Source: Chryseobacterium pennipullorum (GTDB taxonomy: Bacteria > Bacteroidota > Bacteroidia > Flavobacteriales > Weeksellaceae). From it: DNA of 64,000 bases. The stretch lies in the NCBI RefSeq assembly GCF_003384725.1, contig NZ_QNVV01000005.1, positions 124,001-188,000 of the forward strand, in the 5' to 3' direction. Shown piece after piece: positions 1-64,000 of the stretch. The translations under genes were made by a program, and so were the position numbers. Each line of letters begins with the position of its first letter. Position 1 is the stretch's first letter. The notes under the pieces are model-generated. The model saw only the letters and a program-made list of their open reading frames with translations, was not told where the DNA came from and made no database searches.

Positions 1-562
1 AATCCGTGGAAATATCACCCTCACCGGCGATATAGGTAACAACTTTGATTTCTTCAGCTACTTCCGGAAGTTTTGTGAAGAATTCAGCTTTTGCGTAGCT
101 CTCAACAATTTCCTGAGCAATTTCGTTACCGTTGTTAAATGCCTCCTTCAAACGGGTAGTATCCGCTTCATAGAGGAAAACCTGTGTTTTAAGAACGTTA
201 GCTGCCTCCTTGGCAATAGAAAGATCAGCTCCTAAAGCAAGATCAAGTAATACACCAATAGAAGGGCCACCTTTCATATGGGATAACAACTCAAAAGCAA
301 ACGCCGGTGATATTTCTTCTACTACGGATTCACCCAGAATGATCTCTTTTAGAAATTTGGCTTTCACTCCTGCTGCACTTGTTGTTCCGGGCAGTGTGTT
401 GTAAATGAAAAATTTAAGAGAATCCGTTCGGTCTGCATTACCTGAATCTTTAATTTGTGCGATAATTTCGCTTAGCAATTCAGCACCATCAATGGGCTTT
501 GGATGAAGCCCCTGGCTTTTTCTTTCTTCAATCTCTTTGATGTAATCCTTATAAATACTCAT
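1..562 (-). CDS. acnB: Aconitate hydratase B, N-terminal part (runs off window)
   Basis: Translating the minus strand from the ATG at 560-562 gives an uninterrupted frame to the window edge, beginning MSIYKDYIKEIEERKSQGLH. The start, the PKPIDGAELL segment and the later HMKGGPSIGVLLDLAL segment match the N-terminal HEAT-like domain of bacterial aconitase B, which isomerises citrate to isocitrate in the TCA cycle using a 4Fe-4S cluster. Only about 187 of the usual ~850-930 residues are present, so the cluster-binding cysteines lie outside. The gene points away from the WG-repeat gene. The best -7 candidate is far upstream, at 752-759 on the minus strand, implying a leader near 185 nt. Family identity is fairly sure from the N-terminus alone. 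Confidence 0.88.
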   Translation of the reverse strand, partial: MSIYKDYIKEIEERKSQGLHPKPIDGAELLSEIIAQIKDSGNADRTDSLKFFIYNTLPGTTSAAGVKAKFLKEIILGESVVEEISPAFAFELLSHMKGGPSIGVLLDLALGADLSIAKEAANVLKTQVFLYEADTTRLKEAFNNGNEIAQEIVESYAKAEFFTKLPEVAEEIKVVTYIAGEGDISTD

Positions 563-862
563 AATAGAAGTCTTTCATTTTAAAGGCAGATGTATAAAAA
601 CAGTAATTTCTGCTGTTGCTGCTTCCTGGTCAATTCAATTAAACATTTTGAGTTCCTGCATTTAAATATGCAATATGAACCGGAGTAAAGCAGGTATAAC
701 CTACACTTTTTTTAAAAGTTTTAAAATTATTAAACAATTCAAAATGTTGCCCAAATTTACGAAATTTTACTATTTTATCAGAATGAAATTATTTAGATTC
801 TTTATAAATATGAATTTGATAATTTCTATTTTTGGCCGTAATTTTGCAGTCAAATGACGAAT
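563..862. other. Divergent intergenic region acnB / WG-repeat gene
   Basis: About 300 bases without a convincing gene. It holds one -7 box for each flanking gene: a TAAATTTG on the minus strand (752-759) for acnB and a TAATTTTG on the plus strand (839-846) for the WG-repeat gene. A 60-codon plus frame inside it has no recognisable composition or family and is not called. Confidence 0.5.
816..846 (+). promoter_or_regulatory. Bacteroidetes-type promoter for WG-repeat gene
   Basis: TTG at 816-818 and TAATTTTG at 839-846, separated by 20 nt, fit the Bacteroidetes -33/-7 promoter (TTG, TAnnTTTG). The start site would fall near 852, which favours the ATG at 863 over the one at 854. Confidence 0.6.
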
Positions 863-1633
863 ATGAAAAATATCCTGAATGTTTTGTGCGTTTTTATTTC
901 GATTTCTGTTTTCTCCCAGACAAAATCTGTGAAGAAAATTGCCGTAAAAAATGGAGCAAAAAATACAGTGAAAAAGGGCAATGCAACGGCTAAGCCCAAT
1001 CCCGATCTTGTGGTGATCAATGAAGATCTTCCGGTTCTGATTCCGAAAAAGAAAGGGGATCAGTTCGGATACGTAAACCAGAATGGGAAATTTATTATTC
1101 AGCCTGAATACCATATTGCTGTATTTTTTTATGAGGATTGTAACCTCCTGAATTCCCCAAATGAAAAAGTAAGGAAATTTGGAAAAGCAGAATATGCAAC
1201 CGTAGAAAAAGATATGATTTCCTATCGGGTAGATAAGACAGGAAAAAGAGTATACCGTTTTAAAGATTCGGATCTTGGGAAATGCAGGTTTGAGGAATAT
1301 AAGCAGCAGCTGTTTCAGGCATATGTCCTGAATGGTTTTTATGGAATCATTGAAAAATCCAAATTTGTAAATGCAGCAGACTACAGGCAGTATCAGCTGT
1401 ATCCCCAGTATGAATATCTGTATATCATGGAGGGCGATGATGTTGCCAATCCGATGGTCGTGGCTTCCCATAATGATAGATTTGGGGTGATTGATGTCAA
1501 CAATAAGATTATTATTCCTTTCGAATATTCCAATATCAAAAGAAATTTCAGCTGGAAGCTGGGAAAAATGTTTGAGGTAACGAAAGACGGTAAAAACTAC
1601 TATTACATCGATGCCAACAATAAGACATACTAA
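863..1633 (+). CDS. Secreted WG-repeat protein
   Basis: A protein of about 256 residues with a signal peptide (KNILNVLCVFISISVFSQ) and WG/KWG-type repeats. Two are clear: FGYVNQNGKFIIQPEY near residues 70-85 and FGVIDVNNKIIIPFEY near residues 213-228. This family folds into beta-hairpin units, is common in Bacteroidetes exported proteins, and usually has no known activity. The ATG at 863 is preferred over 854 because it places the charged MKN start directly before the hydrophobic core and fits the promoter. It appears monocistronic. A long antisense frame covers the same DNA but is a shadow. Confidence 0.75.
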   Translation: MKNILNVLCVFISISVFSQTKSVKKIAVKNGAKNTVKKGNATAKPNPDLVVINEDLPVLIPKKKGDQFGYVNQNGKFIIQPEYHIAVFFYEDCNLLNSPNEKVRKFGKAEYATVEKDMISYRVDKTGKRVYRFKDSDLGKCRFEEYKQQLFQAYVLNGFYGIIEKSKFVNAADYRQYQLYPQYEYLYIMEGDDVANPMVVASHNDRFGVIDVNNKIIIPFEYSNIKRNFSWKLGKMFEVTKDGKNYYYIDANNKTY

Positions 1634-1765
1634 AGCTGTAAGCAGTGGGAACGATGACCTCGGCAGGTATAGGGTTTCCAGGATACTTCCGATCCGATAA
1701 AACTGATGGTCACCAATACCTGCATCCGCCAACTCACTACCTGTTTCCATCTCACATTTTTTTTG

Positions 1766-1773
1766 TAATTTTG
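1766..1773 (+). promoter_or_regulatory. -7 box upstream of TPP riboswitch
   Basis: TAATTTTG matches TAnnTTTG and lies 8 nt before the aptamer, so the transcript would start almost exactly at the riboswitch 5' end. No clear TTG -33 element is seen. Confidence 0.55.
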
Positions 1774-1780
1774 CGGCTGA

Positions 1781-1855
1781 AATAAAGGGGTGCTTTAACA
1801 GGCTGAGATAATACCCAATGAACCTGGAACAGGTAATGCTGTTTAGGGAATTTTG
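1781..1855 (+). promoter_or_regulatory. TPP (thiamine pyrophosphate) riboswitch, THI element
   Basis: The conserved TPP aptamer blocks occur in order: GGGGTGC (1787-1793), CTGAGA (1803-1808), ACCC (1812-1815), GAACCTG (1820-1826), AGGTAATGC (1831-1839) and TAGGGA (1844-1849). Such elements bind thiamine pyrophosphate and lower expression of thiamine genes. This one controls the TonB-dependent receptor beginning about 100 nt downstream. A segment just before the start codon (GCCCCTTTTATT, 1938-1949) is nearly complementary to the aptamer's 5' strand (AATAAAGGGG, 1781-1790), a possible part of the expression platform. A small hairpin, TGTAAC/GTTACA, lies between them. Confidence 0.93.
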
Positions 1856-1955
1856 AAAATGGACCAGGAGAACGGTTTCACAATACCCATTCTCATTAAG
1901 AACTGTAACAGCAGTAAATGGTTACATTGTTTAATCCGCCCCTTTTATTCATTAA

Positions 1956-4109
1956 ATGCTAAAGATTTATAGAATGAAAGGTTTATTTTTTTTAGGGCTT
2001 AGTGTAGGCTCGGTAGCTTTTATACAGGCTCAGAATAAGGATTCTCTCAAGGTCAGAGAGATTGAAGCGGTAAGCTTTACCAAAAGACTTCCGGTAGCGA
2101 AGGAAATCATTAATGTACAGAAAGATTTAGACGGTAGAAATATGGGGCAGGATCTTCCTATCCTTTTGAAAAATCAAACGTCAGTTATTTCTACCTCAGA
2201 TGCCGGAAACGGGGTGGGTTATACAGGGATCAGGATTCGTGGGGTAGCCGGAAGAGGAATCAATGTTATGATGAACGGAGTACCGTTTAATGATGCAGAA
2301 AGCCAGGGCGCTTTTTTTGTCAATGTTCCTGATTTGACAAGTTCCGCATCGCAGATTGTCATACAGAGAGGGGTGGGAACTTCTAATAACGGTGCCTCCT
2401 CTTTTGGGGCTAGCATTAATGTTATTTCCAAAGATCCTGAGGATACATTTTATTTTAAAACAGATGATAGTTACGGATCATTCAATACCTATAAATATTC
2501 TGCGGAAATAGGAACCGGGAAATTCTGGAAAAACAGACTTTCTGTGATGGGTAGATACTCTCATATTCATTCCGACGGATATATCGACAGAGCTTCCACC
2601 AACCTGCATTCCTACAATTTTACCGCTTTATTCGAAGAAGGAAAAACCAGATTACGATTGATGGCATTTGGAGGAAAAGAAAGGACCTACCAGGCCTGGA
2701 ACGGAATCAGCAGAAAAACATGGGAAACTGACCCGAAGTACAATTCTGCGGGAGAATATACTGATCTCTTTACCGGGGAGACAAAATTTTATGATGGCGA
2801 AACCGACAATTATCGCCAGAACCACTACCAATTTCTTTGGGAACAAAAATTCAATGATACATGGAATTTAGAAACCACCTTACATTATACCAGAGGAAAA
2901 GGATATTATGAAAATTATACCAGAGTGGATGAAACAGATGGTGATGCTATCCATTACTCTAACTATAATCTGACCGCACCGATTGTAAATGGCGCTCCTG
3001 TTGACAGAACAGACTTCATCAGAAAAAAATGGTTGGATAATCATTTCTATGGACTGATTTCTACCCTTTATGGAAGATTTGAAAATATGGATCTTAATTT
3101 CGGCGTAGTGGCCAACCAATACTATGGTAAGCATTTTGGAAATGTTACCGGTGTCTATTTTCCTCAAATTGATGAGTACGAATATTACAGAGGACGTTCT
3201 GTAAAAAGTGAAGCAGCAGGGTTCGCAAAAGCTTTGGTAAGATTGAACAATTTTGAATTTTTCGGAGATTTGCAGCTGAGAGCAATTAATTATGATACAA
3301 AGATCCTGTTGGATGGTGATGGTGAAGGAGGAAATATCAAGAAGGACTGGTTGTTCTTTAATCCTAAAGCAGGAGTGAACTACAAAATAGGAAACGGAAA
3401 GATATTTTTATCCTATGCTCATGCCCATCGTGAACCCAACAGGGATGATCTAACTGCAGATAACAGGGTAAAGGCGGAAAAACTTCATGATTTTGAGGCC
3501 GGATTGGAGAAGCAATTCGGATTCCTGTCTGTAACAGCAAACTTATACTACATGTACTATGTGAATCAGCTGGTACTCAATGGACAGTTGAATAATGTAG
3601 GAGCATTTATCAGAACAAACTCAGGGAAAAGTTACAGACGAGGAATTGAGATCGGTTTGCTGGCCAAATTATCCAAACAATGGGAGGTTTCCGGAAATGT
3701 GAGTTTGAGCCAGAACAGAAATATCGACTTCAATATGAAGAACAAGAAAGAGGTTAAAAATCTGGGAAATACACAGATTTCGTTTTCTCCGGATGTTGTT
3801 GCCAATTTAGGGATAACCTTTAAACCTGTCCATAATTTCCAGTTTGCTTTAATGAACCAGTATGTCGGCAAGCAGTATCTGGATAATACGGAAGATAAAA
3901 ATGTACAACTTAAGGATTATATCGTGACAGACTTTAATGCGCAATATCATTTTAAAATTGCAAAAAATGAAGTGGCTTTGAAGTTACTGGTGAATAATCT
4001 CTTTAATAAAAAATATGTAAATAACGGAGCCGTATATAGTGGTGAGCCGTATTACTTTTCACAGGCGGGAACCAACTTTATGTTTGGGATCAGCTGGAAG
4101 ATTCAGTAG
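1956..4109 (+). CDS. TonB-dependent outer membrane receptor, predicted thiamine uptake
   Basis: A receptor of about 717 residues: signal peptide (GLFFLGLSVGSVAFIQAQ), plug domain around residues 45-155 (GIRIRGVAGRGINVMMNGV then VQRGVGTSN-like strands), then a long aromatic-rich beta-barrel reaching the C-terminus. There is no carboxypeptidase-like N-terminal extension. The upstream TPP riboswitch strongly suggests that it carries thiamine or a precursor across the outer membrane, as described for TPP-regulated receptors of Bacteroidetes. The start is either 1956 or the ATG at 1974; the latter gives a tighter signal peptide (MKGLFF). It is followed by a strong terminator and is probably monocistronic. 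Confidence 0.88.
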   Translation: MLKIYRMKGLFFLGLSVGSVAFIQAQNKDSLKVREIEAVSFTKRLPVAKEIINVQKDLDGRNMGQDLPILLKNQTSVISTSDAGNGVGYTGIRIRGVAGRGINVMMNGVPFNDAESQGAFFVNVPDLTSSASQIVIQRGVGTSNNGASSFGASINVISKDPEDTFYFKTDDSYGSFNTYKYSAEIGTGKFWKNRLSVMGRYSHIHSDGYIDRASTNLHSYNFTALFEEGKTRLRLMAFGGKERTYQAWNGISRKTWETDPKYNSAGEYTDLFTGETKFYDGETDNYRQNHYQFLWEQKFNDTWNLETTLHYTRGKGYYENYTRVDETDGDAIHYSNYNLTAPIVNGAPVDRTDFIRKKWLDNHFYGLISTLYGRFENMDLNFGVVANQYYGKHFGNVTGVYFPQIDEYEYYRGRSVKSEAAGFAKALVRLNNFEFFGDLQLRAINYDTKILLDGDGEGGNIKKDWLFFNPKAGVNYKIGNGKIFLSYAHAHREPNRDDLTADNRVKAEKLHDFEAGLEKQFGFLSVTANLYYMYYVNQLVLNGQLNNVGAFIRTNSGKSYRRGIEIGLLAKLSKQWEVSGNVSLSQNRNIDFNMKNKKEVKNLGNTQISFSPDVVANLGITFKPVHNFQFALMNQYVGKQYLDNTEDKNVQLKDYIVTDFNAQYHFKIAKNEVALKLLVNNLFNKKYVNNGAVYSGEPYYFSQAGTNFMFGISWKIQ

Positions 4110-4201
4110 CTGGTTAAAAAAATAAATAAGGGAATTGACAAATTTACCCTCAAAGAGATTGAGGATAATGAATGGTATCCCCATTTTAATAAAGAATAAT
4201 C

Positions 4202-4228
4202 AAAAGACTGTTTCGGCAGTCTTTTTTT
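4202..4228 (+). terminator. Rho-independent terminator after TonB receptor
   Basis: Perfect 9-bp stem AAAAGACTG (4202-4210) / CAGTCTTTT (4217-4225) with a six-base loop, running into a T tract. Confidence 0.85.
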
Positions 4229-4267
4229 ATATCACATTAAATGTATTTAAAAGTCATGAAAAAGTTA

Positions 4268-4275
4268 TAAATTTG
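4268..4275 (+). promoter_or_regulatory. -7 box for HU-like gene
   Basis: TAAATTTG ends only 7 nt before the ATG at 4283, implying an extremely short or absent leader. Confidence 0.45.
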
Positions 4276-4282
4276 CCACCAA

Positions 4283-5035
4283 ATGAATATTTCAGCATAC
4301 ATTTTAGAATACTTAAAACAATTTGGAACTGCCACGGTTCCAGGCTTTGGCGTGTTTTCCCTGAAAAACTCCAAGGCAATAATCAATTCTGAAAACGGAA
4401 GTATCCTGCCTCCGGCCAGTCAGATTGATTTTACGATTGATTATGAAGTGAAAGCTGATGAGCTTACTGCTTTTATTGCGGCCGAGAAACAAATGTCTTT
4501 GGAAGCTTCAAGAAGCGACCTGAAGATCCAGACTGATTTTTGGAAAAAAAAGCTCCAGGCTGAACAGATTCTGGAAATTCAAAATCTTGGGACCATTTTC
4601 ACGGAAGAAGGTCACACTCATTTTAAGGGAAAAAGAGTGGAATCAGGACGACCTGATTTTTACGGATTGGAAGAGATCAGACTCTCAGATATCAATAACG
4701 GAGAAAAAGTGAATGCCTCGGAAAACCGTGAAAAAGATTATAAGTTCAAGAAAACCATTCTGTGGACTTTCCTGCTTGTCCTTCCGGTTCTGGGGATTCT
4801 GTATCTGGCGTTTACCCAACAGGAGCTTCTGTTCGGAAAAAAATCTTTCGATAAAGTTTCTGTACAGACTTCTACACACAGAATTGTAAAAGATACCGTA
4901 AAAGTATTGGCCCATACTCCGGAAGTTCCGGTTTCAGATTCTCTGAAAAAAGACTCATTACAAAAACCCGCCGGAAAAGAAACAAAGACAATTCCGGCTG
5001 CCCGAAACAACACTAAGACCCAATGGCAAAAATAA
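4283..5035 (+). CDS. HU-CCDC81-like domain protein with one membrane segment
   Basis: 250 residues. The N-terminal ~110 residues (YILEYLKQFGTATVPGFGVF, later LEIQNLGTIF) match the HU-like fold of the bacterial HU-CCDC81 family, two tandem HU-type units. A single transmembrane helix follows at about residues 154-176 (TILWTFLLVLPVLGILYLAF), then a Ser/Lys/Thr-rich tail of ~70 residues. Relatives in Bacteroidetes often end in a SPOR peptidoglycan-binding domain; none is recognisable here. The family may link DNA or septum to the envelope, but its role is not established. It overlaps the next gene by 13 bases, so the two are co-translated. Confidence 0.75.
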   Translation: MNISAYILEYLKQFGTATVPGFGVFSLKNSKAIINSENGSILPPASQIDFTIDYEVKADELTAFIAAEKQMSLEASRSDLKIQTDFWKKKLQAEQILEIQNLGTIFTEEGHTHFKGKRVESGRPDFYGLEEIRLSDINNGEKVNASENREKDYKFKKTILWTFLLVLPVLGILYLAFTQQELLFGKKSFDKVSVQTSTHRIVKDTVKVLAHTPEVPVSDSLKKDSLQKPAGKETKTIPAARNNTKTQWQK

Positions 5036-5565
5036 AAAAAGCGTCAGAGTCCCTGACCATTATGACCAATATTGTTCTTCCGAACGAAACCAATTCTTTA
5101 AGAAACCTTTTTGGGGGTGAACTTTTAGCGAAAATGGACCGATGCGCGTCTATTTCTGCTGCAAGACATTGCGAAAGAAGAGTGGTAACTGCTTCTGTAA
5201 ATCACGTTTCATTCAATCACCCGATTCCGGAAGGCGGGGTAGTGGTATTGGAATCTAAAGTTTCCCGAGCATTTTCTACCTCTATGGAGGTGTATGTAGA
5301 TGTTTGGTCTGACGATCCGATTAATCAGAAAAAAATTCATACCAATTCAGGGATCTATACCTTTGTGGCGGTAGATGAATTCAACCGGCCAATTCCAATT
5401 CCTGATATGGTCCCGGAAACCGAAGAAGAAAAAGAAAGATATGCTGCAGCATTCCGTAGAAAAGAACTTTCATTAATCCTTTCCGGAAGAATGAAACCAT
5501 TGGAATCTGTAGAACTTAAAAAACTATTCCAGGAGCCACAGGAACCGACGAAGGACAAAAAATAA
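5023..5565 (+). CDS. Acyl-CoA thioesterase, hot-dog fold (YciA/BFIT type)
   Basis: 180 residues. The NSLRNLFGGELLAKMDRCAS stretch near residues 22-41 is the active-site helix signature of cytosolic acyl-CoA hydrolases, in which the Asp of MD acts. These enzymes hydrolyse acyl-CoA to free acid and CoA. The C-terminal ~40 residues are charged. The ATG lies inside the end of the preceding HU-like gene. It is unlikely to belong to the distant pigment cluster, and general fatty-acyl-CoA turnover is the simpler reading. Confidence 0.85.
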   Translation: MAKIKKASESLTIMTNIVLPNETNSLRNLFGGELLAKMDRCASISAARHCERRVVTASVNHVSFNHPIPEGGVVVLESKVSRAFSTSMEVYVDVWSDDPINQKKIHTNSGIYTFVAVDEFNRPIPIPDMVPETEEEKERYAAAFRRKELSLILSGRMKPLESVELKKLFQEPQEPTKDKK

Positions 5566-5576
5566 AAATATATAAA

Positions 5577-6052
5577 CACTAATAACACAAATATTCGGCA
5601 CAAATTTTCACAAATGATTTGTGCTGGGAAAAATGAAAAAAAATAATACAGTGGATATTTCAGAAAATGATATTTCAAGACTTGTTTACGAGGCAGGATA
5701 TCATGTTCATAAGGCTTTAGGTCCAGGACTTTTGGAAAGTGCTTATGAAGAATGTTTATTCTATGAACTGAATAAACATGATATTCTTGTTGAAAGGCAA
5801 AAACCGATGCCATTGATGTATGAAGAAGTGAAGTTAGATATTGGTTACAGACTTGATTTTTTGATTGAGAAAAAATTTGTCTTAGAAATTAAATCTATAG
5901 AATCATTGAATGATATTCATTTGGCTCAAATACTTACCTATCTTAGATTAAGTAACTGTAAACTTGGAATGCTGATTAACTTTAATACAATTCAATTCAA
6001 AAACGGAGTAAAAAGAGTTATCAACGGAATATTATAATTCGTGTTATTTGTG
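5577..6052. repeat. Inverted repeat pair bracketing the GxxExxY gene
   Basis: CACTAATAACACAAAT (5577-5592) and ATTCGTGTTATTTGTG (6037-6052) are inverted copies matching at 14 of 16 positions. They enclose one gene and little else. This suggests that the GxxExxY gene is a discrete insertable unit; no transposase is present. Confidence 0.5.
5633..6037 (+). CDS. GxxExxY family protein (PD-(D/E)XK-like)
   Basis: About 134 residues. It carries the defining GPGLLESAYEE motif near residues 30-40 and a nuclease-like core with LDFLIEKKFVLEIKS, where the Asp and the E-x-K triplet resemble a PD-(D/E)XK active site. The family is widespread in Bacteroidetes and its biological role is unknown. An ATG at 5633 gives MKKNNTVD; a GTG at 5621 in the same frame is less likely. 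The gene sits alone between an acyl-CoA thioesterase and a dehydrogenase, and is framed by a 16-bp inverted repeat. Confidence 0.8.
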   Translation: MKKNNTVDISENDISRLVYEAGYHVHKALGPGLLESAYEECLFYELNKHDILVERQKPMPLMYEEVKLDIGYRLDFLIEKKFVLEIKSIESLNDIHLAQILTYLRLSNCKLGMLINFNTIQFKNGVKRVINGIL

Positions 6053-6073
6053 AATTAATTTGTGTCAAAAACT

Positions 6074-7003
6074 ATGAAAATACTTCTTTTAGATAAAAAT
6101 CATCCTCTTATCACTGAGCAGCTTCTCGCCAAGAACTTCATACTGGAAGAGGATTTTACATCGTCCTATGATGAGGTTTGTGATAAAATTGCGAATTACG
6201 ATGGAATTATTATAAGAAGTCGTATTCCTTTAGATGAAAATTTTCTGGAAAAAGCTGAAAATCTGAAATTTATTGCACGGGTAGGAGCAGGAATGGAAAA
6301 TATAGACATTCCCGTAGCTGAAAGACTGGGTATTCAATTGATCAATTCTCCTGAAGGAAACAGGGATTCTGTAGCAGAACATGTCGTAGGAATGTTGTTG
6401 GTGATAATGAACCGGCTTTTTATTGCTTCCCAGGAAGTGAAAAGCGGGATATGGAAAAGGGAAGAGAACAGAGGCGACGAACTGATGGGGAAAACAGTGG
6501 GGCTCATCGGATATGGAAATATGGGAAAAGCTACTGCTAAAAGACTGTCTGGATTTGGGTGCAAGGTAATCTTTCACGACATTCTTCCGGGTCTTTCTGA
6601 TGACTATGGAACACAGGTTTCACTGGAAGAATTAAAACAGTCTGCAGAGGTTGTAAGTTTACACATCCCCTTGACTTCGGAGACGCATTACCTTATTGAT
6701 GAAGCATTTATTTCCGGGATGAAAAATGACTTCTATTTCGTGAACACAGCCAGAGGTAAAAATGTAAAAACGAAAAGTTTAGTAGAAGCTTTGAAATCAG
6801 GAAAAGTAAAAGGAACATGTTTAGATGTTTTGGAATACGAAAAGTCTTCTTTTGAAAACCTTGAAACAGAAAATGAAGATTTAAAATATCTTTTGGAATC
6901 CGAAAAAGCAATTGTTACTCCACACATCGCAGGATGGACCCATCAAAGTAAAGAAAAACTGGCGCAATTTATTGTGGATAAAATTCTTGCTTCCCATACA
7001 TAA
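6074..7003 (+). CDS. D-2-hydroxyacid dehydrogenase (SerA-like)
   Basis: About 309 residues. It has an NAD-binding Rossmann motif GLIGYGNMGKA near residues 140-150, the substrate-binding RVGAGMENID (Arg), a Glu in the LDVLEYE region and the catalytic His in TPHIAGWTHQS. It belongs to the family of phosphoglycerate dehydrogenase and related NAD-dependent oxidoreductases. It lacks the C-terminal ACT domain of long SerA, so it could be a short PGDH or another D-2-hydroxyacid dehydrogenase. The ATG at 6074 is preferred over the in-frame GTG at 6062. Confidence 0.82.
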   Translation: MKILLLDKNHPLITEQLLAKNFILEEDFTSSYDEVCDKIANYDGIIIRSRIPLDENFLEKAENLKFIARVGAGMENIDIPVAERLGIQLINSPEGNRDSVAEHVVGMLLVIMNRLFIASQEVKSGIWKREENRGDELMGKTVGLIGYGNMGKATAKRLSGFGCKVIFHDILPGLSDDYGTQVSLEELKQSAEVVSLHIPLTSETHYLIDEAFISGMKNDFYFVNTARGKNVKTKSLVEALKSGKVKGTCLDVLEYEKSSFENLETENEDLKYLLESEKAIVTPHIAGWTHQSKEKLAQFIVDKILASHT

Positions 7004-7058
7004 ATAAATCTTCTTCAATTGTTATTATGTATCTTTATAGGTAAATAATCATGAAATT

Positions 7059-7421
7059 ATGACCTGGACTCCTATAACAATTGAAGAAATTTTTGAAATG
7101 ATTCATTCAACAGAAAATGATCTACATGGTGATTTTTTGAATTTTTGGGATTTAATCAGAATAGATCCTGAAAAGTGGGTTGAAGAAGAGTATGGGAATG
7201 AAGGTGGTGGATTTTGGGTTGTTGCACTTATCGGAAGAAAAGTGATCTATTATAATGATATTGAGGAAGGTTTTAATATCTCGAATTATACAATCTATGG
7301 CACAATTGATGACTATGTTTGTAATCAGGATGATTTACAGTGTGCTATGATGAATTTATTTGGTCTTATTACATTTGGAGGAAGGATAATAGGACAAGCC
7401 GGACCGCCAGTAAATTTGTAA
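7059..7421 (+). CDS. Small acidic protein, unknown; possible orphan immunity-type protein
   Basis: 120 residues, strongly acidic, no signal peptide or membrane segment. The central GGGFWVVALIGRKVIYYND and the segment ending YTIYGTIDDY look like a compact cytosolic alpha/beta domain of the kind often found among toxin-immunity genes. I do not recognise a named family with certainty. No toxin gene is adjacent, and a terminator overlaps its stop codon, so it is a single-gene unit. The immunity reading is inference only. Confidence 0.5.
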   Translation: MTWTPITIEEIFEMIHSTENDLHGDFLNFWDLIRIDPEKWVEEEYGNEGGGFWVVALIGRKVIYYNDIEEGFNISNYTIYGTIDDYVCNQDDLQCAMMNLFGLITFGGRIIGQAGPPVNL

Positions 7422-7442
7422 AAAGGCAAATTCGCCTTTTCA
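7421..7442 (+). terminator. Terminator after the 120-residue protein
   Basis: AAAAGGC (7421-7427) pairs with GCCTTTT (7434-7440) across a six-base loop. It starts on the last base of the stop codon. Confidence 0.7.
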
Positions 7443-7544
7443 TTTCTCTTTTCTTTTTATTTATGTTAAATAATTCATAATGTCACTCTCATATTTACTA
7501 TTTATTTTTGACTTTTATTAAATTGCCGCTCATTTTTGAATCTA

Positions 7545-8807
7545 ATGAGGATGCGTAATTTTGTACTTACTATAACTGTTGTCTTATCTCTTTTTTCTTG
7601 TAAAAATAAATCTGAATCCAAAGCGGTTTCAGCTGAAAACACGACCAATCTTCCCAATTATGGAAATGTAGATTTAGGAAATGTTTTTACTAAAGCAGAC
7701 GGACAGCTTTCCAATAAAGAGTCATTGACAGGTTATATTGACCAGTACTATAAAAAAGTATGGGAAGGGGGAGACCTGAGTGGAGGAATTCTGGTTGCAA
7801 AAGGTGACAAAATTCTGTATGAAAACTATAGAGGTTTCGGGAGAGAAGGTAATCAGATGCCAATAGATAAAAACACACCATTACATGTGGCTTCCGTTTC
7901 AAAAACATTAACAGCCATGGCCATGATGAAACTGGTGGAGGCGGGAAAAATAAAGCTTTCCGATCATCTTACCCAATACTTTCCCGGATTTCCTTATCCA
8001 AACGTCACCGTTCAGACCTTACTGGACCAGAGAAGCGGGCTTCCGAAATATGAATACTTTATCACCGGGATAAAACCGGCGCCGGCAGAACTGAGCAAGC
8101 CTTTCATTACCAACCAGGATGTATTGAACATGATCATCAAATATAAACCGGATCTGGCAAGAGATACGGATACAGGATTTATGTATTGCAATACCAATTT
8201 TGCATTGCTGGCATTACTCATCGAAAAAGTGACCAATACGCCATTCCCGCAGGCGATGCAAGAAATGGTCTTCACTCCGCTGAAAATGAAAAATTCCTAT
8301 ATTTTCCAAGAAAAAGATATCCCTACCGCTGCTCAATCCTTCTATTACGGAGGAAACAGGCTCTATCCTTTAGATAGGCTGGATCTTATTTATGGAGACA
8401 AAAACCTATATACTACGCCGAGGGATTTGTATAATTTTTCAAAAGCGATGTATTCGAAAGATTTTCTTAAGCCTGAGCTGATGAAAATGGTCTTCACTCC
8501 GTACAGCAATGAAAAGGCGGGAATGAATAATTATGGATTGGGCTTCAGGATGAAAATATTTGATAACGGCGAAAAGCTGACTTATCACAACGGATGGTGG
8601 CATGGCACCAATTCTGTGTTTGCCCACCTGCTAAAATCTAAAGTTACCATTGTAGCTATCGGAAACAAATATTCAGGTAAAGTATATACAGCGCTTGCCC
8701 TGTCGGGATTGTTTGAAGATTTTCCTTTACAGAAAGATAAGCTTCATAGTGTTATGAATGACAATAAGGATACTTTGAATGCTGGACAGGAGGTTTTTGG
8801 AGAATAA
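7545..8807 (+). CDS. Serine hydrolase lipoprotein, beta-lactamase/D,D-peptidase family (S12)
   Basis: About 420 residues. A lipoprotein signal ends in LSLFSC, so the mature protein is probably lipid-anchored. Catalytic motifs appear in family order: SxxK as SVSK (about residue 120), YxN as YCN (about residue 214) and an HxG-type motif in the HNGWWHG region replacing KTG. This is the class C-like fold shared by beta-lactamases, esterases and peptidases; the substrate cannot be read from sequence. The ATG at 7545 (or 7551) is chosen over a TTG at 7536. Confidence 0.8.
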   Translation: MRMRNFVLTITVVLSLFSCKNKSESKAVSAENTTNLPNYGNVDLGNVFTKADGQLSNKESLTGYIDQYYKKVWEGGDLSGGILVAKGDKILYENYRGFGREGNQMPIDKNTPLHVASVSKTLTAMAMMKLVEAGKIKLSDHLTQYFPGFPYPNVTVQTLLDQRSGLPKYEYFITGIKPAPAELSKPFITNQDVLNMIIKYKPDLARDTDTGFMYCNTNFALLALLIEKVTNTPFPQAMQEMVFTPLKMKNSYIFQEKDIPTAAQSFYYGGNRLYPLDRLDLIYGDKNLYTTPRDLYNFSKAMYSKDFLKPELMKMVFTPYSNEKAGMNNYGLGFRMKIFDNGEKLTYHNGWWHGTNSVFAHLLKSKVTIVAIGNKYSGKVYTALALSGLFEDFPLQKDKLHSVMNDNKDTLNAGQEVFGE

Positions 8808-8811
8808 TGTT

Positions 8812-8819
8812 TACTTTTG
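8812..8819 (+). promoter_or_regulatory. -7 box for Ig-like lipoprotein gene
   Basis: TACTTTTG matches TAnnTTTG, 13 nt before the ATG at 8833. It supports 8833 as the start rather than an earlier ATG lying inside the serine hydrolase gene. Confidence 0.5.
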
Positions 8820-8832
8820 CCTAAACATTTTC

Positions 8833-10614
8833 ATGAAAAGGTTTCTTTTATTATTCGTTATCTGTTTTCTTGTACACTCATGTGCAAGGGTAGGTTCTCC
8901 TGTAGGAGGGCCTAAAGATACTTTAGCCCCGAAATTTTTAAGTTCAAATATTGATACCACCAGGATCAATGTAAAAAGAGATATCCATGAATTGCGCCTT
9001 GACTTTGACGAGTATGTGACCTTAAAGGATATCAACAAAAACCTGATTATTTCTCCCCCTATTAAGAATATCAAAAGAATTCTTCCCTCCAATATTGCCA
9101 ATAAATTTGTTCTGATCCAGTGGTCGGATACTCTGCAGGCTAATACCACGTACAATTTCAACTTTGGGAACTCTATTGTGGATAATAATGAATCCAACAT
9201 CCTGCGGTACTTTAATTTTGCATTTTCTACCGGTGATAAGTTGGATGATCTTTATATCAGCGGTGAGATCAAAGATGCTCTGGAGATCAAAAAGAAAACG
9301 GGGAGTACTGAAAATAAGCTGGTGGTAGGATTATATCAGCAGAAAGATACGATCAATTACAAACAGAAACCTTATTATATTACCAAAGTTGATGATGATG
9401 GTTACTATGAGCTGAATTATCTTACTCCCGGGAAATACAGGATTGTCGCTTTTGAAGACGAAAATGGCAACTCGGTATATGATCCCGGAAAGGAAAAGAT
9501 AGGATTTCAAAAAGATCCTGTGGATATTGAAAAATCAATTTCAGGGTTGAATTTAAAAGTGTATCCTTCCAGGAAGCCATTGAAGTATCTGGAGATGAAA
9601 GAAATTTCCGGTGGCGTTCTGATGACTTTTGAGGGGCAGCCGGATGAGGTGAAAGTTCAATCACTGAGCGAAAAGCTCAAGGATATAAAAGTGACTCACA
9701 GACCAAAATCCGATTCTGTACGAATCTGGTTCGATGCGGTGAAGAATGATGTGGGACAGACTGCGAATGAAAAACTGACGTTTAGCCATAACCTTGGCCC
9801 GAAAAAAGACAGTGCTTACAGTGTTTCTTTATTTTACAGATACAATAAGAAAAATGTAATGGACATCAACAGTGACAATGATGGTGGCCTGTTAGCTCCA
9901 CAATCTGACTTTAAAATACTGTCAAATTATATCATCGATAAAATTGATCCGTCAAAATGGGTGTTGAAAAGCGACAGCCTTACCACCCAGGAGTTTACAG
10001 CGAAAATATCAGAAACCAACCCTTATCAGATCCTGGTGCAGTCGGATTTTGTAAGTGGAAAAAAATACCAGCTTACCGTTCCTAAGGAAACTGTTTCGTC
10101 TTTCTATGCTAAGAATGCGCAGTCAAAACGTTTTGATTTTGAAGTGGATAAAATAGACCAGTTCGGAAGCTTGGAATTTACCCTTCAGAATGCACCGGCT
10201 TCCAGCTACTGGATTCAGCTGCTCGATGCTAATGAAAAGGTGGCCTATCAGAAGTACACAAAAGGCGATAAGGTGAAATTTGAAATTCTGAAGCCGGGAG
10301 AATATCTGGTCAGAATTCTTGTCGATAACAACGAGAATAAATATTGGGATGAAGCGGATTTCGCCAATGAAGCATTTGCTGAAGATGCTTATGTATTCTA
10401 TAAAAAAGCTGTAGTAAGAGGATTATGGGAAACCAGAGAAGACTGGGATCTGAAAGATAGCAGAACACTTGATAATCCTAAAGGAACCACGCCGCCGCCG
10501 GCAGCAGTACCTGATAATACATCTGCAGGACAGGAGAAAGAAGCCGTACCGGTGAAACAGGAGGCTAAGAAAGAAATAAAATCGGATAATGCAGTCATTA
10601 CTCCGGCCAAGTAA
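8833..10614 (+). CDS. Lipoprotein with Ig-like (Big_5-type) domain
   Basis: 593 residues. The signal ends in FLVHSC, followed by the ARVGSPVGGPKDTLAP segment typical of a conserved Bacteroidetes lipoprotein family that carries a bacterial Ig-like domain directly after the anchor. The rest is beta-rich, with a Pro-rich, Lys-rich C-terminal tail (TPPPAAVPDNT onward). Function is unknown; an envelope structural role is likely. The ATG at 8833 is chosen for the signal peptide and promoter. It is followed after 2 bases by the haem-binding protein gene, so they likely share a transcript. Confidence 0.75.
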   Translation: MKRFLLLFVICFLVHSCARVGSPVGGPKDTLAPKFLSSNIDTTRINVKRDIHELRLDFDEYVTLKDINKNLIISPPIKNIKRILPSNIANKFVLIQWSDTLQANTTYNFNFGNSIVDNNESNILRYFNFAFSTGDKLDDLYISGEIKDALEIKKKTGSTENKLVVGLYQQKDTINYKQKPYYITKVDDDGYYELNYLTPGKYRIVAFEDENGNSVYDPGKEKIGFQKDPVDIEKSISGLNLKVYPSRKPLKYLEMKEISGGVLMTFEGQPDEVKVQSLSEKLKDIKVTHRPKSDSVRIWFDAVKNDVGQTANEKLTFSHNLGPKKDSAYSVSLFYRYNKKNVMDINSDNDGGLLAPQSDFKILSNYIIDKIDPSKWVLKSDSLTTQEFTAKISETNPYQILVQSDFVSGKKYQLTVPKETVSSFYAKNAQSKRFDFEVDKIDQFGSLEFTLQNAPASSYWIQLLDANEKVAYQKYTKGDKVKFEILKPGEYLVRILVDNNENKYWDEADFANEAFAEDAYVFYKKAVVRGLWETREDWDLKDSRTLDNPKGTTPPPAAVPDNTSAGQEKEAVPVKQEAKKEIKSDNAVITPAK

Positions 10615-10616
10615 TA

Positions 10617-11075
10617 ATGAAGACGGTAAAAACAATAATTTTCTGGACTTTAGTAGCGTTTGCACTCATTCAGTTTATACCGGTTGACAGAACCAATAAA
10701 CCTGTTGATTCCACCGTAAATTTTGTCACGGCAAAGAACGTCCCGGAAAAAGTCGGGAAATTGCTTAAAAATGCATGCTATGACTGTCACTCCAATGAAA
10801 CCGTATATCCCAAGTATGCCTTTATCGCACCCATATCATGGTCGGTAAAAAGCCATGTGAATGAAGGACGTGAGCATCTGAATTTTTCCATTTGGGGAAC
10901 CTATAATAAGGAGCTTAAAGAGAATATGCTTAACAAATCTGTTCAGACCATTCGAAGCAAGATGATGCCGATGCCCGGATATATTGTCTATCACAAAGAA
11001 GCCGGTCTTTCAGAAGCAGAAAGATCTCTGCTGATCCGGTATTTTGAGGAAATGCTGAAATCTAAGACCTATTAA
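10617..11075 (+). CDS. Haem-binding domain protein (CxxCH)
   Basis: 152 residues: an N-terminal hydrophobic anchor (IIFWTLVAFALIQFI), then CYDCH at residues 54-58, a single c-type haem attachment motif, within a short domain typical of the Haem_bd family. The later Met-Pro stretch KMMPMPGY may supply an axial methionine. Likely a periplasmic, membrane-tethered haem protein of unknown redox role. It starts 2 bases after the lipoprotein gene. Confidence 0.78.
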   Translation: MKTVKTIIFWTLVAFALIQFIPVDRTNKPVDSTVNFVTAKNVPEKVGKLLKNACYDCHSNETVYPKYAFIAPISWSVKSHVNEGREHLNFSIWGTYNKELKENMLNKSVQTIRSKMMPMPGYIVYHKEAGLSEAERSLLIRYFEEMLKSKTY

Positions 11076-11111
11076 TGCTGAAAGATAAAAGTATCTCTCA
11101 ATTATAAAAAT

Positions 11112-11183
11112 CTCCCGCAGGTTTTGAAGAGCAAGCAGATTATAAATCATAATCATCTGCCGGATCTGCAAAATCTGCGGGAG
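11112..11183. repeat. Nested intergenic palindrome
   Basis: Outer arms CTCCCGCAG (11112-11120) and CTGCGGGAG (11175-11183) are a perfect 9-bp inverted repeat. They enclose a second perfect 6-bp pair GCAGAT (11135-11140) / ATCTGC (11155-11160). It sits between convergent genes and may act as a bidirectional terminator, or be one copy of a dispersed palindromic repeat. Confidence 0.6.
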
Positions 11184-11197
11184 CATAGTATACACAA

Positions 11198-11710
11198 TTA
11201 TTTTTTCTTATACTCCTGAAAAAATCTCTTCTGAGAGTCGAAGGCGATATCCTCAAGGGCAAGATCCTTCAAAGGAATCCATACCGCTTCCGAAATTTCC
11301 GAAAGTTCAAGATTTACTTCAAATTTCTCCGAAACATTGTATTCATAAAAAAGGTCAATCGTGTTGTAATCAATCTCTTTGTATTGATAAATGTTGGGAA
11401 GACTTGTGAGGTATTTCAGTTTTGAAATATCAATATCCAGCTGAAGCTCTTCAAAAAGTTCTCTTTTGCAGGTTTCCTCCGCACTTTCTTTGGGGTCTAC
11501 GAATCCTCCAGCCAGATCAAGTTTGCCCTTTTGGGGATCCCTGTTTCTCCTGGTCAGATAAATTTCGTTGCCACATCGTATGACTACGGCTACAGCACCT
11601 GCCACGTTGTTATAAAGTGTGAAACCACATTCCGGACAGCTCCATTTTTTCTCGCTGTCCCAATGCAGAGATTCTTTGCCACAACTTGGGCAATATTTCA
11701 ATAATTTCAT
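11198..11710 (-). CDS. Nudix hydrolase with zinc ribbon
   Basis: 170 residues. The N-terminal CPSCG...CPECG (about residues 8-33) is a four-cysteine zinc ribbon of the NADH-pyrophosphatase type. The Nudix box follows (GGFVDPKESAEETCKRELFE plus EL, about residues 88-110). The product probably cleaves a nucleotide diphosphate derivative such as NADH. It is shorter than NudC. It lies 41 bases downstream of xerD on the same strand. Confidence 0.85.
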   Translation of the reverse strand: MKLLKYCPSCGKESLHWDSEKKWSCPECGFTLYNNVAGAVAVVIRCGNEIYLTRRNRDPQKGKLDLAGGFVDPKESAEETCKRELFEELQLDIDISKLKYLTSLPNIYQYKEIDYNTIDLFYEYNVSEKFEVNLELSEISEAVWIPLKDLALEDIAFDSQKRFFQEYKKK

Positions 11711-11751
11711 CTGTTATAATTCATTTTTCAAACGGCAGATGGAACTTCAGT

Positions 11752-12666
11752 TCATTGAGTAATATTAATATTTCTCGGGTGATAACTCAAAATCACATCC
11801 CGCAATTCTTCAGTTTTCAGGTGCGTATAGATTTCCGTTGTCGTAATGCTGGAATGTCCCAGCATTTCCTGGATATAACGCAGGTCAGCTCCGTTTTGCA
11901 GCAAATGCGTTGCAAAAGAATGTCTGAATGTATGCGGCGAAATCTTTTTGTTAACCCCTGCCTTATCTGTAAGTTCTTTGATAATCAAAAATACGATCAC
12001 TCTGGACATAGACGTACCACGGCTGTTTAAAAACAGAGTATCTTCGTATTTCTTATTGATTTTACCTTTAGAACGGACCTCCTTGATATAGTTTTCCAGC
12101 ATTTCTGCCGTATAATCTGCCAAAGGTACGAAACGGGTCTTGTTCCCTTTTCCATTGACTTTTATATACTGCTCTTTGAAGTTGATATTAGAAATTTTCA
12201 GATCAATCAGCTCAGAAACACGCAGGCCGCAGCCGTACAGCACCTCAATGATGCAATGGTTTCTTTTGCCAAGATCTGTATTGACCTCAATGGCAGCAAT
12301 AATTCTGTTGATATCCGGTAGGCTTAAGGTATCCGGTAAGTATAATCCTAATTTAGGACCTTCCAGTAACGCTGCAGGGTTGTCTTCACGATATTCATCT
12401 TCCAGTAGAAATTTGAAGAAAGCCTTTATGGAAGATATCCATCTTGCCTGAGACCTTTCACTGAATTTCTGTTTAGAGAGACTGAAAATGTATTCCTGCA
12501 GGTTTTCGTAGCCGATAGAATCTGGTCCGACGTTTTCCAGATCTTCTTCTGCGTAATCTTTCAATTTCTTAATGTCCCGAACATAGGCGTCGAGTGTGTT
12601 TTCTGAAAAATTTCTTTCGAAACGAAGAAATATTTCAAAATCTTTGATCTTTTCATCCCAAGTCAT
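11752..12666 (-). CDS. xerD: Tyrosine recombinase XerD
   Basis: 304 residues, the usual Xer length. It has an N-terminal SAM-like core-binding domain (to about residue 100) and a catalytic domain with Arg149 (GCGLRVSEL), Lys in NGKGNKTR (173-176), His245-x-x-Arg248 (HTFRHSF), His271 (LGHSS) and nucleophile Tyr280 (EIYTHL). All residues needed for strand exchange are present. It resolves chromosome dimers at dif and can serve integrative elements; no dif-like site was identified nearby. The dCMP deaminase gene ends 7 bases upstream. Confidence 0.92.
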   Translation of the reverse strand: MTWDEKIKDFEIFLRFERNFSENTLDAYVRDIKKLKDYAEEDLENVGPDSIGYENLQEYIFSLSKQKFSERSQARWISSIKAFFKFLLEDEYREDNPAALLEGPKLGLYLPDTLSLPDINRIIAAIEVNTDLGKRNHCIIEVLYGCGLRVSELIDLKISNINFKEQYIKVNGKGNKTRFVPLADYTAEMLENYIKEVRSKGKINKKYEDTLFLNSRGTSMSRVIVFLIIKELTDKAGVNKKISPHTFRHSFATHLLQNGADLRYIQEMLGHSSITTTEIYTHLKTEELRDVILSYHPRNINITQ

Positions 12667-12672
12667 TTGTGC

Positions 12673-13095
12673 TTATTTTTTTAGTTCACAGTCCGATATT
12701 TGTTCTATTTCAATGTTATGGTTTCTCAGGAACGATATCCCATCGTCGTCCGAATACTCATTAATGTACACCAGTCTTGTAATACCTGCCTGAAGGATCA
12801 GCTTGCTGCATTCCTTACAAGGGGACAGCGTTAAATATAACGTTGCGCCTTTTGCAGATTGTGTAGAAGCTGCCAGCTTTAATATGGCGTTGGCCTCAGC
12901 ATGCAATACATACCAGTGTGTTTTTCCTTCTGCATTTTCACAGCAGTTTTCGAACCCCGAAGGAGTTCCGTTGTAACCATCTGAAATAATCATCCTATCT
13001 TTTACGATAAGAGCTCCCACCTGTTTTCTCTTACAGTAGGAGAGTTTTGCCCATTCCTGAGCCATTTTTAGATAAGCTTTATCAAACTTATTCAT
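12673..13095 (-). CDS. Deoxycytidylate (dCMP) deaminase family protein
   Basis: 140 residues with the zinc-dependent deaminase signature: HAEANAI (His plus catalytic Glu, about residues 70-76) and PCKEC (about residues 107-111). N-terminal residues CKRKQVGALIVKD fit the dCMP deaminase/ComEB branch that makes dUMP for thymidylate synthesis. It ends 6 bases before xerD starts, suggesting an operon with xerD. Confidence 0.87.
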   Translation of the reverse strand: MNKFDKAYLKMAQEWAKLSYCKRKQVGALIVKDRMIISDGYNGTPSGFENCCENAEGKTHWYVLHAEANAILKLAASTQSAKGATLYLTLSPCKECSKLILQAGITRLVYINEYSDDDGISFLRNHNIEIEQISDCELKK

Positions 13096-13145
13096 ACCGC
13101 AGCATTAGTTTTTCGAAATAATTTGGATTAAAATCTCTTGAAAGA

Positions 13146-13913
13146 TTAAAAGTTTGGCTTTCTTTTCTCGAGGAAAGCCGTCACTCCTTCTTTCTTATCT
13201 TCCATGTCAAAAAGTTCTCCGAAATACTTAATTTCAGTTTCAAAACCTTTATCCGTGTCAGATAAATTAACGGCGTTTATCGCCTTAGATATTGCCATTG
13301 GAGAGTTATAGGCAATGGTACTCGCTAATTCTTTCGTTTTGGTTAATAATTCTTCAATAGGGTATACTTCATTCACCAATCCGATCTCTTTCGCTTTTTG
13401 CGCCTGGATCATTTTGGCTGAGAAGATCATTTCGTTGGCAATACCTTTACCGACAAGCTTTGGAAGCCTCTGGGTTCCACCGTATCCTGGAATAAGTCCC
13501 AGGGTTACTTCTGGAAGTCCCAGTCTCGCATTCTCTGAAGCATATCTGATATGGCATGCCATAGCCAACTCTAAACCTCCTCCCAAAGCAAATCCGTTAA
13601 CGGCCGCGATGACAGGCTTAGACATATTTTCAATCTTATCAAACAGTGAATTATGCCCGTTTCTGGCCAATTCTTCGGCTTTTTCCTGCCCGAAATCACT
13701 GAATTCCTTGATATCAGCACCGGCTACAAATGACTTCTCTCCACTTCCTGTAAGGATAATCACCCTGCAGGAACTGTCTGAGTTGAGTTCATCCAAAGCT
13801 GTGCTGATCTCCTGAATGGTTTTTGCATTCAATGCATTTAAACTCTCAGGTCTGTTTATGGTAATGATAGATAATTTATCTTCCTTTTTTAATAATATAT
13901 TGTCGTAACTCAT
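13146..13913 (-). CDS. Enoyl-CoA hydratase/isomerase (crotonase)
   Basis: About 255 residues. The oxyanion-hole segments are SFVAGADIKEF (about residue 62) and AVNGFALGGGLELAMACH (about residues 95-112). The catalytic-Glu region is LGLPEVTLGLIPGYGGTQRL. Both active-site glutamate positions appear filled, favouring hydratase activity on trans-2-enoyl-CoA. The start at 13913 (MSYDNILLKK) is preferred to the ATG 30 bases upstream, because it matches the family N-terminus. No other beta-oxidation genes are adjacent. Confidence 0.87.
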   Translation of the reverse strand: MSYDNILLKKEDKLSIITINRPESLNALNAKTIQEISTALDELNSDSSCRVIILTGSGEKSFVAGADIKEFSDFGQEKAEELARNGHNSLFDKIENMSKPVIAAVNGFALGGGLELAMACHIRYASENARLGLPEVTLGLIPGYGGTQRLPKLVGKGIANEMIFSAKMIQAQKAKEIGLVNEVYPIEELLTKTKELASTIAYNSPMAISKAINAVNLSDTDKGFETEIKYFGELFDMEDKKEGVTAFLEKRKPNF

Positions 13914-13959
13914 TTTTCCACTTTGAAATATCATCCTTTGCAAATTATGAATTTTTTAC

Positions 13960-14000
13960 AAAAAAAAAGGAAAATTATTGTTTTTTTTTCCTTTTTTTTT
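13960..14000. terminator. A/T-rich terminator after catalase
   Basis: A 15-bp perfect stem (A9-GG-A4 at 13960-13974; T4-CC-T9 at 13986-14000) lies 18 bases past the catalase stop in the minus direction. The long homopolymer runs are a possible slippage site. Confidence 0.7.
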
Positions 14001-14018
14001 ATTTATTGTTCACTCTCC

Positions 14019-15506
14019 TTATTTCGAATGATTCATCATATTTGCATCAATATTAACATTTAGTTGAGATGCCACTTTCATGCCAAGCTCAATATTAGCC
14101 CTGAAAAAGTGGCATAGCTGGCGGTTGATGATCTCATCTTTTTTAGGTCCGCTGATCCCTTTCATACTTCCTACTATATTTTGCACCAGGTTATTTCTGT
14201 CCTCTGCATTCATGGCTTTGGAATACAATAATCCTGGCTGGGTATAATGATCACTGTCATTATCGTTTCTGTTATAGCTGGCCACATGCGCACTGTCAAG
14301 TTCGTATTCATAACCCTGATAGGCAGGATCCGCTTTAATATCATCAAAACTGTTCGGATGATAATTCGGTTTATCCTGGTAATGGCTGGAGTCTGCCATA
14401 TAGCCATCCCGCTGATAATTGTTCACTGCAAAAGGACATCTGTTGACTTCCAGCTGATGAGCATTTACCCCCACCCTGTACCGGTGGGCATCTGGATAAG
14501 AAAATAATCTTCCCTGAAGCATTTTATCCGGTGAGAAACTGATTCCGTTGATAAGGCTGCTTGGTGAGAACACGGATTGCTCTACATGGGCAAAATAGTT
14601 GACAGGCACCTCATTCAGTTCCATTTCTCCTACTTCGATGAGTGGGAAGTCATCATGGAACCATACTTTGGTAACATCAAAAGGATTCCATCTGAAATCT
14701 TTGGCCTGTTCTTCCGTCATGACCTGAATGTATAATGTCCATTTCGGGAAATTACCATTTTCAATGGCGTCACAAAGATCTTCCTGGGCAAAGTCAGGAT
14801 TTTCTCCTGCCATCTTTACCGCTTCTGCATCAGTGAAATTTTTTACGCCCTGCTTCGTTTTGAAATGGAACTTCACCCAAACCCTCTCATTCTGATCATT
14901 AATCATTGAGAACGTGTGAGATCCGAAACCGTGCATATGCCGGAATCCATAAGGGGTTCCTCTGTCTGACATTAAGATAAGAACCTGATGTAATGATTCC
15001 GGATTCAAGCTCCAGAAATCCCACATCATGGTGGCGCTTTTCAGATTGGTTTTAGGCACTCTTTTCTGAGTATGAATAAAATCCGGAAATTTCTTGGCGT
15101 CTTTGATGAAAAATACGGGTGTATTATTTCCCACCAGGTCCCAGTTTCCATCTTCAGTGTAAAACTTAAGAGCGAAGCCTCTGGGGTCTCTGGCTGTATC
15201 TGCGCTTCCCTTTTCACCTCCCACCGTAGAAAATCTTGCAAACATCCTGCATGAATTTCCCACTTTTGAAAACAGCTTTGCTTTGGTGTATTGGCTGATG
15301 TCATGGGTGACCGTAAATGTTCCGTATGCCCCGCTTCCTTTAGCATGTACAATTCTTTCAGGAATTCTTTCCCTAACGAAATGCGCAAGATTTTCCTGAA
15401 GTATGAAATCCTGCAGCAATACCGGTCCTCTGGGTCCTACCGTCTGGGAATCCTGATGCTCATAATAAGGAGCACCGTTGCTTAACGTTAATTTCTTAGA
15501 ATCCAT
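14019..15506 (-). CDS. katA: Catalase, small-subunit haem type
   Basis: 495 residues, typical of clade 3 monofunctional catalases. Catalytic His54 (RIVHAKGSGAYG), an active-site Asn in GNNTPVFF (127/128) and the proximal haem Tyr337 in RLFSYPDAHRYRVG are all present. It disproportionates hydrogen peroxide. It is transcribed divergently from oxyR, with a 136-base shared control region, so it is most likely the main OxyR target. A strong hairpin closes the transcript. Confidence 0.95.
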   Translation of the reverse strand: MDSKKLTLSNGAPYYEHQDSQTVGPRGPVLLQDFILQENLAHFVRERIPERIVHAKGSGAYGTFTVTHDISQYTKAKLFSKVGNSCRMFARFSTVGGEKGSADTARDPRGFALKFYTEDGNWDLVGNNTPVFFIKDAKKFPDFIHTQKRVPKTNLKSATMMWDFWSLNPESLHQVLILMSDRGTPYGFRHMHGFGSHTFSMINDQNERVWVKFHFKTKQGVKNFTDAEAVKMAGENPDFAQEDLCDAIENGNFPKWTLYIQVMTEEQAKDFRWNPFDVTKVWFHDDFPLIEVGEMELNEVPVNYFAHVEQSVFSPSSLINGISFSPDKMLQGRLFSYPDAHRYRVGVNAHQLEVNRCPFAVNNYQRDGYMADSSHYQDKPNYHPNSFDDIKADPAYQGYEYELDSAHVASYNRNDNDSDHYTQPGLLYSKAMNAEDRNNLVQNIVGSMKGISGPKKDEIINRQLCHFFRANIELGMKVASQLNVNIDANMMNHSK

Positions 15507-15571
15507 ATATTGATGATTTGAATAATTGTTTTTCTTTTGTTTTTTTATACCACTGTAAAGGTAATGATTAT

Positions 15572-15579
15572 CAAATTTA
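15572..15579 (-). promoter_or_regulatory. -7 box for katA
   Basis: On the minus strand the bases read TAAATTTG. The leader to the ATG at 15506 would be near 60 nt. The box lies between the two genes, close to the oxyR -33 element at 15594-15596, so OxyR bound here could affect both promoters. Confidence 0.5.
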
Positions 15580-15593
15580 CTTTGAATTTTTAA

Positions 15594-15622
15594 TTGGTAA
15601 TAACAAAAACGTTATATCTTTG
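15594..15622 (+). promoter_or_regulatory. Promoter for oxyR
   Basis: TTG at 15594-15596 and TATCTTTG at 15615-15622 with an 18-nt spacer form a good -33/-7 pair. The leader to the ATG at 15643 is only about 13 nt. Confidence 0.62.
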
Positions 15623-15642
15623 TAATAGATAATATTAATCAA

Positions 15643-16593
15643 ATGAACATTCAGCAACTGGAATATCTTATCGCTGTTGATAAGTATAAACATTTTGGGA
15701 AAGCGGCTCAGGCATGCTTCATTACCCAGCCTACGTTAAGTGCCATGATACAGAAATTTGAGGACGAACTGGATGTGAAGGTTTTTGACAGGACTACGCA
15801 CCCCATCCGCACAACAGATGTGGGGCTTCAGATCATTGATCAGGCCAAAGTTATCATAGAGTCTGTCAATGAGCTAAAGAATAAGGCTAACCTTTTGAAT
15901 AATATTTTGGGAGGAACGATCAATCTGGGAATTATTCCTACCGTATCTTCTTTCATTCTCCCAACTGAGATCTTTAAGTTTCTGGAAACCAATCCTAAAA
16001 TCCAGATGAATGTAAAAGAGATGACCACTGACAACATCATCAAGGCATTAAAGGCCGGAGAACTGGACGCAGGTATTATCTCTACTCCTTATGATACGGC
16101 TGATGAATTTTATCAGGATTTCCTGTTTAATGAAGAGCTTATGATCTACAGCTCCAATACGGAAGCGAATAAGAAGAATTCATACATTATTCCGGAAGAG
16201 CTGAATGTGGAGAAAGTATGGCTGCTGGAAGAAGGAAACTGTCTTAGAAACCAGTTTGAAAATATCTGTCACCTGAAAGAGAATACGCTGAAACCTAAAA
16301 ACCTGGACTTTTTAGCTTCCAATATTCAGACGCTGGTGCATATGGTGGATAAAGTTGGCGGGATCAGTATTCTTCCTGAGCTTGCTTTGAGCCAGCTGTC
16401 AGAAGAACAGAAAAAGAATGTCTTCAGATTCAAAAAGCCATTCCCTTACAGAGAGATCAGTATTATTTATTATAAGCCTACCTTCAAGCAAAAAATTATT
16501 GATGAATTGTCACATTCCATCAAGAATTCTTTGGAACTAAAGCTAAATTATCATGCAAATCCGAAAGAATTTGTAAGCATAAAGCCACAGTAG
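15643..16593 (+). CDS. oxyR: Hydrogen peroxide-responsive regulator OxyR
   Basis: 316 residues, LysR family. The N-terminal winged helix (FGKAAQACFITQPTLSAMIQ, residues 18-37) is followed by a periplasmic-binding-like sensor domain. Cys200 and Cys209 (EEGNCLRNQFENIC) have the same nine-residue spacing as the peroxide-sensing Cys199/Cys208 pair of E. coli OxyR, which form a disulfide on oxidation. Together with the divergent catalase gene this makes OxyR the clear assignment over other LysR types. Confidence 0.94.
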   Translation: MNIQQLEYLIAVDKYKHFGKAAQACFITQPTLSAMIQKFEDELDVKVFDRTTHPIRTTDVGLQIIDQAKVIIESVNELKNKANLLNNILGGTINLGIIPTVSSFILPTEIFKFLETNPKIQMNVKEMTTDNIIKALKAGELDAGIISTPYDTADEFYQDFLFNEELMIYSSNTEANKKNSYIIPEELNVEKVWLLEEGNCLRNQFENICHLKENTLKPKNLDFLASNIQTLVHMVDKVGGISILPELALSQLSEEQKKNVFRFKKPFPYREISIIYYKPTFKQKIIDELSHSIKNSLELKLNYHANPKEFVSIKPQ

Positions 16594-16658
16594 CGTACAG
16601 ACTTTAAAGTGATATAAATCATTAATTTAAAGAAAATTATAATTAATAAACAAAATTT

Positions 16659-16689
16659 TTGAGTATTACAAAAATAGTGCTTAAATTTG
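16659..16689 (+). promoter_or_regulatory. Promoter for the SAM-II/metK transcript
   Basis: TTG at 16659-16661 and TAAATTTG at 16682-16689, spacer 20 nt. The start site falls just before the riboswitch. Confidence 0.65.
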
Positions 16690-16701
16690 CTGACGTTTAT
16701 C

Positions 16702-16755
16702 GCGAGGAAAAATTTGACCTGATTGCAACCTCTATAAAAAAATGCTAAAACAGTA
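16702..16755 (+). promoter_or_regulatory. SAM-II riboswitch upstream of metK
   Basis: The conserved core of the SAM-II (metA motif) aptamer is present: GAGG (16704-16707) pairing with CCTC (16729-16732), a loop with TTTGACC and TGATTGCAA (16713-16727), then ATAAAAAAATGCTAAAACAG (16734-16753). This class binds S-adenosylmethionine in a compact pseudoknot and normally reduces translation or transcription of Met/SAM genes. It sits about 75 nt before the metK ATG, so metK is likely feedback-controlled by its own product. Confidence 0.82.
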
Positions 16756-16827
16756 TTCTTTTTCTGGGCAATTTTATTCTATTTTTCTTCAGCAATATTT
16801 TTTTAATCTAAAAAAACCAAGAATAAT

Positions 16828-18108
16828 ATGTCTTATTTATTTACATCTGAATCTGTTTCAGAAGGACATCCGGATAAAATTGCCGATCAAATCTCAGATG
16901 CATTAATCGACCATTTCTTAGCATACGATAAAAGTTCAAAAGTAGCATGTGAAACACTGGTAACGACTGGACAGGTAGTCCTGGCCGGAGAAGTAAAATC
17001 TGATGCTTATCTTGACGTTCAGACAATTGCCAGAGAGGTAATCAATGGAATCGGGTATACAAAAGGAGAATACATGTTCAACGGAGATTCATGTGGAGTG
17101 ATTTCTGCTATCCATGAACAGTCTCCTGATATCAACCAGGGAGTTGACAGAGTGGTAACGGATGAATCATTCGAGGCAAAAGCTAATGCACAGGGGGCAG
17201 GTGACCAGGGGATGATGTTCGGGTATGCCACCAACGAGACTGCTAATTATATGCCTCTTGCTCTGGATCTTGCACATACGATTCTTAAAGAGCTTTCTGC
17301 AATCAGAAGAGAAAATAAAGAAATTGCCTACCTTCGTCCTGATGCTAAAAGTCAGGTAACCATTGAGTATTCTGATGATCACAAGCCTATCAGGATTGAT
17401 TCTATCGTTGTTTCTACACAGCATGACGATTTCGGGACGGAAGAAGAAATGCTGAACAAGATCCGTGAGGATATTAAAAGCATCCTTGTTCCAAGAGTAG
17501 TAGCACAACAGTCTGAAGAGATCAAAGCTTTATTCAACGATCAGATCAAATATCATATCAACCCAACAGGGAAGTTCGTGATCGGAGGACCTCACGGAGA
17601 TACCGGACTTACCGGAAGAAAAATCATTGTGGATACTTACGGAGGAAAAGGGGCCCATGGTGGTGGTGCTTTCTCAGGAAAAGACCCTTCAAAGGTAGAC
17701 CGAAGTGCAGCGTATGCGACTAGACATATTGCTAAAAACCTGGTGGCTGCCGGCGTTGCTGATGAAGTATTGGTACAGGTTTCTTATGCAATCGGGGTTG
17801 CTGAGCCTTGTGGATTGTACATCAACACCTATGGAACGGCTAAAGTAGATCTTCATGATGGAGAGATTGCTAAAAAAGTGTCAGCAGTTTTTGATCTGCG
17901 CCCTTATGCGATTGAGCAAAACTTAAAACTGAGAAATCCAATCTATCAGGAAACGGCTTCTTATGGGCACATGGGTAAAGACCATTATATTGCTGATAAA
18001 ACATTCAATAAAGGTCATAAAAATGAACTTACATTGAAGGACCTGGAATTCTTTACCTGGGAAAAACTGGACAAAGTAGAGGAAATTAAAGCCGCTTTTG
18101 GAATTTAA
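16828..18108 (+). CDS. metK: S-adenosylmethionine synthase
   Basis: 426 residues. It contains the ATP/Met-binding [13 protein letters not shown] near residue 14, the [12 protein letters not shown] hexapeptide region (about residue 129) and the P-loop-like [19 protein letters not shown] (about residue 283). It makes SAM from methionine and ATP in the cytosol. At 426 residues it is somewhat longer than E. coli MetK, as usual for Flavobacteriia. Expression should be controlled by the SAM-II element just upstream. Confidence 0.97.
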
Positions 18109-18132
18109 TTTTTTCTTTGCATAATAAATGAG

Positions 18133-18164
18133 CTGCTTTATCTTCTGATAAGGCAGTTTTTTTT
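18133..18164 (+). terminator. Terminator after metK
   Basis: CTGCTTTATC (18133-18142) pairs with GATAAGGCAG (18147-18156) with one G-T wobble and a TTCT loop, followed by eight Ts. Confidence 0.88.
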
Positions 18165-18190
18165 AATTTTACATCCTAATTAATTGAGAG

Positions 18191-18682
18191 ATGATGAATT
18201 TTCGAACTGCAGTTACAATCCTTTCCCTGTTTTTTCTAAGCACATTGGCGCAGGCACAGTACACCATGCATAAAATGATCAGCGTGGGATATACCTACCA
18301 GAACCAGAGCTTTGGGGAAGTGGGAGGTAAATTGCTTTTCCTTAAAAATGATGATGTGATCTACAGGCTGGGCGGGTCAGCCTTAATGGGCGTCGCAGAC
18401 TCAAAGTTTGCGATCATGCCGAAACTGCAGGCGGACGTCCTGCTTAATTTTGAAAAGAACGTTGACTTCTACCATTCCTACTATTTTTTGGTGGGTGCTG
18501 AAGGAACCAATAAGTATATTGCGCCCAAAATAGGGGTGACCCTCTTCGGAATGCTGGACCTCACCGGAGGCTATGCATTCCCTATAGGAGACACCCGGTT
18601 AAATGGAAAAGAAATGAAAGGGTTAAATATTAATTTTACACTAAATATCCCAACTGTCTTTATTCATGATATGTTTAAGTGA
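18191..18682 (+). CDS. Secreted protein, probable small outer-membrane barrel
   Basis: About 163 residues with a signal peptide (ILSLFFLSTLAQAQ). The mature part alternates aromatic and glycine-rich strands (GYTYQNQSFGEVGGKLLFL, later IGVTLFGMLDLTGGYAF), suggesting a small beta-barrel or lipocalin-like fold. I do not recognise a named family. It lies between the metK terminator and the sigma factor gene. Confidence 0.6.
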   Translation: MMNFRTAVTILSLFFLSTLAQAQYTMHKMISVGYTYQNQSFGEVGGKLLFLKNDDVIYRLGGSALMGVADSKFAIMPKLQADVLLNFEKNVDFYHSYYFLVGAEGTNKYIAPKIGVTLFGMLDLTGGYAFPIGDTRLNGKEMKGLNINFTLNIPTVFIHDMFK

Positions 18683-18885
18683 TATTTATTAAATTTTTCT
18701 TGTGAAAATTTAATAATAGGTTAACAGTTATTAAAAAGTTATTAAAAAATTATTATATTTACACCATAATAAAGTTGTACTGCCTATTGATAAGACTCTA
18801 CTCTAAAACTGTTTTGTTATACAGCAAAAGCCAGATAAGATATCTGGAAGAATGCGTGTCTACAAATGTTATATTGAGAAGAGTT

Positions 18886-19476
18886 ATGAAATCAGAATCG
18901 GATAGTTTACTAATTTCCCTTTACCAGAAAGGAGACGAGGGCGCATTGTCAACCCTCATTCACCGACATCAGAGAGAGTTGTTTACATTCATTTTTTACA
19001 AAATTAATGATGAAGATTTAGCCAACGATATTTTTCAGGATACTTTCATGAAGATTATTGTCATGCTGAAAGAAGGACGCTATAACGAAGAAGGAAAATT
19101 CATCCTTTGGGCCAAGAGAATTTCCCATAACCTGATCATCGATCATTTCAGGTCAAAGTCAAAAAACATCAAAGTTTCAGAAACTACATTTGAAACAGAT
19201 GAATACTCTATTTTTGATCTGATCAGAGAGCCTTCTGAAAATATTGAAGATCAGCTTGTGACCAATCAGATCCAGGAAGATCTGTTGAGAATGCTGCAAT
19301 TTCTTCCGCTTAATCAGCAGGAAGTGATCAAACTGAGATTCTTCGACGGTTTGAGTTTTAAAGAAATCGCCGATCATACGGATATGAGCATTAATACGAC
19401 CTTGGGCAGAGTAAGATATGCGCTCATAAACCTGAGAAAAATCATGGATGAAAATAACATAATATTAACCAGATAG
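18886..19476 (+). CDS. ECF-type sigma-70 family RNA polymerase sigma factor
   Basis: 196 residues. Region 2 (LYQKGDEGALSTLIHRHQREL, then DIFQDTFMKI, about residues 9-65) and region 4 (LPLNQQEVIKLRFFDGLSFK, then EIADHTDMSINTTLGRVR, about residues 138-180) are both present, with no regions 1 or 3: the ECF layout. The start at 18886 (MKSESDSLL) is set by where region 2 begins; the frame is open further upstream, but that part is not sigma-like. No anti-sigma factor of the FecR or zinc type follows. A 44-residue basic peptide gene is next. Confidence 0.87.
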   Translation: MKSESDSLLISLYQKGDEGALSTLIHRHQRELFTFIFYKINDEDLANDIFQDTFMKIIVMLKEGRYNEEGKFILWAKRISHNLIIDHFRSKSKNIKVSETTFETDEYSIFDLIREPSENIEDQLVTNQIQEDLLRMLQFLPLNQQEVIKLRFFDGLSFKEIADHTDMSINTTLGRVRYALINLRKIMDENNIILTR

Positions 19477-19524
19477 ATAATATTTCGTCGATTTTCACGT
19501 TATTAAGGAAAACATACTTAGCCT

Positions 19525-19659
19525 ATGAAAAAAAATGATTCCTTAAAAGTGAAAACTTTGAAACCTAAAAAACAAACAATTGATTTCCTGCTCAATTTTT
19601 CCAAAAATCTTGAAATTGTAAAAAGCAAGAGCAAGAATTATCCTATTTCAAAAAATTAA
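19525..19659 (+). CDS. 44-residue basic protein after the sigma factor
   Basis: A short frame from ATG to TAA. The sequence is very Lys-rich at both ends (KVKTLKPKKQ and KSKSKNYPISKN) around a hydrophobic stretch, TIDFLLNFSKNLEIV. It begins 48 bases after the sigma gene stop, with no terminator seen in between, so it is probably co-transcribed. Its size, position and composition make a small sigma- or polymerase-binding protein conceivable, but no function can be assigned. Codon use and clean framing support a real gene. Confidence 0.55.
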   Translation: MKKNDSLKVKTLKPKKQTIDFLLNFSKNLEIVKSKSKNYPISKN

Positions 19660-19665
19660 AATCAT

Positions 19666-19673
19666 TAACTTTG
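19666..19673 (+). promoter_or_regulatory. -7 box for YjjG-like phosphatase gene
   Basis: TAACTTTG ends 6 nt before the ATG at 19680 and 12 nt before the ATG at 19686, implying a near-leaderless transcript. Confidence 0.45.
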
Positions 19674-19679
19674 TGCTGT

Positions 19680-20375
19680 ATGAAAATGCAGCATGTTTTT
19701 TTTGATCTCGACAATACGTTATGGGATCACCGCAGAAATGCCTATCTGACCATCAAGGATCTTTTTGAAAAACAGGACATCACTTCGAAGTATCATATCG
19801 ACTTCGAAGAATTTCATTCTGTTTATCATGACATCAATGAAGACTTGTGGGAAAAAATAAGAGACGGAATTATTGGCAAAGAATATTTGAGAGAACACCG
19901 TTTTTACGATTCCTTCATGCATTTCGGAGTTGACAATAAGGAGCTGGCTCTTTATTTTGAAGAAAATTTTCTGGATAATATTGTAAGCCACAACGAATTG
20001 GTAGACGGGGCAGAAGATGTACTTGAATATTTAAAAGCTAAAAATTATACGCTTCACATCATTTCCAATGGATTTCAGGAGGTAACGGAGAGAAAGTGTT
20101 CCTTATCAGGGATCGCTCCTTATTTTAAAACCATTACCAGTGCAGATGCAGTGGGAGTAAGGAAACCTAATCCGAGGATTTTTGAATATTCACTAGGCCT
20201 TTCTGAAGCCAGAAAAGAAGAAAGCATATTGATAGGGGACGACTGGATCGCCGATGCAATGGGGGCTACCGATTTTGGAATGGATGCTATCTTCTTTGAT
20301 GTTTATAAAGAAGAAAAACAGAAAGATGGATTAAAAGCCATAACCCATCTTCACCAGATTAAAGATTATTTATAA
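19680..20375 (+). CDS. HAD-family nucleotidase, YjjG/YfnB type
   Basis: About 231 residues. HAD motif I is FFDLDNTLWDH (DxDNT), motif II HIISNGF, motif III Lys in VRKPNP and motif IV IGDDWIADAMGA. The order and the cap domain between motifs I and II fit the noncanonical pyrimidine nucleotidase group that cleans up modified or surplus nucleoside monophosphates. The start may be 19680 or 19686 (MQHVFFD). A terminator follows. Confidence 0.87.
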   Translation: MKMQHVFFDLDNTLWDHRRNAYLTIKDLFEKQDITSKYHIDFEEFHSVYHDINEDLWEKIRDGIIGKEYLREHRFYDSFMHFGVDNKELALYFEENFLDNIVSHNELVDGAEDVLEYLKAKNYTLHIISNGFQEVTERKCSLSGIAPYFKTITSADAVGVRKPNPRIFEYSLGLSEARKEESILIGDDWIADAMGATDFGMDAIFFDVYKEEKQKDGLKAITHLHQIKDYL

Positions 20376-20407
20376 ATCAGACGCCTCAGTCTGTTAAGTA
20401 TAAGTAT

Positions 20408-20435
20408 GCCATTAAGACTTCTTAGTGGCTTTTTT
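20408..20435 (+). terminator. Terminator after YjjG-like gene
   Basis: GCCATTAAGA (20408-20417) and TCTTAGTGGC (20420-20429) pair with one wobble, followed by T6. Confidence 0.8.
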
Positions 20436-20528
20436 GTTTGAAATTTTTTTTGCTATAAAGCTATTCCCAATTCTTTCCCAAATTGATTCGCAACTTTGCT
20501 TCATAATAATAAAGAAAAACGTAGTATT

Positions 20529-20978
20529 ATGAAAAATGTAAAGAAAATAACCGGCGTACTTATGTTCATTTTTATGTTGATAGGGGGAGTGATGTCTGCA
20601 CAGGACAAAGTAATATCTCCGAATCAGCTGCCTAAAACGGCTAAAAACTTTCTTGCCTCCCATTTTAAAGGCATAGCAGTAAGCTCAGCTGTAGAAGACC
20701 GTGAGATCTATGGTGTTGATGAGTACAAAGTGCACCTCAATAATGGAATGAAAATGGAATTTGACAGCAGTGGAAACTGGAAGGAGGTAGATGGTAAACA
20801 TCAAAAGCTGCCTTATGGTTTTATTCCTACAGCCATCCGAAACTACAGCACTAAAAATTTTCCGAACACCTACATTATGAAGATCGAGAAAAAACGATGG
20901 TCTTACAAGGCAGAGTTGTCCAATGGATTGGAACTTGAGTTTGACAGAAACGGAAATTTTAAGAGAATTGACGATTAA
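20529..20978 (+). CDS. PepSY-like periplasmic protein
   Basis: About 149 residues: signal peptide (GVLMFIFMLIGGVMSAQ), then two similar beta-hairpin repeats, VHLNNGMKMEFDSSGNWKEV (about residue 73) and AELSNGLELEFDRNGNFKRI (about residue 129). This is the PepSY-like/BLIP-fold pattern of small Bacteroidetes periplasmic proteins. Such genes are commonly found beside two-component systems, as here. The start is chosen at MKNVKKI, 33 bases inside the longer frame, where the signal peptide begins. Confidence 0.78.
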   Translation: MKNVKKITGVLMFIFMLIGGVMSAQDKVISPNQLPKTAKNFLASHFKGIAVSSAVEDREIYGVDEYKVHLNNGMKMEFDSSGNWKEVDGKHQKLPYGFIPTAIRNYSTKNFPNTYIMKIEKKRWSYKAELSNGLELEFDRNGNFKRIDD

Positions 20979-21180
20979 TTGAAGCTCAAAGAATTGTAAT
21001 GATGAGAAAGAGTGGTAGCAATGGAGTCGGAGATCACTGGTATATCATTGATGTGCTATCAGTCCTATATCAAATTGTTCTGGTACTGACAATGTATTCT
21101 TAGGCCTCGGGCTTCCTCCATATAATTTCATATATTTGATATCAGTTTAATGATAAAGGATTGCTTATATATCCAGCCCT
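20979..21180. other. Intergenic region before the two-component system
   Basis: About 200 bases without a gene. A TATATTTG at 21131-21138 is a candidate -7 box for the response regulator. No clear terminator is seen for the PepSY-like gene, so read-through into the regulator is possible. Confidence 0.4.
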
Positions 21181-21852
21181 ATGAAGATTTTAATCGTTGA
21201 AGATGAACCGGAATTAAGAGAAACTGTTCAGAAATTTCTGGAGGCAGAGCATTTTATTGTAGAGTATGCTCATAATTACAGTTCCGGGCTGGATAAAATG
21301 ATCTCTTATGAATACGACTGTATATTGCTTGATATTATGCTGCCGGACGGGAGCGGAATAGATTTGCTGAGGGAACTCAAAAAGATGCATAAAAAAGATC
21401 CTGTGATCATCCTTTCGGCCAAAGATTCTGTAGATGATAAAGTGACCGGGCTGGAAATAGGAGCAGATGACTATCTGGCAAAGCCATTCCACCTTGCAGA
21501 GCTTATGGCGAGGATAAAATCTGTGATCAGAAGAAAAAATCAGGATGGTGAAACAGTAATAAGATATAAGAATATCAGTATTGATCCGGACAACAGGACT
21601 GTAAAGATCGGCAACGACGAGCTGATGCTTAACCGTAAAGAATATGATCTGCTGTATTATTTTGTAATACATCCTGGAAAAACACTGCAGAAAACAACTC
21701 TCGCAGAGGCCATCTGGGGAGATTATATCGATCAGGCAGACAGCCTGGATTTTATCTACTCACAAATTAAAAATCTTCGTAAAAAGTTGAAAACCCTCCA
21801 TGCGGAAGCAGATTTTCAGGCGGTATATGGGATAGGATATAAATTGATCTGA
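21181..21852 (+). CDS. OmpR-family response regulator
   Basis: 223 residues. Receiver domain: acidic pocket Glu7/Asp8, phospho-acceptor Asp51 (LLDIMLPDG), Ser79 (LSAKD) and Lys101 (AKPF). The C-terminal winged helix (residues ~125-223) includes LNRKEYDLLYYFV and ends GIGYKLI. Its stop codon overlaps the start of the kinase gene (ATGA), so the two form a translationally coupled pair with the sensor. Confidence 0.93.
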   Translation: MKILIVEDEPELRETVQKFLEAEHFIVEYAHNYSSGLDKMISYEYDCILLDIMLPDGSGIDLLRELKKMHKKDPVIILSAKDSVDDKVTGLEIGADDYLAKPFHLAELMARIKSVIRRKNQDGETVIRYKNISIDPDNRTVKIGNDELMLNRKEYDLLYYFVIHPGKTLQKTTLAEAIWGDYIDQADSLDFIYSQIKNLRKKLKTLHAEADFQAVYGIGYKLI

Positions 21853-23153
21853 TGAAAGTTTCATTAAAATATTATACCATTAAATACCTGATCATGATCC
21901 TGCTGCTGATTATTGCAGTATGGGCAGGATTGTTCTACGCCTATATTCTTGATGAAGTCTATGACAATGTAGATGACGGGCTGAAAGACCGAAAGATACA
22001 GATCATTAAAGCGGTATATCTGAATCCACAGCTTTTGGAAAATACGGAGTTCGGATTTAATGAATTTAAGATCACACCGATCAAGGCCGAAGACTATAAG
22101 AATAAAAGCAGGCTGTACAACAAAATGTATTATATGGAGTACGACGATCAGGATCAGCCCTATCGCGTGCTTGAAGCGGACTTTATCGATCAATACAAAA
22201 ATAACCGGAGGCTGGTCATCAGAACATCTACCGTAGAAGAGGATGAATTGGTCTATGACCTTACAACAGCCCTGATTGTTCTGTATATCCTTTTAGTAAT
22301 CAGTATTGTAGTGCTTAATACCTATCTTCTCAATAAAGCGATGCGACCGTTTTATCAGATTCTGGATAAGCTCAAAAAATATCAGTTCGGGATTCCTTTT
22401 TCGAATGAAAAACAAGAATATTCCATCATGGAATTTGAAGAACTGAATAACGAAATCAATGAAATGGTTGAGCGTAATGAGCTTGTTTTTTATCAGCAGA
22501 AGCAGTTTATTGAAAACGCGTCTCACGAACTTCAGACACCGCTGGCCATTATGATCAACAAGATAGATCTTCTGATTCAGAATGAAAATCCTGATAAAAA
22601 ACAGCTGAACTTTCTTACTGAGGTTAAAAATGACCTGAGAAGAATGGTAGGTTTGAATAAATCTTTACTGATGCTATCCAAAATCGAAAACAGCCAGTTC
22701 AATACAACCTCTGGAGTGGATTTCAACGCTTTGATTGCAAGACTGGTTCAAAACTATGAGGATTTCATTGCCTTTAAAAAAGTTGAAGTCAGCGTGATAG
22801 AAAAGGGAATGTTTGCTGCTGATTTTAATAAGGACCTTGCTGATATCCTGCTTTCTAATCTGATTAAGAATGCTTTAAAATATAATCAGGAAGACGGGAC
22901 TTTAAACATTATTATTGAAGACGACAGGATAACCTTCCAGAACAGTGGTGCTGATCGCCCACTGGATAAAGACAGGATCTTTAACCGTTTTTACAAACAG
23001 GGAGCAGATCATACCTCTACCGGTTTAGGCCTGTCTATCATTAAGACCATTATCAGGCAGTATCAAGGTTGGGACATTATATATGAATTTGAAGATCAAA
23101 TGCATTATTTCATCCTTGTGAAAAACAAATCAGTACTTTTATCCCCACAATAA
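21852..23153 (+). CDS. Sensor histidine kinase
   Basis: 433 residues. Two transmembrane helices (about 12-33 and 139-161) bracket a ~105-residue periplasmic sensor. HisKA has phospho-acceptor His225 (ENASHELQTPLAI). The ATPase domain has an N box LLSNLIKNALKYNQ and a G box STGLGLSIIK. With the overlapping response regulator and the PepSY-like protein upstream it probably senses an envelope condition or metal; the signal cannot be read from sequence. Confidence 0.92.
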   Translation: MKVSLKYYTIKYLIMILLLIIAVWAGLFYAYILDEVYDNVDDGLKDRKIQIIKAVYLNPQLLENTEFGFNEFKITPIKAEDYKNKSRLYNKMYYMEYDDQDQPYRVLEADFIDQYKNNRRLVIRTSTVEEDELVYDLTTALIVLYILLVISIVVLNTYLLNKAMRPFYQILDKLKKYQFGIPFSNEKQEYSIMEFEELNNEINEMVERNELVFYQQKQFIENASHELQTPLAIMINKIDLLIQNENPDKKQLNFLTEVKNDLRRMVGLNKSLLMLSKIENSQFNTTSGVDFNALIARLVQNYEDFIAFKKVEVSVIEKGMFAADFNKDLADILLSNLIKNALKYNQEDGTLNIIIEDDRITFQNSGADRPLDKDRIFNRFYKQGADHTSTGLGLSIIKTIIRQYQGWDIIYEFEDQMHYFILVKNKSVLLSPQ

Positions 23154-23171
23154 TATTGACAAGAAGATAGC

Positions 23172-23203
23172 AAAACAGGCTGTCACATGTGACAGCCTGT
23201 TTT
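23172..23203. terminator. Bidirectional terminator, perfect 32-bp palindrome
   Basis: A fully self-complementary 32-base palindrome centred on ACATGT, with A4 and T4 flanks. It lies between the convergent kinase gene and trpS and can terminate both. Confidence 0.9.
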
Positions 23204-23225
23204 CATATATTTTGAAAATCCCGGA

Positions 23226-24194
23226 TTAAAATCCTAAGCTTGTTCGCACCCTTTTCAGGGTATCCAAAGCAACCGGTCTTGTTTTTTCAGCTCCTTGCTG
23301 CAATTTTGCTTCCAGTTCGTCAAGATTGTTCATATAATAAGTGAATGTTTCTCTTTCTTTGGCAAAACGTACCAGGATCAGCTCCAGCAATTCTTTTTTC
23401 GCGTGTCCGTATCCGTAGTTACCAGCCAGATATTTTGCTCTTAATTCTTCGGTTTGCTCAGGAGTGGCGATCAGTTCAAAAATCTGGAATGTTTTATCAG
23501 TTTTAGGGTCTTTAGGCTCTTCTAAAGATTTAGAATCGGATTCAATACTCATCACCTGTTTCTTCAATTCTTTTTCAGGCAGGAAGATATTGATGATATT
23601 TCCCATTGATTTGGACATTTTACGCCCATCTGTTCCAGGAACATACTTTGTGTCTTCCTGAAGTTCAGACTGTGGTAATACAAAAACTTCACCCATCTGA
23701 TTATTAAACCTCGAAGCTACGTCTCTGGCAATTTCCAGATGCTGAAGCTGATCTTTTCCTACAGGTACCACCTCTGCATCATACAGCAGAATATCAGCAG
23801 CCATCAGGATAGGATAAGTAAACAGTCCTGCATTCACATCCTGAAGACGGTCAGCCTTATCCTTGAAGGAGTGAGCCAATGTCAATCTCTGATATGGAAA
23901 AAAACATGATAAATGCCAAGAGAGTTCACAGGTTTCAGGGATATCACTTTGTCTGTAAAAAAACGTTTTTTCTGTATCCAGTCCACAAGCAAGCCAAGCC
24001 GCAGCAATCTCGTAGGTATTCTGTCTCAACACTGCCGCATCTTTGATCTGCGTAAGCGTATGAAGGTTAGCGATAAATAAAAATGATTCATTTCCTTCCT
24101 GCTTAGATAGTTCGATAGCAGGAATAATCGCCCCAAGAAGATTTCCAAGATGGGGAGTTCCGGTGGCTTGAATGCCGGTAAGAATTCTTGACAT
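23226..24194 (-). CDS. trpS: Tryptophanyl-tRNA synthetase
   Basis: 322 residues. Class I signatures: the HIGH-type TPHLGNLLGAI at residues 13-23 and KMSKS in GRKMSKSMGN (about residue 193). It charges tRNA-Trp. Length and motifs match the bacterial enzyme. The -7 box is at 24229-24236 on the minus strand. Immediately upstream of the -33 region are seven perfect 7-bp tandem repeats. Confidence 0.96.
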   Translation of the reverse strand: MSRILTGIQATGTPHLGNLLGAIIPAIELSKQEGNESFLFIANLHTLTQIKDAAVLRQNTYEIAAAWLACGLDTEKTFFYRQSDIPETCELSWHLSCFFPYQRLTLAHSFKDKADRLQDVNAGLFTYPILMAADILLYDAEVVPVGKDQLQHLEIARDVASRFNNQMGEVFVLPQSELQEDTKYVPGTDGRKMSKSMGNIINIFLPEKELKKQVMSIESDSKSLEEPKDPKTDKTFQIFELIATPEQTEELRAKYLAGNYGYGHAKKELLELILVRFAKERETFTYYMNNLDELEAKLQQGAEKTRPVALDTLKRVRTSLGF

Positions 24195-24228
24195 TTGTTA
24201 AAAATTTATATTTAAAATTAATGAATTG

Positions 24229-24236
24229 CAAATTTA
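24229..24236 (-). promoter_or_regulatory. -7 box for trpS
   Basis: Minus-strand TAAATTTG, leaving a leader of about 30 nt. There is no clear TTG at -33; the tandem repeat begins about 25 bases upstream of the box. Confidence 0.5.
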
Positions 24237-24260
24237 CGAGGTTTGAAGGGAATAACGAAA

Positions 24261-24309
24261 GATAAAAGATAAAAGATAAAAGATAAAAGATAAAAGATAA
24301 AAGATAAAA
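24261..24309. repeat. Seven perfect tandem copies of GATAAAA
   Basis: 49 bases = 7 x 7, with no mismatch, ending in a partial GAT. It lies directly upstream of the trpS promoter core. Such short tandem arrays gain and lose units by slippage, so copy number may vary between strains and tune trpS promoter strength. Confidence 0.92.
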
Positions 24310-24334
24310 GATCTTATCGTTAAATCTCAATATT

Positions 24335-24479
24335 TGCTTGGCTCTATCAATAGGGCTGGGCTTTAGCCCGGCCAGATTAATAAATATCCATCGGCTTCAG
24401 CCAAAATATATCAATCCAAAATAATCAATCTATCTTTTCTCAATCATCCGTGAAAATCTGTGAGATCCGTGGGAAAATA
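24335..24479. repeat. Composite intergenic repeat with small palindromes
   Basis: Contains CTGGGCTTTAGCCCGG (24356-24371), a 7-bp hairpin with one wobble, then GGCTTCAGCC (24393-24402), then tandem-like segments ATCCGTGAAAATCTGTGAG and ATCCGTGGGAAAAT up to the sanA-like gene stop. The first two look like hairpin units of a dispersed family. No coding potential is seen. Confidence 0.5.
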
Positions 24480-25127
24480 TTATGGAATTATAATCTTTTC
24501 TCCTCCGAATTTTGGTTCCACTCCAAAGAGTAAATCCCAATACACTTTGGTCTTTGCGAGATACTCTCTCAGATTGGTTTTTAAACCTGCATATTTATTG
24601 ACATCGGCAGCATTATAGCCGAAGGCTTCCATACCGTTTTGTTGAGCCAGGAAGACGGCTCTCTCATTGTGGAACTTTTGTGAAATGATTACCAGTTTTT
24701 GCTGTCCGAAAATATCCTTTGCTCTTACGACTGAGTCCAGGGTTCTGAATCCGGCATGATCAAGAATGATTTTATCCTTCGGAACTCCGCTCTGCATCAG
24801 TGCCGACTGCATGTCCTCCGGCTCGTTATATTCTTTGGTACTGTTGTCGCCGCTTACAATGATGTATTGTATTTTTCCACTTCTGTAAAGGTCTGCCGCA
24901 GCTTTTATTCTGTTGTAGAAGTAGGCGTTAGGCATCCCGTTACTGAGTGTTTTTCCGGTTCCCAGCAGCAATGCTGTTTTTGTTTCAGGGACATCGGCAA
25001 TAGTATAGGAAACTTTTGATTCACTTGCTTGTCTGATGCTGTAGTTGGCCCAGGCAATAAAAATAATTCCTGCTACCAGAAGAAGCAGGAAAATTTTGAA
25101 AATATTTTTAATTATTTTTTTCATCAA
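24480..25127 (-). CDS. SanA/YdcF-type envelope protein (DUF218)
   Basis: About 215 residues: one N-terminal membrane helix (IFKIFLLLLVAGIIFIAWANY), then a DUF218 domain with LLLGTG, YFYNRIKAAADLY, IIVSGDNS and a conserved acidic/His pattern in YNEPEDM and KFHNERAVFLA. It resembles SanA, the vancomycin high-temperature exclusion protein, with a periplasm-facing domain. It closes the ileS-lspA gene run; lspA ends 10 bases upstream. Confidence 0.82.
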   Translation of the reverse strand: MMKKIIKNIFKIFLLLLVAGIIFIAWANYSIRQASESKVSYTIADVPETKTALLLGTGKTLSNGMPNAYFYNRIKAAADLYRSGKIQYIIVSGDNSTKEYNEPEDMQSALMQSGVPKDKIILDHAGFRTLDSVVRAKDIFGQQKLVIISQKFHNERAVFLAQQNGMEAFGYNAADVNKYAGLKTNLREYLAKTKVYWDLLFGVEPKFGGEKIIIP

Positions 25128-25137
25128 TATTCATTTT

Positions 25138-25776
25138 TTAAAACTCAAGGCCGTTCGGGAAAGCTTTTTTTCTAAAAATAAGAAGTAAAGCAGCGCCTAC
25201 CGTAATGGCTGAATCGGCTACATTGAAGATGTATTTAAAAAATTCAATATGTTTTCCGCCGATCAAAGGAACGCTTTCAGGAACATTCCAGTCTACCAGT
25301 GGGAAATGAAGCATATCTACCACGCAGCCCTTCATGAAGGTAGAGTATCCATGGCCGAACGGAACTATTTTCGAAATTCCACCGTAATCTATCCATCGGT
25401 CAATGCTTGGATCGTACATGGTTCCGCTATCAAAGATCATCCCATAAAACATTCCGTCTATAAGGTTTCCGATAGCTCCTGCAAAGATAACCGCCATAGG
25501 GATTAAGAGATAATTGGAGGCCCCTTCTTTTAACCATTTTTTAAACATATATACCATTCCTCCAATTAAGAAGATCCTAAGGATGACCAGAAAATATTTA
25601 CCGATAATTCCACCAAAGTGAAGACCGTAAGCCATTCCTGGGTTTTCTACAAAGGTTAGTTTAAATCCTGGAAGGACAGATACGCTGTCGCCCAAGCTGA
25701 AATGGGTTTTGATATAAATTTTTGAAGCCTGGTCGATCAACAGGACCAAAAATGTTATCGCTAAGATCTTTTTCAT
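25138..25776 (-). CDS. lspA: Lipoprotein signal peptidase (signal peptidase II)
   Basis: 212 residues with four membrane segments. Family motifs: VENPGMAYGL (about residue 45), AGAIGNLIDG with the first catalytic Asp (about residue 108), and FNVADSAI with the second (about residue 186). It cleaves prolipoproteins before the lipidated Cys. It is longer than E. coli LspA because of an extra loop before VVDMLHFP, usual in Bacteroidetes. It overlaps the upstream small gene by 4 bases. Confidence 0.95.
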   Translation of the reverse strand: MKKILAITFLVLLIDQASKIYIKTHFSLGDSVSVLPGFKLTFVENPGMAYGLHFGGIIGKYFLVILRIFLIGGMVYMFKKWLKEGASNYLLIPMAVIFAGAIGNLIDGMFYGMIFDSGTMYDPSIDRWIDYGGISKIVPFGHGYSTFMKGCVVDMLHFPLVDWNVPESVPLIGGKHIEFFKYIFNVADSAITVGAALLLIFRKKAFPNGLEF

Positions 25777-25970
25777 TCCTGTCCTTTAGGTTTTGAAGAT
25801 TTTGGAGCGGCTTTCACATTTTTGTTATCACTCGCTTTCTTAATCACTTTCTGACCGTTATATGCGCTTTTTACATGAGCCTTTTCAAATTTAATGCCCA
25901 TTTCTTTCAGAACGCTTTTCAAAGCGTTAAGCTCCATAGAATTTTTTGGATGTACTATGATAGATTCCAT
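25773..25970 (-). CDS. Small DUF2683-like protein
   Basis: 65 residues. The N-terminal MESIIVHPKNSMELNALKSV fits DUF2683-type small proteins thought to be antitoxin- or adaptor-like. The C-terminal half is very basic (KKASDNKNVKAAPKSSKPKG). It overlaps lspA (ATGA), so it is translationally coupled to it. No toxin partner is adjacent. Function unknown. Confidence 0.65.
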   Translation of the reverse strand: MESIIVHPKNSMELNALKSVLKEMGIKFEKAHVKSAYNGQKVIKKASDNKNVKAAPKSSKPKGQE

Positions 25971-25985
25971 TTCTTATATTTTTTA

Positions 25986-26234
25986 TTACATTTTGGACAG
26001 TTCATCAAGTCTTTTCCTGTCTTTCTCAGACAAGTCACTGACTCCGTTTTTGCCCATCTTACTCAATAGTCTGTCAATTTCTTTTTCCCGTTCGCGTTTG
26101 TCTGAATTGAATTGATCATCAATGGTATAGTAGTTTTTCTGTGAGGCGGGAAAGAACCTGTTTCTGATCCGTTCCCTGTTAAAAAACAACAATACGATAA
26201 CAACGATCGTTCCCAAAATTAATAACTCGCTCAT
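25986..26234 (-). CDS. Small membrane protein, DUF6576-like tail
   Basis: 82 residues: an N-terminal membrane helix (LLILGTIVVIVLLFF), then a charged segment ending in DRLLSKMGKNGVSDLSEKD, resembling the short C-terminal domain often attached to rhomboid-family proteins in Bacteroidetes. It lies between the DksA-like gene and the DUF2683-like gene in the same direction. Function unknown. Confidence 0.65.
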   Translation of the reverse strand: MSELLILGTIVVIVLLFFNRERIRNRFFPASQKNYYTIDDQFNSDKREREKEIDRLLSKMGKNGVSDLSEKDRKRLDELSKM

Positions 26235-26253
26235 GGGTATACATTAAAAATTA

Positions 26254-26287
26254 GGTTTATATAGTATTCATGAATACGATATAAACC
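26254..26287 (-). terminator. Palindrome / terminator after DksA-like gene
   Basis: GGTTTATAT (26254-26262) and ATATAAACC (26279-26287) flank the perfect palindrome GTATTCATGAATAC (26264-26277), with a single mismatch between them. A T tract follows on the minus strand. It probably ends the ileS/dksA-like transcript, or acts as an operator for the 82-residue gene. Confidence 0.6.
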
Positions 26288-26313
26288 CAATATTATTTTA
26301 CAAAACCTTGTGG

Positions 26314-26694
26314 TTATTTCTGCATATTTTTCGCTTCAATGCTCAGCGTAGCATGAGGCACAGCTAAAAGTCTTTCTTTCGGGATCAATTTACCTGTTAC
26401 TCTGCAGACCCCATAGGTCTTATTTTCGATTCTGATTAATGCATTTTTAAGATCACGGACAAATTTTTCCTGTCTTCCAGCTAAAATAGAATTCTGCTCT
26501 TTGCTTAACGTTTCAGCCCCTTCTTCAAAAGCTTTGAACGTGGGTGAAGTATCATCGGTTCCGTTATTCTGGTCATTGATGAAACTTTCTCTGATAAGCT
26601 GAAGATCTTTTTCTGCTTTTTCTATTTTTTCTTTAATGATCGCCTTAAATTCCTGTAAATCAGCATCGCTGTATCTAACTCTTTCGTCTGACAT
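26314..26694 (-). CDS. DksA/TraR-like protein lacking the zinc finger
   Basis: 126 residues with the coiled-coil (to about residue 85) and globular tail of the DksA/TraR family. The zinc site has decayed: the four-Cys pattern is reduced to one Cys97 in YGVCRVTGKLIPKERL, and the second pair is replaced by AVPHATLSIEAK. This zinc-less form is common in Bacteroidetes. It may bind the RNA polymerase secondary channel, but direct DksA function is inferred. It lies 58 bases downstream of ileS. Confidence 0.85.
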   Translation of the reverse strand: MSDERVRYSDADLQEFKAIIKEKIEKAEKDLQLIRESFINDQNNGTDDTSPTFKAFEEGAETLSKEQNSILAGRQEKFVRDLKNALIRIENKTYGVCRVTGKLIPKERLLAVPHATLSIEAKNMQK

Positions 26695-26752
26695 ATTCTT
26701 TCTCTTTTTTAATAAAATTATGAAATGGAATTTGAAATATAATAACTACATG

Positions 26753-29700
26753 TTAATTTTTTTCGACGTTTATCTTAAAATTAACCTCATCTATTTCGAT
26801 TTCGTTAAAATTTGAAAGTGAAGATACAATTTCTATTTTATTTGACAAGACTTCGGAAGAAATATATTCCTCATTTTTCTTAACGTCTTCAATAAATGGA
26901 GAGGCTTCCTCAATGAAGATATTGATCCGGTCTGTCAGTTCAAAGTCCTTATCTTTTCGCAGGTTCTGAATTCTGTTGATGAACTCCCTTGCAATCCCTT
27001 CAGATTTTAATTCTTCTGTTAACGTCAAATCTAATGCCACAGTTGTTTTCCCGTCAGAAGTTACCGTCCAGCCCGGGATATCTTTAGTAGAAATCTCTAC
27101 ATCATCAACGGTGATTTCATATCCCTGAACATCCAGTTTCCCTTCTTTCTCAAGTGCAGTAATCTGCTCTGCAGTCAGGCTGCTGATTTCAGCGCCAACT
27201 ACTTTCATATTTTTGCCCAGCTTAGGCCCCAGAGCCTTGAAGTTGGGTTTTATCTGTTTTACAATCAGATGAGAGGCTTCTTCAGCATTGATCAGCTGGA
27301 GTTCTTTCACGTTCACTTCCTGCTTGATCAGATCTGCTACGGCTAGAATCTGCTCTTCTGTTTTGGAATCCAATACCGGAACCAATACCTTTTGTAACGG
27401 CTGACGTACTTTTACATTTTCTTTCTTTCTCAGAGAGAAAACCATACTTGTAATATTCTGAGCCAAATGCGTTTTTTCCACAAGATCCTGATCGATTAAA
27501 CTTTCATCGGCAACAGGGAAATCCGTTAAATGGACAGATTCACAGTTTTCTTTTCCTGTCACTTTATTCAGGTCCTGATACAGCTGATCCATAAAGAATG
27601 GAGCAATAGGGGCAGATAGTTTTGCCACGACCTCAAGACAGGTATATAAAGTCTGGTAAGCAGAGATCTTGTCATCAGAATAATCTCCTTTCCAGAAGCG
27701 TCTTCTGCATAATCTTACGTACCAGTTGCTCAGGTTATCATTCACGAATGTGCTGATTGCTCTTGCTACTCTTGTCGGTTCATAATCCTCGTAGAATGCT
27801 TTCACTTCCTTGATTAAAAGGTTCAGCTCAGAAAGGATCCATCGGTCGATTTCAGGACGGTTTTCCACTTCTTTTTCTGTATAGTTGAAGCCGTCAACAT
27901 TGGCATATAAAGCAAAGAACGAATAGGTATTGTAAAGGGTTCCGAAGAACTTTCTTCTTACCTCATCAATTCCTTCAATATCAAACTTCAGGTTTTCCCA
28001 TGGGTTTGCATTGGAGATCATATACCAACGGGTAGCATCCGGTCCGTATACAGAAAGAGTTTCGAACGGATCTACGGCATTGCCTAAACGTTTGGACATC
28101 TTTTGTCCATTCTTATCCAGAACAAGACCGTTACTCATTACATTTTTATAAGCAACCGAATCAAAAACAGCAGTTCCGATGGCATGAAGGGTATAGAACC
28201 ACCCACGGGTCTGGTCAACACCTTCTGCGATGAAGTCAGCTGGGAATGCTTTATTGTTGTCTATCAATTCTTTGTTTTCAAAAGGGTAATGCAGCTGCGC
28301 ATAAGGCATAGAACCTGAATCGAACCAAACGTCGATCAGGTCGCTCTCACGTTTCATTGCTTTTCCTGAATCCGAAACTAAAATTACCTTGTCCACTACA
28401 TTTTTGTGAAGATCCACCAGCTCGTAGTTAGACTCTGCCATATTACCGATGATAAACCCTTTGAATGGGTTTTCAGTCATTAGCCCTGCAGCAATTGATT
28501 TCTCGATTTCGTTGTATAGTTCCTCTACAGAACCGATGATCTTTTCTTCTTTCAGGTCATCTGTTCTCCAGATTGGCAACGGAATTCCCCAATATCTTGA
28601 ACGGGAAAGGTTCCAGTCATTTACATTTTCCAGCCAGTTGGCAAAACGTCCTTCTCCGGTAGCCTTCGGCTTCCAGTTGATTTCCTTGTTCAGATTAACC
28701 AGCCTGTCCTTTACAGCGGTCATTTTCACAAACCAGGAATCCAAAGGATAATACAATACCGGCTTGTCTGTTCTCCAGCAGTGTGGATAAGAGTGGACAT
28801 ATTTCTCTACTTTGAAGGCTTTGTTTTCTGTTTTCAGCAGGATGGCAAGTTCCACGTCCCATGATTTCTCAGGAGCAGTCCCTTCATCGTAGTATTCATT
28901 CTTGATGTATTTTCCTGAGAATAATTCAGGAACATTGTCCCCTTTGATAAACTTACCTTGTAAATCTACCAATGGAACAAGATTGTCATTTTCATCTTTC
29001 ACCAACATTGGAGGGATCTCAGGCTGAGCCATTTTAGCCACTCTCGCATCATCCGCACCAAATGTAGGTGCCGTATGAACGATACCTGTACCATCCTCTG
29101 TCGTTACGAAGTCTCCAAGGATCACTCTGAATGCATTTTCAGGGTTATCGTTAGGCGTAAACCAAGGAACTAATTGTTCATATCTCGTGTCAACAAGTTT
29201 TTCTCCGGTAAATTCTTTTAAAATTTTGAACGGAATTACTTTCGTTTCAGGAGTATAGTTGGCAAAATCTTCATCGGTACCTTCTGCATATTTTTTACCG
29301 AAAACCTTAGGTAAAAGAACGCTTGAAAGAACTACTGTGATAGGCTCAAATGTATATTGATTGAACGTTTTAACGACTACATATTCAATATCTCTACCTA
29401 CGGTAAGGGCCGTATTGGATGGCAACGTCCATGGTGTCGTCGTCCATGCCAGGATATGTACATCTCCTTCAACATCATTGAATAATGCTGAAGAATCTTT
29501 CTTCACTTTAAACTGAGCCACAACCGTGGTGTCCGAAACATCACGATACGTTCCCGGCTGATTCAGCTCGTGGGAAGAAAGTCCTGTTCCTGCTTTAGGA
29601 GAATAGGGTTGGATGGTGTATCCTTTGTACAATAAGCTTTTATCATACAATTGCTTCAGCAGCCACCAAACCGTTTCCATATATTTTGATTTATACGTGA

Positions 29701-30148
29701 TGTACGGATCATCAAGGTCTACCCAATATCCGATCTTCTCAGTCAGGTTGTTCCATACATCAGTATAACGCATTACCGCTTCACGACAAGCTTTGTTGTA
29801 GTCTTCAATCGAGATTTTTTTGCCAATATCTTCTTTAGTAATTCCTAATTCTTTTTCTACACCCAGCTCCACGGGAAGACCATGCGTATCCCAGCCTGCT
29901 TTACGGAAAACCTGCTTCCCGTTTTGAGTCTGGTAACGGCAGAAAATATCTTTCAATGCTCTTGCCATTACGTGGTGAATTCCAGGCATACCGTTTGCTG
30001 AAGGCGGACCTTCATAAAAAACAAACTCAGGATTTCCCTGACGAATCTCAACACTCTTATTGAAAGTTTTATTTTGTTTCCAAAATTCCGCTACATTCTC
30101 TGCTACGTCAATAAGGTTGAGGTTTTTGTATTCTTTAAATTGGCTCAT
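26753..30148 (-). CDS. ileS: Isoleucyl-tRNA synthetase
   Basis: 1131 residues, the long eukaryotic-like type usual in Bacteroidetes. The HIGH-type motif is in GMPGIHHVMARALKD (about residue 53) and KMSKR in NGQKMSKRLGNAVDP (about residue 680). The large CP1 editing domain lies between them and the anticodon-binding domain after. It charges tRNA-Ile. It opens the run ileS, dksA-like, small genes, lspA, sanA-like. Confidence 0.97.
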   Translation of the reverse strand: MSQFKEYKNLNLIDVAENVAEFWKQNKTFNKSVEIRQGNPEFVFYEGPPSANGMPGIHHVMARALKDIFCRYQTQNGKQVFRKAGWDTHGLPVELGVEKELGITKEDIGKKISIEDYNKACREAVMRYTDVWNNLTEKIGYWVDLDDPYITYKSKYMETVWWLLKQLYDKSLLYKGYTIQPYSPKAGTGLSSHELNQPGTYRDVSDTTVVAQFKVKKDSSALFNDVEGDVHILAWTTTPWTLPSNTALTVGRDIEYVVVKTFNQYTFEPITVVLSSVLLPKVFGKKYAEGTDEDFANYTPETKVIPFKILKEFTGEKLVDTRYEQLVPWFTPNDNPENAFRVILGDFVTTEDGTGIVHTAPTFGADDARVAKMAQPEIPPMLVKDENDNLVPLVDLQGKFIKGDNVPELFSGKYIKNEYYDEGTAPEKSWDVELAILLKTENKAFKVEKYVHSYPHCWRTDKPVLYYPLDSWFVKMTAVKDRLVNLNKEINWKPKATGEGRFANWLENVNDWNLSRSRYWGIPLPIWRTDDLKEEKIIGSVEELYNEIEKSIAAGLMTENPFKGFIIGNMAESNYELVDLHKNVVDKVILVSDSGKAMKRESDLIDVWFDSGSMPYAQLHYPFENKELIDNNKAFPADFIAEGVDQTRGWFYTLHAIGTAVFDSVAYKNVMSNGLVLDKNGQKMSKRLGNAVDPFETLSVYGPDATRWYMISNANPWENLKFDIEGIDEVRRKFFGTLYNTYSFFALYANVDGFNYTEKEVENRPEIDRWILSELNLLIKEVKAFYEDYEPTRVARAISTFVNDNLSNWYVRLCRRRFWKGDYSDDKISAYQTLYTCLEVVAKLSAPIAPFFMDQLYQDLNKVTGKENCESVHLTDFPVADESLIDQDLVEKTHLAQNITSMVFSLRKKENVKVRQPLQKVLVPVLDSKTEEQILAVADLIKQEVNVKELQLINAEEASHLIVKQIKPNFKALGPKLGKNMKVVGAEISSLTAEQITALEKEGKLDVQGYEITVDDVEISTKDIPGWTVTSDGKTTVALDLTLTEELKSEGIAREFINRIQNLRKDKDFELTDRINIFIEEASPFIEDVKKNEEYISSEVLSNKIEIVSSLSNFNEIEIDEVNFKINVEKN

Positions 30149-30184
30149 TGTAAATATCTCAATATCGTTGATTAATTAAGTCTG

Positions 30185-30192
30185 CAAATTTA
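30185..30192 (-). promoter_or_regulatory. -7 box for ileS
   Basis: Minus-strand TAAATTTG with a leader of about 30 nt to the ATG at 30148. No T-box-like structure was recognised. Confidence 0.5.
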
Positions 30193-30354
30193 CTAAAATT
30201 TGTCGGTTTATAATATATGTTTTATTTAGGTAATTTCTATTAAAAACTTCAATTTCAGAAATATAAATGAAGAATGTGGAGAAAGGTATATGGTGAACAG
30301 AGTATTGAAGACTATTTCGAACCCTTTTATGCATGAGATTGAAGCTATTTATCT

Positions 30355-30380
30355 ATAAAAAAGCCACCCGAAGGTGGCTG
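30355..30380 (-). terminator. Terminator after the toxin/immunity pair
   Basis: AGCCACC (30362-30368), loop CGAA, GGTGGCT (30373-30379), with a T tract on the minus strand (30356-30361). It closes the immunity gene transcript. Confidence 0.82.
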
Positions 30381-30384
30381 TAAA

Positions 30385-30708
30385 TTATTCAAGACTACTA
30401 TTAAATCCAAATGTATTAGTGAATCTTCCTGCTTCATATTCCTGAATATAATACTCTTCAGACTTGCTGGTTCCAAATACGACAATGTTTCCTGTTTTGT
30501 TTTCTACCAAGAAAGGAGCATTCCCAAGTAAGGTATTATCGTCATCATTTCTAGTATCATTATATTTTTTTGTATTGTAGAAAAATATTATACCATAAGG
30601 CTTTTTTATTGCTTCGTTATCTAAAATGACAAGGTCTAATCCACTCTTCTCTTTTCTTTCTTTTACGTAATTTTTTGCGACTTCTATAACTTGTTGTTCT
30701 GTTAACAT
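30385..30708 (-). CDS. YrhB/Imm35-type immunity protein
   Basis: 107 residues, no signal peptide. The pattern EVAKNYVKERKE, then LVILDNEAIKKPYGIIFFYN, LLGNAPFLVENKTGNIVVFG and YYIQEYEAGRF is that of the YrhB domain (Imm35) found as immunity proteins of polymorphic toxin systems. It lies 14 bases downstream of the large toxin-like gene and shares its low G+C. The likely role is binding and blocking that toxin's C-terminal domain in the producing cell. Confidence 0.8.
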   Translation of the reverse strand: MLTEQQVIEVAKNYVKERKEKSGLDLVILDNEAIKKPYGIIFFYNTKKYNDTRNDDDNTLLGNAPFLVENKTGNIVVFGTSKSEEYYIQEYEAGRFTNTFGFNSSLE

Positions 30709-30722
30709 TACTTTATTAATTT

Positions 30723-33392
30723 TTAATTTGTTTTCATATATTTAAATTTGATGAATTCTTCCCCTTTTTTAAGATTTATTTTCCCTTCGATAGTCTGTAA
30801 ATCAATAAAGGTTGCAATTTTACTATCACTTTTTTTAATAACATTTATAACATGATGTTGTTTTCTACTTCCTCTTATACAAAGAAGAATTCCTCTTTCA
30901 TCATTAATCATCCTTGTATGTAAAACACCAACATTGTCAATATGTTCAAGACCTCTCTTAATTCCATAATTATTTTGAAACCATAAACTAAGATCTACCA
31001 GATAGTCTTGAGCTTCAGAAACAGCAGCGTTATTAATATTTCCAGTTCTAAAAAATTCTTCTACTACTTTTACCACTTCTACACAATTATGACTAGCTAT
31101 TTGTACAACAATTTTTTTACCCTCCTCATTTAATGCTATTTTATGATTAAAATAAATTCTTGCTTCATTAAAGAAGTCTATTGCATTTTCAGCTGTAATA
31201 TTAGATTCTTGAAGTGCCTTTAATCCTGACTCGAACTTTTCTACCGTTATAATTTTGCTAGAAATGGGAAGGTTTTCTGCCATTCCTGTAAGCCTGCTAA
31301 ATTCTTCTTCAAGCTTACCTGCATTTCCTCCTGCCTTTCTATAGACATAATCTAAAAAAGTATTCGTTCTTGCAGGAGAATTTCCTTTGAAAAATAATTT
31401 TCCTTTATGGAGAACTCCTATTTCCTTCGCCGCATTCTCTACAAAAAGCACTTTCAGTTTCTTGAACTCAGAAGCATGCGTGGTAATATTTTCAACGCTG
31501 GCATTTGAAAGAACTTTTAATCCATTTTTGGAGTAATTCCTTAATGGAAACGAATATAATGTATTTTTGATTAACTTTTGCAGGCTTTCCTGTTGACGTG
31601 GATACCTGGAAGTGTATAAGACCTCTACGGTGGCATCCAGTGCTTTTTGTGCTTTTGGCAACATACTCACCATAGCACTTGCGGTACCCTGAGCGATATA
31701 GATATCATCCCATAATTCTAATAGTTTTCTTCCGCGGGTGGTCATTGTAAGCTCATCCCTCAGCTGGGTTTCTATGTAGAAATCTGAAAGAGCCAGTCCA
31801 AGATCTGCGTAGGCGGCGTATAAAGGCAATCCCGATACTCCGGATTCTATGGCGGCAAGACTGACAGATATGACGATGATATCTGCAGCAACTCGCAGAT
31901 ATCTTAACGCATCTTCTGCGGCTTTCTTTTGTGCGATGTGATATAGAAATAGGGCAGGAACTTCAGTATCCGTTTCAATCGTTTGAATTGTGTCCGTCCT
32001 AAGTTTTTCCTTTTCATAAATCTTGAGATGCAGCATGTCCAGCGGCCTGAATTCTCCATTTTCAATCTCGTTTTCAGCTTCAATTTCTTTCGTTTTCAGA
32101 TTAAAGACTTTTACGGTATTGATCAGTGTGACAATATGATCAGGATCTCCTTCCATAAAGTATCCGGTAAGTTCACAATGTCTTTCTATCGTATCGGAAT
32201 CTCTACTCACTCCAAAGGCGAAAAGGCTCCCCTTTTGTAAAGGCTGGTGCGCATCATCCATCGCATGCTGAGCCTGCATGAAAGCGGTTACGTAAATGAC
32301 AAAAAGTTCTTTGTTTTCGAACATTTCGCCATAAGCCGCCTGGCCAGCTTCAGATATAATACCTTTCCCCATGTAGACACTCTCACCATCTAAAGAATGG
32401 TAAATGTGAAGAATGAGCTTGGGGTCGTTTTTAATTTTTTTATAAACAAATTCCCCGGAAATTGCGGTAAGGATACGGATGGCATATCTGCTTTTATCTC
32501 TGAAAGGTTCTACGGCCAAAGCGGCCGCCTTACCGATTGAATCTACATCGCGAATCAGTTGAGAATCGTAATTTAAGAACTGGATAAAATGATCCCATAA
32601 TAATTCATCTGAAAGCTTTTTTGCCTTCCCCTTATAATCGAGACCCGTAAGGGCAAAATTAGGAAGCTGATTGTAGAAGAACATCAGATCATCAATGGTG
32701 GTGAGTCCGCTTCCTGCCTCTTCAAAACGGGCAATGAGGGCTACCTGTGCCATTTCGCGGTGGTAAGGAAAAAGGTACGTGATAACGTCCATATAATCTT
32801 CCACATCGCTGAGCTTAATTTTTATAGCATCAGGAGATTGTGAAGAATAGCTTATGGTGGTTTCCACTTCATTAATGACAGTCTGAGTGGCTTCCCTGTT
32901 GTATTCACGATAGGGAATGTTGATGGTACAGTCAATTTTTCTCTCCCTGATGCCTATTTCCGTGTGATGGGTGTACTTTTTAGGATCAATATATCCTGGA
33001 CTTACATTCACCCATACCTTTTTATCAAGGCGCTCCAGAAAAGAGTTTTGAAATTGTTTGGCATCTATTTCAGGCTCCCGGATGACTAATTTCTCAATCA
33101 TTTTGGTCTTCACTCTTACGTTGTCAATTTTCGCAGGAGGTATTTCCTTTAGGTTTACTTCTTCTACTTCTTGTGAATAGTCAATAAAGTTTTTCTTCGC
33201 ATCAAAAAGATAGGAATTGAAGTCTGTAGAAGAAGCAAGCAATCGGAAAAGCTTTCCCTCATTCACCCACAGGTTCGTAAAAAAGGGTTCTATGGAATTG
33301 GTTGCGACCTTTTCTCCTTTCATATCTGCCCATATTTCCCGGCTTATCTGGTCAAAATCGACCATTTCTTTAAAAGGATCTTTAAAATTCAT
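30723..33392 (-). CDS. Probable polymorphic toxin with C-terminal papain-fold domain
   Basis: 889 residues, no signal peptide and no PAAR, Rhs or VgrG domain recognised. Residues 1-480 are a mixed alpha/beta region; 499-545 are a helical hydrophobic stretch (VAADIIVISVSLAAIESG onward); 550-730 are helical. Residues ~755-870 resemble a papain-fold toxin domain: Cys770 in SHNCVEVVKVVEEF, His846/847 in KQHHVINVI, Asp864 and Gln866 in FIDLQ. Such domains act as peptidases, deamidases or transglutaminase-like enzymes. By hand count, 60-base lines over the tip are 23-33% G+C, against about 43% upstream, and the shift falls at residue ~730. An Imm35-type gene follows. The delivery route is unknown. 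Confidence 0.68.
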   Translation of the reverse strand: MNFKDPFKEMVDFDQISREIWADMKGEKVATNSIEPFFTNLWVNEGKLFRLLASSTDFNSYLFDAKKNFIDYSQEVEEVNLKEIPPAKIDNVRVKTKMIEKLVIREPEIDAKQFQNSFLERLDKKVWVNVSPGYIDPKKYTHHTEIGIRERKIDCTINIPYREYNREATQTVINEVETTISYSSQSPDAIKIKLSDVEDYMDVITYLFPYHREMAQVALIARFEEAGSGLTTIDDLMFFYNQLPNFALTGLDYKGKAKKLSDELLWDHFIQFLNYDSQLIRDVDSIGKAAALAVEPFRDKSRYAIRILTAISGEFVYKKIKNDPKLILHIYHSLDGESVYMGKGIISEAGQAAYGEMFENKELFVIYVTAFMQAQHAMDDAHQPLQKGSLFAFGVSRDSDTIERHCELTGYFMEGDPDHIVTLINTVKVFNLKTKEIEAENEIENGEFRPLDMLHLKIYEKEKLRTDTIQTIETDTEVPALFLYHIAQKKAAEDALRYLRVAADIIVISVSLAAIESGVSGLPLYAAYADLGLALSDFYIETQLRDELTMTTRGRKLLELWDDIYIAQGTASAMVSMLPKAQKALDATVEVLYTSRYPRQQESLQKLIKNTLYSFPLRNYSKNGLKVLSNASVENITTHASEFKKLKVLFVENAAKEIGVLHKGKLFFKGNSPARTNTFLDYVYRKAGGNAGKLEEEFSRLTGMAENLPISSKIITVEKFESGLKALQESNITAENAIDFFNEARIYFNHKIALNEEGKKIVVQIASHNCVEVVKVVEEFFRTGNINNAAVSEAQDYLVDLSLWFQNNYGIKRGLEHIDNVGVLHTRMINDERGILLCIRGSRKQHHVINVIKKSDSKIATFIDLQTIEGKINLKKGEEFIKFKYMKTN

Positions 33393-33614
33393 CTTTTAGT
33401 TTTTTCATGAGTACTATTTTATGTTCTTGGTGTATCGTCTCAGATCAACAGAAGTTTTTCCTGATTTTATCTGAATCTTTATGGGGCAAATATCAATGCC
33501 GGGAACGACAAAACTTGGCGTATAAAAATAAAAGTGATTAAAAAAGGACTAAGACAGCCATCGTTGATTGGCTGGGATTTTGTACATTTAAGTAGATTAA
33601 AACCCAAATGCTGT
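33393..33614. other. Divergent intergenic region, toxin / M23 peptidase
   Basis: About 220 bases. A TACATTTA at about 33581-33588 is a weak -7 candidate for the peptidase gene. No strong promoter for the toxin gene stands out. No further genes or repeats seen. Confidence 0.4.
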
Positions 33615-35306
33615 ATGAAAATTCTTTGTCAACTGATGTGTATTTTTTGTTTTATCAATGGTATCATCGCACAGGCCCAGACCGGTTATCCCCAGAATTA
33701 TTTCCGAAATCCTTTAAACATTCCGATGCAGCTGGCTGCCAACTTCGGGGCTGTCAGGACGAATCATTTTCATATGGGATTGGATCTTAGGACCAATAGC
33801 CAGGAAAACCTGTCTGTTGTGGCAGCTGCAGAAGGCTATGTAAGCAGAATAAAAGTGGAACGTTACGGTTTCGGAAACGCTATTTACATTACCCACCCGA
33901 ATGGATATACAACCGTGTATGCCCATTTAAATAAATATTATGACAAGCTTGATAACTATGTAAAAGAAAGACAATACAAAGACGAAAAATGGGAGCAGGA
34001 TATTACGTTTCAGCCGGAACAGTTTCCTGTGACGAAAGGACAGCTGATTGCTCTCAGCGGAAATACCGGTGGTTCAGCAGGGCCTCATTTGCATTTCGAA
34101 ATCCGGGATACCAAAACTGAAGAATGCCTCAATCCACTGCTTTTTGGATTTGCCATTCCTGATCATGTAGCCCCCGTAGTCAGTGGGTTGTATTGGTATG
34201 ATAGGAGATTCAGTACGTACGATCCGGGAGCGAATGCAATCGCCGTAAAAAAATTGGGAAGCAATTATACTTCGGAGGTGGTCAGGGTAAACTCACCGGT
34301 AATAAGCTTTGCCATAAAGGCGGTAGATAAGGCAGATAAAGGATTTAATCTTGGTATTTATCAGGCTGAGCTATTGATGGATGGAAAAATGATCTATGGA
34401 TTTTCTATAGATAAAGTAAGCTATGATGACTCCCGGTATCTGAATGGCTGTATCGATTATACTCAATTCATCAGGGATAAGAAAAGCATTCAGCATTTGT
34501 CTGTTCTGCCGGGAATGAAACTGCAGAATTACAGTAGTATTCCAAAACAATCTGGAATCATCAGCCTTCCGGATGAGGAGGTGCACACCATCGAAATTGT
34601 CCTGAAAGACGTTAAAGGAAATACCAGCAGGCTGACCACAAAAGTACAGCTGAACGCATCTGGAAATCAGGTGATTCCGACAGGTAAAACCATTATGCCT
34701 GGCGAGAGTAAAACCATCACAACACAAAACGCTGAAATTAATTTTAGTAAAAATGCCGTCTATGACGCGGTAAATTTCAATATGTCTGAAAAATCAGATG
34801 CAGACCCCAACGCAGTTTCGGGTACGATTGTTCTGCACAGCCCATATATCCCGGTTCATGATAATTATACCATAAAGATAAAGTCTGACCGAAAATTAAC
34901 TACCATGGAAAAAGAGAAGGTTGTTGTCCTGCTGGATTATGGCAGCGATAAAATGGTGGTCAAAGGAAAGTGGAAGGGCGACTGGGCAGAAGGACAGTTC
35001 AACAGATTGGGGACTGCGAAACTGATCCTGGATCATGGTCTGCCGACTGTTTCTGCGGGCTGGAAAGAGGGATCTCTTGTCAGCAGTACCTCCCTAAGGT
35101 TGAAAGGAACTACAAAAGTTGGCGATATTGTTTCATTCCGGGCAGAGCTGGATGGTCAATGGCTGCGTTTCGCACGGACAAAGGATGATTTTGTTTACGT
35201 TTTTGACGAAAAATGTCCAAAAGGTTCCGGCTCTCATACATTGAAAGTAACAACGGTTAATACAGCGGGATCGTCCAACATTCAGACTTTTACCTTTCAA
35301 AGATAA
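33615..35306 (+). CDS. M23 (LytM-type) peptidase
   Basis: About 563 residues. A signal peptide (ILCQLMCIFCFINGIIAQ) precedes a LytM zinc-peptidase domain: HFHMGLDLRTN (His and Asp ligands, about residue 58) and HLHFEIRD (HxH, about residue 158). The remaining ~390 residues are beta-rich and uncharacterised. It probably trims peptidoglycan cross-bridges in the periplasm or is a LytM-type activator. The start at 33615 is chosen because the signal peptide begins there. Confidence 0.85.
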   Translation: MKILCQLMCIFCFINGIIAQAQTGYPQNYFRNPLNIPMQLAANFGAVRTNHFHMGLDLRTNSQENLSVVAAAEGYVSRIKVERYGFGNAIYITHPNGYTTVYAHLNKYYDKLDNYVKERQYKDEKWEQDITFQPEQFPVTKGQLIALSGNTGGSAGPHLHFEIRDTKTEECLNPLLFGFAIPDHVAPVVSGLYWYDRRFSTYDPGANAIAVKKLGSNYTSEVVRVNSPVISFAIKAVDKADKGFNLGIYQAELLMDGKMIYGFSIDKVSYDDSRYLNGCIDYTQFIRDKKSIQHLSVLPGMKLQNYSSIPKQSGIISLPDEEVHTIEIVLKDVKGNTSRLTTKVQLNASGNQVIPTGKTIMPGESKTITTQNAEINFSKNAVYDAVNFNMSEKSDADPNAVSGTIVLHSPYIPVHDNYTIKIKSDRKLTTMEKEKVVVLLDYGSDKMVVKGKWKGDWAEGQFNRLGTAKLILDHGLPTVSAGWKEGSLVSSTSLRLKGTTKVGDIVSFRAELDGQWLRFARTKDDFVYVFDEKCPKGSGSHTLKVTTVNTAGSSNIQTFTFQR

Positions 35307-35368
35307 ACTGTTGTCGATGTCATCCATACATTTTACATGAATACCTCCTATGGTCTTGTAATTTTAAA

Positions 35369-35376
35369 TACATTTG
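35369..35376 (+). promoter_or_regulatory. -7 box for the ligase gene
   Basis: TACATTTG fits TAnnTTTG. The start site would be near 35383, only about 13 nt before the TTG start codon, supporting that unusual start. Confidence 0.5.
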
Positions 35377-35395
35377 CTTTTTAAAATTAGAATCA

Positions 35396-36688
35396 TTGGA
35401 ATTTCATCCGTCAATAGAGAAAGCAGACATTCAGGACATCAAAAAGTTTCAGGAAGAAAAACTTCGTGAGCTTTTGGTTTATCTTGAAAGCAATTCGCCA
35501 TACTATAAGAAACTGTTCAAAGAAAAGGAGATCAATATTGCAGATATCCGGACTTTGGAAGATCTGAAAAAGATTCCGACGACCACAAAGAACGACCTGC
35601 AACAGCACAATCATGATTTTTTCTGCATTACACCGGATAAGATTGTTGATTACAGCACAACTTCCGGGACCTTAGGAGATCCGGTGACTTTCGGCTTATC
35701 TGATGCTGACCTGGAAAGACTGGCCTACAACGAGGCCATATCCTTTGCCTGTGCCGGCATCCGGAAAGGAGATGTTGTACAGATGATCACCACTATTGAT
35801 AAAAGGTTTATGGCTGGTCTCGCCTATTTTCTGGGGCTGAGGAAAATGGGAGCCAGTGTCGTGCGAATGGGTCCGGGAATACCGGAGCTTCAATGGGATT
35901 CTATTTTCAGATACCAGCCAAAATATCTGATCACCGTTCCCTCTTTTCTTCTAAAAATGATCGATTATGCTGAAAAGCGCGGTCTGGATTATAAAAACTC
36001 CAGTGTATACGGAGCGGTGTGTATCGGAGAAAGTATCAAAAATCAGGACTTCACAGATAATATTCTTTCACAGAAAATAAAGGAAAAGTGGAATATAAAA
36101 CTTTTTTCAACGTACGCCTCTACAGAGATGAGCACGGCCTTTACAGAATGTGAATTTCAGCAGGGAGGTCATCACCATCCTGAACTGATCATTACAGAAA
36201 TACTGGATGATAATGAAAATGCTGTAAAAGATGGAGAAAGTGGAGAACTGACCATTACCACCCTTGGTGTGGAAGCAATTCCTTTACTAAGGTTTAAAAC
36301 CGGTGATATCGTAAAAGCACACTATGAGCCTTGCCGTTGTGGAAGAAATACAATGCGCCTTGGCCCTGTAATGGGAAGGAAACAGCAGATGATTAAATAT
36401 AAAGGAACAACTTTGTATCCACCTGCGATGAATGATATTCTGAATGATTTCAATAATATTTTATGCTATCAGATCGTGATTCAGGCTAATGAAATAGGGT
36501 TGGATGAAATTATTATTAAGCTGAGTACCATTGAAGAGCGGGAAAGCTTTGTGAATGAAGTGAGAGATCATTTCCGTGCCAAATTAAGGGTCAGCCCGAA
36601 AATTGAGATCATCGATTTTGATGTTCTGTCCAAAACGGTGTACCATCCGAATTCCAGAAAGCCAATTACCTTTATTGATTTAAGATAG
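35396..36688 (+). CDS. Phenylacetate-CoA ligase-family (AMP-forming) enzyme
   Basis: 430 residues. ATP-binding motif STTSGTLGDPVTFG (about residue 85), the adenylation motifs YASTEM (about residue 242), GELTITTLGVEA and LLRFKTGDIV (about residue 303), and the C-terminal lid are as in PaaK-type ligases. It activates an aromatic or fatty acid as an acyl-AMP, then CoA or ACP thioester. The substrate is unknown. It could feed 4-coumarate from the tyrosine ammonia-lyase 2.4 kb away into the pigment pathway, a plausible but unproven link. The start is a TTG, with no in-frame ATG fitting the conserved N-terminus. Confidence 0.82.
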   Translation: MEFHPSIEKADIQDIKKFQEEKLRELLVYLESNSPYYKKLFKEKEINIADIRTLEDLKKIPTTTKNDLQQHNHDFFCITPDKIVDYSTTSGTLGDPVTFGLSDADLERLAYNEAISFACAGIRKGDVVQMITTIDKRFMAGLAYFLGLRKMGASVVRMGPGIPELQWDSIFRYQPKYLITVPSFLLKMIDYAEKRGLDYKNSSVYGAVCIGESIKNQDFTDNILSQKIKEKWNIKLFSTYASTEMSTAFTECEFQQGGHHHPELIITEILDDNENAVKDGESGELTITTLGVEAIPLLRFKTGDIVKAHYEPCRCGRNTMRLGPVMGRKQQMIKYKGTTLYPPAMNDILNDFNNILCYQIVIQANEIGLDEIIIKLSTIEERESFVNEVRDHFRAKLRVSPKIEIIDFDVLSKTVYHPNSRKPITFIDLR

Positions 36689-36732
36689 AATAAAAAAAAT
36701 GAATGATAAAAACGGAGATATACTTTTTATAA

Positions 36733-36740
36733 TATCTTTG
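36733..36740 (+). promoter_or_regulatory. -7 box for secreted 202-residue protein
   Basis: TATCTTTG, 16 nt before the ATG at 36757. No clear TTG -33 element. Confidence 0.45.
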
Positions 36741-36756
36741 GAGTAAAACTAAAACT

Positions 36757-37365
36757 ATGAAAAAACTATTATTGCTGATGGTCATCTCAATCATGACAAC
36801 AGCTTTCGGACAGGAAAAAATAGCTGTCGTATCAGGAAATCTGGGAGTGTTGAAAGGCCAGACCGAAGTAAATGTGGAGCTTAAATTCGACAATGTGTTA
36901 TTGATGAAAGAAAACATTACGGAAGCTCAATATCTTGAAAACAGGAAAAGAGATGTTTTGGCCAACCCTAAAAAAGGAGAAGTGGAATGGCAAAAATGGA
37001 TCGCAGAGTGGGAAAGGTATAAAAAGGAAGAATATGTACAGTCTTTTGCCAAGGGTCTCAATAAATCCAATAAAGAGACTGCATTTAAACAGGCTCCCTC
37101 AGCAAAATACACCTTAGTGATGGATACAAAATGGCTTTTCCCGGGCTGGCACGGAGGGCTGATTATTATGACAGCACAACTTAGCGGGAGCATCAAGCTT
37201 GTAGAGACCACTAATCCTTCCGTAGTTTTAGCAGAAGTGGAACTGAATAAATTCGATAAATTCATTCAAACCAAGGAATCCGTAATGGAGTATGGCAGAA
37301 TAGCCTCTGTATATGAATCGGCAGGAAGATATTTAGGAAAAGAAATCAGGAAATCTTTTAAATAA
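36757..37365 (+). CDS. Secreted protein of unknown function
   Basis: 202 residues, with a signal peptide (KLLLLMVISIMTTAFGQ). The middle is strongly charged (VEWQKWIAEWERYKKEE), with later beta strands (GLIIMTAQLSGSIKLVETT). I recognise no named family. It lies between the ligase gene and the pigment cluster and is closed by a strong terminator. Confidence 0.6.
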   Translation: MKKLLLLMVISIMTTAFGQEKIAVVSGNLGVLKGQTEVNVELKFDNVLLMKENITEAQYLENRKRDVLANPKKGEVEWQKWIAEWERYKKEEYVQSFAKGLNKSNKETAFKQAPSAKYTLVMDTKWLFPGWHGGLIIMTAQLSGSIKLVETTNPSVVLAEVELNKFDKFIQTKESVMEYGRIASVYESAGRYLGKEIRKSFK

Positions 37366-37371
37366 AAAAAT

Positions 37372-37404
37372 AAAAACGGTCTGAATTTTCAGACCGTTTC
37401 TTTG
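37372..37404 (+). terminator. Terminator after secreted protein gene
   Basis: AAACGGTCTGAA (37374-37385) pairs perfectly with TTCAGACCGTTT (37388-37399) across a two-base loop, before TTTG. Confidence 0.85.
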
Positions 37405-37742
37405 TATCCTAGCGTCGGGATAAATCTTCATTGACTGCATCAGGGATCAAAGATTAACAGGAAAGATGAAAAACGATTACTAGGGCGTTTCACTCAGCAG
37501 AAAACCCCCTTGCTGAACGAAGTGCCACTACAAGCGAAAATCATGCACAACACCAATAACCTTGCGAACGTTGCATTAAAAAAAAGGTTCAAGCTTTACA
37601 GCTCTTGTAAAAAGAGTAAACTAAAATTTTTTAAGAAAATAACAAAAACAAAGATAGTTGCCGAAATAAACCGACAACTATCTTATAAATTATTAATAAC
37701 CTGATCCTATTAATCCGTAACGCTTAATTAGGACTAGTCAAG
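37405..37742. other. Gene-poor stretch before the halogenase-family gene
   Basis: About 340 bases. The right part holds a hairpin serving the minus-strand gene (37651-37684). The left part (about 37440-37620) has a 64-codon plus-strand frame with Lys-rich, low-complexity content and no family signal, plus patches of higher G+C (CACTACAAGCG, CCTTGCGAACGTTGC) unlike ordinary spacer. It may be a decayed gene or mobile remnant; nothing firm can be called. Confidence 0.4.
37651..37684 (-). terminator. Terminator after the halogenase-family gene
   Basis: AAGATAGTTG (37651-37660) pairs perfectly with CAACTATCTT (37675-37684) over a 14-base loop, with a T-rich tract on the minus strand after it. Confidence 0.65.
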
Positions 37743-38993
37743 TCAATTTTGCTGTTGTTGCTTTTCTGATTTGATGAGGTTTGCAAGATTTTTAATTACC
37801 GTATCATGCTTTTTCACGAAAGGATTGTCTTTATTCCAGACATATCCTGCTAAAACGGCACATATCTTTTTCTTGACATCCGGATTTTCAGGCTGATGGA
37901 AAAACAGCTCCTGCAGATTTCCGGTATACCACTCTTTTACATACGTGGTGAAAACATCCACTCCGTATAAAATATAATCTGTGTATTCTGTCTGCCAGTC
38001 AATTTTTTCCCCGTTAAGCTGTCTTAAGGCCAACTTCGCAGCCAGCATTCCTGATTCTGTAGCAAAAGCCATCCCCGAAGAGAACACAGGGTCCAGGAAT
38101 TCCGAAGCATTTCCTGTTAAGGCAAATCCATCTCCAAAAAGACTTTTTACAGAACATGAATAATCCTTAAGATGTCTGGGTTCAAAGAGAAAATCTACAT
38201 CGCCAAAACGTTTTACGTAATAGTCTGAAAGAGAAATAGCTTTTCTTAAAGCTTCGGCAGTATCGCCGTTCTCAGACAGCTGGTCTATATATTCCGTAGG
38301 GCCTACGATCCCTATGCTGGTATTCCCGTTGGAAAAAGGAATCACCCAAAGCCATACTTCCGTCTCAATGATGTCAAAAGAAATTAAAGTTCCTTCTTCT
38401 CCTGGTTCTCTGTTAATATCGTTTACATGAGAAAAAATAGCTGAATGGGGTGAAAGCTTTGAAGGTTTTTCAAGGTCTAACAAACGGGGAAGAACCCTTC
38501 CGTAGCCGCTTGAATCGATCACAAATTTAGCATGGATTTCTTTGGTATCGCCATCCTTGTTTTTTATGGTGGTTACAGAATCTGTTCCATTGAAACGGAT
38601 ATCAATCACTTCCGTTTCGAATTCAAGATCAATTCCTTTATTCATTACCTCCTGGGCCAGAGTATTGTCAAAATCAGCTCTGGGTACCTGCCACGTCCAG
38701 TCCCAACCCGCTCCGAATTTGTTGCTGAAATCAAAGATGCAAACTTCATCGCCCCGAAGGAAACGTGCTCCCAGCTTTTTCTCAAATCCCATACGATCTA
38801 ATGCAGGGAAGAGGCCGGCTTCCTCAAAGTGGTCCATCACCCTTGGAATTAAGCTTTCTCCCACCACCAGTCTTGGGAATTTAGTCTTTTCAACAACTTT
38901 TACGCTGACGTTATTATTCTTCAGGTATGAAGAAGACACGCATCCGGAAGGCCCAGCCCCGATTACAAGAACGTCAACAGATTCTTTGCTCAT
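37743..38993 (-). CDS. Flavin-dependent halogenase-family oxidoreductase
   Basis: 416 residues. FAD-binding GAGPSG (about residue 12) and GESLIPRVMDHFEEAGL (about residue 46), and the halogenase-type WxWxIP motif as WLWVIP (about residue 213). A Lys in GFEKKLGARF could be the catalytic lysine that handles hypohalite. It belongs to the flavin-dependent halogenase/dehydrogenase group. In this setting it may chlorinate or oxidise the aromatic head of the pigment, but a geranylgeranyl-reductase-like role is not excluded. It diverges from the tyrosine ammonia-lyase gene with overlapping promoters. Confidence 0.78.
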   Translation of the reverse strand: MSKESVDVLVIGAGPSGCVSSSYLKNNNVSVKVVEKTKFPRLVVGESLIPRVMDHFEEAGLFPALDRMGFEKKLGARFLRGDEVCIFDFSNKFGAGWDWTWQVPRADFDNTLAQEVMNKGIDLEFETEVIDIRFNGTDSVTTIKNKDGDTKEIHAKFVIDSSGYGRVLPRLLDLEKPSKLSPHSAIFSHVNDINREPGEEGTLISFDIIETEVWLWVIPFSNGNTSIGIVGPTEYIDQLSENGDTAEALRKAISLSDYYVKRFGDVDFLFEPRHLKDYSCSVKSLFGDGFALTGNASEFLDPVFSSGMAFATESGMLAAKLALRQLNGEKIDWQTEYTDYILYGVDVFTTYVKEWYTGNLQELFFHQPENPDVKKKICAVLAGYVWNKDNPFVKKHDTVIKNLANLIKSEKQQQQN

Positions 38994-39022
38994 CTTTGAT
39001 TTTTTATTTTAATAATAACTTT

Positions 39023-39030
39023 TATCTTTG
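39023..39030 (+). promoter_or_regulatory. -7 box for the plus-strand pigment arm
   Basis: TATCTTTG, 61 nt before the TAL start at 39092. It lies 3 bases from the opposing -7 box (39034-39041). Confidence 0.5.
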
Positions 39031-39033
39031 CCG

Positions 39034-39041
39034 CAAAATTA
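39034..39041 (-). promoter_or_regulatory. -7 box for the halogenase-family gene
   Basis: Minus-strand TAATTTTG, about 40 nt before the start at 38993. It faces the plus-strand -7 box, so the two initiation sites would overlap and polymerases would compete. Confidence 0.5.
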
Positions 39042-39091
39042 GTGACAAATAATTAATATTTTATAAAATTATCAACTATTACTTTTAATTG

Positions 39092-40612
39092 ATGAAAATA
39101 AATAACTTTTTAGAACTGAAAGACTTTCAAAAAATTATCATTGGGAATGAAAATATAGAACTGGATGAAACCATTTTATCAAGAGTGGATAAAAGTTTTC
39201 AGTTTTTAAAAGAATTTTCAAAAAATAAAGTAATATATGGGGTCAATACAGGTTTCGGACCGATGGCCCAGTTTAAGATCAGTGATGAAGATACCCATCA
39301 GCTGCAGTATAACCTGATCCGAAGCCACTCCTCAGGAATTGGTAATCCGTTGCCTGCCCAGGAAGTAAAAGCTTGTATGCTGGCAAGGCTCAATACCTTG
39401 TCACTGGGCAACTCAGGGGTACACCAATCTGTTATTTTTCTTCTGCAGGAGCTGATCAACAGAGATATTATTCCTCTGATTTTTGAACACGGCGGAGTGG
39501 GAGCAAGCGGAGACCTTGTTCAGCTCGCACACCTGGCCCTGGTGCTGATCGGAGAGGGAGAAGTGTTTTATAAAGGAGAAAGGAAGTCTACCAAGGATGT
39601 TTTTGCCGCAGAAGGACTGGAGCCGATAAAAGTAGAGATACGTGAGGGACTTGCTCTGATGAACGGAACTTCAGTGATGTCAGGAATCGGGATTGTGAAT
39701 GCGTATAAAGCCAACCAGCTTACGGATATTTCCATCAGACTTTCCTGTGCTATCAATGAAATTGTTCAGGCCTACGATGACCATTTATCACAAGCACTGA
39801 ACGGGACAAAAAAACATTACGGTCAGCAGAAAGTCGCTGAAAGAATGCGTGCCCATCTGGCAGACAGTAAGCTCATCAGAAAAAGAGCGGATCACCTTTA
39901 CACCCATTTCGAAGAACAGGAAAAGGTGTTCAAGGAAAAAGTACAGGAGTATTATTCTCTAAGATGTGTCCCGCAAATTCTGGGCCCGGTACTGGATACG
40001 CTCGAATATACTGAAAAAGTTCTGGAAAACGAGATCAATTCTGCCAATGACAATCCAATCATTGATGTTGAAGATCAGCATGTGTATCACGGCGGAAACT
40101 TCCATGGAGATTATATTTCTTTGGAAATGGATAAGCTTAAGATCGTCGTAACAAAGCTGACCATGCTTGCCGAAAGACAGCTGAACTATCTTCTGAATGC
40201 TAAAATCAATGAAATCTTGCCTCCTTTTGTAAATTTGGGCAAATTAGGGTTCAATTTCGGAATGCAGGGGGTTCAGTTTACGGCAACTTCAACGACTGCA
40301 GAAAGCCAGATGCTGTCGAACTCTATGTACGTTCACAGTATCCCCAACAATAATGACAATCAGGATATCGTCAGTATGGGGACCAATGCGGCGGTGATCT
40401 GCAGAAAAGTCATTGAAAATGCTTTTGAAGTATTGGCGATTGAAGCGATTACGATTATTCAGGCTGTGGAATATCTTGGTTTCCAGGATAAGGTTTCATC
40501 ATCTACCAAAGAACTGTATGATGATATCAGAAAAATTATTCCGGCGTTCTCAGATGATATGGTGATGTATCCATACCTTGAGGAGGTGAAGAAATATTTG
40601 AAGGCAATGTAA
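39092..40612 (+). CDS. Tyrosine ammonia-lyase (HAL/PAL/TAL family)
   Basis: 506 residues. The MIO cofactor forms from Ala138-Ser139-Gly140 (GGVGASGDLVQLAH). Tyr49 (VIYGVNTGFG) is the conserved active-site tyrosine. His79 in NLIRSHSSG is the position where His favours tyrosine over phenylalanine. It releases ammonia from tyrosine to give 4-coumarate, the aromatic starter of flexirubin-type pigments. Flavobacterium johnsoniae has a well-known TAL in its flexirubin locus. The start is the ATG at 39092; a TTG lies immediately before it. Confidence 0.92.
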   Translation: MKINNFLELKDFQKIIIGNENIELDETILSRVDKSFQFLKEFSKNKVIYGVNTGFGPMAQFKISDEDTHQLQYNLIRSHSSGIGNPLPAQEVKACMLARLNTLSLGNSGVHQSVIFLLQELINRDIIPLIFEHGGVGASGDLVQLAHLALVLIGEGEVFYKGERKSTKDVFAAEGLEPIKVEIREGLALMNGTSVMSGIGIVNAYKANQLTDISIRLSCAINEIVQAYDDHLSQALNGTKKHYGQQKVAERMRAHLADSKLIRKRADHLYTHFEEQEKVFKEKVQEYYSLRCVPQILGPVLDTLEYTEKVLENEINSANDNPIIDVEDQHVYHGGNFHGDYISLEMDKLKIVVTKLTMLAERQLNYLLNAKINEILPPFVNLGKLGFNFGMQGVQFTATSTTAESQMLSNSMYVHSIPNNNDNQDIVSMGTNAAVICRKVIENAFEVLAIEAITIIQAVEYLGFQDKVSSSTKELYDDIRKIIPAFSDDMVMYPYLEEVKKYLKAM

Positions 40613-40691
40613 TTATCGGCAGTGATCAACTGTCATAATATACAGAGGCATAAACTTGACAAAAAAACTAAAACGATATAAACACTAACGC

Positions 40692-41423
40692 ATGAAATGT
40701 GCAATTGTAACAGGAGGCTCCAGAGGAATCGGGAGAGCGATCTGTATAAAACTGGCTGAAGAAAAAAATTATCATCTACTGATTAATTATACTTCCAATG
40801 AAGCTGCGGCAAAAGAAACCCTGGCCAGGGTGGAAGAGCTTGGATCTACCGGAGAGATCCTGAAGTTTGATGTAGGAAATGCGGAAGAGACGCAGGAAGT
40901 ATTAACAGCCTGGCAGGAGAAAAATTCCGATGCCATAGTAGAGGTTATTGTTAATAACGCCGGCATTACAAGAGACGGGTTGTTTATGTGGATGCAGAAA
41001 GAGGACTGGAACAGTGTGATCAATACAAGTCTGAACGGTTTCTTCAATGTAACGAATTTCTTTATCCAGAAACTCCTTCGTAACAAATACGGACGGATCA
41101 TCAATATGGTGTCGGTTTCAGGAGTAAAAGGAACAGCAGGACAGACGAATTACTCAGCAGCAAAAGGTGCATTGGTAGGCGCGACAAAAGCCCTGGCACA
41201 GGAAGTTGCCAAAAGAAACATCACCGTAAATGCTGTGGCTCCGGGCTTTATCAGAACAGACATGACTCAGGAATTCAATGAAGATGAGCTTAAAGCGATG
41301 ATTCCTGCCAACAGATTTGGTGAAGCAGAAGAGGTCGCGGATCTTGTTGCATTTTTAGCATCCCGGAAATCTTCATACATTACCGGAGAAGTCATTAATA
41401 TTAACGGAGGAATTTATTCATAA
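40692..41423 (+). CDS. 3-oxoacyl-ACP reductase (FabG type) of the pigment cluster
   Basis: 243 residues, short-chain dehydrogenase. Cofactor motif TGGSRGIG (residues 7-14), NNAG (about residue 89), Ser in MVSVSGVKG and the YSAAK catalytic pair (about residue 154). It reduces the 3-keto group after each condensation on ACP, using NADPH. It lies between TAL and the ketosynthase and acts in polyene chain building rather than general fatty acid synthesis, judging from context. Confidence 0.9.
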   Translation: MKCAIVTGGSRGIGRAICIKLAEEKNYHLLINYTSNEAAAKETLARVEELGSTGEILKFDVGNAEETQEVLTAWQEKNSDAIVEVIVNNAGITRDGLFMWMQKEDWNSVINTSLNGFFNVTNFFIQKLLRNKYGRIINMVSVSGVKGTAGQTNYSAAKGALVGATKALAQEVAKRNITVNAVAPGFIRTDMTQEFNEDELKAMIPANRFGEAEEVADLVAFLASRKSSYITGEVININGGIYS

Positions 41424-41436
41424 TAATCTTACAATA

Positions 41437-41513
41437 TACCAATGTACCAGGATATTAATGTTGGATGAAACTCAATGAAAATATTGTTAAATTGCCAGAC
41501 TGTTACATTGGTA
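41437..41513. repeat. Palindromic repeat element, copy A
   Basis: TACCAATGTA (41437-41446) and TACATTGGTA (41504-41513) are perfect 10-bp inverted arms. Related elements lie at 43042-43104 and 54415-54476, all in spacers of the pigment locus. Confidence 0.6.
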
Positions 41514-41529
41514 CATTAAATATAAACAC

Positions 41530-42750
41530 ATGGAAAATAGGGTTGTGATTACTGGAATGGGAATTTATTCCTGCATCGGGACGTCTTTAGAGGAGGTCAC
41601 TGAATCCCTGTATCAAGGAAAATCCGGTATTGTTTTAGATGAAGACAGAAAAAAATTCGGTTTCAGGTCAGGGCTTACAGGTGTTGTTCCGAAACCGGAA
41701 CTGAAAAATCTTCTGAACAGACGCCAGCGTGTCAGCATGGGTGAGGAAAGCGAATATGCCTACCTTGCGACCCTTGATGCCCTGAAGCAGGCACATCTGA
41801 ATGAAGATTTTTTAGATACCCACGAAGTGGGAATTTTATACGGAAATGACAGTGTTTCCAAAGCAGTGGTAGAATCTATCGATATTGCAAGGGAAAAGAA
41901 AGATACAACATTGATGGGATCCGGAGCGATCTTCAAATCAATGAATTCCACAGTGACGATGAACCTTTCTACAATTTTTAAACTGAAGGGGATCAATCTT
42001 ACCATCAGCGCAGCCTGCGCAAGCGGCTCGCATTCCCTGGGGCTTGCCTTCATGATGATCAAAAACGGTTTTCAGGATATGATCATCTGTGGTGGTGCTC
42101 AGGAAACCAACAAATATTCGATGGCGAGTTTTGATGGTCTGGGCGTCTTTTCTGCAAGAGAGGATGAGCCTGTAAAAGCATCGAGACCATTTGATGCAGG
42201 AAGAGACGGCCTTATCCCAAGTGGGGGAGCCGCTACTTTAATCGTGGAGAGTCTGGAGTCTGCACAACGAAGAGGAGCTCCTGTTATTGCGGAGATTATA
42301 GGGTACGGTTTTTCTTCAAACGGCGGCCATATCTCTACTCCTAATGTTGACGGCCCGGCTTTGGCAATGGACAGAGCCCTGAAACAATCCGGCTTGAAAG
42401 CGTCTGATATCCATTATATTAATGCCCACGCTACTTCCACACCCATTGGTGATGCCAATGAAGCCAAAGCCATTTATGAAATTTTTGGAAGTGAAGTTCC
42501 TGTGAGCTCTACCAAATCAATGACCGGACACGAGTGCTGGATGGCGGGTGCAAGTGAAGTTATCTACTCTATTCTGATGATGCAGAATAACTTTGTAGCT
42601 CCTAATATCAATCTGGAAAACCCTGATAGTGAGGCGGAAAAGATAAATTTGGTCTCAAAAACAAAAAATCAAAAAATTGACGTATTTTTGTCCAATTCTT
42701 TTGGTTTTGGGGGAACCAATTCTGCACTAATAGTTAAAAAATTTGATTAA
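41530..42750 (+). CDS. Beta-ketoacyl-ACP synthase (KAS II-like)
   Basis: 406 residues. Catalytic Cys163 (ISAACASGSHS) and the two histidines in NAHATSTPIGD and SMTGHECWMAGA are present, with GFGGTNSALI near the end, so the enzyme should be active. It condenses malonyl-ACP with the growing aryl-polyene chain. Three further synthase-fold genes lie in the minus arm. The ACP gene begins 4 bases after its stop. Confidence 0.9.
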   Translation: MENRVVITGMGIYSCIGTSLEEVTESLYQGKSGIVLDEDRKKFGFRSGLTGVVPKPELKNLLNRRQRVSMGEESEYAYLATLDALKQAHLNEDFLDTHEVGILYGNDSVSKAVVESIDIAREKKDTTLMGSGAIFKSMNSTVTMNLSTIFKLKGINLTISAACASGSHSLGLAFMMIKNGFQDMIICGGAQETNKYSMASFDGLGVFSAREDEPVKASRPFDAGRDGLIPSGGAATLIVESLESAQRRGAPVIAEIIGYGFSSNGGHISTPNVDGPALAMDRALKQSGLKASDIHYINAHATSTPIGDANEAKAIYEIFGSEVPVSSTKSMTGHECWMAGASEVIYSILMMQNNFVAPNINLENPDSEAEKINLVSKTKNQKIDVFLSNSFGFGGTNSALIVKKFD

Positions 42751-42754
42751 AAAC

Positions 42755-43009
42755 ATGGAAAGGGAAAAGATTGTTGCTATTGTTAATGATTTTTTGGTAA
42801 ACGAATTCGAAGTAGACGGAGACGAAATCACTAATGATGCCAACCTTAAAAATACACTGGGCTTAGACAGCCTCGATTATATCGACATGGTCGTAGTGAT
42901 CGAATCCAATTTCGGAGTGAAATTAGGTGAAGCAGATTTCAAGAAAATGGTGACATTTGATGATTTCTATACAACGATTGAAAATAAGATTGCTGAAAAA
43001 AACGCTTAG
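42755..43009 (+). CDS. Acyl carrier protein, pigment cluster
   Basis: 84 residues. The phosphopantetheine site is Ser39 in LGLDSLDYID. It carries the growing chain for the adjacent ketosynthase. A TTG 12 bases upstream gives a longer frame overlapping the ketosynthase end, but the ATG at 42755 fits the family. It probably forms one operon with the preceding gene. Confidence 0.88.
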   Translation: MEREKIVAIVNDFLVNEFEVDGDEITNDANLKNTLGLDSLDYIDMVVVIESNFGVKLGEADFKKMVTFDDFYTTIENKIAEKNA

Positions 43010-43041
43010 TTATTGAGTAAATCTTTATTCTATAAAATGTG

Positions 43042-43104
43042 CCAATGTAATAATATCACAGTGATCCGGTAAGGAACACTTTTAAAATGGTAGTATTACA
43101 TTGG
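43042..43104. repeat. Palindromic repeat element, copy B
   Basis: CCAATGTAATA (43042-43052) and TATTACATTGG (43094-43104) are perfect 11-bp inverted arms in the spacer between ACP and acyltransferase genes. Confidence 0.62.
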
Positions 43105-43129
43105 TTCTCTGTTATATTAAACTGTATAT

Positions 43130-44014
43130 ATGAACAAGTGGAAAGGTAAATCTAAAGGAACAGTACTCGGATACAGAATATTCGTCTGGTGTATTAGAAA
43201 TATCGGAATCAGAAGTTCATATGGGGTGCTTTACTTTGTAGCAGCCTATTATTCTCTGTTTCAGAAGAGGAGCAACCAATATATTTTTTATTATTTTCAA
43301 AAAAGACTCAACTACGGATATTGGAAGTCCAAAGTGTCGATCTTTAAAAGTTATTTTACCTTCGGAAAAGTTCTGATTGATAAGACAGCCATTTCTGCCG
43401 GACTCCGGGAAAAATACACCTATGAATTTGACGGAATTGAAAATCTGAGAAATCTTCTTGCTGCCAAAAAAGGAGGGGTTCTGATCAGTGCCCATATCGG
43501 TAATTTTGAAATTGCTGAACATTTTTTTGCAGACATTGATTTTGACTGCCAGATCAATCTGGTCACTACAGACCAAGAAGTGACCGTTATCAAAGAATAT
43601 CTGGAGAGTGTCGCCATAAAAGAGAGTAACATCAAATTTATCTACGTCAAAGAAGATATGTCTCATATTTTTGAGATCAATCAGGCGTTGTCCAATAATG
43701 AGCTGATTTGTTTTACCGGTGACCGTTACTTTGAAGGATCAAAATACCTGGAAGCAGACCTTCTCGGAAAAAGCGCCAAGTTTCCTGCCGGGCCTTTTCT
43801 TATTGCTTCCCGGCTTGGTGTTCCTGTGGTGTACGTCTATGTGATGAAAGAACGAAATCTTCATTATCACCTCTATGCCAGAGTCGCTCAAAATATCAAA
43901 AACAGAGATTCACAGGGACTTTTAGAGTCTTATGTTCAGAATCTCGAGACCATGGTGAAAAAATATCCGTTTCAATGGTTTAATTATTTCGATTTTTGGG
44001 ATGATGTAGATTAA
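43130..44014 (+). CDS. LpxL/HtrB-like lipid acyltransferase
   Basis: 294 residues. An N-terminal hydrophobic helix (IGIRSSYGVLYFVAAYYSLF) and the HX4(D/E) active-site motif HIGNFE (about residue 123) match the lysophospholipid/lipid A acyltransferase family. In pigment clusters this enzyme is thought to transfer the polyene acyl chain from ACP to a membrane or aromatic hydroxyl acceptor. The acceptor here is not known. Confidence 0.82.
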   Translation: MNKWKGKSKGTVLGYRIFVWCIRNIGIRSSYGVLYFVAAYYSLFQKRSNQYIFYYFQKRLNYGYWKSKVSIFKSYFTFGKVLIDKTAISAGLREKYTYEFDGIENLRNLLAAKKGGVLISAHIGNFEIAEHFFADIDFDCQINLVTTDQEVTVIKEYLESVAIKESNIKFIYVKEDMSHIFEINQALSNNELICFTGDRYFEGSKYLEADLLGKSAKFPAGPFLIASRLGVPVVYVYVMKERNLHYHLYARVAQNIKNRDSQGLLESYVQNLETMVKKYPFQWFNYFDFWDDVD

Positions 44015-44067
44015 TTTTTCTATTTTTACCTCTGAAAACTAACATAAAACTAAAAAACCATTAAGAT

Positions 44068-44158
44068 TTTTGAGAATTTTAGATCATGACCTTCTACTGA
44101 CCCCGATAGATTGGATTTGTCACTACCAGATGATCTCAACATTAGCTAATTCTCAAAA
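44068..44158. repeat. Inverted repeat in spacer before CrtI-like gene
   Basis: TTTTGAGAAT (44068-44077) and ATTCTCAAAA (44149-44158) are perfect 10-bp inverted arms around 71 bases. It may form a long hairpin in the leader of the oxidoreductase gene. Confidence 0.45.
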
Positions 44159-44187
44159 TACTTAACTTTAAAAACACACATTCTCCT

Positions 44188-45705
44188 TTGAAAAAAGAAT
44201 ATGATATACTTGTAATCGGCAGCGGATTGGGAGGACTTGTTTCGGCTCTTGTTTTAGCGAAAGAAGGCCTGAAAGTGTGTGTCTTAGAGAAAAATAATCA
44301 GTATGGGGGCAATTTGCAGACTTTCTCAAGGGATAAGCTCCTCTTTGATACGGGAGTTCATTACCTGGGCGGGTTATCAAAGGGACAGAACCTTAACCGT
44401 TTTTTTTCTTACCTGGAGATTATGGATGGGCTGGACCTTCAGAAAATGGATGAAGACGGCTATGACAGGATCAGCTTTGGCGATGATTCCATTGAGTATC
44501 CGCACGCACAAGGCTATCAGAATTTTGTAGAGCAGCTTATCCGGTATTTTCCCAACGAAAAAGAAAATCTTGAAAACTATTGTGAAGAAATTCAATACGT
44601 ATGCAGCCAGTTTCCACGGTATAATGTTGTGGGAAAAGATCATTACAATGAAGAGATACTGCATCTCAATACGAAGAGATTTATAGAGTCGGTCACTCAG
44701 GATAAAAAATTGCAGTCGGTTCTACTCGGTTCCAATTTTCTATACGCCGGAGATTCCGGGAACGTTCCGTTCTATGTGCATGCCCTGACGGTCAATTCTT
44801 ATATTCAGAGTGCTTATAAATGTGTAAAAGGCGGCAGCCAGATCTCAAGGCTTCTGATCCGGAAGCTTCGGCAGTACGGCGCAGATGTATATAAACATGC
44901 CGAAGTCTCAGCGTTTGTTTTTAACAGCAATAATGTGCTGTCGTCCGTGAAGACCGTTGGAGGTAACGAATATGTGGCAAAACAGTTTATCTCAAATATT
45001 GAAATCCGTTCCACGGTAAAGCTGATTGGAGAAGAAAGGCTGAAAAAATCCTTTTTAAACCGGATATTAAGCTGGCAGCCGGTTCCTTCGTGTTTTAGTG
45101 TATACCTTATCTTAAAACCTCATACTCTTCCTTCTTTTAATTATAATCTCTACCATTATTCTTCAGAAGAACTGGTATGGAAAGCATCTCAATATAACAG
45201 AGCATCATGGCCGGAAACTTATATGCTTTCCTGCACTCCGTCCAGGCATTATCCTGAATTTGCTGAGAGCCTTACCGCTATTTCCTATATGGATTTTGAT
45301 GAGGTAAAACAGTGGGAAAATACCTTTAATACTGTTGCTGATGCGCATGAAAGAGGCGAGGAGTATAAAATGTTTAAACTGGATAAAACAGAAAAGATGC
45401 TTGACGCCCTGGAAAAGAAAATTCCAAATCTGAGACATGCCATTAAGGATATATATACCTCTTCACCGCTCTCTTACCGTGACTATATTGGCAGTTTTGA
45501 AGGCAATATGTACGGATATATGAAAAGCTCTGCCAATCCTCTGAAAACAATGGTTTCTCCCCGTACAAAAATAGATAATCTCTTTCTTACCGGGCAGTCT
45601 GTGAATATGCACGGAATTTTAGGAGTGACCATAGGGGCTTTTAATACCTGTGCGGAAATTCTGGGAAAGGAAACCGTTGACAACAGGCTAAGATCAGTAA
45701 TTTAA
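44188..45705 (+). CDS. Phytoene-desaturase-like NAD(P)/FAD oxidoreductase
   Basis: 505 residues, with the FAD dinucleotide motif VIGSGLGGLVSALVLAKEG at residues 8-26 and the C-terminal flavin motif LTGQSVNMHGILGVTIGAF. It is close to CrtI and retinol-saturase-type enzymes that act on polyenes. Here it may alter double bonds or oxidise the aryl-polyene. The start is TTG at 44188: the flavin motif begins only 7 residues later and no in-frame ATG fits, so this rare codon is nearly forced. Confidence 0.85.
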   Translation: MKKEYDILVIGSGLGGLVSALVLAKEGLKVCVLEKNNQYGGNLQTFSRDKLLFDTGVHYLGGLSKGQNLNRFFSYLEIMDGLDLQKMDEDGYDRISFGDDSIEYPHAQGYQNFVEQLIRYFPNEKENLENYCEEIQYVCSQFPRYNVVGKDHYNEEILHLNTKRFIESVTQDKKLQSVLLGSNFLYAGDSGNVPFYVHALTVNSYIQSAYKCVKGGSQISRLLIRKLRQYGADVYKHAEVSAFVFNSNNVLSSVKTVGGNEYVAKQFISNIEIRSTVKLIGEERLKKSFLNRILSWQPVPSCFSVYLILKPHTLPSFNYNLYHYSSEELVWKASQYNRASWPETYMLSCTPSRHYPEFAESLTAISYMDFDEVKQWENTFNTVADAHERGEEYKMFKLDKTEKMLDALEKKIPNLRHAIKDIYTSSPLSYRDYIGSFEGNMYGYMKSSANPLKTMVSPRTKIDNLFLTGQSVNMHGILGVTIGAFNTCAEILGKETVDNRLRSVI

Positions 45706-45727
45706 CAAAAGCAGAAATTGAAAAACT

Positions 45728-47419
45728 ATGGCCATCCGCTCATTCTATATAATTTTTCTGTACACCTGTTTTCTGATCCCTGTCTCATGTGGCATCTCAA
45801 AATCTGTACATCATATTCCTGATGTTAAGCAGTATACACTGGAAGTCCCTGAAGTTCATCAGCTTAATGATAGTACCTTCAGGTATAAGCAGAATTTCCT
45901 GACTAAAAACAGGCAGCAGCTCTGGGAGCTTTATATCAAAGGAAATCCTTTGCAGCTGGGCTATAATAATGGAGCCCTTACGCATAAGCTAATGCAAAAA
46001 CAGGAACAGATATTCTTTTCAAAAGTAGAAGGGTTTGTGCCTTCCAAATTCAGGCAGAGAATTCTGAGAGGCTTTTTAAAGTGGTACAACAGGAAAATGT
46101 ATCTGAATGTAAGGGAGGATTATCAGGCAGAGCTCTACGGGCTTTCGCGGTATTCTTCTGACCAGTATGATTTTATAGCGCCCTCATATTTAAGAAACCT
46201 TTACCTGCATGGAGCTCATGATATAGGACACGCAATGCAGGACCTTGCAATGGTAGGCTGCACATCACTTGCCGTCTGGAATGAAAATACTGAAGACGGT
46301 GATCTTCTGATCGGAAGAAACTTTGATTTTTATGTAGGTGATGATTTTGCTCAGAATAAACTGGTGGAGTTTGTAGAACCTGAAGAAGGTATCCCCTATA
46401 TGTCTGTCAGCTGGCCCGGAATGATCGGTGTGGTATCGGGAATGAACAAAAAAGGAATTACTGTCACCATCAATGCAGGCAAGTCAAAAATTCCTTTGAC
46501 GGCAAAGACTCCGATCTCTTTTGTAACAAGAGAAATATTGCAGTTTGCCGGAAACATTGAAGAAGCGGTTGCAATTGCAAAAAGAAGAAAAGTTTTCGTT
46601 TCTGAATCCATTCTTGTGGGCAGCGCGGAAGATAAAAATGCGGTGATCATTGAGGTTTCACCAGATAATTTCGGAGTATACCGTGTAGAGAATACCAGCA
46701 GGGTTCTTTGTACCAATCACTTTCAGTCTGATGCCTACACGGACGATCAGAGAAACCGGAAACAGATCAAAGAAAGCCATTCTGCATACCGGTATGAAAA
46801 ACTCCAGGAGCTTTTGCAGGAACAAAAGAAACTGAATCCTGAGAAGATGGCTTCTATTTTAAGAGACAGATCGGGACTGAAAGGTGAACAGATCGGCTAT
46901 GGAAATGAAAAAGCACTGAATCAGCTCCTCGCTCATCATGCCGTTATTTTTTCACCCCAGAAAAAACTGGTGTGGGTTTCCTCTAATCCCTATCAGTTGG
47001 GAGAATTTGTGTGTTACGACCTGAATGAAATTTTTACAGAGAACGGACTTCATCCCAACGATTTTTCAAAATCTACACTGAATATTTCCAGGGATCCTTT
47101 TGCCGATTCTGTGGAATTCAAAAAGTATGAAGAGTACAGAAGGATAAGCTCAGAATTAAATGAGCTGAAACGTAGCGACCCAAAGGTCAGCGATGACTAT
47201 CTGGTCCAATATAAAGCCTTAAATCCCGATTTCTGGAAAGGATATTATACCGTAGGAAAATATTACTTTGATCGAAAAGAGTACGCAAAGGCTAAACCTG
47301 AATTTGAAAAAGCCCTGACTAAAGAAATAACAACTGTTCCGGACAGAAAAAGTGTTGAAAAATACCTTAATAAAATCAATAAAAAGCTGCCTAATCAACC
47401 GGAGACGGAAAGGAAATAA
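45728..47419 (+). CDS. Lipoprotein C45-family autoproteolytic acyltransferase/hydrolase
   Basis: 563 residues. The signal ends FLIPVSC, so it is probably lipid-anchored. The nucleophile is Cys178 at MVGCTSLAVW, where Ntn hydrolases cut themselves to expose it. GRNFDFYVGDD and the SWPGMIGVVSGMNKKGI region match the acyl-CoA:6-aminopenicillanate acyltransferase family. A C-terminal TPR-like segment (GKYYFDRKEYAKAKPEFEKA) follows. It is the last plus-arm gene. It probably forms or cleaves an amide or ester of the product, though its substrate is unknown. Confidence 0.82.
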   Translation: MAIRSFYIIFLYTCFLIPVSCGISKSVHHIPDVKQYTLEVPEVHQLNDSTFRYKQNFLTKNRQQLWELYIKGNPLQLGYNNGALTHKLMQKQEQIFFSKVEGFVPSKFRQRILRGFLKWYNRKMYLNVREDYQAELYGLSRYSSDQYDFIAPSYLRNLYLHGAHDIGHAMQDLAMVGCTSLAVWNENTEDGDLLIGRNFDFYVGDDFAQNKLVEFVEPEEGIPYMSVSWPGMIGVVSGMNKKGITVTINAGKSKIPLTAKTPISFVTREILQFAGNIEEAVAIAKRRKVFVSESILVGSAEDKNAVIIEVSPDNFGVYRVENTSRVLCTNHFQSDAYTDDQRNRKQIKESHSAYRYEKLQELLQEQKKLNPEKMASILRDRSGLKGEQIGYGNEKALNQLLAHHAVIFSPQKKLVWVSSNPYQLGEFVCYDLNEIFTENGLHPNDFSKSTLNISRDPFADSVEFKKYEEYRRISSELNELKRSDPKVSDDYLVQYKALNPDFWKGYYTVGKYYFDRKEYAKAKPEFEKALTKEITTVPDRKSVEKYLNKINKKLPNQPETERK

Positions 47420-47459
47420 GTGTTTAGAGTAGGGCAATGGATCCCTTCTCTTTTCAAAA

Positions 47460-48632
47460 TCAGTTTTTTTCAGGATTCACCCTGTTAAGGAAAAGAAAAG
47501 TGGTGACTCCGGAGAGTAAAGACAATGAGGTGCTTAAAATAAAACTTCCAATGATATACTGAAGTAGGTTATTCCTGATCAGGTCAAAATTTAAATCCTG
47601 ACTTAAAATATCACTGTCGCCACTTACAAATGGTGCTCCCAGAAACAGAGACGCGGCAATAATAAAAGGAATAAAAGGGGGAAGGCTCACGTTGGAGGCT
47701 ATGAAAGCAAGTACTTTATTCAATTTAAAAAGTACGGACAGACTAATCACCAAAAGCGTCTGAAATCCCCAGAATGGTGAAAGTCCTATAAAGACTCCCA
47801 ATGCTATGGAAAATGCCTTTGTCCGATTGCTTCCGTCACTTTCCAGAACATCTTCCTTGATGAACTTTTTAAAGCTTTTTTTTTTGAAATTATTCACGAA
47901 GTTCCGCGGAATAATATAAAAGAGGGTGATGGTCACCAGAATAGTGTTGAGAATACTGATGCGGGTAAAATCCCTGAAAGGCCTGAAATGGGAAACCCGT
48001 TCAGCCGGATCATACAGTACTTTTACCGGAACATTTTTTACCGGAATGTGCCTCCAGGCAGTTCTCACAATGATTTCAATTTCAAATTCGAACTTAGGCG
48101 TAAAATATTTTTTAGGAATTTTGTGCAATGGATAAAGCCTGTAGCCGGATTGGGTATCTTCCAGTCTGATACCGGTTTCAAACCAAAACCAGAAATTGGA
48201 AAATGTATTCCCAAAGCTGCTTTTTCTGGGAATGCCGTCCTGCGACATATTTCTGTTTCCGATGAGGAGGATCGCTTCTTTCTCCTGAAGAAGTGCTTCC
48301 ACAAAAACAGGAATGTCGTCAGGGTAATGTTGCCCGTCAGAGTCAATCGTTATGGCATAGTCATAACCGATTTCAAGTGCTTTTCTGAAGCCTGTTTTAA
48401 GTGCGTTTCCTTTTCCTTTATTTTCGGAAAGGGTGATCACTGTAATCTGCGGATACTGAGCAAGAATATGTGATGTGGAATCTGTAGACCCGTCATTCAC
48501 CACCAGAATGTTTCCGGTATAGAGTAAAACACCGTCAATGACCCTTTTCAGGGTTTTCTCGTTATTATAGGTGGGGATTAAAACGCAGATTTTCTTTTCA
48601 GAAATTGCATTTTGTACGTCAGGAAGGAGCAT
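47460..48632 (-). CDS. Family 2 glycosyltransferase with DUF2062 tail
   Basis: 390 residues. GT-A domain: VLIPTYNNE (about residue 18), VVNDGST, and the metal-binding DSD in TIDSDGQHYP (about residue 98). A membrane-spanning DUF2062 domain follows from about residue 270 (ALGVFIGLSPFWGFQT). GT2 of this type commonly makes polyprenyl-phosphate sugars or modifies lipids. In the pigment locus it may glycosylate the polyene or its carrier. It is the last gene of the minus arm and meets the plus arm 40 bases away. Confidence 0.83.
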   Translation of the reverse strand: MLLPDVQNAISEKKICVLIPTYNNEKTLKRVIDGVLLYTGNILVVNDGSTDSTSHILAQYPQITVITLSENKGKGNALKTGFRKALEIGYDYAITIDSDGQHYPDDIPVFVEALLQEKEAILLIGNRNMSQDGIPRKSSFGNTFSNFWFWFETGIRLEDTQSGYRLYPLHKIPKKYFTPKFEFEIEIIVRTAWRHIPVKNVPVKVLYDPAERVSHFRPFRDFTRISILNTILVTITLFYIIPRNFVNNFKKKSFKKFIKEDVLESDGSNRTKAFSIALGVFIGLSPFWGFQTLLVISLSVLFKLNKVLAFIASNVSLPPFIPFIIAASLFLGAPFVSGDSDILSQDLNFDLIRNNLLQYIIGSFILSTSLSLLSGVTTFLFLNRVNPEKN

Positions 48633-48636
48633 TGCT

Positions 48637-49113
48637 TTATTTTAAAGTGGCTCTTTCAGCCTCTGTAATGGTTTTAGACTGCATGGCAAACCTCTTGATA
48701 TAGCTTTTCAGTGCCGTATTTTGTTTGCTGTAATTGTTCAGAAGAAATGCCTTATCATCTTTAAGGCTTCCACGATATCCTACAATTTTAGGGATATTTT
48801 CCTGTACACTTAGTCGGATCAGACGCAGTTCGGCGTTATTCGGATTGCTTTTGATGATGCTTTCCAGATTGGTAGCTCCTGTTTTCACCAGGGCTTTTCT
48901 GTTGCCTTTAGTGATCTTTGCTTCCATGATCTTTGCCGCTGCTTTATAGCCTAAGGTTACAGGGTCAGAACCTGTCTGCTTATCCGCAGTTTCGATGAAG
49001 CTTTCTGTATTGGCATTAGAACTGGTCGATTTGGCATAGCTGTTTCTCAAGGCCTCCATATCAGATTGAAAGAAAAAAACAAATGCCGTAACCAGTGATA
49101 AAATTAGTTTCAT
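48637..49113 (-). CDS. Small exported protein of the pigment cluster
   Basis: 158 residues with a signal peptide (LILSLVTAFVFFFQ). It is helical, with repeated short acidic/basic helices (AAKIMEAKITKGNRKALV). I recognise no family. It overlaps the dehydratase gene by 4 bases upstream and is 4 bases from the glycosyltransferase, so it is firmly part of the operon. Function unknown. Confidence 0.6.
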   Translation of the reverse strand: MKLILSLVTAFVFFFQSDMEALRNSYAKSTSSNANTESFIETADKQTGSDPVTLGYKAAAKIMEAKITKGNRKALVKTGATNLESIIKSNPNNAELRLIRLSVQENIPKIVGYRGSLKDDKAFLLNNYSKQNTALKSYIKRFAMQSKTITEAERATLK

Positions 49114-49490
49114 GACGGTAATTTTTTATAGCTTACAGACAATTTTAATGCAATAGTCTCGCCAAAGGAAGTCGTATTTTTCACTTTAACATCCTCACCG
49201 TTCTCATCAATATCCAGGTAAAGATCCAGATCAGGCGTCTCAAAAGGATTAATAATAGCCATGAATTTCACATTCGAGGCTGTTTTTAAGAATAATTTAG
49301 ATCCAATAAATTCCTCAGTCAGTTCTTTGATGATCTGCATCATACAGACTCCTGGGGTTACCGGATTTCCCGGGAAATGGCCTTTGAAAATTTCATGATC
49401 CTTATTCAGGGTGATGTGGGCAACAAATTTTCCATCTGCTTCTTTTTCGTATGATGATAATGTATAAAAGTCTGTAAGAATCGTTTGCAT
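49110..49490 (-). CDS. Hot-dog 3-hydroxyacyl-ACP dehydratase of the pigment cluster
   Basis: 126 residues. The FabZ-like catalytic segment GHFPGNPVTPGVCMMQIIKE has the His at about residue 37. The position usually occupied by Glu (FabZ) or Asp in PGVxxxE reads Gln (MMQ), an unusual substitution. It is expected to remove water from the 3-hydroxyacyl-ACP to form each new double bond of the polyene. The start at 49490 (MQTILTDFY) is chosen because the longer frame has no conserved upstream part. No other dehydratase is seen in the cluster. Confidence 0.78.
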   Translation of the reverse strand: MQTILTDFYTLSSYEKEADGKFVAHITLNKDHEIFKGHFPGNPVTPGVCMMQIIKELTEEFIGSKLFLKTASNVKFMAIINPFETPDLDLYLDIDENGEDVKVKNTTSFGETIALKLSVSYKKLPS

Positions 49491-49494
49491 GATC

Positions 49495-50094
49495 TTATTT
49501 TTTAAGATTAAATGTATAATAAACTCCAACCTGGAAGGTTACATTGGTATGGTTATTATTGATGTGAACAAATCCTTTTTTTATTCTGGCTTCAACACCT
49601 ATATTTTTTGTGATATCATATCCTGCACCAGCCAGCAGCCCAAGATCGGCATCTGTAGGAAAATCAATCTCCTTATGATCGGTAAGAAATTCTAGAGTAG
49701 GACCGAAATGGATGTTAAACTTATCAAAATAAAACTTATTCACTACCGCACCGCCTACATATGAAAGTGTAACGTTTTTAGAAGCTACAGAAGGATTTTG
49801 ACTTTCAAATTTTGCTCCTTGGCGTGTATAATAGATCTCCGGTTGAAGAGCATAGAATTTAGCAAAACGAATATTGGCCTGGAAGCCGATATAAAAATCA
49901 ACTTTGGATTTGATGTCAAAGCCGTTGCTTGTATAATGATAGCCCTGGTTGTCATTGTAGTACCTGTAATCATAGGCCGGTCCGTCAGATAAATGCGAGA
50001 TATTGGCACCTAACCTGATTCCCGGATTAAAGGTTACCTGTGCAATAGATAAAGAAGAGATAAGTAAAATAAGGAAGAAATATATTTTTTTCAT
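49495..50094 (-). CDS. Outer-membrane beta-barrel protein (porin-like)
   Basis: 199 residues with a signal peptide (IYFFLILLISSLSIAQ). The mature part has alternating aromatic strands (GIRLGANISHLS; GFQANIRFAKFYALQPEIYY; VTFQVGVYYTFNL) ending in YTFNLKK, typical of an 8-stranded PorT/OmpW-like barrel. It may help place or export the pigment at the outer membrane. Function inferred from location only. Confidence 0.7.
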   Translation of the reverse strand: MKKIYFFLILLISSLSIAQVTFNPGIRLGANISHLSDGPAYDYRYYNDNQGYHYTSNGFDIKSKVDFYIGFQANIRFAKFYALQPEIYYTRQGAKFESQNPSVASKNVTLSYVGGAVVNKFYFDKFNIHFGPTLEFLTDHKEIDFPTDADLGLLAGAGYDITKNIGVEARIKKGFVHINNNHTNVTFQVGVYYTFNLKK

Positions 50095-50104
50095 GGGGGA
50101 AGTA

Positions 50105-50740
50105 TTACTCCGTTTCGGTTATTTGAAATAGTTTTATATTGATCTTAAAGTCCTTGTGCCGGAGGTTTAAGCTATCCGCGAAGATAGGCTTTTTTGCATC
50201 AAAAGTGAAATCGATTTTCTCCTTGTTGTTTTTCGTGTAGATGACTTGTTTCAGTAAATGATCTTCTTTGCCAAAGAAGAGATAATATCCCCTATGATCG
50301 ATTCTGGAAAGATAAATGACCGCATTTTTATTTTCGAAGGTTTCGCTTACCGGATATTTTCTTTTCAGAAGTTGCTGAAAATCATTTTTCAGGAAATTAA
50401 TAACCATTTTTTTATCAAGATCCGGCAGGACGTAATTGAGCTTAAAGCGGTCGTCAGAAATTTCAAAATCAATCAGCTTATTTCCAAAATCTGAAGTGAG
50501 CGCCACACGGTGTGTGCTATCACTCATTTTTTTTATGATCAGAATGCCGCTTACATGATGTTTATAAATGTCCATCTGGCATTTGTACACATAATCTTCA
50601 TTCGAAGAAAAGTATAAATTTTCAACCTTTTTTTGTGTTGTCGGAACTGGTTTCGCAGCAATAAGCTGATACGTCTTACAGGAAACCGTCAATAGGACGA
50701 TGAGGCTATAAGCTAAACTCTGATGCAGGTATCGAAGCAT
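50105..50740 (-). CDS. Lipoprotein of unknown function, pigment cluster
   Basis: 211 residues. The signal ends LLTVSC, a lipobox. The rest is beta-rich (ISDDRFKLNYVLPDLDKKMV, IYLSRIDHRGYYLFFG). Its position beside a LolA-like carrier suggests a LolB-like or DUF-type partner, but no family is recognised. Its start overlaps the LolA-like gene by 35 bases, indicating coupled translation. Confidence 0.6.
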   Translation of the reverse strand: MLRYLHQSLAYSLIVLLTVSCKTYQLIAAKPVPTTQKKVENLYFSSNEDYVYKCQMDIYKHHVSGILIIKKMSDSTHRVALTSDFGNKLIDFEISDDRFKLNYVLPDLDKKMVINFLKNDFQQLLKRKYPVSETFENKNAVIYLSRIDHRGYYLFFGKEDHLLKQVIYTKNNKEKIDFTFDAKKPIFADSLNLRHKDFKINIKLFQITETE

Positions 50741-51332
50741 TGATCTTGGTGTTTTTGAAAACGATATGGGTAGTATCTCCTGATGCTTCTGTCATATTAA
50801 CCTGGGAAACCGTAGACTGGTTTTTTGGAAAATAAAGTTCAATCTGTCTGATGTATTTCAGCAGTTGGGTAGTTTTGGGAACGAACTTAGCAACGTGATA
50901 ATTTCCGTTTTTAAAATAGGTAACCGTGAATTCAGGATCACTGAACATGGTGCCGTTTGAGCTTCCTACAATAAGTTTATTGATCTTCTCGAATGTTTTA
51001 CTCTTCGCATCTACTGACGACTTTTTGCCCTGGTCGTTGATGAAAATTTTATTGCTTTTAAACACAATGCTGTACTGATAAGGTTTGGTGTACTTCCAGC
51101 TTAGCATATTGGGCGTCTGCAAAGACATTTTTCCATACGTTACAATATCTTTATCCAAAAAGTCCATTTTTTTGGTCTGGGTAAAGTCACTCTGAAGCGT
51201 TTTGATTTGCTTTGTTTCTGATGATATTTTGGATACGAATGCTTTGGCTTCAGCTCCCGACATTGCCGTATTTTGTGCAAAAAAGAAGCCTGAAACTAAT
51301 AAAAATGTTCCAAAAGCAATATTTTTAATCAT
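50706..51332 (-). CDS. LolA-like periplasmic carrier
   Basis: About 208 residues: signal peptide (IAFGTFLLVSGFFFAQ), then the LolA-fold pattern IKTLQSDFTQTKKMDFLDK and YGKMSLQTPNMLSWKYTKP. LolA shuttles lipoproteins across the periplasm. Cluster versions are proposed to carry the lipid-linked aryl polyene from inner to outer membrane. The start at 51332 (MIKNIAFG) is chosen by signal-peptide position. It overlaps the deacetylase gene by 8 bases. Confidence 0.85.
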   Translation of the reverse strand: MIKNIAFGTFLLVSGFFFAQNTAMSGAEAKAFVSKISSETKQIKTLQSDFTQTKKMDFLDKDIVTYGKMSLQTPNMLSWKYTKPYQYSIVFKSNKIFINDQGKKSSVDAKSKTFEKINKLIVGSSNGTMFSDPEFTVTYFKNGNYHVAKFVPKTTQLLKYIRQIELYFPKNQSTVSQVNMTEASGDTTHIVFKNTKINASIPASEFSL

Positions 51333-52080
51333 TTTTCTTTGAATTTGTAATTGAATCAACGGTAAAGGTTGAATATTTCTGGTCGTTCAAAAATACTAAT
51401 AAATCTACCAGGACCCGGTATGTTTTTTCGGAAGTGTCATGCAGAAGGATTATGCTGCCTTTTTTCAGGCTTTTGGTAATTCTCCTGTAAATTTTCTTTT
51501 CATCATCAATCATGGTATCCAGAGAGCGGACATTCCACCCGATACTTTTTTTATGTGTTTTTTTTATTGCTTTTGCAATATTCGGATTGGTTACACCGAA
51601 TGGTGGGCGGTAGAGGTCTGTGGTTATATTTCCTGTATTGCGTATGACTTCATCACACTTTTCAATCTCTTCAATCATTTTAGAGGTCGATAAAAAGCCT
51701 GTTGACCTGGCATGGGAAAGGGTGTGATTTCCTATGGTATGACCTTCGGCAATGATCCTCTGAAATGTATCAGGATATTGTTCAATCTGCTTCCCGATAC
51801 AGAAAAAGGTCGCTTTTACGCCGTGTTCTTTTAAAAGATCTAAAAACTGTGGGGTGAATTCTGTAGGCCCGTCATCAAACGTTAAAGCTATTTCTTTGGT
51901 TTTTGTCCGGCGGTGGGTAATGCTGTTGACAAAATATTCCAGCCCGATATCAAATGATCCCCAAACCACGACTGCTGAAAATCCCAGAAAGCATACCAGG
52001 TAAACCCAAAAGCTTCCCTGGAACGCATAAATAAAAACGTTACAGAAAAGGTAAAACAGAATAAATGGGTAGTGTTTCAT
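51325..52080 (-). CDS. Polysaccharide deacetylase-family (NodB-like) protein
   Basis: 251 residues. N-terminal membrane segments (FILFYLFCNVFIYAFQG, VYLVCFLGFSAVVVWG) precede a NodB domain with TFDDGP (catalytic/metal Asp, about residue 69) and HTIGNHTLSHA (metal His pair). In the cluster it may deacetylate or hydrolyse a sugar or acyl linkage on the pigment carrier. Substrate unknown. It is translationally coupled to the LolA-like gene. Confidence 0.82.
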   Translation of the reverse strand: MKHYPFILFYLFCNVFIYAFQGSFWVYLVCFLGFSAVVVWGSFDIGLEYFVNSITHRRTKTKEIALTFDDGPTEFTPQFLDLLKEHGVKATFFCIGKQIEQYPDTFQRIIAEGHTIGNHTLSHARSTGFLSTSKMIEEIEKCDEVIRNTGNITTDLYRPPFGVTNPNIAKAIKKTHKKSIGWNVRSLDTMIDDEKKIYRRITKSLKKGSIILLHDTSEKTYRVLVDLLVFLNDQKYSTFTVDSITNSKKND

Positions 52081-52146
52081 TGCTGGCTGTTTTTAGGGAT
52101 GGTAATATAATAGGCAAATGAAGTCCGTTTTTTTGCTTTTCATCTA

Positions 52147-53208
52147 TTAAGCCTTCTCCAATAGGACCAGGCTATGATCACTTCCTCCAAGATGGTTATA
52201 CAGAAGGACATTTCTGATCTCTTCTTTCTGAACAGTATTGATCTTCATCACTTCCGGAATCTTCTGATCTCTGAGAATGTGACACGCCATAAATATAGAA
52301 AATCCACTGGCGGTATTGAATTCCCCACTCAGATGTTTGTAATACAGCTGTGATGAAGCTGGAAACAGCTTACTGGCTTTTGTATAGTAAGCATCTGAGC
52401 CTGCATCACCACTGAAGCCCAAAATAACAGCATCAATATCGTTATGAGAAAGGTTGTTTTGACTTAAGAAGTTCTGTATAAAAACCTCAACTTCGCCCAA
52501 CAGGACACGGTTACTGATATTGATATTCTTAAGCTTTGCGTAAGTACTTTGGGTCTTCTCTTTTCCTACCACAAAGAAGCTGGCGCCCTCCCCCCAAACT
52601 ACTCCGCTGGTGGAAGAGTTCAGATAATCTGCAGGGAGATCCGTTTCTTGTTTTATCGTATGATTGAGAACGTAGAGTTCCATTGTTCTGTCTGTTTGTT
52701 CATCGGTAGAGCCCACAAGAATATTTTGTGCTTCTCCGTCATTGATCTGAAGCTGCGCATCCAGTAATGAAAACTCCAGAGAAGAAGAGGTATTCACATA
52801 CGTGAAGTTATAAGCATGGCACTGTAATCCGAGTGCAATCTGTCCGGCAACGGTGTTGTGGGTAGACTGGATAAAAAATGTAGGGGTTAAAAATTCCTCA
52901 CCATGATCGATTACGTTTTTCAGAAATTTTTCAGAATCCTGGGAACAGCCCATTCCCGTTCCTACGATGATGGCATCCGGCTGATCGATTCCAGCTTCTT
53001 GTAATGCGTGATGAGAAGCGACAGAGCTCATTTTTACCGTTTTAGACATTCTCCTGATCATGGCAGGCGGAATAAACTCTTTATAGGGAGGTTCTATCGC
53101 TTTGATGATATTGGAAGAACTTACAGGCGTAAGGTTCTGAAGGATGTTTTCTTTTAAAGTGTCCTGAACTGAGATACAGGATGCACTGTTGATGTATACT
53201 GCGCTCAT
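52147..53208 (-). CDS. Degenerate ketosynthase, chain-length-factor-like
   Basis: 353 residues of the thiolase/KAS fold. The nucleophile Cys is replaced by Ser141 in YVNTSSSLEF, and the later active-site histidines are missing: the usual KSxxGH reads KHLSGEFNTA. It should not condense substrates alone. It overlaps (ATGA) an intact ketosynthase gene, the arrangement of a KS-alpha/KS-beta heterodimer, in which the beta subunit sets chain length. This is the most likely role. Confidence 0.82.
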   Translation of the reverse strand: MSAVYINSASCISVQDTLKENILQNLTPVSSSNIIKAIEPPYKEFIPPAMIRRMSKTVKMSSVASHHALQEAGIDQPDAIIVGTGMGCSQDSEKFLKNVIDHGEEFLTPTFFIQSTHNTVAGQIALGLQCHAYNFTYVNTSSSLEFSLLDAQLQINDGEAQNILVGSTDEQTDRTMELYVLNHTIKQETDLPADYLNSSTSGVVWGEGASFFVVGKEKTQSTYAKLKNINISNRVLLGEVEVFIQNFLSQNNLSHNDIDAVILGFSGDAGSDAYYTKASKLFPASSQLYYKHLSGEFNTASGFSIFMACHILRDQKIPEVMKINTVQKEEIRNVLLYNHLGGSDHSLVLLEKA

Positions 53209-54404
53209 GACTTTGAAAAAATTAATGTTGAGCAGTTTCCTCCAAATCCAAATGAATTGGAAAGAACATGGTTAATGCTTTTCTCTTTCAATTCGGTTAC
53301 AGGGGTAAGATCAAACTCTTCCATTTTGGTTTTGAAATTCAGGTTGGGGAAAATTAGGCTGTGCTGCATGGATAGAATAGAAAATACCGCTTCTATACCG
53401 GCTGCTGCGGCTAAAGTATGCCCTGTAAATGCTTTGGTTGAGCTGAACTCGGGCACCTGATTTTCACCGAAAATCCTGATCATTGCAATTCCCTCTGACA
53501 GATCATTGTTGGGTGTTGCAGTTCCGTGAACGTTGATATAATCGATATCATCTTTCTCCAGACCTGAAACCTTCAGAGCCTGCTGCATTGCCAGAAAAGC
53601 GCCCTGACCGTTTTCTGAAGAAGCGGTCTGATGATGAGCGTCATTGGCATTTCCATATCCGGAAAGATAGGCCAGAACAGGTTTATTTTCTTTTTTTACG
53701 GCTTCCTCGGATTCAAGAACCAGAAAAGCAGCAGCTTCTCCAAGATTCAGCCCCTTCCGGTCGTTGTCAAATGGGGTGTTGTATGAATCGGTAAGAATCA
53801 TCAGGGTATTGAAACCATTCAAAGTAAACTTGGAGAGGGAATCTGTTCCCCCGACGATAACACGGTCTAAAACACCACTTTTAATAAGTTTTGCCCCCAT
53901 CATGATGGCGTTGGCTGCGGATGAACAGGCTGTACTGATGGTAGAAACCATCCCTGTCAAACCGAGATAACCGGCAATTGCCAGTGAAGAGTTTCCCGCG
54001 TCGTGAGCATCAATGTATTTTTGCTTTTCAGGAAAGTTTTCATATGAGTAGAAATATTTTTCGGTAATATCCATCCCTCCTACACTGGTAGAAGAAATAA
54101 GCCCCGTCCTGCAGCTGTTGATATCTGAAATTCCCGCACTTTCTACCGCTTCTTTTGCTGCCATCATCCCCAATAAAGATGTTCTCGTTACGTTGTTGTC
54201 TTCTTTGAGCTGAAGTTTACGTATAAGTTCTTCATTAGATAACTTTATCTCACCGGTTTTGATGGAGCCTGCATGACGGGTTTCAAACATCTGGATGTCT
54301 GAAATGCCATGTTTCCCGGACTGCAGTGAAATAAAGTTCTCCTTCACTGTGTTTCCAATGGAGGAAATAATGCCCATTCCTGTTATGGCAATTTTTTGAC
54401 TCAT
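53205..54404 (-). CDS. Beta-ketoacyl-ACP synthase, active partner of the chain-length factor
   Basis: 399 residues, with catalytic Cys160 (ISTACSSAANAI), His in NVHGTATPNNDL and His in FTGHTLAAAAGIE, plus terminal GFGGNCSTLIF. It extends the polyene on ACP. It overlaps the degenerate synthase by 4 bases and probably forms a heterodimer with it. The ACP gene is upstream, across a palindromic repeat. Confidence 0.9.
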   Translation of the reverse strand: MSQKIAITGMGIISSIGNTVKENFISLQSGKHGISDIQMFETRHAGSIKTGEIKLSNEELIRKLQLKEDNNVTRTSLLGMMAAKEAVESAGISDINSCRTGLISSTSVGGMDITEKYFYSYENFPEKQKYIDAHDAGNSSLAIAGYLGLTGMVSTISTACSSAANAIMMGAKLIKSGVLDRVIVGGTDSLSKFTLNGFNTLMILTDSYNTPFDNDRKGLNLGEAAAFLVLESEEAVKKENKPVLAYLSGYGNANDAHHQTASSENGQGAFLAMQQALKVSGLEKDDIDYINVHGTATPNNDLSEGIAMIRIFGENQVPEFSSTKAFTGHTLAAAAGIEAVFSILSMQHSLIFPNLNFKTKMEEFDLTPVTELKEKSINHVLSNSFGFGGNCSTLIFSKS

Positions 54405-54414
54405 GGTATTCTAT

Positions 54415-54476
54415 AATGTACCAATGCAACAGTATATCAATTTACCAATACTGCTACACTGTTAGATTGTTACATT
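54415..54476. repeat. Palindromic repeat element, copy C
   Basis: Arms at 54415-54433 and 54458-54476 are inverted and match at 16 of 19 positions (AATGTAxCAAT core). Same family as the copies at 41437 and 43042. Confidence 0.55.
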
Positions 54477-54480
54477 AGTT

Positions 54481-54738
54481 TTATTTTGTTCTGTTCTCGT
54501 CAATGTATTTAGCCATAACATCGATGGATTGAAAAATTTCCTTTCCTTTTTTAGGATCGGCTAATTTTATTCCATAATCTTTATCAAGAAGAACGATCAG
54601 CTCCAAAGCATCGATAGAGTCCAGACCCAATCCGCCTCCGAATAATGGATCTGCATCTTTGATCTCCTCTACAGAAACATCTTCAAGGTTAAGGACTTCA
54701 ATAATTTTGTGCTTCAATTCAGTTTTTAGGTTTTCCAT
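54481..54738 (-). CDS. Second acyl carrier protein of the pigment cluster
   Basis: 85 residues. Phosphopantetheine Ser in GLGLDSIDALELI (about residue 41). It differs clearly from the ACP at 42755 (GLDSLDYIDM), so the cluster carries two distinct carriers, possibly for different ketosynthases or for the head and chain parts of the product. Confidence 0.88.
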   Translation of the reverse strand: MENLKTELKHKIIEVLNLEDVSVEEIKDADPLFGGGLGLDSIDALELIVLLDKDYGIKLADPKKGKEIFQSIDVMAKYIDENRTK

Positions 54739-54748
54739 AAAAGGTTTT

Positions 54749-54898
54749 AATTTGAAAATATGTTAATGAGATAATTTGAAAATATAGTGAACTCTATCAG
54801 ACATTGGGTTTTAAATTAAAAAAAACTGTTAAGCAGTTATTTTACCTAATTCTAACATTTTACATTGTCGAATGAGCACATTTTCAAATTTTCAAATT
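54749..54898. repeat. Inverted AATTTGAAAAT repeat in ACP spacer
   Basis: Two direct copies of AATTTGAAAATA (54749-54760 and 54773-54784) face two copies of TTTTCAAATT-like sequence (54881-54898). They can form a long AT-rich stem over the 160-base spacer upstream of the second ACP gene. Confidence 0.5.
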
Positions 54899-55437
54899 TA
54901 TAATGTGAGCAAATATACAAAAGCTTTATAATTTTCCCGGTACAATTCTACCCATCCGCATAATACCTTTTCGGCTTTTCCGGACTTCAGGATCTGTTCA
55001 GCATAATTGTTTAAAAATTTTTCGTCAAATTCATCCAGAACAAAAAAAGCATTCTCTGTCTGCATCCGGTGCCTGATACTTATTTCTCCTACACAGATGT
55101 TGGGTAGGGTATACACAAAAACAGCCGGGCTTGGATAGAAGTTTTCCTGATCGTTAATGCTTTCCTGGTATTTGACGTCGGTATCCAGGCTTGATGACCT
55201 GTTTGCAAAAACGATGGCTGTTCTGCTGTGATCTTCATCTTTCAGAAGCATTTCAGCAGCCAGAAAGGCCAATTTACTTAAACTGTCCATCTTATGGAAC
55301 TTCGGATAGCTGATCTCCAATCCTTTATAAGCCTCTTTAGCGAATTCATGAAAATTGTCGCTCTGGCTTTCAAAAATAAGTTGGCCATCAGTGGTTATCC
55401 TGGAGTTTTCTACGATACAGGTGTGTGTGTACTTCAT
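54898..55437 (-). CDS. Half-size thiolase-fold protein (3-oxoacyl-ACP synthase-like)
   Basis: About 179 residues, half the length of a ketosynthase. It shows pieces of the N-terminal KAS half: [32 protein letters not shown] and [17 protein letters not shown]. Full His/His motifs are absent. Such short synthase-like proteins occur in aryl-polyene and flexirubin loci next to a full ketosynthase; their role is probably structural or regulatory. The start at 55437 is chosen because the upstream part overlaps the neighbouring ketosynthase gene. Confidence 0.65.
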
Positions 55438-55441
55438 CTCT

Positions 55442-56575
55442 TTAACATTTTTCCAGTATAACAGCAGCATTGCATCCCCCAAAACCAGACGCTGTCTTTA
55501 AGATATGACTGATTGTGGCAGGCTGATTTTCTTTTATAATATTCAAAGGCTGAGAAACGCCCATTTCTTTAAAGTTTTTAGAGGGGATAAGGGTTTTGTG
55601 AAGAACGCTTTCCATTGAGATAATGCTTTCCAGAAGTCCCGAGGCTCCCAGGCAGTGTCCGTAGAATCCTTTCATACTGTTTAAGGGAATTTGCTGTAAT
55701 CCCATTCTGTTGAAAGCGATGGCTTCCATTTCATCATTATATGCTGTAGCCGTACCGTGGGCTGAAATAAATCCGATCTGCTCAGGAGAAACACCGGCCT
55801 CTGTCATTGCGTTTCGGATACTGGCAAATAAGCCGTCTCCTGTTCTTGAGGGTCCGGAAATATGGTTGGCATCATTAACTGCGGAATCGCCCGCAATTTT
55901 AAATAAAAATTTTTCATCTTCAGATGGAGATGAGGTGACATAAACCGCTGCTGCGGCTTCACCAATATTGATTCCGTTTCTGTTTTTATCATAAGGCTTA
56001 CACGGTTCACTGCCGATAGCCTGGAATGAGTTGAAACCGGAAATTACAAATTCTGAAATCTCATCACCAGCCAAGACAAACGCATCACGGTATCTCCCTG
56101 TCATGATGATGTTTTTCGCAACGGCAATAGCCATCACTCCGGAAACACATGCATTGGAAACTACAATAGGTTTTGTTTTGAATCCAAAGAAATCTGCAAT
56201 TTTCTGAGCCAATTTTGATAGAAAAGCGCCTTCAGGTAGGTCAGGTTGATTTTTTAGTAAGCTGATATTTCCTTTTGTGGTTGAGAGAATAAAAGCCGTA
56301 TCTTTTGTGATGGGGTGTTGTTCAATCAACGGTCGAAGACTGAGAAGCAACATTTTTTCCAGTCTTGTAAAGTTTTGATTCCCGAAAGAACGATTGAATT
56401 CCTCATTCAGCTTTTCAGAATCTATTTTCGAAGCATAATATGCATCCTGATTTTCAATAACCTTGTGTAGAGCGACACCTGATTTTCCTTTCAAAAGGGC
56501 ATCCCAATTAGAACGTACGTCAAATCCCAGAGGAGTTACGCAGTTATAATCTGTAATATAAACGTCTTTCATCAT
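55442..56575 (-). CDS. Beta-ketoacyl-ACP synthase, third intact copy
   Basis: 377 residues. Cys143 ([13 protein letters not shown]), His in [11 protein letters not shown] and His in [13 protein letters not shown] are all present, and [11 protein letters not shown] ends the fold. It is shorter than typical KAS II and divergent from the other two, suggesting a specialised step such as priming with the aryl starter. The first two codons are both ATG (56575 and 56572). It overlaps the thioesterase gene and is 4 bases from the half-size synthase. Confidence 0.88.
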
Positions 56576-57000
56576 GCTAATCCCATTTTATCTTTCCAGT
56601 TTTGAAAAAAATCAGGATTGTAAAGACACAGGCTCCCGTCACTGTCAAGGAACACCTGAATGGTTTCCCCACTGCACACTAACTTACCGTCCTGGTTGAA
56701 AAGTTCGTATGTGTAGATCAGTTTGGCAGAAACCGTGTTCACAAAAGTGGTTACAATCTTGAATGTTTCTCCATATTTTAGCGGAAGAAAATGTTCACAG
56801 GTACTTTTTACAATGGGTGTTACATATCCGGCATTCTGAATGTCAAGATAGGTAAGGCCGTGCTGGCGTCCGAAAGCTTCTCTTCCATCCTCAAAATAGA
56901 CGATATAGTGGCCATGCCAGACAATTCCCAATGGATCGGTCTCGTTAAAACGTACTCGTACTTCTTCCGTACATGTTAATATATTCTCGTTAGACTGCAT
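56572..57000 (-). CDS. YbgC-type acyl-CoA/ACP thioesterase
   Basis: About 142 residues, 4-hydroxybenzoyl-CoA thioesterase fold. RFNETDPLGIVWHGHYIVYF (about residue 16) carries the active-site Asp and the following His/Tyr cluster. It may release the finished polyene acid or edit misloaded ACP. The start at 57000 (MQSNENILT) is inside the end of the ABC permease gene (11-base overlap), so translation is coupled. Confidence 0.85.
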   Translation of the reverse strand: MQSNENILTCTEEVRVRFNETDPLGIVWHGHYIVYFEDGREAFGRQHGLTYLDIQNAGYVTPIVKSTCEHFLPLKYGETFKIVTTFVNTVSAKLIYTYELFNQDGKLVCSGETIQVFLDSDGSLCLYNPDFFQNWKDKMGLA

Positions 57001-58258
57001 TTTGCTTTTTTTCGTAAAAAATGGAAATGGATACGGTTGCAAGGTAAAATAAAAACAGGAATACCAGTTCTTTGGCAATGCCTCCAATTCCGCTGTTTCT
57101 TAAAATAATATCGTAATAGGCATTTAAGCCCCAGTTCATAGGTGAAAATTTTGCTATGGTCTGCATGAATTCCGGCATCAGGAATACGGGTACCCAGATT
57201 CCGCCGATCGCTGCCAGAACAACTACGGAAGTGGCTCCAAAAGGAGCGGACTGTTCCTGTGTATCTGCGATTGTTCCCAGTAAAACACCAAACCCTATTG
57301 CTGCCAATCCTGCAAATAAAGTGACTATGATCAGCTGAAACATTTTTCCTGACACATCAAATGCCGGAAGATCCATATAGGGAAAGAGGTAGATTCCCAC
57401 GGCGACCATAAGCAAAAACTGAATGACACAGATGATAAGGTAGGTAAATGTCTTTCCTAAAATATGGACAAAATACGGGGTAGGGCTTATCCTTGCCCTT
57501 ACACTGGTCCCCTGGCTTTTCTCTTTAACGAGATTGATTGATAGGGGAACTACAATGAAAAAGATAGCAAAAAGGGTCCATGCCGGAACATTGTGCTGAA
57601 CAGAATTCGGCATTACGTCCATTTCTCCTTTTTTTGGAGTAATCTCTTTAAAGCTGATCAGGTTTTTGTTTTCTTCAAGGTTTTCTTCGGTTCCCAGCTG
57701 ATCCTGGAATGCTTTGTAAATCTTTTTGTTCTCAATCTCAAAAACCATTTTGTTGACAGAATTCATCACGGAATTTTTGAACCCTATATTGGTGGCAGGG
57801 TCAAAGTACAAATGAATTTCTTTGGCTTTTGGAGCAGCTGTTTTTGCTTTTGCAGAGTCACCTTCGAGCCCGAATGAGCTTACAATGGTCTGAACTTTAG
57901 CATCAATATTGGAATTTAAATCTTTGGTTAAATTTTCAGGAATGACGATGGCCATTTGGTAATCTCCGGCAAAGACAGCCTCCTGAGCGGATTTCTCACT
58001 GAAATTGGTCAGCAGCTGAAAAGTCTTGCTGTTTTCCAGCTCGGCTTTTATATTCTTTGAGACTTCAGATTGATCCTGATCAATAAAAATAATCGGGATT
58101 TTTGAGCCTTCAAGGTTTTTAAAGGTGGAATCCTGAATCAGGGTAATGGTAATAATCAAAAGCAAAGGCATGACAAAGATGATCACAATACCTCCGATAT
58201 CTCTCTTCAACAGAAGGATTTCCTTGATGAAGCTTCTCCATAGTTTATACAACAACAT
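56990..58258 (-). CDS. ABC-2-type transporter permease
   Basis: 422 residues. An N-terminal membrane helix (IGGIVIIFVMPLLLIITITLI) and a large extracytoplasmic region (about residues 45-230) precede five or so C-terminal helices (TLFAIFFIVVPLSINL; FTYLIICVIQFLLMVAVGIYL; LVFLFLFYLATVSISIFY). This layout is typical of ABC-2 exporters of lipids and drugs. With the adjacent ATPase it likely exports the pigment or its lipid carrier. It overlaps the ATPase gene by 14 bases. Confidence 0.88.
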   Translation of the reverse strand: MLLYKLWRSFIKEILLLKRDIGGIVIIFVMPLLLIITITLIQDSTFKNLEGSKIPIIFIDQDQSEVSKNIKAELENSKTFQLLTNFSEKSAQEAVFAGDYQMAIVIPENLTKDLNSNIDAKVQTIVSSFGLEGDSAKAKTAAPKAKEIHLYFDPATNIGFKNSVMNSVNKMVFEIENKKIYKAFQDQLGTEENLEENKNLISFKEITPKKGEMDVMPNSVQHNVPAWTLFAIFFIVVPLSINLVKEKSQGTSVRARISPTPYFVHILGKTFTYLIICVIQFLLMVAVGIYLFPYMDLPAFDVSGKMFQLIIVTLFAGLAAIGFGVLLGTIADTQEQSAPFGATSVVVLAAIGGIWVPVFLMPEFMQTIAKFSPMNWGLNAYYDIILRNSGIGGIAKELVFLFLFYLATVSISIFYEKKQNAV

Positions 58259-59003
58259 CTCTTAATTCTTTTCCGGTTAATGAAATAAAAACATCCTCAA
58301 GGTTTTCTGCACTGGCTACTCTGTTTACCAATTCTTCAGGGGTTCCTACGGCATGAATTTTTCCATGGTCGATAATTGCAATTTTGGTACAGAACTCTTC
58401 AGCTTCTGATAAGTGGTGGGAAGTATAGATGATACAGGTTCCCTGTTTATTTAAATCCAGGAGATAGTCAATAATAGCCTTTTTAGACTGAACATCAACT
58501 CCAACAGTGGGTTCGTCCAGGAATAAGACTTTAGGATTGTGAAGTGTTCCTGCGATGAGGTTGCATCGGCGCTTCATTCCTCCCGAAAACTGTCCTACCT
58601 GTTTATTGGCAAATTTTGAAAGTCCCATAATTTCCAGGGACTCATCAATGGCCTTCTTTAGCTGGTTGTGCTTCAAACCATACAGACTTCCGAAAAACAT
58701 CAGGTTTTCTTTAGCTGTGAGAGTAGGGTACAAGGCATATTCCTGAGGAACAATTCCGACAATCTGTCTGATTTTAAAACCATCTTTTTGCGGGGATAGC
58801 CCATTGATCTTAAACGTTCCTGAGGTAGGCTTTATCAATCCTGAAAGCATAGAGATCAATGTGGTTTTGCCAGCTCCATTGGGGCCAAGAATTCCGTAGA
58901 TCTCATTTTTGCTGATATTCAATGTAATATCATTTACAGAAAACTCATCAGAATTTTTGTATTTTTTATATAAGCCCGTAATTTCAATCATATTCTCTGC
59001 CAT
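58245..59003 (-). CDS. ABC transporter ATP-binding protein
   Basis: 252 residues. Walker A GPNGAGKTT (about residue 39), signature QFSGGMKRR (about residue 138), Walker B VLFLDEPTVGVD (about residue 158) and the switch His in YTSHHLSEAEE. It powers the permease encoded next. It belongs to the pigment exporter module. Confidence 0.93.
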   Translation of the reverse strand: MAENMIEITGLYKKYKNSDEFSVNDITLNISKNEIYGILGPNGAGKTTLISMLSGLIKPTSGTFKINGLSPQKDGFKIRQIVGIVPQEYALYPTLTAKENLMFFGSLYGLKHNQLKKAIDESLEIMGLSKFANKQVGQFSGGMKRRCNLIAGTLHNPKVLFLDEPTVGVDVQSKKAIIDYLLDLNKQGTCIIYTSHHLSEAEEFCTKIAIIDHGKIHAVGTPEELVNRVASAENLEDVFISLTGKELRDVVV

Positions 59004-59004
59004 A

Positions 59005-60000
59005 TCAGATCGCTTTTCTCAGTTTTTTATAGAAAGCTTCTTCAAGATCTGCAATATGCAGCATCGTTTTAGACAATTCGTTATAGATATTGCTTTTGGA
59101 GTTTCTGTTTTTGTAGACTCTGGCAATATCTACCGCAAAATCTCTCCACAGATCCCCTATTGCAGTAATTTCCTTTGACAGTTCCTTCAATTCGTCATTT
59201 TTTAGGATTACTGCTGCTTCCTGAAGAAATGCGCCGTAGATAAACCTGAAGCCGCCACCGCCGGTTCCTATTTCCTCCTGCATTCTGATCAGTTGCCCCA
59301 GATAATGGTTGGTTACTTTTGTGCCTTTCTTTTCTGCCCATTTCGGAATGCTCTTCGCGACCCATCTCATGGCTTTCACACCGATAAGCGGTACCGGTGC
59401 CAGCATATTTTTGCAGGTATCCCTGATTCCTTTTTTGATGGCTTCTTCCAGATTGATATTTTCAGGGACATACACAGGATAGTACATATGGCCTTTTGGA
59501 GGAAGTGCCCCTTTGGCATATCGCACTTTTTCCAGTTCTGCTTCGGAGAGCGAGGTTACATAATCCATCACCGGATCACTGATGAGAAATTGTCCGTTTT
59601 CTTTTCCGTATACTACCAGGTTGTGGGCATTGAAATGGAACTTATATTCTTCCGGGAAATAAGTAAGGTTGAAAACTCCTACCTGAAGTCCTGTTGGGAT
59701 GTTTTGTTCCAGATTTCTTTCCAAAGCCTTTTGGGCATCCTTAGGATTTGAGAATTTTTCTCTTTTTATTTTAATGCCTAACCTTTTGGCTGCTTTACTG
59801 AAAATTGCTCCTGGCATAGGGCGGTAGCTGAAACCCGGTGCAAAATTCACCTTTAGAAAAGGGAGGTAAACAAAGAACAGCCCGGATCCGATCCCGAAGA
59901 TCATCGGTTCACTGAGTTTCAGTCCTTTATTAAGCAGTAGATTAGAGGCAACACCGTTTTCGCAATGTGCAGTCTGATGGTGTTCAAAGTTTAGTTTCAT
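59005..60000 (-). CDS. BtrH-type acyltransferase/peptidase-like protein
   Basis: 331 residues. The N-terminal BtrH domain shows a Cys-protease-like triad: Cys13 (QTAHCENGVASNLL), His126 (FNAHNLVVYG) and Asp142 (LISDPVMD). The C-terminal half (about residue 175 onward) is helical. BtrH transfers an acyl chain from ACP in butirosin synthesis, so this enzyme may move the aryl-polyene from ACP to its acceptor. It lies 1 base upstream of the ATPase gene. Confidence 0.8.
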   Translation of the reverse strand: MKLNFEHHQTAHCENGVASNLLLNKGLKLSEPMIFGIGSGLFFVYLPFLKVNFAPGFSYRPMPGAIFSKAAKRLGIKIKREKFSNPKDAQKALERNLEQNIPTGLQVGVFNLTYFPEEYKFHFNAHNLVVYGKENGQFLISDPVMDYVTSLSEAELEKVRYAKGALPPKGHMYYPVYVPENINLEEAIKKGIRDTCKNMLAPVPLIGVKAMRWVAKSIPKWAEKKGTKVTNHYLGQLIRMQEEIGTGGGGFRFIYGAFLQEAAVILKNDELKELSKEITAIGDLWRDFAVDIARVYKNRNSKSNIYNELSKTMLHIADLEEAFYKKLRKAI

Positions 60001-60060
60001 TGAGCTTGTATCTTTTTCCTTGGAAATTTGGATTATTGGATGTTATACATCCTGTACCAT

Positions 60061-60465
60061 TTATTTTCCATCGAATTTTTTTAATTCATCCACTGAAATT
60101 CCGAATGCATCAGCATACTTTTTCAGTGCATTTTCGCTTAGTGTTTTAAATATACCTGGTTTAAAATGTCTTTTTACTCTCCATTGCCACATTCCCACAT
60201 ACGAGGCAAGGACAGCCGGATCCATTTTATTCAGTTCCATAAAATAAAGAATCGGACTTGCTGTATTATTAGCGACCTGTTGCCTGGCTTCCTCAATTCT
60301 TTCATGAATAAGTTCCATAGATTCGTCCAAAGCAGCTTTCTTCGCATCCCAGCCTGTACTGTTTGCGGTTGTATAATTATCATTGTCATCCGTCACATAC
60401 AGAACTTCAGTCATATTGGCGGATTTCAGGTTACTTTCGTCTTGGGGTAGGTCTTGTTTTTTCAT
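60061..60465 (-). CDS. Conserved small protein at the start of the minus arm
   Basis: 134 residues, soluble. It is acidic at the N-terminus, then helical (AALDESMELIHERIEEARQQ), ending with VKRHFKPGIFKTLSENALKK and YADAFGISVDELKKF. The C-terminal helices recall part of an HTH regulator but lack a complete motif. It is the first gene of the minus arm (it lies upstream of the BtrH-type gene). No function can be assigned. Confidence 0.65.
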   Translation of the reverse strand: MKKQDLPQDESNLKSANMTEVLYVTDDNDNYTTANSTGWDAKKAALDESMELIHERIEEARQQVANNTASPILYFMELNKMDPAVLASYVGMWQWRVKRHFKPGIFKTLSENALKKYADAFGISVDELKKFDGK

Positions 60466-60757
60466 CTAAATAATGTTTAAACTTATAGATTCCAGATGGA
60501 AAATAGTTCACCTGTTTTGATTTTTTAATCAGGTGGCTAAAATAGTGAAAATACATTATATGTAAATCATATTAAACAGGAGGGTACTGTTGCCTCTAAG
60601 CATGGTGCTGCCATTGGGGATATTACGATTGAGAATACTATGATGTGAAGCTGTTCCTGTGGGTTTTCTATAGCAGTCAGTTTTTTAGGATAATATATTT
60701 GTATTTTTACAACTCGTCAAAAGAGTCTTATAGACATTTGAACAATTGCAGTATTAT
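60466..60757. other. Intergenic region between the pigment arm and the AraC-type gene
   Basis: About 290 bases. A hairpin-capable segment CACCTG (60509-60514)/CAGGTG (60530-60535) lies in the leader of the minus arm. A plus-strand frame ends in the segment TVASKHGAAIGDITIENTMM before TGA at about 60646-60648. It looks coding-like but has no upstream extension and may be a gene remnant. No darA/darB sequence is present. Confidence 0.4.
60694..60701 (+). promoter_or_regulatory. -7 box for AraC-type gene
   Basis: TATATTTG, about 57 nt before the ATG at 60758. No clear -33 TTG. Confidence 0.45.
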
Positions 60758-61567
60758 ATGAAGATCAAAGTGAATTTTTATAAACCATCTGATACTATTC
60801 TGAGCAAATATATCGAAGGGTTTTATTTTATTTCCAAACAAGAGATTGACCATTCTTTTCAATACCAAACCTTTCCAAACAATTACAACATTGTTTCTAT
60901 GTATCTGGATGCCACTGTGAAACTGGAAAAAGATAAAATTACAGTCTCTTCTGCTGAGCAGAAATTTACGTCAACCCTGGTCAAAAAATATATTACACCG
61001 CTGGAAGTCACCATTAATGCTATAGTGGATGAAATTACAATCTACTTTAAGCCTGCCGGACTTAATTACTTTATAGAGGAAATGTCTTCTTTGTTTGAAA
61101 ATGACTATACCTATTTCAATCCTTTTGCTGATTATGAGGACGAAATGAAAAAGATATTCTTTACAGAAGAAAGAAGCCACCAATTGGAGCTGCTGGAGAA
61201 ATACTGGATTTCAAAGCTTATTAAAAAAGACCTTGCACGGGTTGATGGCTGGCTTACGGATATCAATTCCCAAATGACCATCGAAGAAATAGCACATAAA
61301 AATCAGATGTCCAGACAATATCTGAACAAAACTTTTCAAAGATATGTAGGAAAGTCTCCTTCTGAATTTCGAAAGGTAAATAAATTCAGGAACTCTATTA
61401 ACCAGAAAAACAACAATGATAATCTAATTGGTGTATCATTGGCCGCTGATTTTTATGATCAATCCCATTTCATCAGAAATTTTAAAGAACTGACTAAGAT
61501 CAGTCCGGGATCTTTTTTCAATAGTGTTGATATCTCCAAAGAAAATATCTGGATGTTTAAAGAATAG
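60758..61567 (+). CDS. AraC-family transcriptional regulator
   Basis: About 269 residues. The N-terminal ~180 residues form an uncharacterised sensor domain. The C-terminal domain has two helix-turn-helix units: MTIEEIAHKNQMSRQYLNKT and VSLAADFYDQSHFIRNFKEL, ending ISPGSFF. It is probably a local activator. Its position beside the pigment cluster and the esterase-like gene makes either a possible target. The ATG at 60758 is preferred over a TTG at 60746. Confidence 0.85.
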   Translation: MKIKVNFYKPSDTILSKYIEGFYFISKQEIDHSFQYQTFPNNYNIVSMYLDATVKLEKDKITVSSAEQKFTSTLVKKYITPLEVTINAIVDEITIYFKPAGLNYFIEEMSSLFENDYTYFNPFADYEDEMKKIFFTEERSHQLELLEKYWISKLIKKDLARVDGWLTDINSQMTIEEIAHKNQMSRQYLNKTFQRYVGKSPSEFRKVNKFRNSINQKNNNDNLIGVSLAADFYDQSHFIRNFKELTKISPGSFFNSVDISKENIWMFKE

Positions 61568-61603
61568 TTTCCATTTGTACAATTATAATCATGCGGCGCT
61601 TTA

Positions 61604-61611
61604 TATTTTTG
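61604..61611 (+). promoter_or_regulatory. -7 box for erythromycin-esterase-like gene
   Basis: TATTTTTG, 22 nt before the ATG at 61634. Confidence 0.42.
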
Positions 61612-61633
61612 TTTCAGCAATTATAAAACAAAA

Positions 61634-62902
61634 ATGAAAAATAAGATTATAGCGATGTTACTGATGATTGGACTTGTCAATCTTAAAGCCCAGGATCATT
61701 CCGTTAAAACAATTGAGCTTAATTTAAGTAAAGATGCTCTGAAAATAGGAGCTCCGGTTGCAAAAGAAATCGGGAACAATACAATTGTCGGTCTCGGAGA
61801 AGGGACGCATGGAACCAAAGAATTTAATGAAATACGGGCTGCGATCTCAAAAAAATTGATAACTAAAGATCATTTCAGTATTGTCTGTTTCGAGGCCCCG
61901 TATGGTGATGTTTATTATTTGAATAAGGCTGTTAATTCCAACGCGGATATAAAAGCAGCTATGAAGCAATATCTTATTTCCATATGGCAGACCAAGGAAA
62001 TTGAAGATTTCCTGTTATGGATAAGAGAGTATAACAGAAATAATAAAAATCAGATTTTGCTTTCCGGTGTCGATTTTAACTTTGTACTCAATTCTGTCAA
62101 TATTCTTGAAAATGAGTTTAAAAATAAGCATACTCTAAAAGCATTAACAGATAGTCTGCTGCCAAAAGCTAGTTATCAGGATGAGATGTGGAAAAAACAA
62201 AATGATAAAAGCTTCCGAATCGATATGCCGTCGCTTATAAAGAGTGGTACTCAGGCTTATGGATTAGTTCAGAATATTGAAGAAACAGTAAAAAAAGAAA
62301 ATATTAGCCTGTCCACTGGCGCAAAACTGGCGTTGGAAAATATAAAGTTAGGTTTTACTGTGATGTATGAAGCCAGCAAACAGAATTATGAGATTTCCAG
62401 GGATCAGATGATGGCAGGCATGGTTACCAAAACACACCAGCTATATGATAACAAAAAGGTTATTGTTATCGCTCATAATGGGCATGTCTCCTTCAAATTC
62501 CCTTTTTCTGAGGATATGGGTATGGGCGGATACCTTAAAAAGCAGTTTGGTGAAAAATACTTCGCATTGGCAACACTAACATCAACAGGTACCTATAGCG
62601 CTACTTTAGATAATATTGATACCAATGATAACAAATATAAGGCTTATCAGTTTCCCAATCCTTTAGAAGCCAGCTGGCAAAATTATTTTTCAAAATTTAA
62701 AAATGAAAATTTTTATCTGAATCTTCGGGAGAACAACGGAACTCTTAAACAAAATTTATCCTTAGCTTTTTGGGGGTATTTTTATCTGGATCCTATAAAA
62801 TATGAGAAAAATATATACACGGAAAAGATCAGTAATCTAAATGACTACTTCGATGGTATCATTTTCATCAGAAAAACAAATGCCTCAGAGCATTTAAACT
62901 GA
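61634..62902 (+). CDS. Erythromycin esterase-family protein
   Basis: 422 residues with a signal peptide (IIAMLLMIGLVNLKAQ). GLGEGTHGTKEFNEIR (about residue 53) and FEAPYGD carry the conserved His/Glu residues of the family; VIAHNGHVSFKF carries a further His. Members include Ere macrolide esterases and succinoglycan-type enzymes, so the family name does not prove antibiotic resistance. It is secreted, follows the AraC-type regulator in the same direction and may be its target. Confidence 0.8.
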   Translation: MKNKIIAMLLMIGLVNLKAQDHSVKTIELNLSKDALKIGAPVAKEIGNNTIVGLGEGTHGTKEFNEIRAAISKKLITKDHFSIVCFEAPYGDVYYLNKAVNSNADIKAAMKQYLISIWQTKEIEDFLLWIREYNRNNKNQILLSGVDFNFVLNSVNILENEFKNKHTLKALTDSLLPKASYQDEMWKKQNDKSFRIDMPSLIKSGTQAYGLVQNIEETVKKENISLSTGAKLALENIKLGFTVMYEASKQNYEISRDQMMAGMVTKTHQLYDNKKVIVIAHNGHVSFKFPFSEDMGMGGYLKKQFGEKYFALATLTSTGTYSATLDNIDTNDNKYKAYQFPNPLEASWQNYFSKFKNENFYLNLRENNGTLKQNLSLAFWGYFYLDPIKYEKNIYTEKISNLNDYFDGIIFIRKTNASEHLN

Positions 62903-62926
62903 TAGGGTAACCCCATGAGTCCTAAT

Positions 62927-62958
62927 AAAGGAGCTGAATTCTAAAATTCAGCTCCTTT
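62927..62958 (+). terminator. Terminator after erythromycin-esterase-like gene
   Basis: AAAGGAGCTGAATT (62927-62940) pairs perfectly over 14 bp with AATTCAGCTCCTTT (62945-62958), loop CTAA. Confidence 0.88.
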
Positions 62959-63180
62959 ACTTTATACAGTAAACATTTGATATACTTTTCATATAAGTAT
63001 AACCATATTATTTTTTATTTGAATGTAATTCCTGTTAAACAGCTCAAAGAATCTAATCTTATCTGAAGCAATATCATCTGTGATATACTTTTACAGCAGA
63101 TGAGTTGTAACAAGTGAGTGACAACGTAAGACTAATGTTTTTGAAATTTGGATAGAAAAAAATATTAATAAATAACAGCT

Positions 63181-64000
63181 ATGAAGAAGTTTTTTATTTC
63201 CGTATCGCTTTTCTGTATGTTGAGCGCAATGGCGCAGAAATTTGACACGCAGAAACTGACAGATGCTCAGGGATATACCTATGAAACCGTAAAGAATGAC
63301 CAGGCCGGAGTAAGAGTTTATACTCTTAAAAATGGTCTTAAGGTGTATCTGGCAAAAAATGAGGATGCCCCGAGAATTCAGACCTATATTCCTGTAAGAA
63401 CAGGATCCAATAATGACCCTGGTGATAATACCGGATTGGCTCACTACCTGGAACACATGGTCTTTAAGGGAACTTCCCACCTTGGAACTCAGGACTGGAC
63501 TAAAGAAAAAGCCCTGTTGCAGCAGATCTCGGATCTGTATGAACAGCATAAGGCAGAAAGAGATCCTGCAAAGAAAAAAGAACTTTACAAAAAGATTGAT
63601 GAGGTTTCCCAGGAAGCGTCAAAGTATGCAATTGCCAATGAGTATGATAAAGCAATCTCTTCATTAGGTGCAACCGGAACAAATGCACATACATGGCTTG
63701 ATGAAACTGTTTATAAAAATAATATTCCGTCCAATGAACTGGAAAAATGGCTGAGGGTAGAAAAAGAACGTTTTTCAGAGCTGGTATTGCGTCTGTTCCA
63801 TACAGAGCTTGAAGCGGTATACGAGGAATATAACAGGGCTCAGGATAACGACGGACGTCTGGTAAACTATGCTCTTATGGAGGCTCTTTTCCCGAAACAT
63901 CCGAACGGACAACAAACAACCATTGGTACTTCTGAACACTTGAAGAGCCCTTCAATGGTCGCTATTCATAAGTATTTCGACACGTACTACGTGCCTAATA
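63181..64000 (+). CDS. M16-family zinc peptidase, N-terminal part (runs off window)
   Basis: At least 273 residues. Signal peptide (FFISVSLFCMLSAMAQ), then the inverted zinc motif HxxEH as HYLEH (about residue 86) and the downstream Glu region ELEAVYEEYNRA. This is the insulinase/pitrilysin-like family; Bacteroidetes forms of about 950 residues usually carry two M16 units. It is truncated by the window edge, so the C-terminal half cannot be described. It is likely periplasmic or surface-exposed. Confidence 0.9.
   Translation, partial: MKKFFISVSLFCMLSAMAQKFDTQKLTDAQGYTYETVKNDQAGVRVYTLKNGLKVYLAKNEDAPRIQTYIPVRTGSNNDPGDNTGLAHYLEHMVFKGTSHLGTQDWTKEKALLQQISDLYEQHKAERDPAKKKELYKKIDEVSQEASKYAIANEYDKAISSLGATGTNAHTWLDETVYKNNIPSNELEKWLRVEKERFSELVLRLFHTELEAVYEEYNRAQDNDGRLVNYALMEALFPKHPNGQQTTIGTSEHLKSPSMVAIHKYFDTYYVPN

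Follow-up and report, generated by a model that had tools for sequence, protein, structure and literature searches.

A probable flexirubin-type gene cluster of Chryseobacterium pennipullorum, with darB and a putative darA just past the edge of the analysed window

The window analysed here, a stretch of 64,000 nucleotides from the Chryseobacterium pennipullorum genome, carries two converging arms of biosynthesis genes between positions 35,396 and 60,465. The plus arm (all on the plus strand unless stated) opens with FlxY, a putative 4-coumarate-CoA ligase (35396..36688; NCBIfam NF053551, 730 bits against a cut-off of 520), followed by a hypothetical protein (36757..37365) whose membership in the locus is uncertain, with no Pfam or NCBIfam match and no tblastn match in any of the six other loci compared. 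A flavin-dependent halogenase-like gene (37743..38993, minus strand; Pfam Trp_halogenase) lies divergent from flxA; the solved chain closest to its product is 3nix, followed by flavin-dependent halogenases, and the gene occurs in all six other loci compared, adjoining flxA in five and lying about 5.6 kb off in G221. Next come FlxA, a tyrosine ammonia-lyase (39089..40612; NF053541, 902 bits, cut-off 700), a FabG-like ketoreductase (40692..41423; Pfam adh_short_C2), a ketosynthase (41530..42750; Pfam) and an acyl carrier protein (42743..43009; Pfam PP-binding). The arm is completed by an LpxL-type acyltransferase (43130..44014; Pfam Lip_A_acyltrans), an FAD-dependent carotenoid-isomerase/desaturase-like protein (44188..45705; Pfam, with an NCBIfam match below cut-off) and an AAT-family acyltransferase (45728..47419; Pfam AAT).

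The opposing arm, entirely on the minus strand, occupies 47,460 to 60,465 in its first block. In coordinate order it encodes a family 2 glycosyltransferase with DUF2062 (47460..48632; Pfam), a hypothetical protein of the operon (48637..49113; no family), a FabZ-like dehydratase (49110..49529; NCBIfam, below cut-off), an outer-membrane beta-barrel protein (49495..50094; Pfam OMP_b-brl_2) whose membership is uncertain and which found no tblastn match in any of the six other loci compared, LolB2 and LolA2 of the flexirubin type (50105..50740, NF053540, 248 bits, cut-off 60; 50706..51359, NF053544, 249 bits, cut-off 125) and a polysaccharide-deacetylase-like protein (51325..52080; NCBIfam PdaB-like, below cut-off). 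Cys-His-His is the catalytic motif of ketosynthases, and by alignment it is present in the plus-arm enzyme and in two ketosynthases of this arm (53205..54404 and 55442..56575), while all three residues are absent from a degenerate, chain-length-factor-like ketosynthase (52147..53208; NCBIfam, alignment). Among these genes lie an acyl carrier protein (54481..54738; NF006617, over cut-off) and a hypothetical protein of the operon (54898..55482) that belongs to no family and is conserved in all six other loci compared. Beyond them follow a YbgC/FadM-type thioesterase (56572..57087; TIGR00051, over cut-off), an ABC-2 type permease (56990..58258; NCBIfam, below cut-off) and its exporter ATPase (58245..59003; DrrA-like in NCBIfam, below cut-off), DarH, a BtrH-related acyltransferase (59005..60000; NF053550, 508 bits, cut-off 300), and DarG, a dialkylresorcinol/flexirubin biosynthesis protein (60061..60465; NF053545, 200 bits, cut-off 170).

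An earlier note on this DNA had listed a tyrosine ammonia-lyase, two acyl carrier proteins, three intact ketosynthases and a degenerate one, a reductase and a dehydratase, all borne out by Pfam, NCBIfam and alignment; the thioesterase, LolA-like carrier, ABC exporter and BtrH-like protein that it also claimed were likewise found, and its flexirubin-type identification was correct. It also placed the end of the minus arm at 60,465, which does not hold. The arm is merely interrupted there by three plus-strand genes, encoding an AraC-family regulator (60746..61567; Pfam HTH_AraC), an erythromycin-esterase-like protein, hereafter Ere (61634..62902; Pfam Erythro_esteras), and an M16 peptidase whose gene starts at 63,181 and continues past the window (63181..64000; open reading frames and family matches), the first two lying inside the locus and outside the pathway. 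After 6,059 bases the arm resumes on the minus strand, with two dehydratase-like genes, darB, darA and an MMPL gene at window-equivalent positions 66,525 to 73,151 (open reading frames and family matches).

The darB gene occupies positions 191,400-192,539 of the window's own contig (C5), on the same strand as the interrupted arm, beginning 3.4 kb past the window end and about 28 kb from FlxA. Its DarB match (191403-192533, minus) scores 633 bits against an NCBIfam cut-off of 550, and the solved structures nearest to the protein are those of the ketosynthase StlD. Directly upstream of darB lies the gene of a putative DarA of 304 amino acids; since no family model in Pfam or NCBIfam matched this protein, its identity rests on position and homology. 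Both reading frames are open over their full length. The whole-genome search for DarA and DarB that the earlier note proposed returned one DarB match over cut-off and one DarA match. KAS III genes elsewhere in the genome were considered as DarB and rejected: those on contigs C33 and C3 score 51 bits or less against the DarB model, and those on C13 and C15 are absent among its matches. A plasmid search with DarA returned only three homologues, all from Streptomyces, 28-29% identical and annotated as hypothetical, one of which (29% identical) adjoins a KAS III gene.

The reported absence of darA and darB therefore stands within the window and fails for the locus and the genome, as both genes lie beyond base 64,000. 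The suggestion that they might be elsewhere is right only trivially, for they sit 3.4 to 5.5 kb past the window end on the same contig and strand, which rules out a dar-less locus in the C. pennipullorum genome; the earlier note had itself named a position just outside the window as the finding that would count against it, and at the level of sequence that is where they are. We therefore read 35,396-60,465, with a probability of about 0.96, as an apparently ordinary flexirubin-type cluster of a Chryseobacterium-like genome, truncated by the window edge; flexirubin clusters of this kind are already known. FlxY, FlxA, LolA2, LolB2, DarG and DarH all score above curated NCBIfam cut-offs, and what would be expected of a flexirubin locus was found: FlxA, FlxY, type II ketosynthases, acyl carrier proteins, a reductase, a dehydratase and a thioesterase, together with LolA2/LolB2, DarG, DarH and, in the genome, DarB and DarA, whose joint presence is at odds with a dar-free aryl-polyene locus. 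A false lead is thereby removed, in that genes seemed absent owing to where the window was cut.

Relatives, too, carry the dar genes within this locus. In 76 of 80 related loci the darG strand has, upstream of darG, a complete darB with a darA match next to it, and true loss of darB is ruled out for the stretches L037, L055, L060 and L082, which lack a full darB, as all four genomes encode DarB over cut-off. Among the 122 Flavobacteriales genomes sampled that encode FlxA, DarB is matched in 117, always on FlxA's contig and in 113 cases within 40 kb. One related stretch (L077), from C. herbae pc1-10, contains darA and darB, and this strain is reported to change colour in KOH and to carry an arylpolyene-resorcinol region (PMC10459008). 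The AraC and Ere genes found no tblastn match across the 80 related stretches; the pair is a small local peculiarity, common to genome G375.

With three plus-strand genes between them, the dar and darG blocks are probably transcribed apart here, and it might be supposed that separation by AraC, Ere and M16 has left the dar genes decoupled or silent, so that free polyene accumulates. The gap of 6,059 bases is indeed wide against the 5-1,147 bases in the 28 of those 76 relatives where M16 does not intervene (15 of the 28 have at most 26 bases), and, as noted, AraC and Ere found no match in 80 relatives. However, where M16 is present, in 49 relatives, the gap ranges from 3,303 to 8,213 bases, so that separation is common in the genus; in four of the FlxA genomes the distance between DarB and FlxA is 68 to 646 kb; and Chitinophaga pinensis is described as making flexirubin with flx (Cpin_1853-1877) and dar (Cpin_6850/6851) at separate loci (PMC3992019). 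That the dar genes are decoupled or silent is therefore very improbable, and an ordinary flexirubin-type cluster remains our reading of the locus.

Loci of a different make-up do occur elsewhere. Aryl-polyene clusters without resorcinol genes are a class already in print, and in five of the 122 FlxA genomes (five genera, three families) DarB is absent; none of the five loci has a match to darA, darB, darG, darH or the ABC exporter genes. Such loci lend some substance to the earlier note's alternative, in which the aryl-polyene of the C. pennipullorum locus would be esterified to something other than a dialkylresorcinol, but here neither darB nor darA is broken anywhere along its reading frame, both are on the contig of the window, and the window itself encodes DarG, DarH and the ABC exporter. 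The alternative is unsupported in this genome and has scarcely any likelihood: dar-free loci exist, but evidently not in C. pennipullorum. Three or four of the five dar-free loci also lack some polyene-arm genes. In the f3 loci G178, G300 and G321 the ketosynthase at 41530, its acyl carrier protein and the carotenoid-isomerase-like gene are all without a best match, and the MMPL match is shorter; LolB2 is matched only in G118 among the dar-free loci, and the hypothetical protein at 48637..49113 in none of the five. That protein is matched in G090, which served as a comparison control with G111 (both as loci) and G189 (for DarB and DarH only). G090, G111 and G311 were left out of the dar-free count: in G090, of the same genus, darA and darB are each split over two reading frames while the other matched cluster genes align in one piece; darB of G111 contains a single in-frame stop; and G311 has only a partial DarB match (2-323 of 377). 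The darA break in G090 lies beside a run of eight A and the darB break has no such run; either real decay or sequencing error may account for them.

Beyond this locus, it is possible, at somewhat less than even odds, that polyene loci of the flexirubin type gain or lose darA, darB, darG, darH and the ABC-2 exporter together, as a single resorcinol module. DarH would then join the resorcinol to the polyene, the ABC pair would deal with the resorcinol or with the ester, and the dar-free loci would put the polyene on another acceptor by means of retained acyltransferases. The missing polyene-arm genes in three or four of the five make this reading less likely. Natural dar-free relatives nevertheless offer a modest hint as to how the transport and acyltransferase genes divide between the resorcinol and polyene halves of flexirubin.

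The identities and positions of the genes rest on sequence, and we infer the enzymatic steps from published Chitinophaga and Flavobacterium work. FlxA would convert tyrosine to 4-coumarate, FlxY would activate it, and the type II ketosynthases, acyl carrier proteins, reductase and dehydratases would extend the aryl-polyene; DarB and DarA, encoded just past the window, would make the dialkylresorcinol that is then esterified to the polyene, presumably with a part for DarH, and the Lol proteins and ABC exporter may carry material to the outer membrane.

As described, the cluster has in common with those of Flavobacterium johnsoniae and C. pinensis a tyrosine ammonia-lyase, CoA ligase, ketosynthases, reductases, dehydratases and thioesterases, as well as a deacetylase, LolA, glycosyltransferase, exporter and DarA/DarB (PMC3992019). 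In F. johnsoniae UW101 dar lies inside a 37-kb flexirubin cluster (PMC3992019); unlike either species, going by these descriptions, C. pennipullorum has two converging arms, with AraC, Ere and M16 between the dar block and darG. In Azoarcus sp. BH72 the arcuflavin DAR cluster likewise has darA and darB with BtrH-like and ABC transporter genes, the BtrH-like gene being darE in Azoarcus and DarH in NCBIfam, but its polyene head derives from a chorismate-derived hydroxybenzoate and not from tyrosine (PMC3949708). The arylpolyene-resorcinol (flexirubin) clusters of Chryseobacterium are of the same kind and in the same genus, and from them, as they are described, we saw no difference (PMC8151938, PMC10459008); the published cluster has three ketosynthases and a single KAS III-type gene as its core genes and is conserved across four genomes (PMC8151938).

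The dialkylresorcinol genes darA and darB, which the earlier note had found wanting from this flexirubin-type locus, lie just past the window on the same contig. To account for the gap, the note had offered two readings, dar genes located elsewhere or an aryl-polyene joined to a different ester partner. The window is C5:124001-188000 of a genome of 4.80 Mb (61 contigs, 100% complete as listed), and one of five genome matches to the KAS III C-terminal domain falls at C5:191439-191690, on the minus strand. On the minus strand across the window end and beyond (L086, C5:183001-203000), the gene farthest out encodes a 1,217-aa MMPL/acyltransferase protein; next, towards the window, come genes for a 304-aa protein and a 379-aa ketosynthase, followed by two for small dehydratase-like proteins. 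The ketosynthase matches the NCBIfam model 'dialkylresorcinol biosynthesis protein DarB' (633 bits versus a cut-off of 550); among solved structures it is closest to StlD. Its gene occupies window-equivalent 67,400-68,539 (minus strand), while putative darA, assigned by position and homology, occupies 68,541-69,455 (minus strand); both reading frames are open end to end. The genome-wide search for DarA and DarB homologues proposed in the earlier note returned this one DarB over the cut-off and, with putative DarA as query, one match. The 304-aa protein has no family match in Pfam or NCBIfam; we name it DarA because its gene immediately precedes darB, relatives show the same pair, the genome match is single, and it is 29% identical to a Streptomyces plasmid protein whose gene adjoins a KAS III gene. 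Two published reports give darA and darB neighbouring locus tags in C. pinensis (PMC3992019) and Azoarcus (PMC3949708). At the sequence level, then, the claim of a locus without darA and darB does not hold, and their apparent absence is a window-edge effect.

The flexirubin-type aryl-polyene locus itself (35,396-60,465) stands as first described. FlxY (35396-36688), the tyrosine ammonia-lyase FlxA (39089-40612), the flexirubin-type LolB2 and LolA2, DarH and DarG all exceed curated NCBIfam cut-offs; the reductase, ketosynthases, ACPs, dehydratase, thioesterase and ABC exporter were found with Pfam and NCBIfam, several of them below curated NCBIfam cut-offs. A ketosynthase is expected to carry a Cys-His-His set, and alignment of all four places it in three and none of its residues in the fourth (52147-53208), so that the count of three intact and one degenerate was correct. 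Two genes inside the locus, for a hypothetical protein (36757-37365) and an outer-membrane beta-barrel protein (49495-50094), had no counterpart matched in six other loci compared. A flavin-dependent halogenase-like gene (37743-38993), divergent from flxA, is kept in all six, dar-containing and dar-free alike, and its product, if it acts on the pigment, therefore probably acts on the polyene half; among solved chains the product comes nearest to 3nix (487 bits), and after that to flavin-dependent halogenases (at most 136 bits).

The arrangement is widely shared among close relatives. In the best 80 of 162 relatives from a DarH search of genome contigs (91-99% identical, nearly all Chryseobacterium or Epilithonimonas), a complete darB and a match to darA precede darG on its own strand in 76 stretches, with darA coverage of 88% in one (L010) and 100% as listed in the rest. 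The other four comprise one with a partial darB at the stretch edge and three without darB, and all four of their genomes hold a DarB over the cut-off. The dehydratase-to-darG gap measures 5-1,147 bases in 28 of the 80 stretches, where no M16 peptidase gene was found, and 3,303-8,213 bases in 49 with an M16 gene between the dar block and darG; the last three end short of the block. In this genome the dehydratase and darG stand 6,059 bases apart, and an AraC regulator and an erythromycin-esterase-like gene (60746-62902) lie between them in addition to the M16 gene; tblastn (E <= 1e-5) matched neither of these two in any of the 80 stretches. Relatives of the esterase (E <= 1e-60) occur in 10 of 98 genus genomes, this one included; G375 has the pair at the same spot, between darG and M16, and G361, the one checked of the other eight, has a 4-kb stretch without a darG, AraC or M16 match.

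FlxA and DarB also co-occur more broadly. Among 118 genomes sampled from the family, at least 95% complete, FlxA exceeds the cut-off in 46; DarB is matched (E <= 1e-100) in 45 of those, in G090 by a fragment only. Among 294 genomes sampled from the order, FlxA is over the cut-off in 104, and DarB (E <= 1e-60, six or fewer candidates scored per genome) is found in 101, 100 of them with FlxA; the DarB match of the exception, G322, is below the cut-off. Pooled, the samples hold 122 distinct FlxA genomes; DarB is matched in 117 of them, always on the contig of FlxA and within 40 kb in 113. As side observations, G090 (same genus, single contig) has darA and darB each split over two reading frames (L101, 4969-7020), through either real decay or sequencing error, while its other matched cluster genes align in one piece; and in both G011 and G051, of one genus, about 2.6 kb separates two DarB genes that each exceed the cut-off.

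Five FlxA genomes, from five genera and three families, have dar-free loci: G118 (L103, L104), G178 (L112, L113), G300 (L114, L115), G321 (L116, L117) and G221 (L118, L119). Re-searched genome-wide with family models, at the default limit and with every candidate scored, they gave only weak DarB matches (below 37 bits) and no DarH, while all three DarB-positive genomes run alongside have DarH; for DarA, the genome-wide search covered G118 alone of the five. All five loci keep the halogenase-like gene, FlxA, FabG, an acyltransferase, a small dehydratase, the thioesterase, two ketosynthases, an ACP, the degenerate ketosynthase, the deacetylase, LolA2, a second dehydratase, the glycosyltransferase, MMPL, the AAT protein and FlxY. 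None of the five matched darA, darB, darG, darH or the ABC permease and ATPase (tblastn E <= 1e-5, 36-40 kb each), with queries from this genome that diverged copies could escape. In G111, a sister in the genus of G118, the acyltransferase and the thioesterase flank a single block of darA, darB, two dehydratases, darG, darH and both ABC genes; at the corresponding place G118 has one dehydratase only. Two features speak against the idea of a clean module: the 41530 ketosynthase, its ACP and the carotenoid-isomerase-like gene also have no best match in G178, G300 and G321, and G118 is the one locus of the five in which LolB2 was matched.

This comparison, together with G189, where DarH adjoins DarB 354 kb from FlxA, and the Azoarcus cluster, whose gene list includes a BtrH-like gene and ABC genes with darA/darB (PMC3949708), suggests a place in the resorcinol half for darG, darH and the exporter; we infer that DarH may be the ester-forming enzyme. 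A literature search limited to open-licence papers did not find the joint absence of darG, darH and the exporter described. The flx and dar genes were described, at separate locations in C. pinensis, by Schoner et al. 2014 (PMC3992019), and arylpolyene-resorcinol flexirubin clusters are reported in Chryseobacterium (PMC8151938, PMC10459008), including a KOH shift in C. herbae without change back by HCl (PMC10459008). Where DAR proteins are present, aryl-polyenes are converted to flexirubin-type pigments, and in marine Flavobacteriia the DAR genes are treated separately from the aryl-polyene genes (PMC5932025); a Flavobacteriaceae table likewise sets aryl-polyene clusters apart from aryl-polyene-resorcinol clusters, with dar possibly elsewhere in those genomes (PMC7440613). 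From these separate groupings, aryl-polyene clusters without resorcinol genes are, as a class, already in print.
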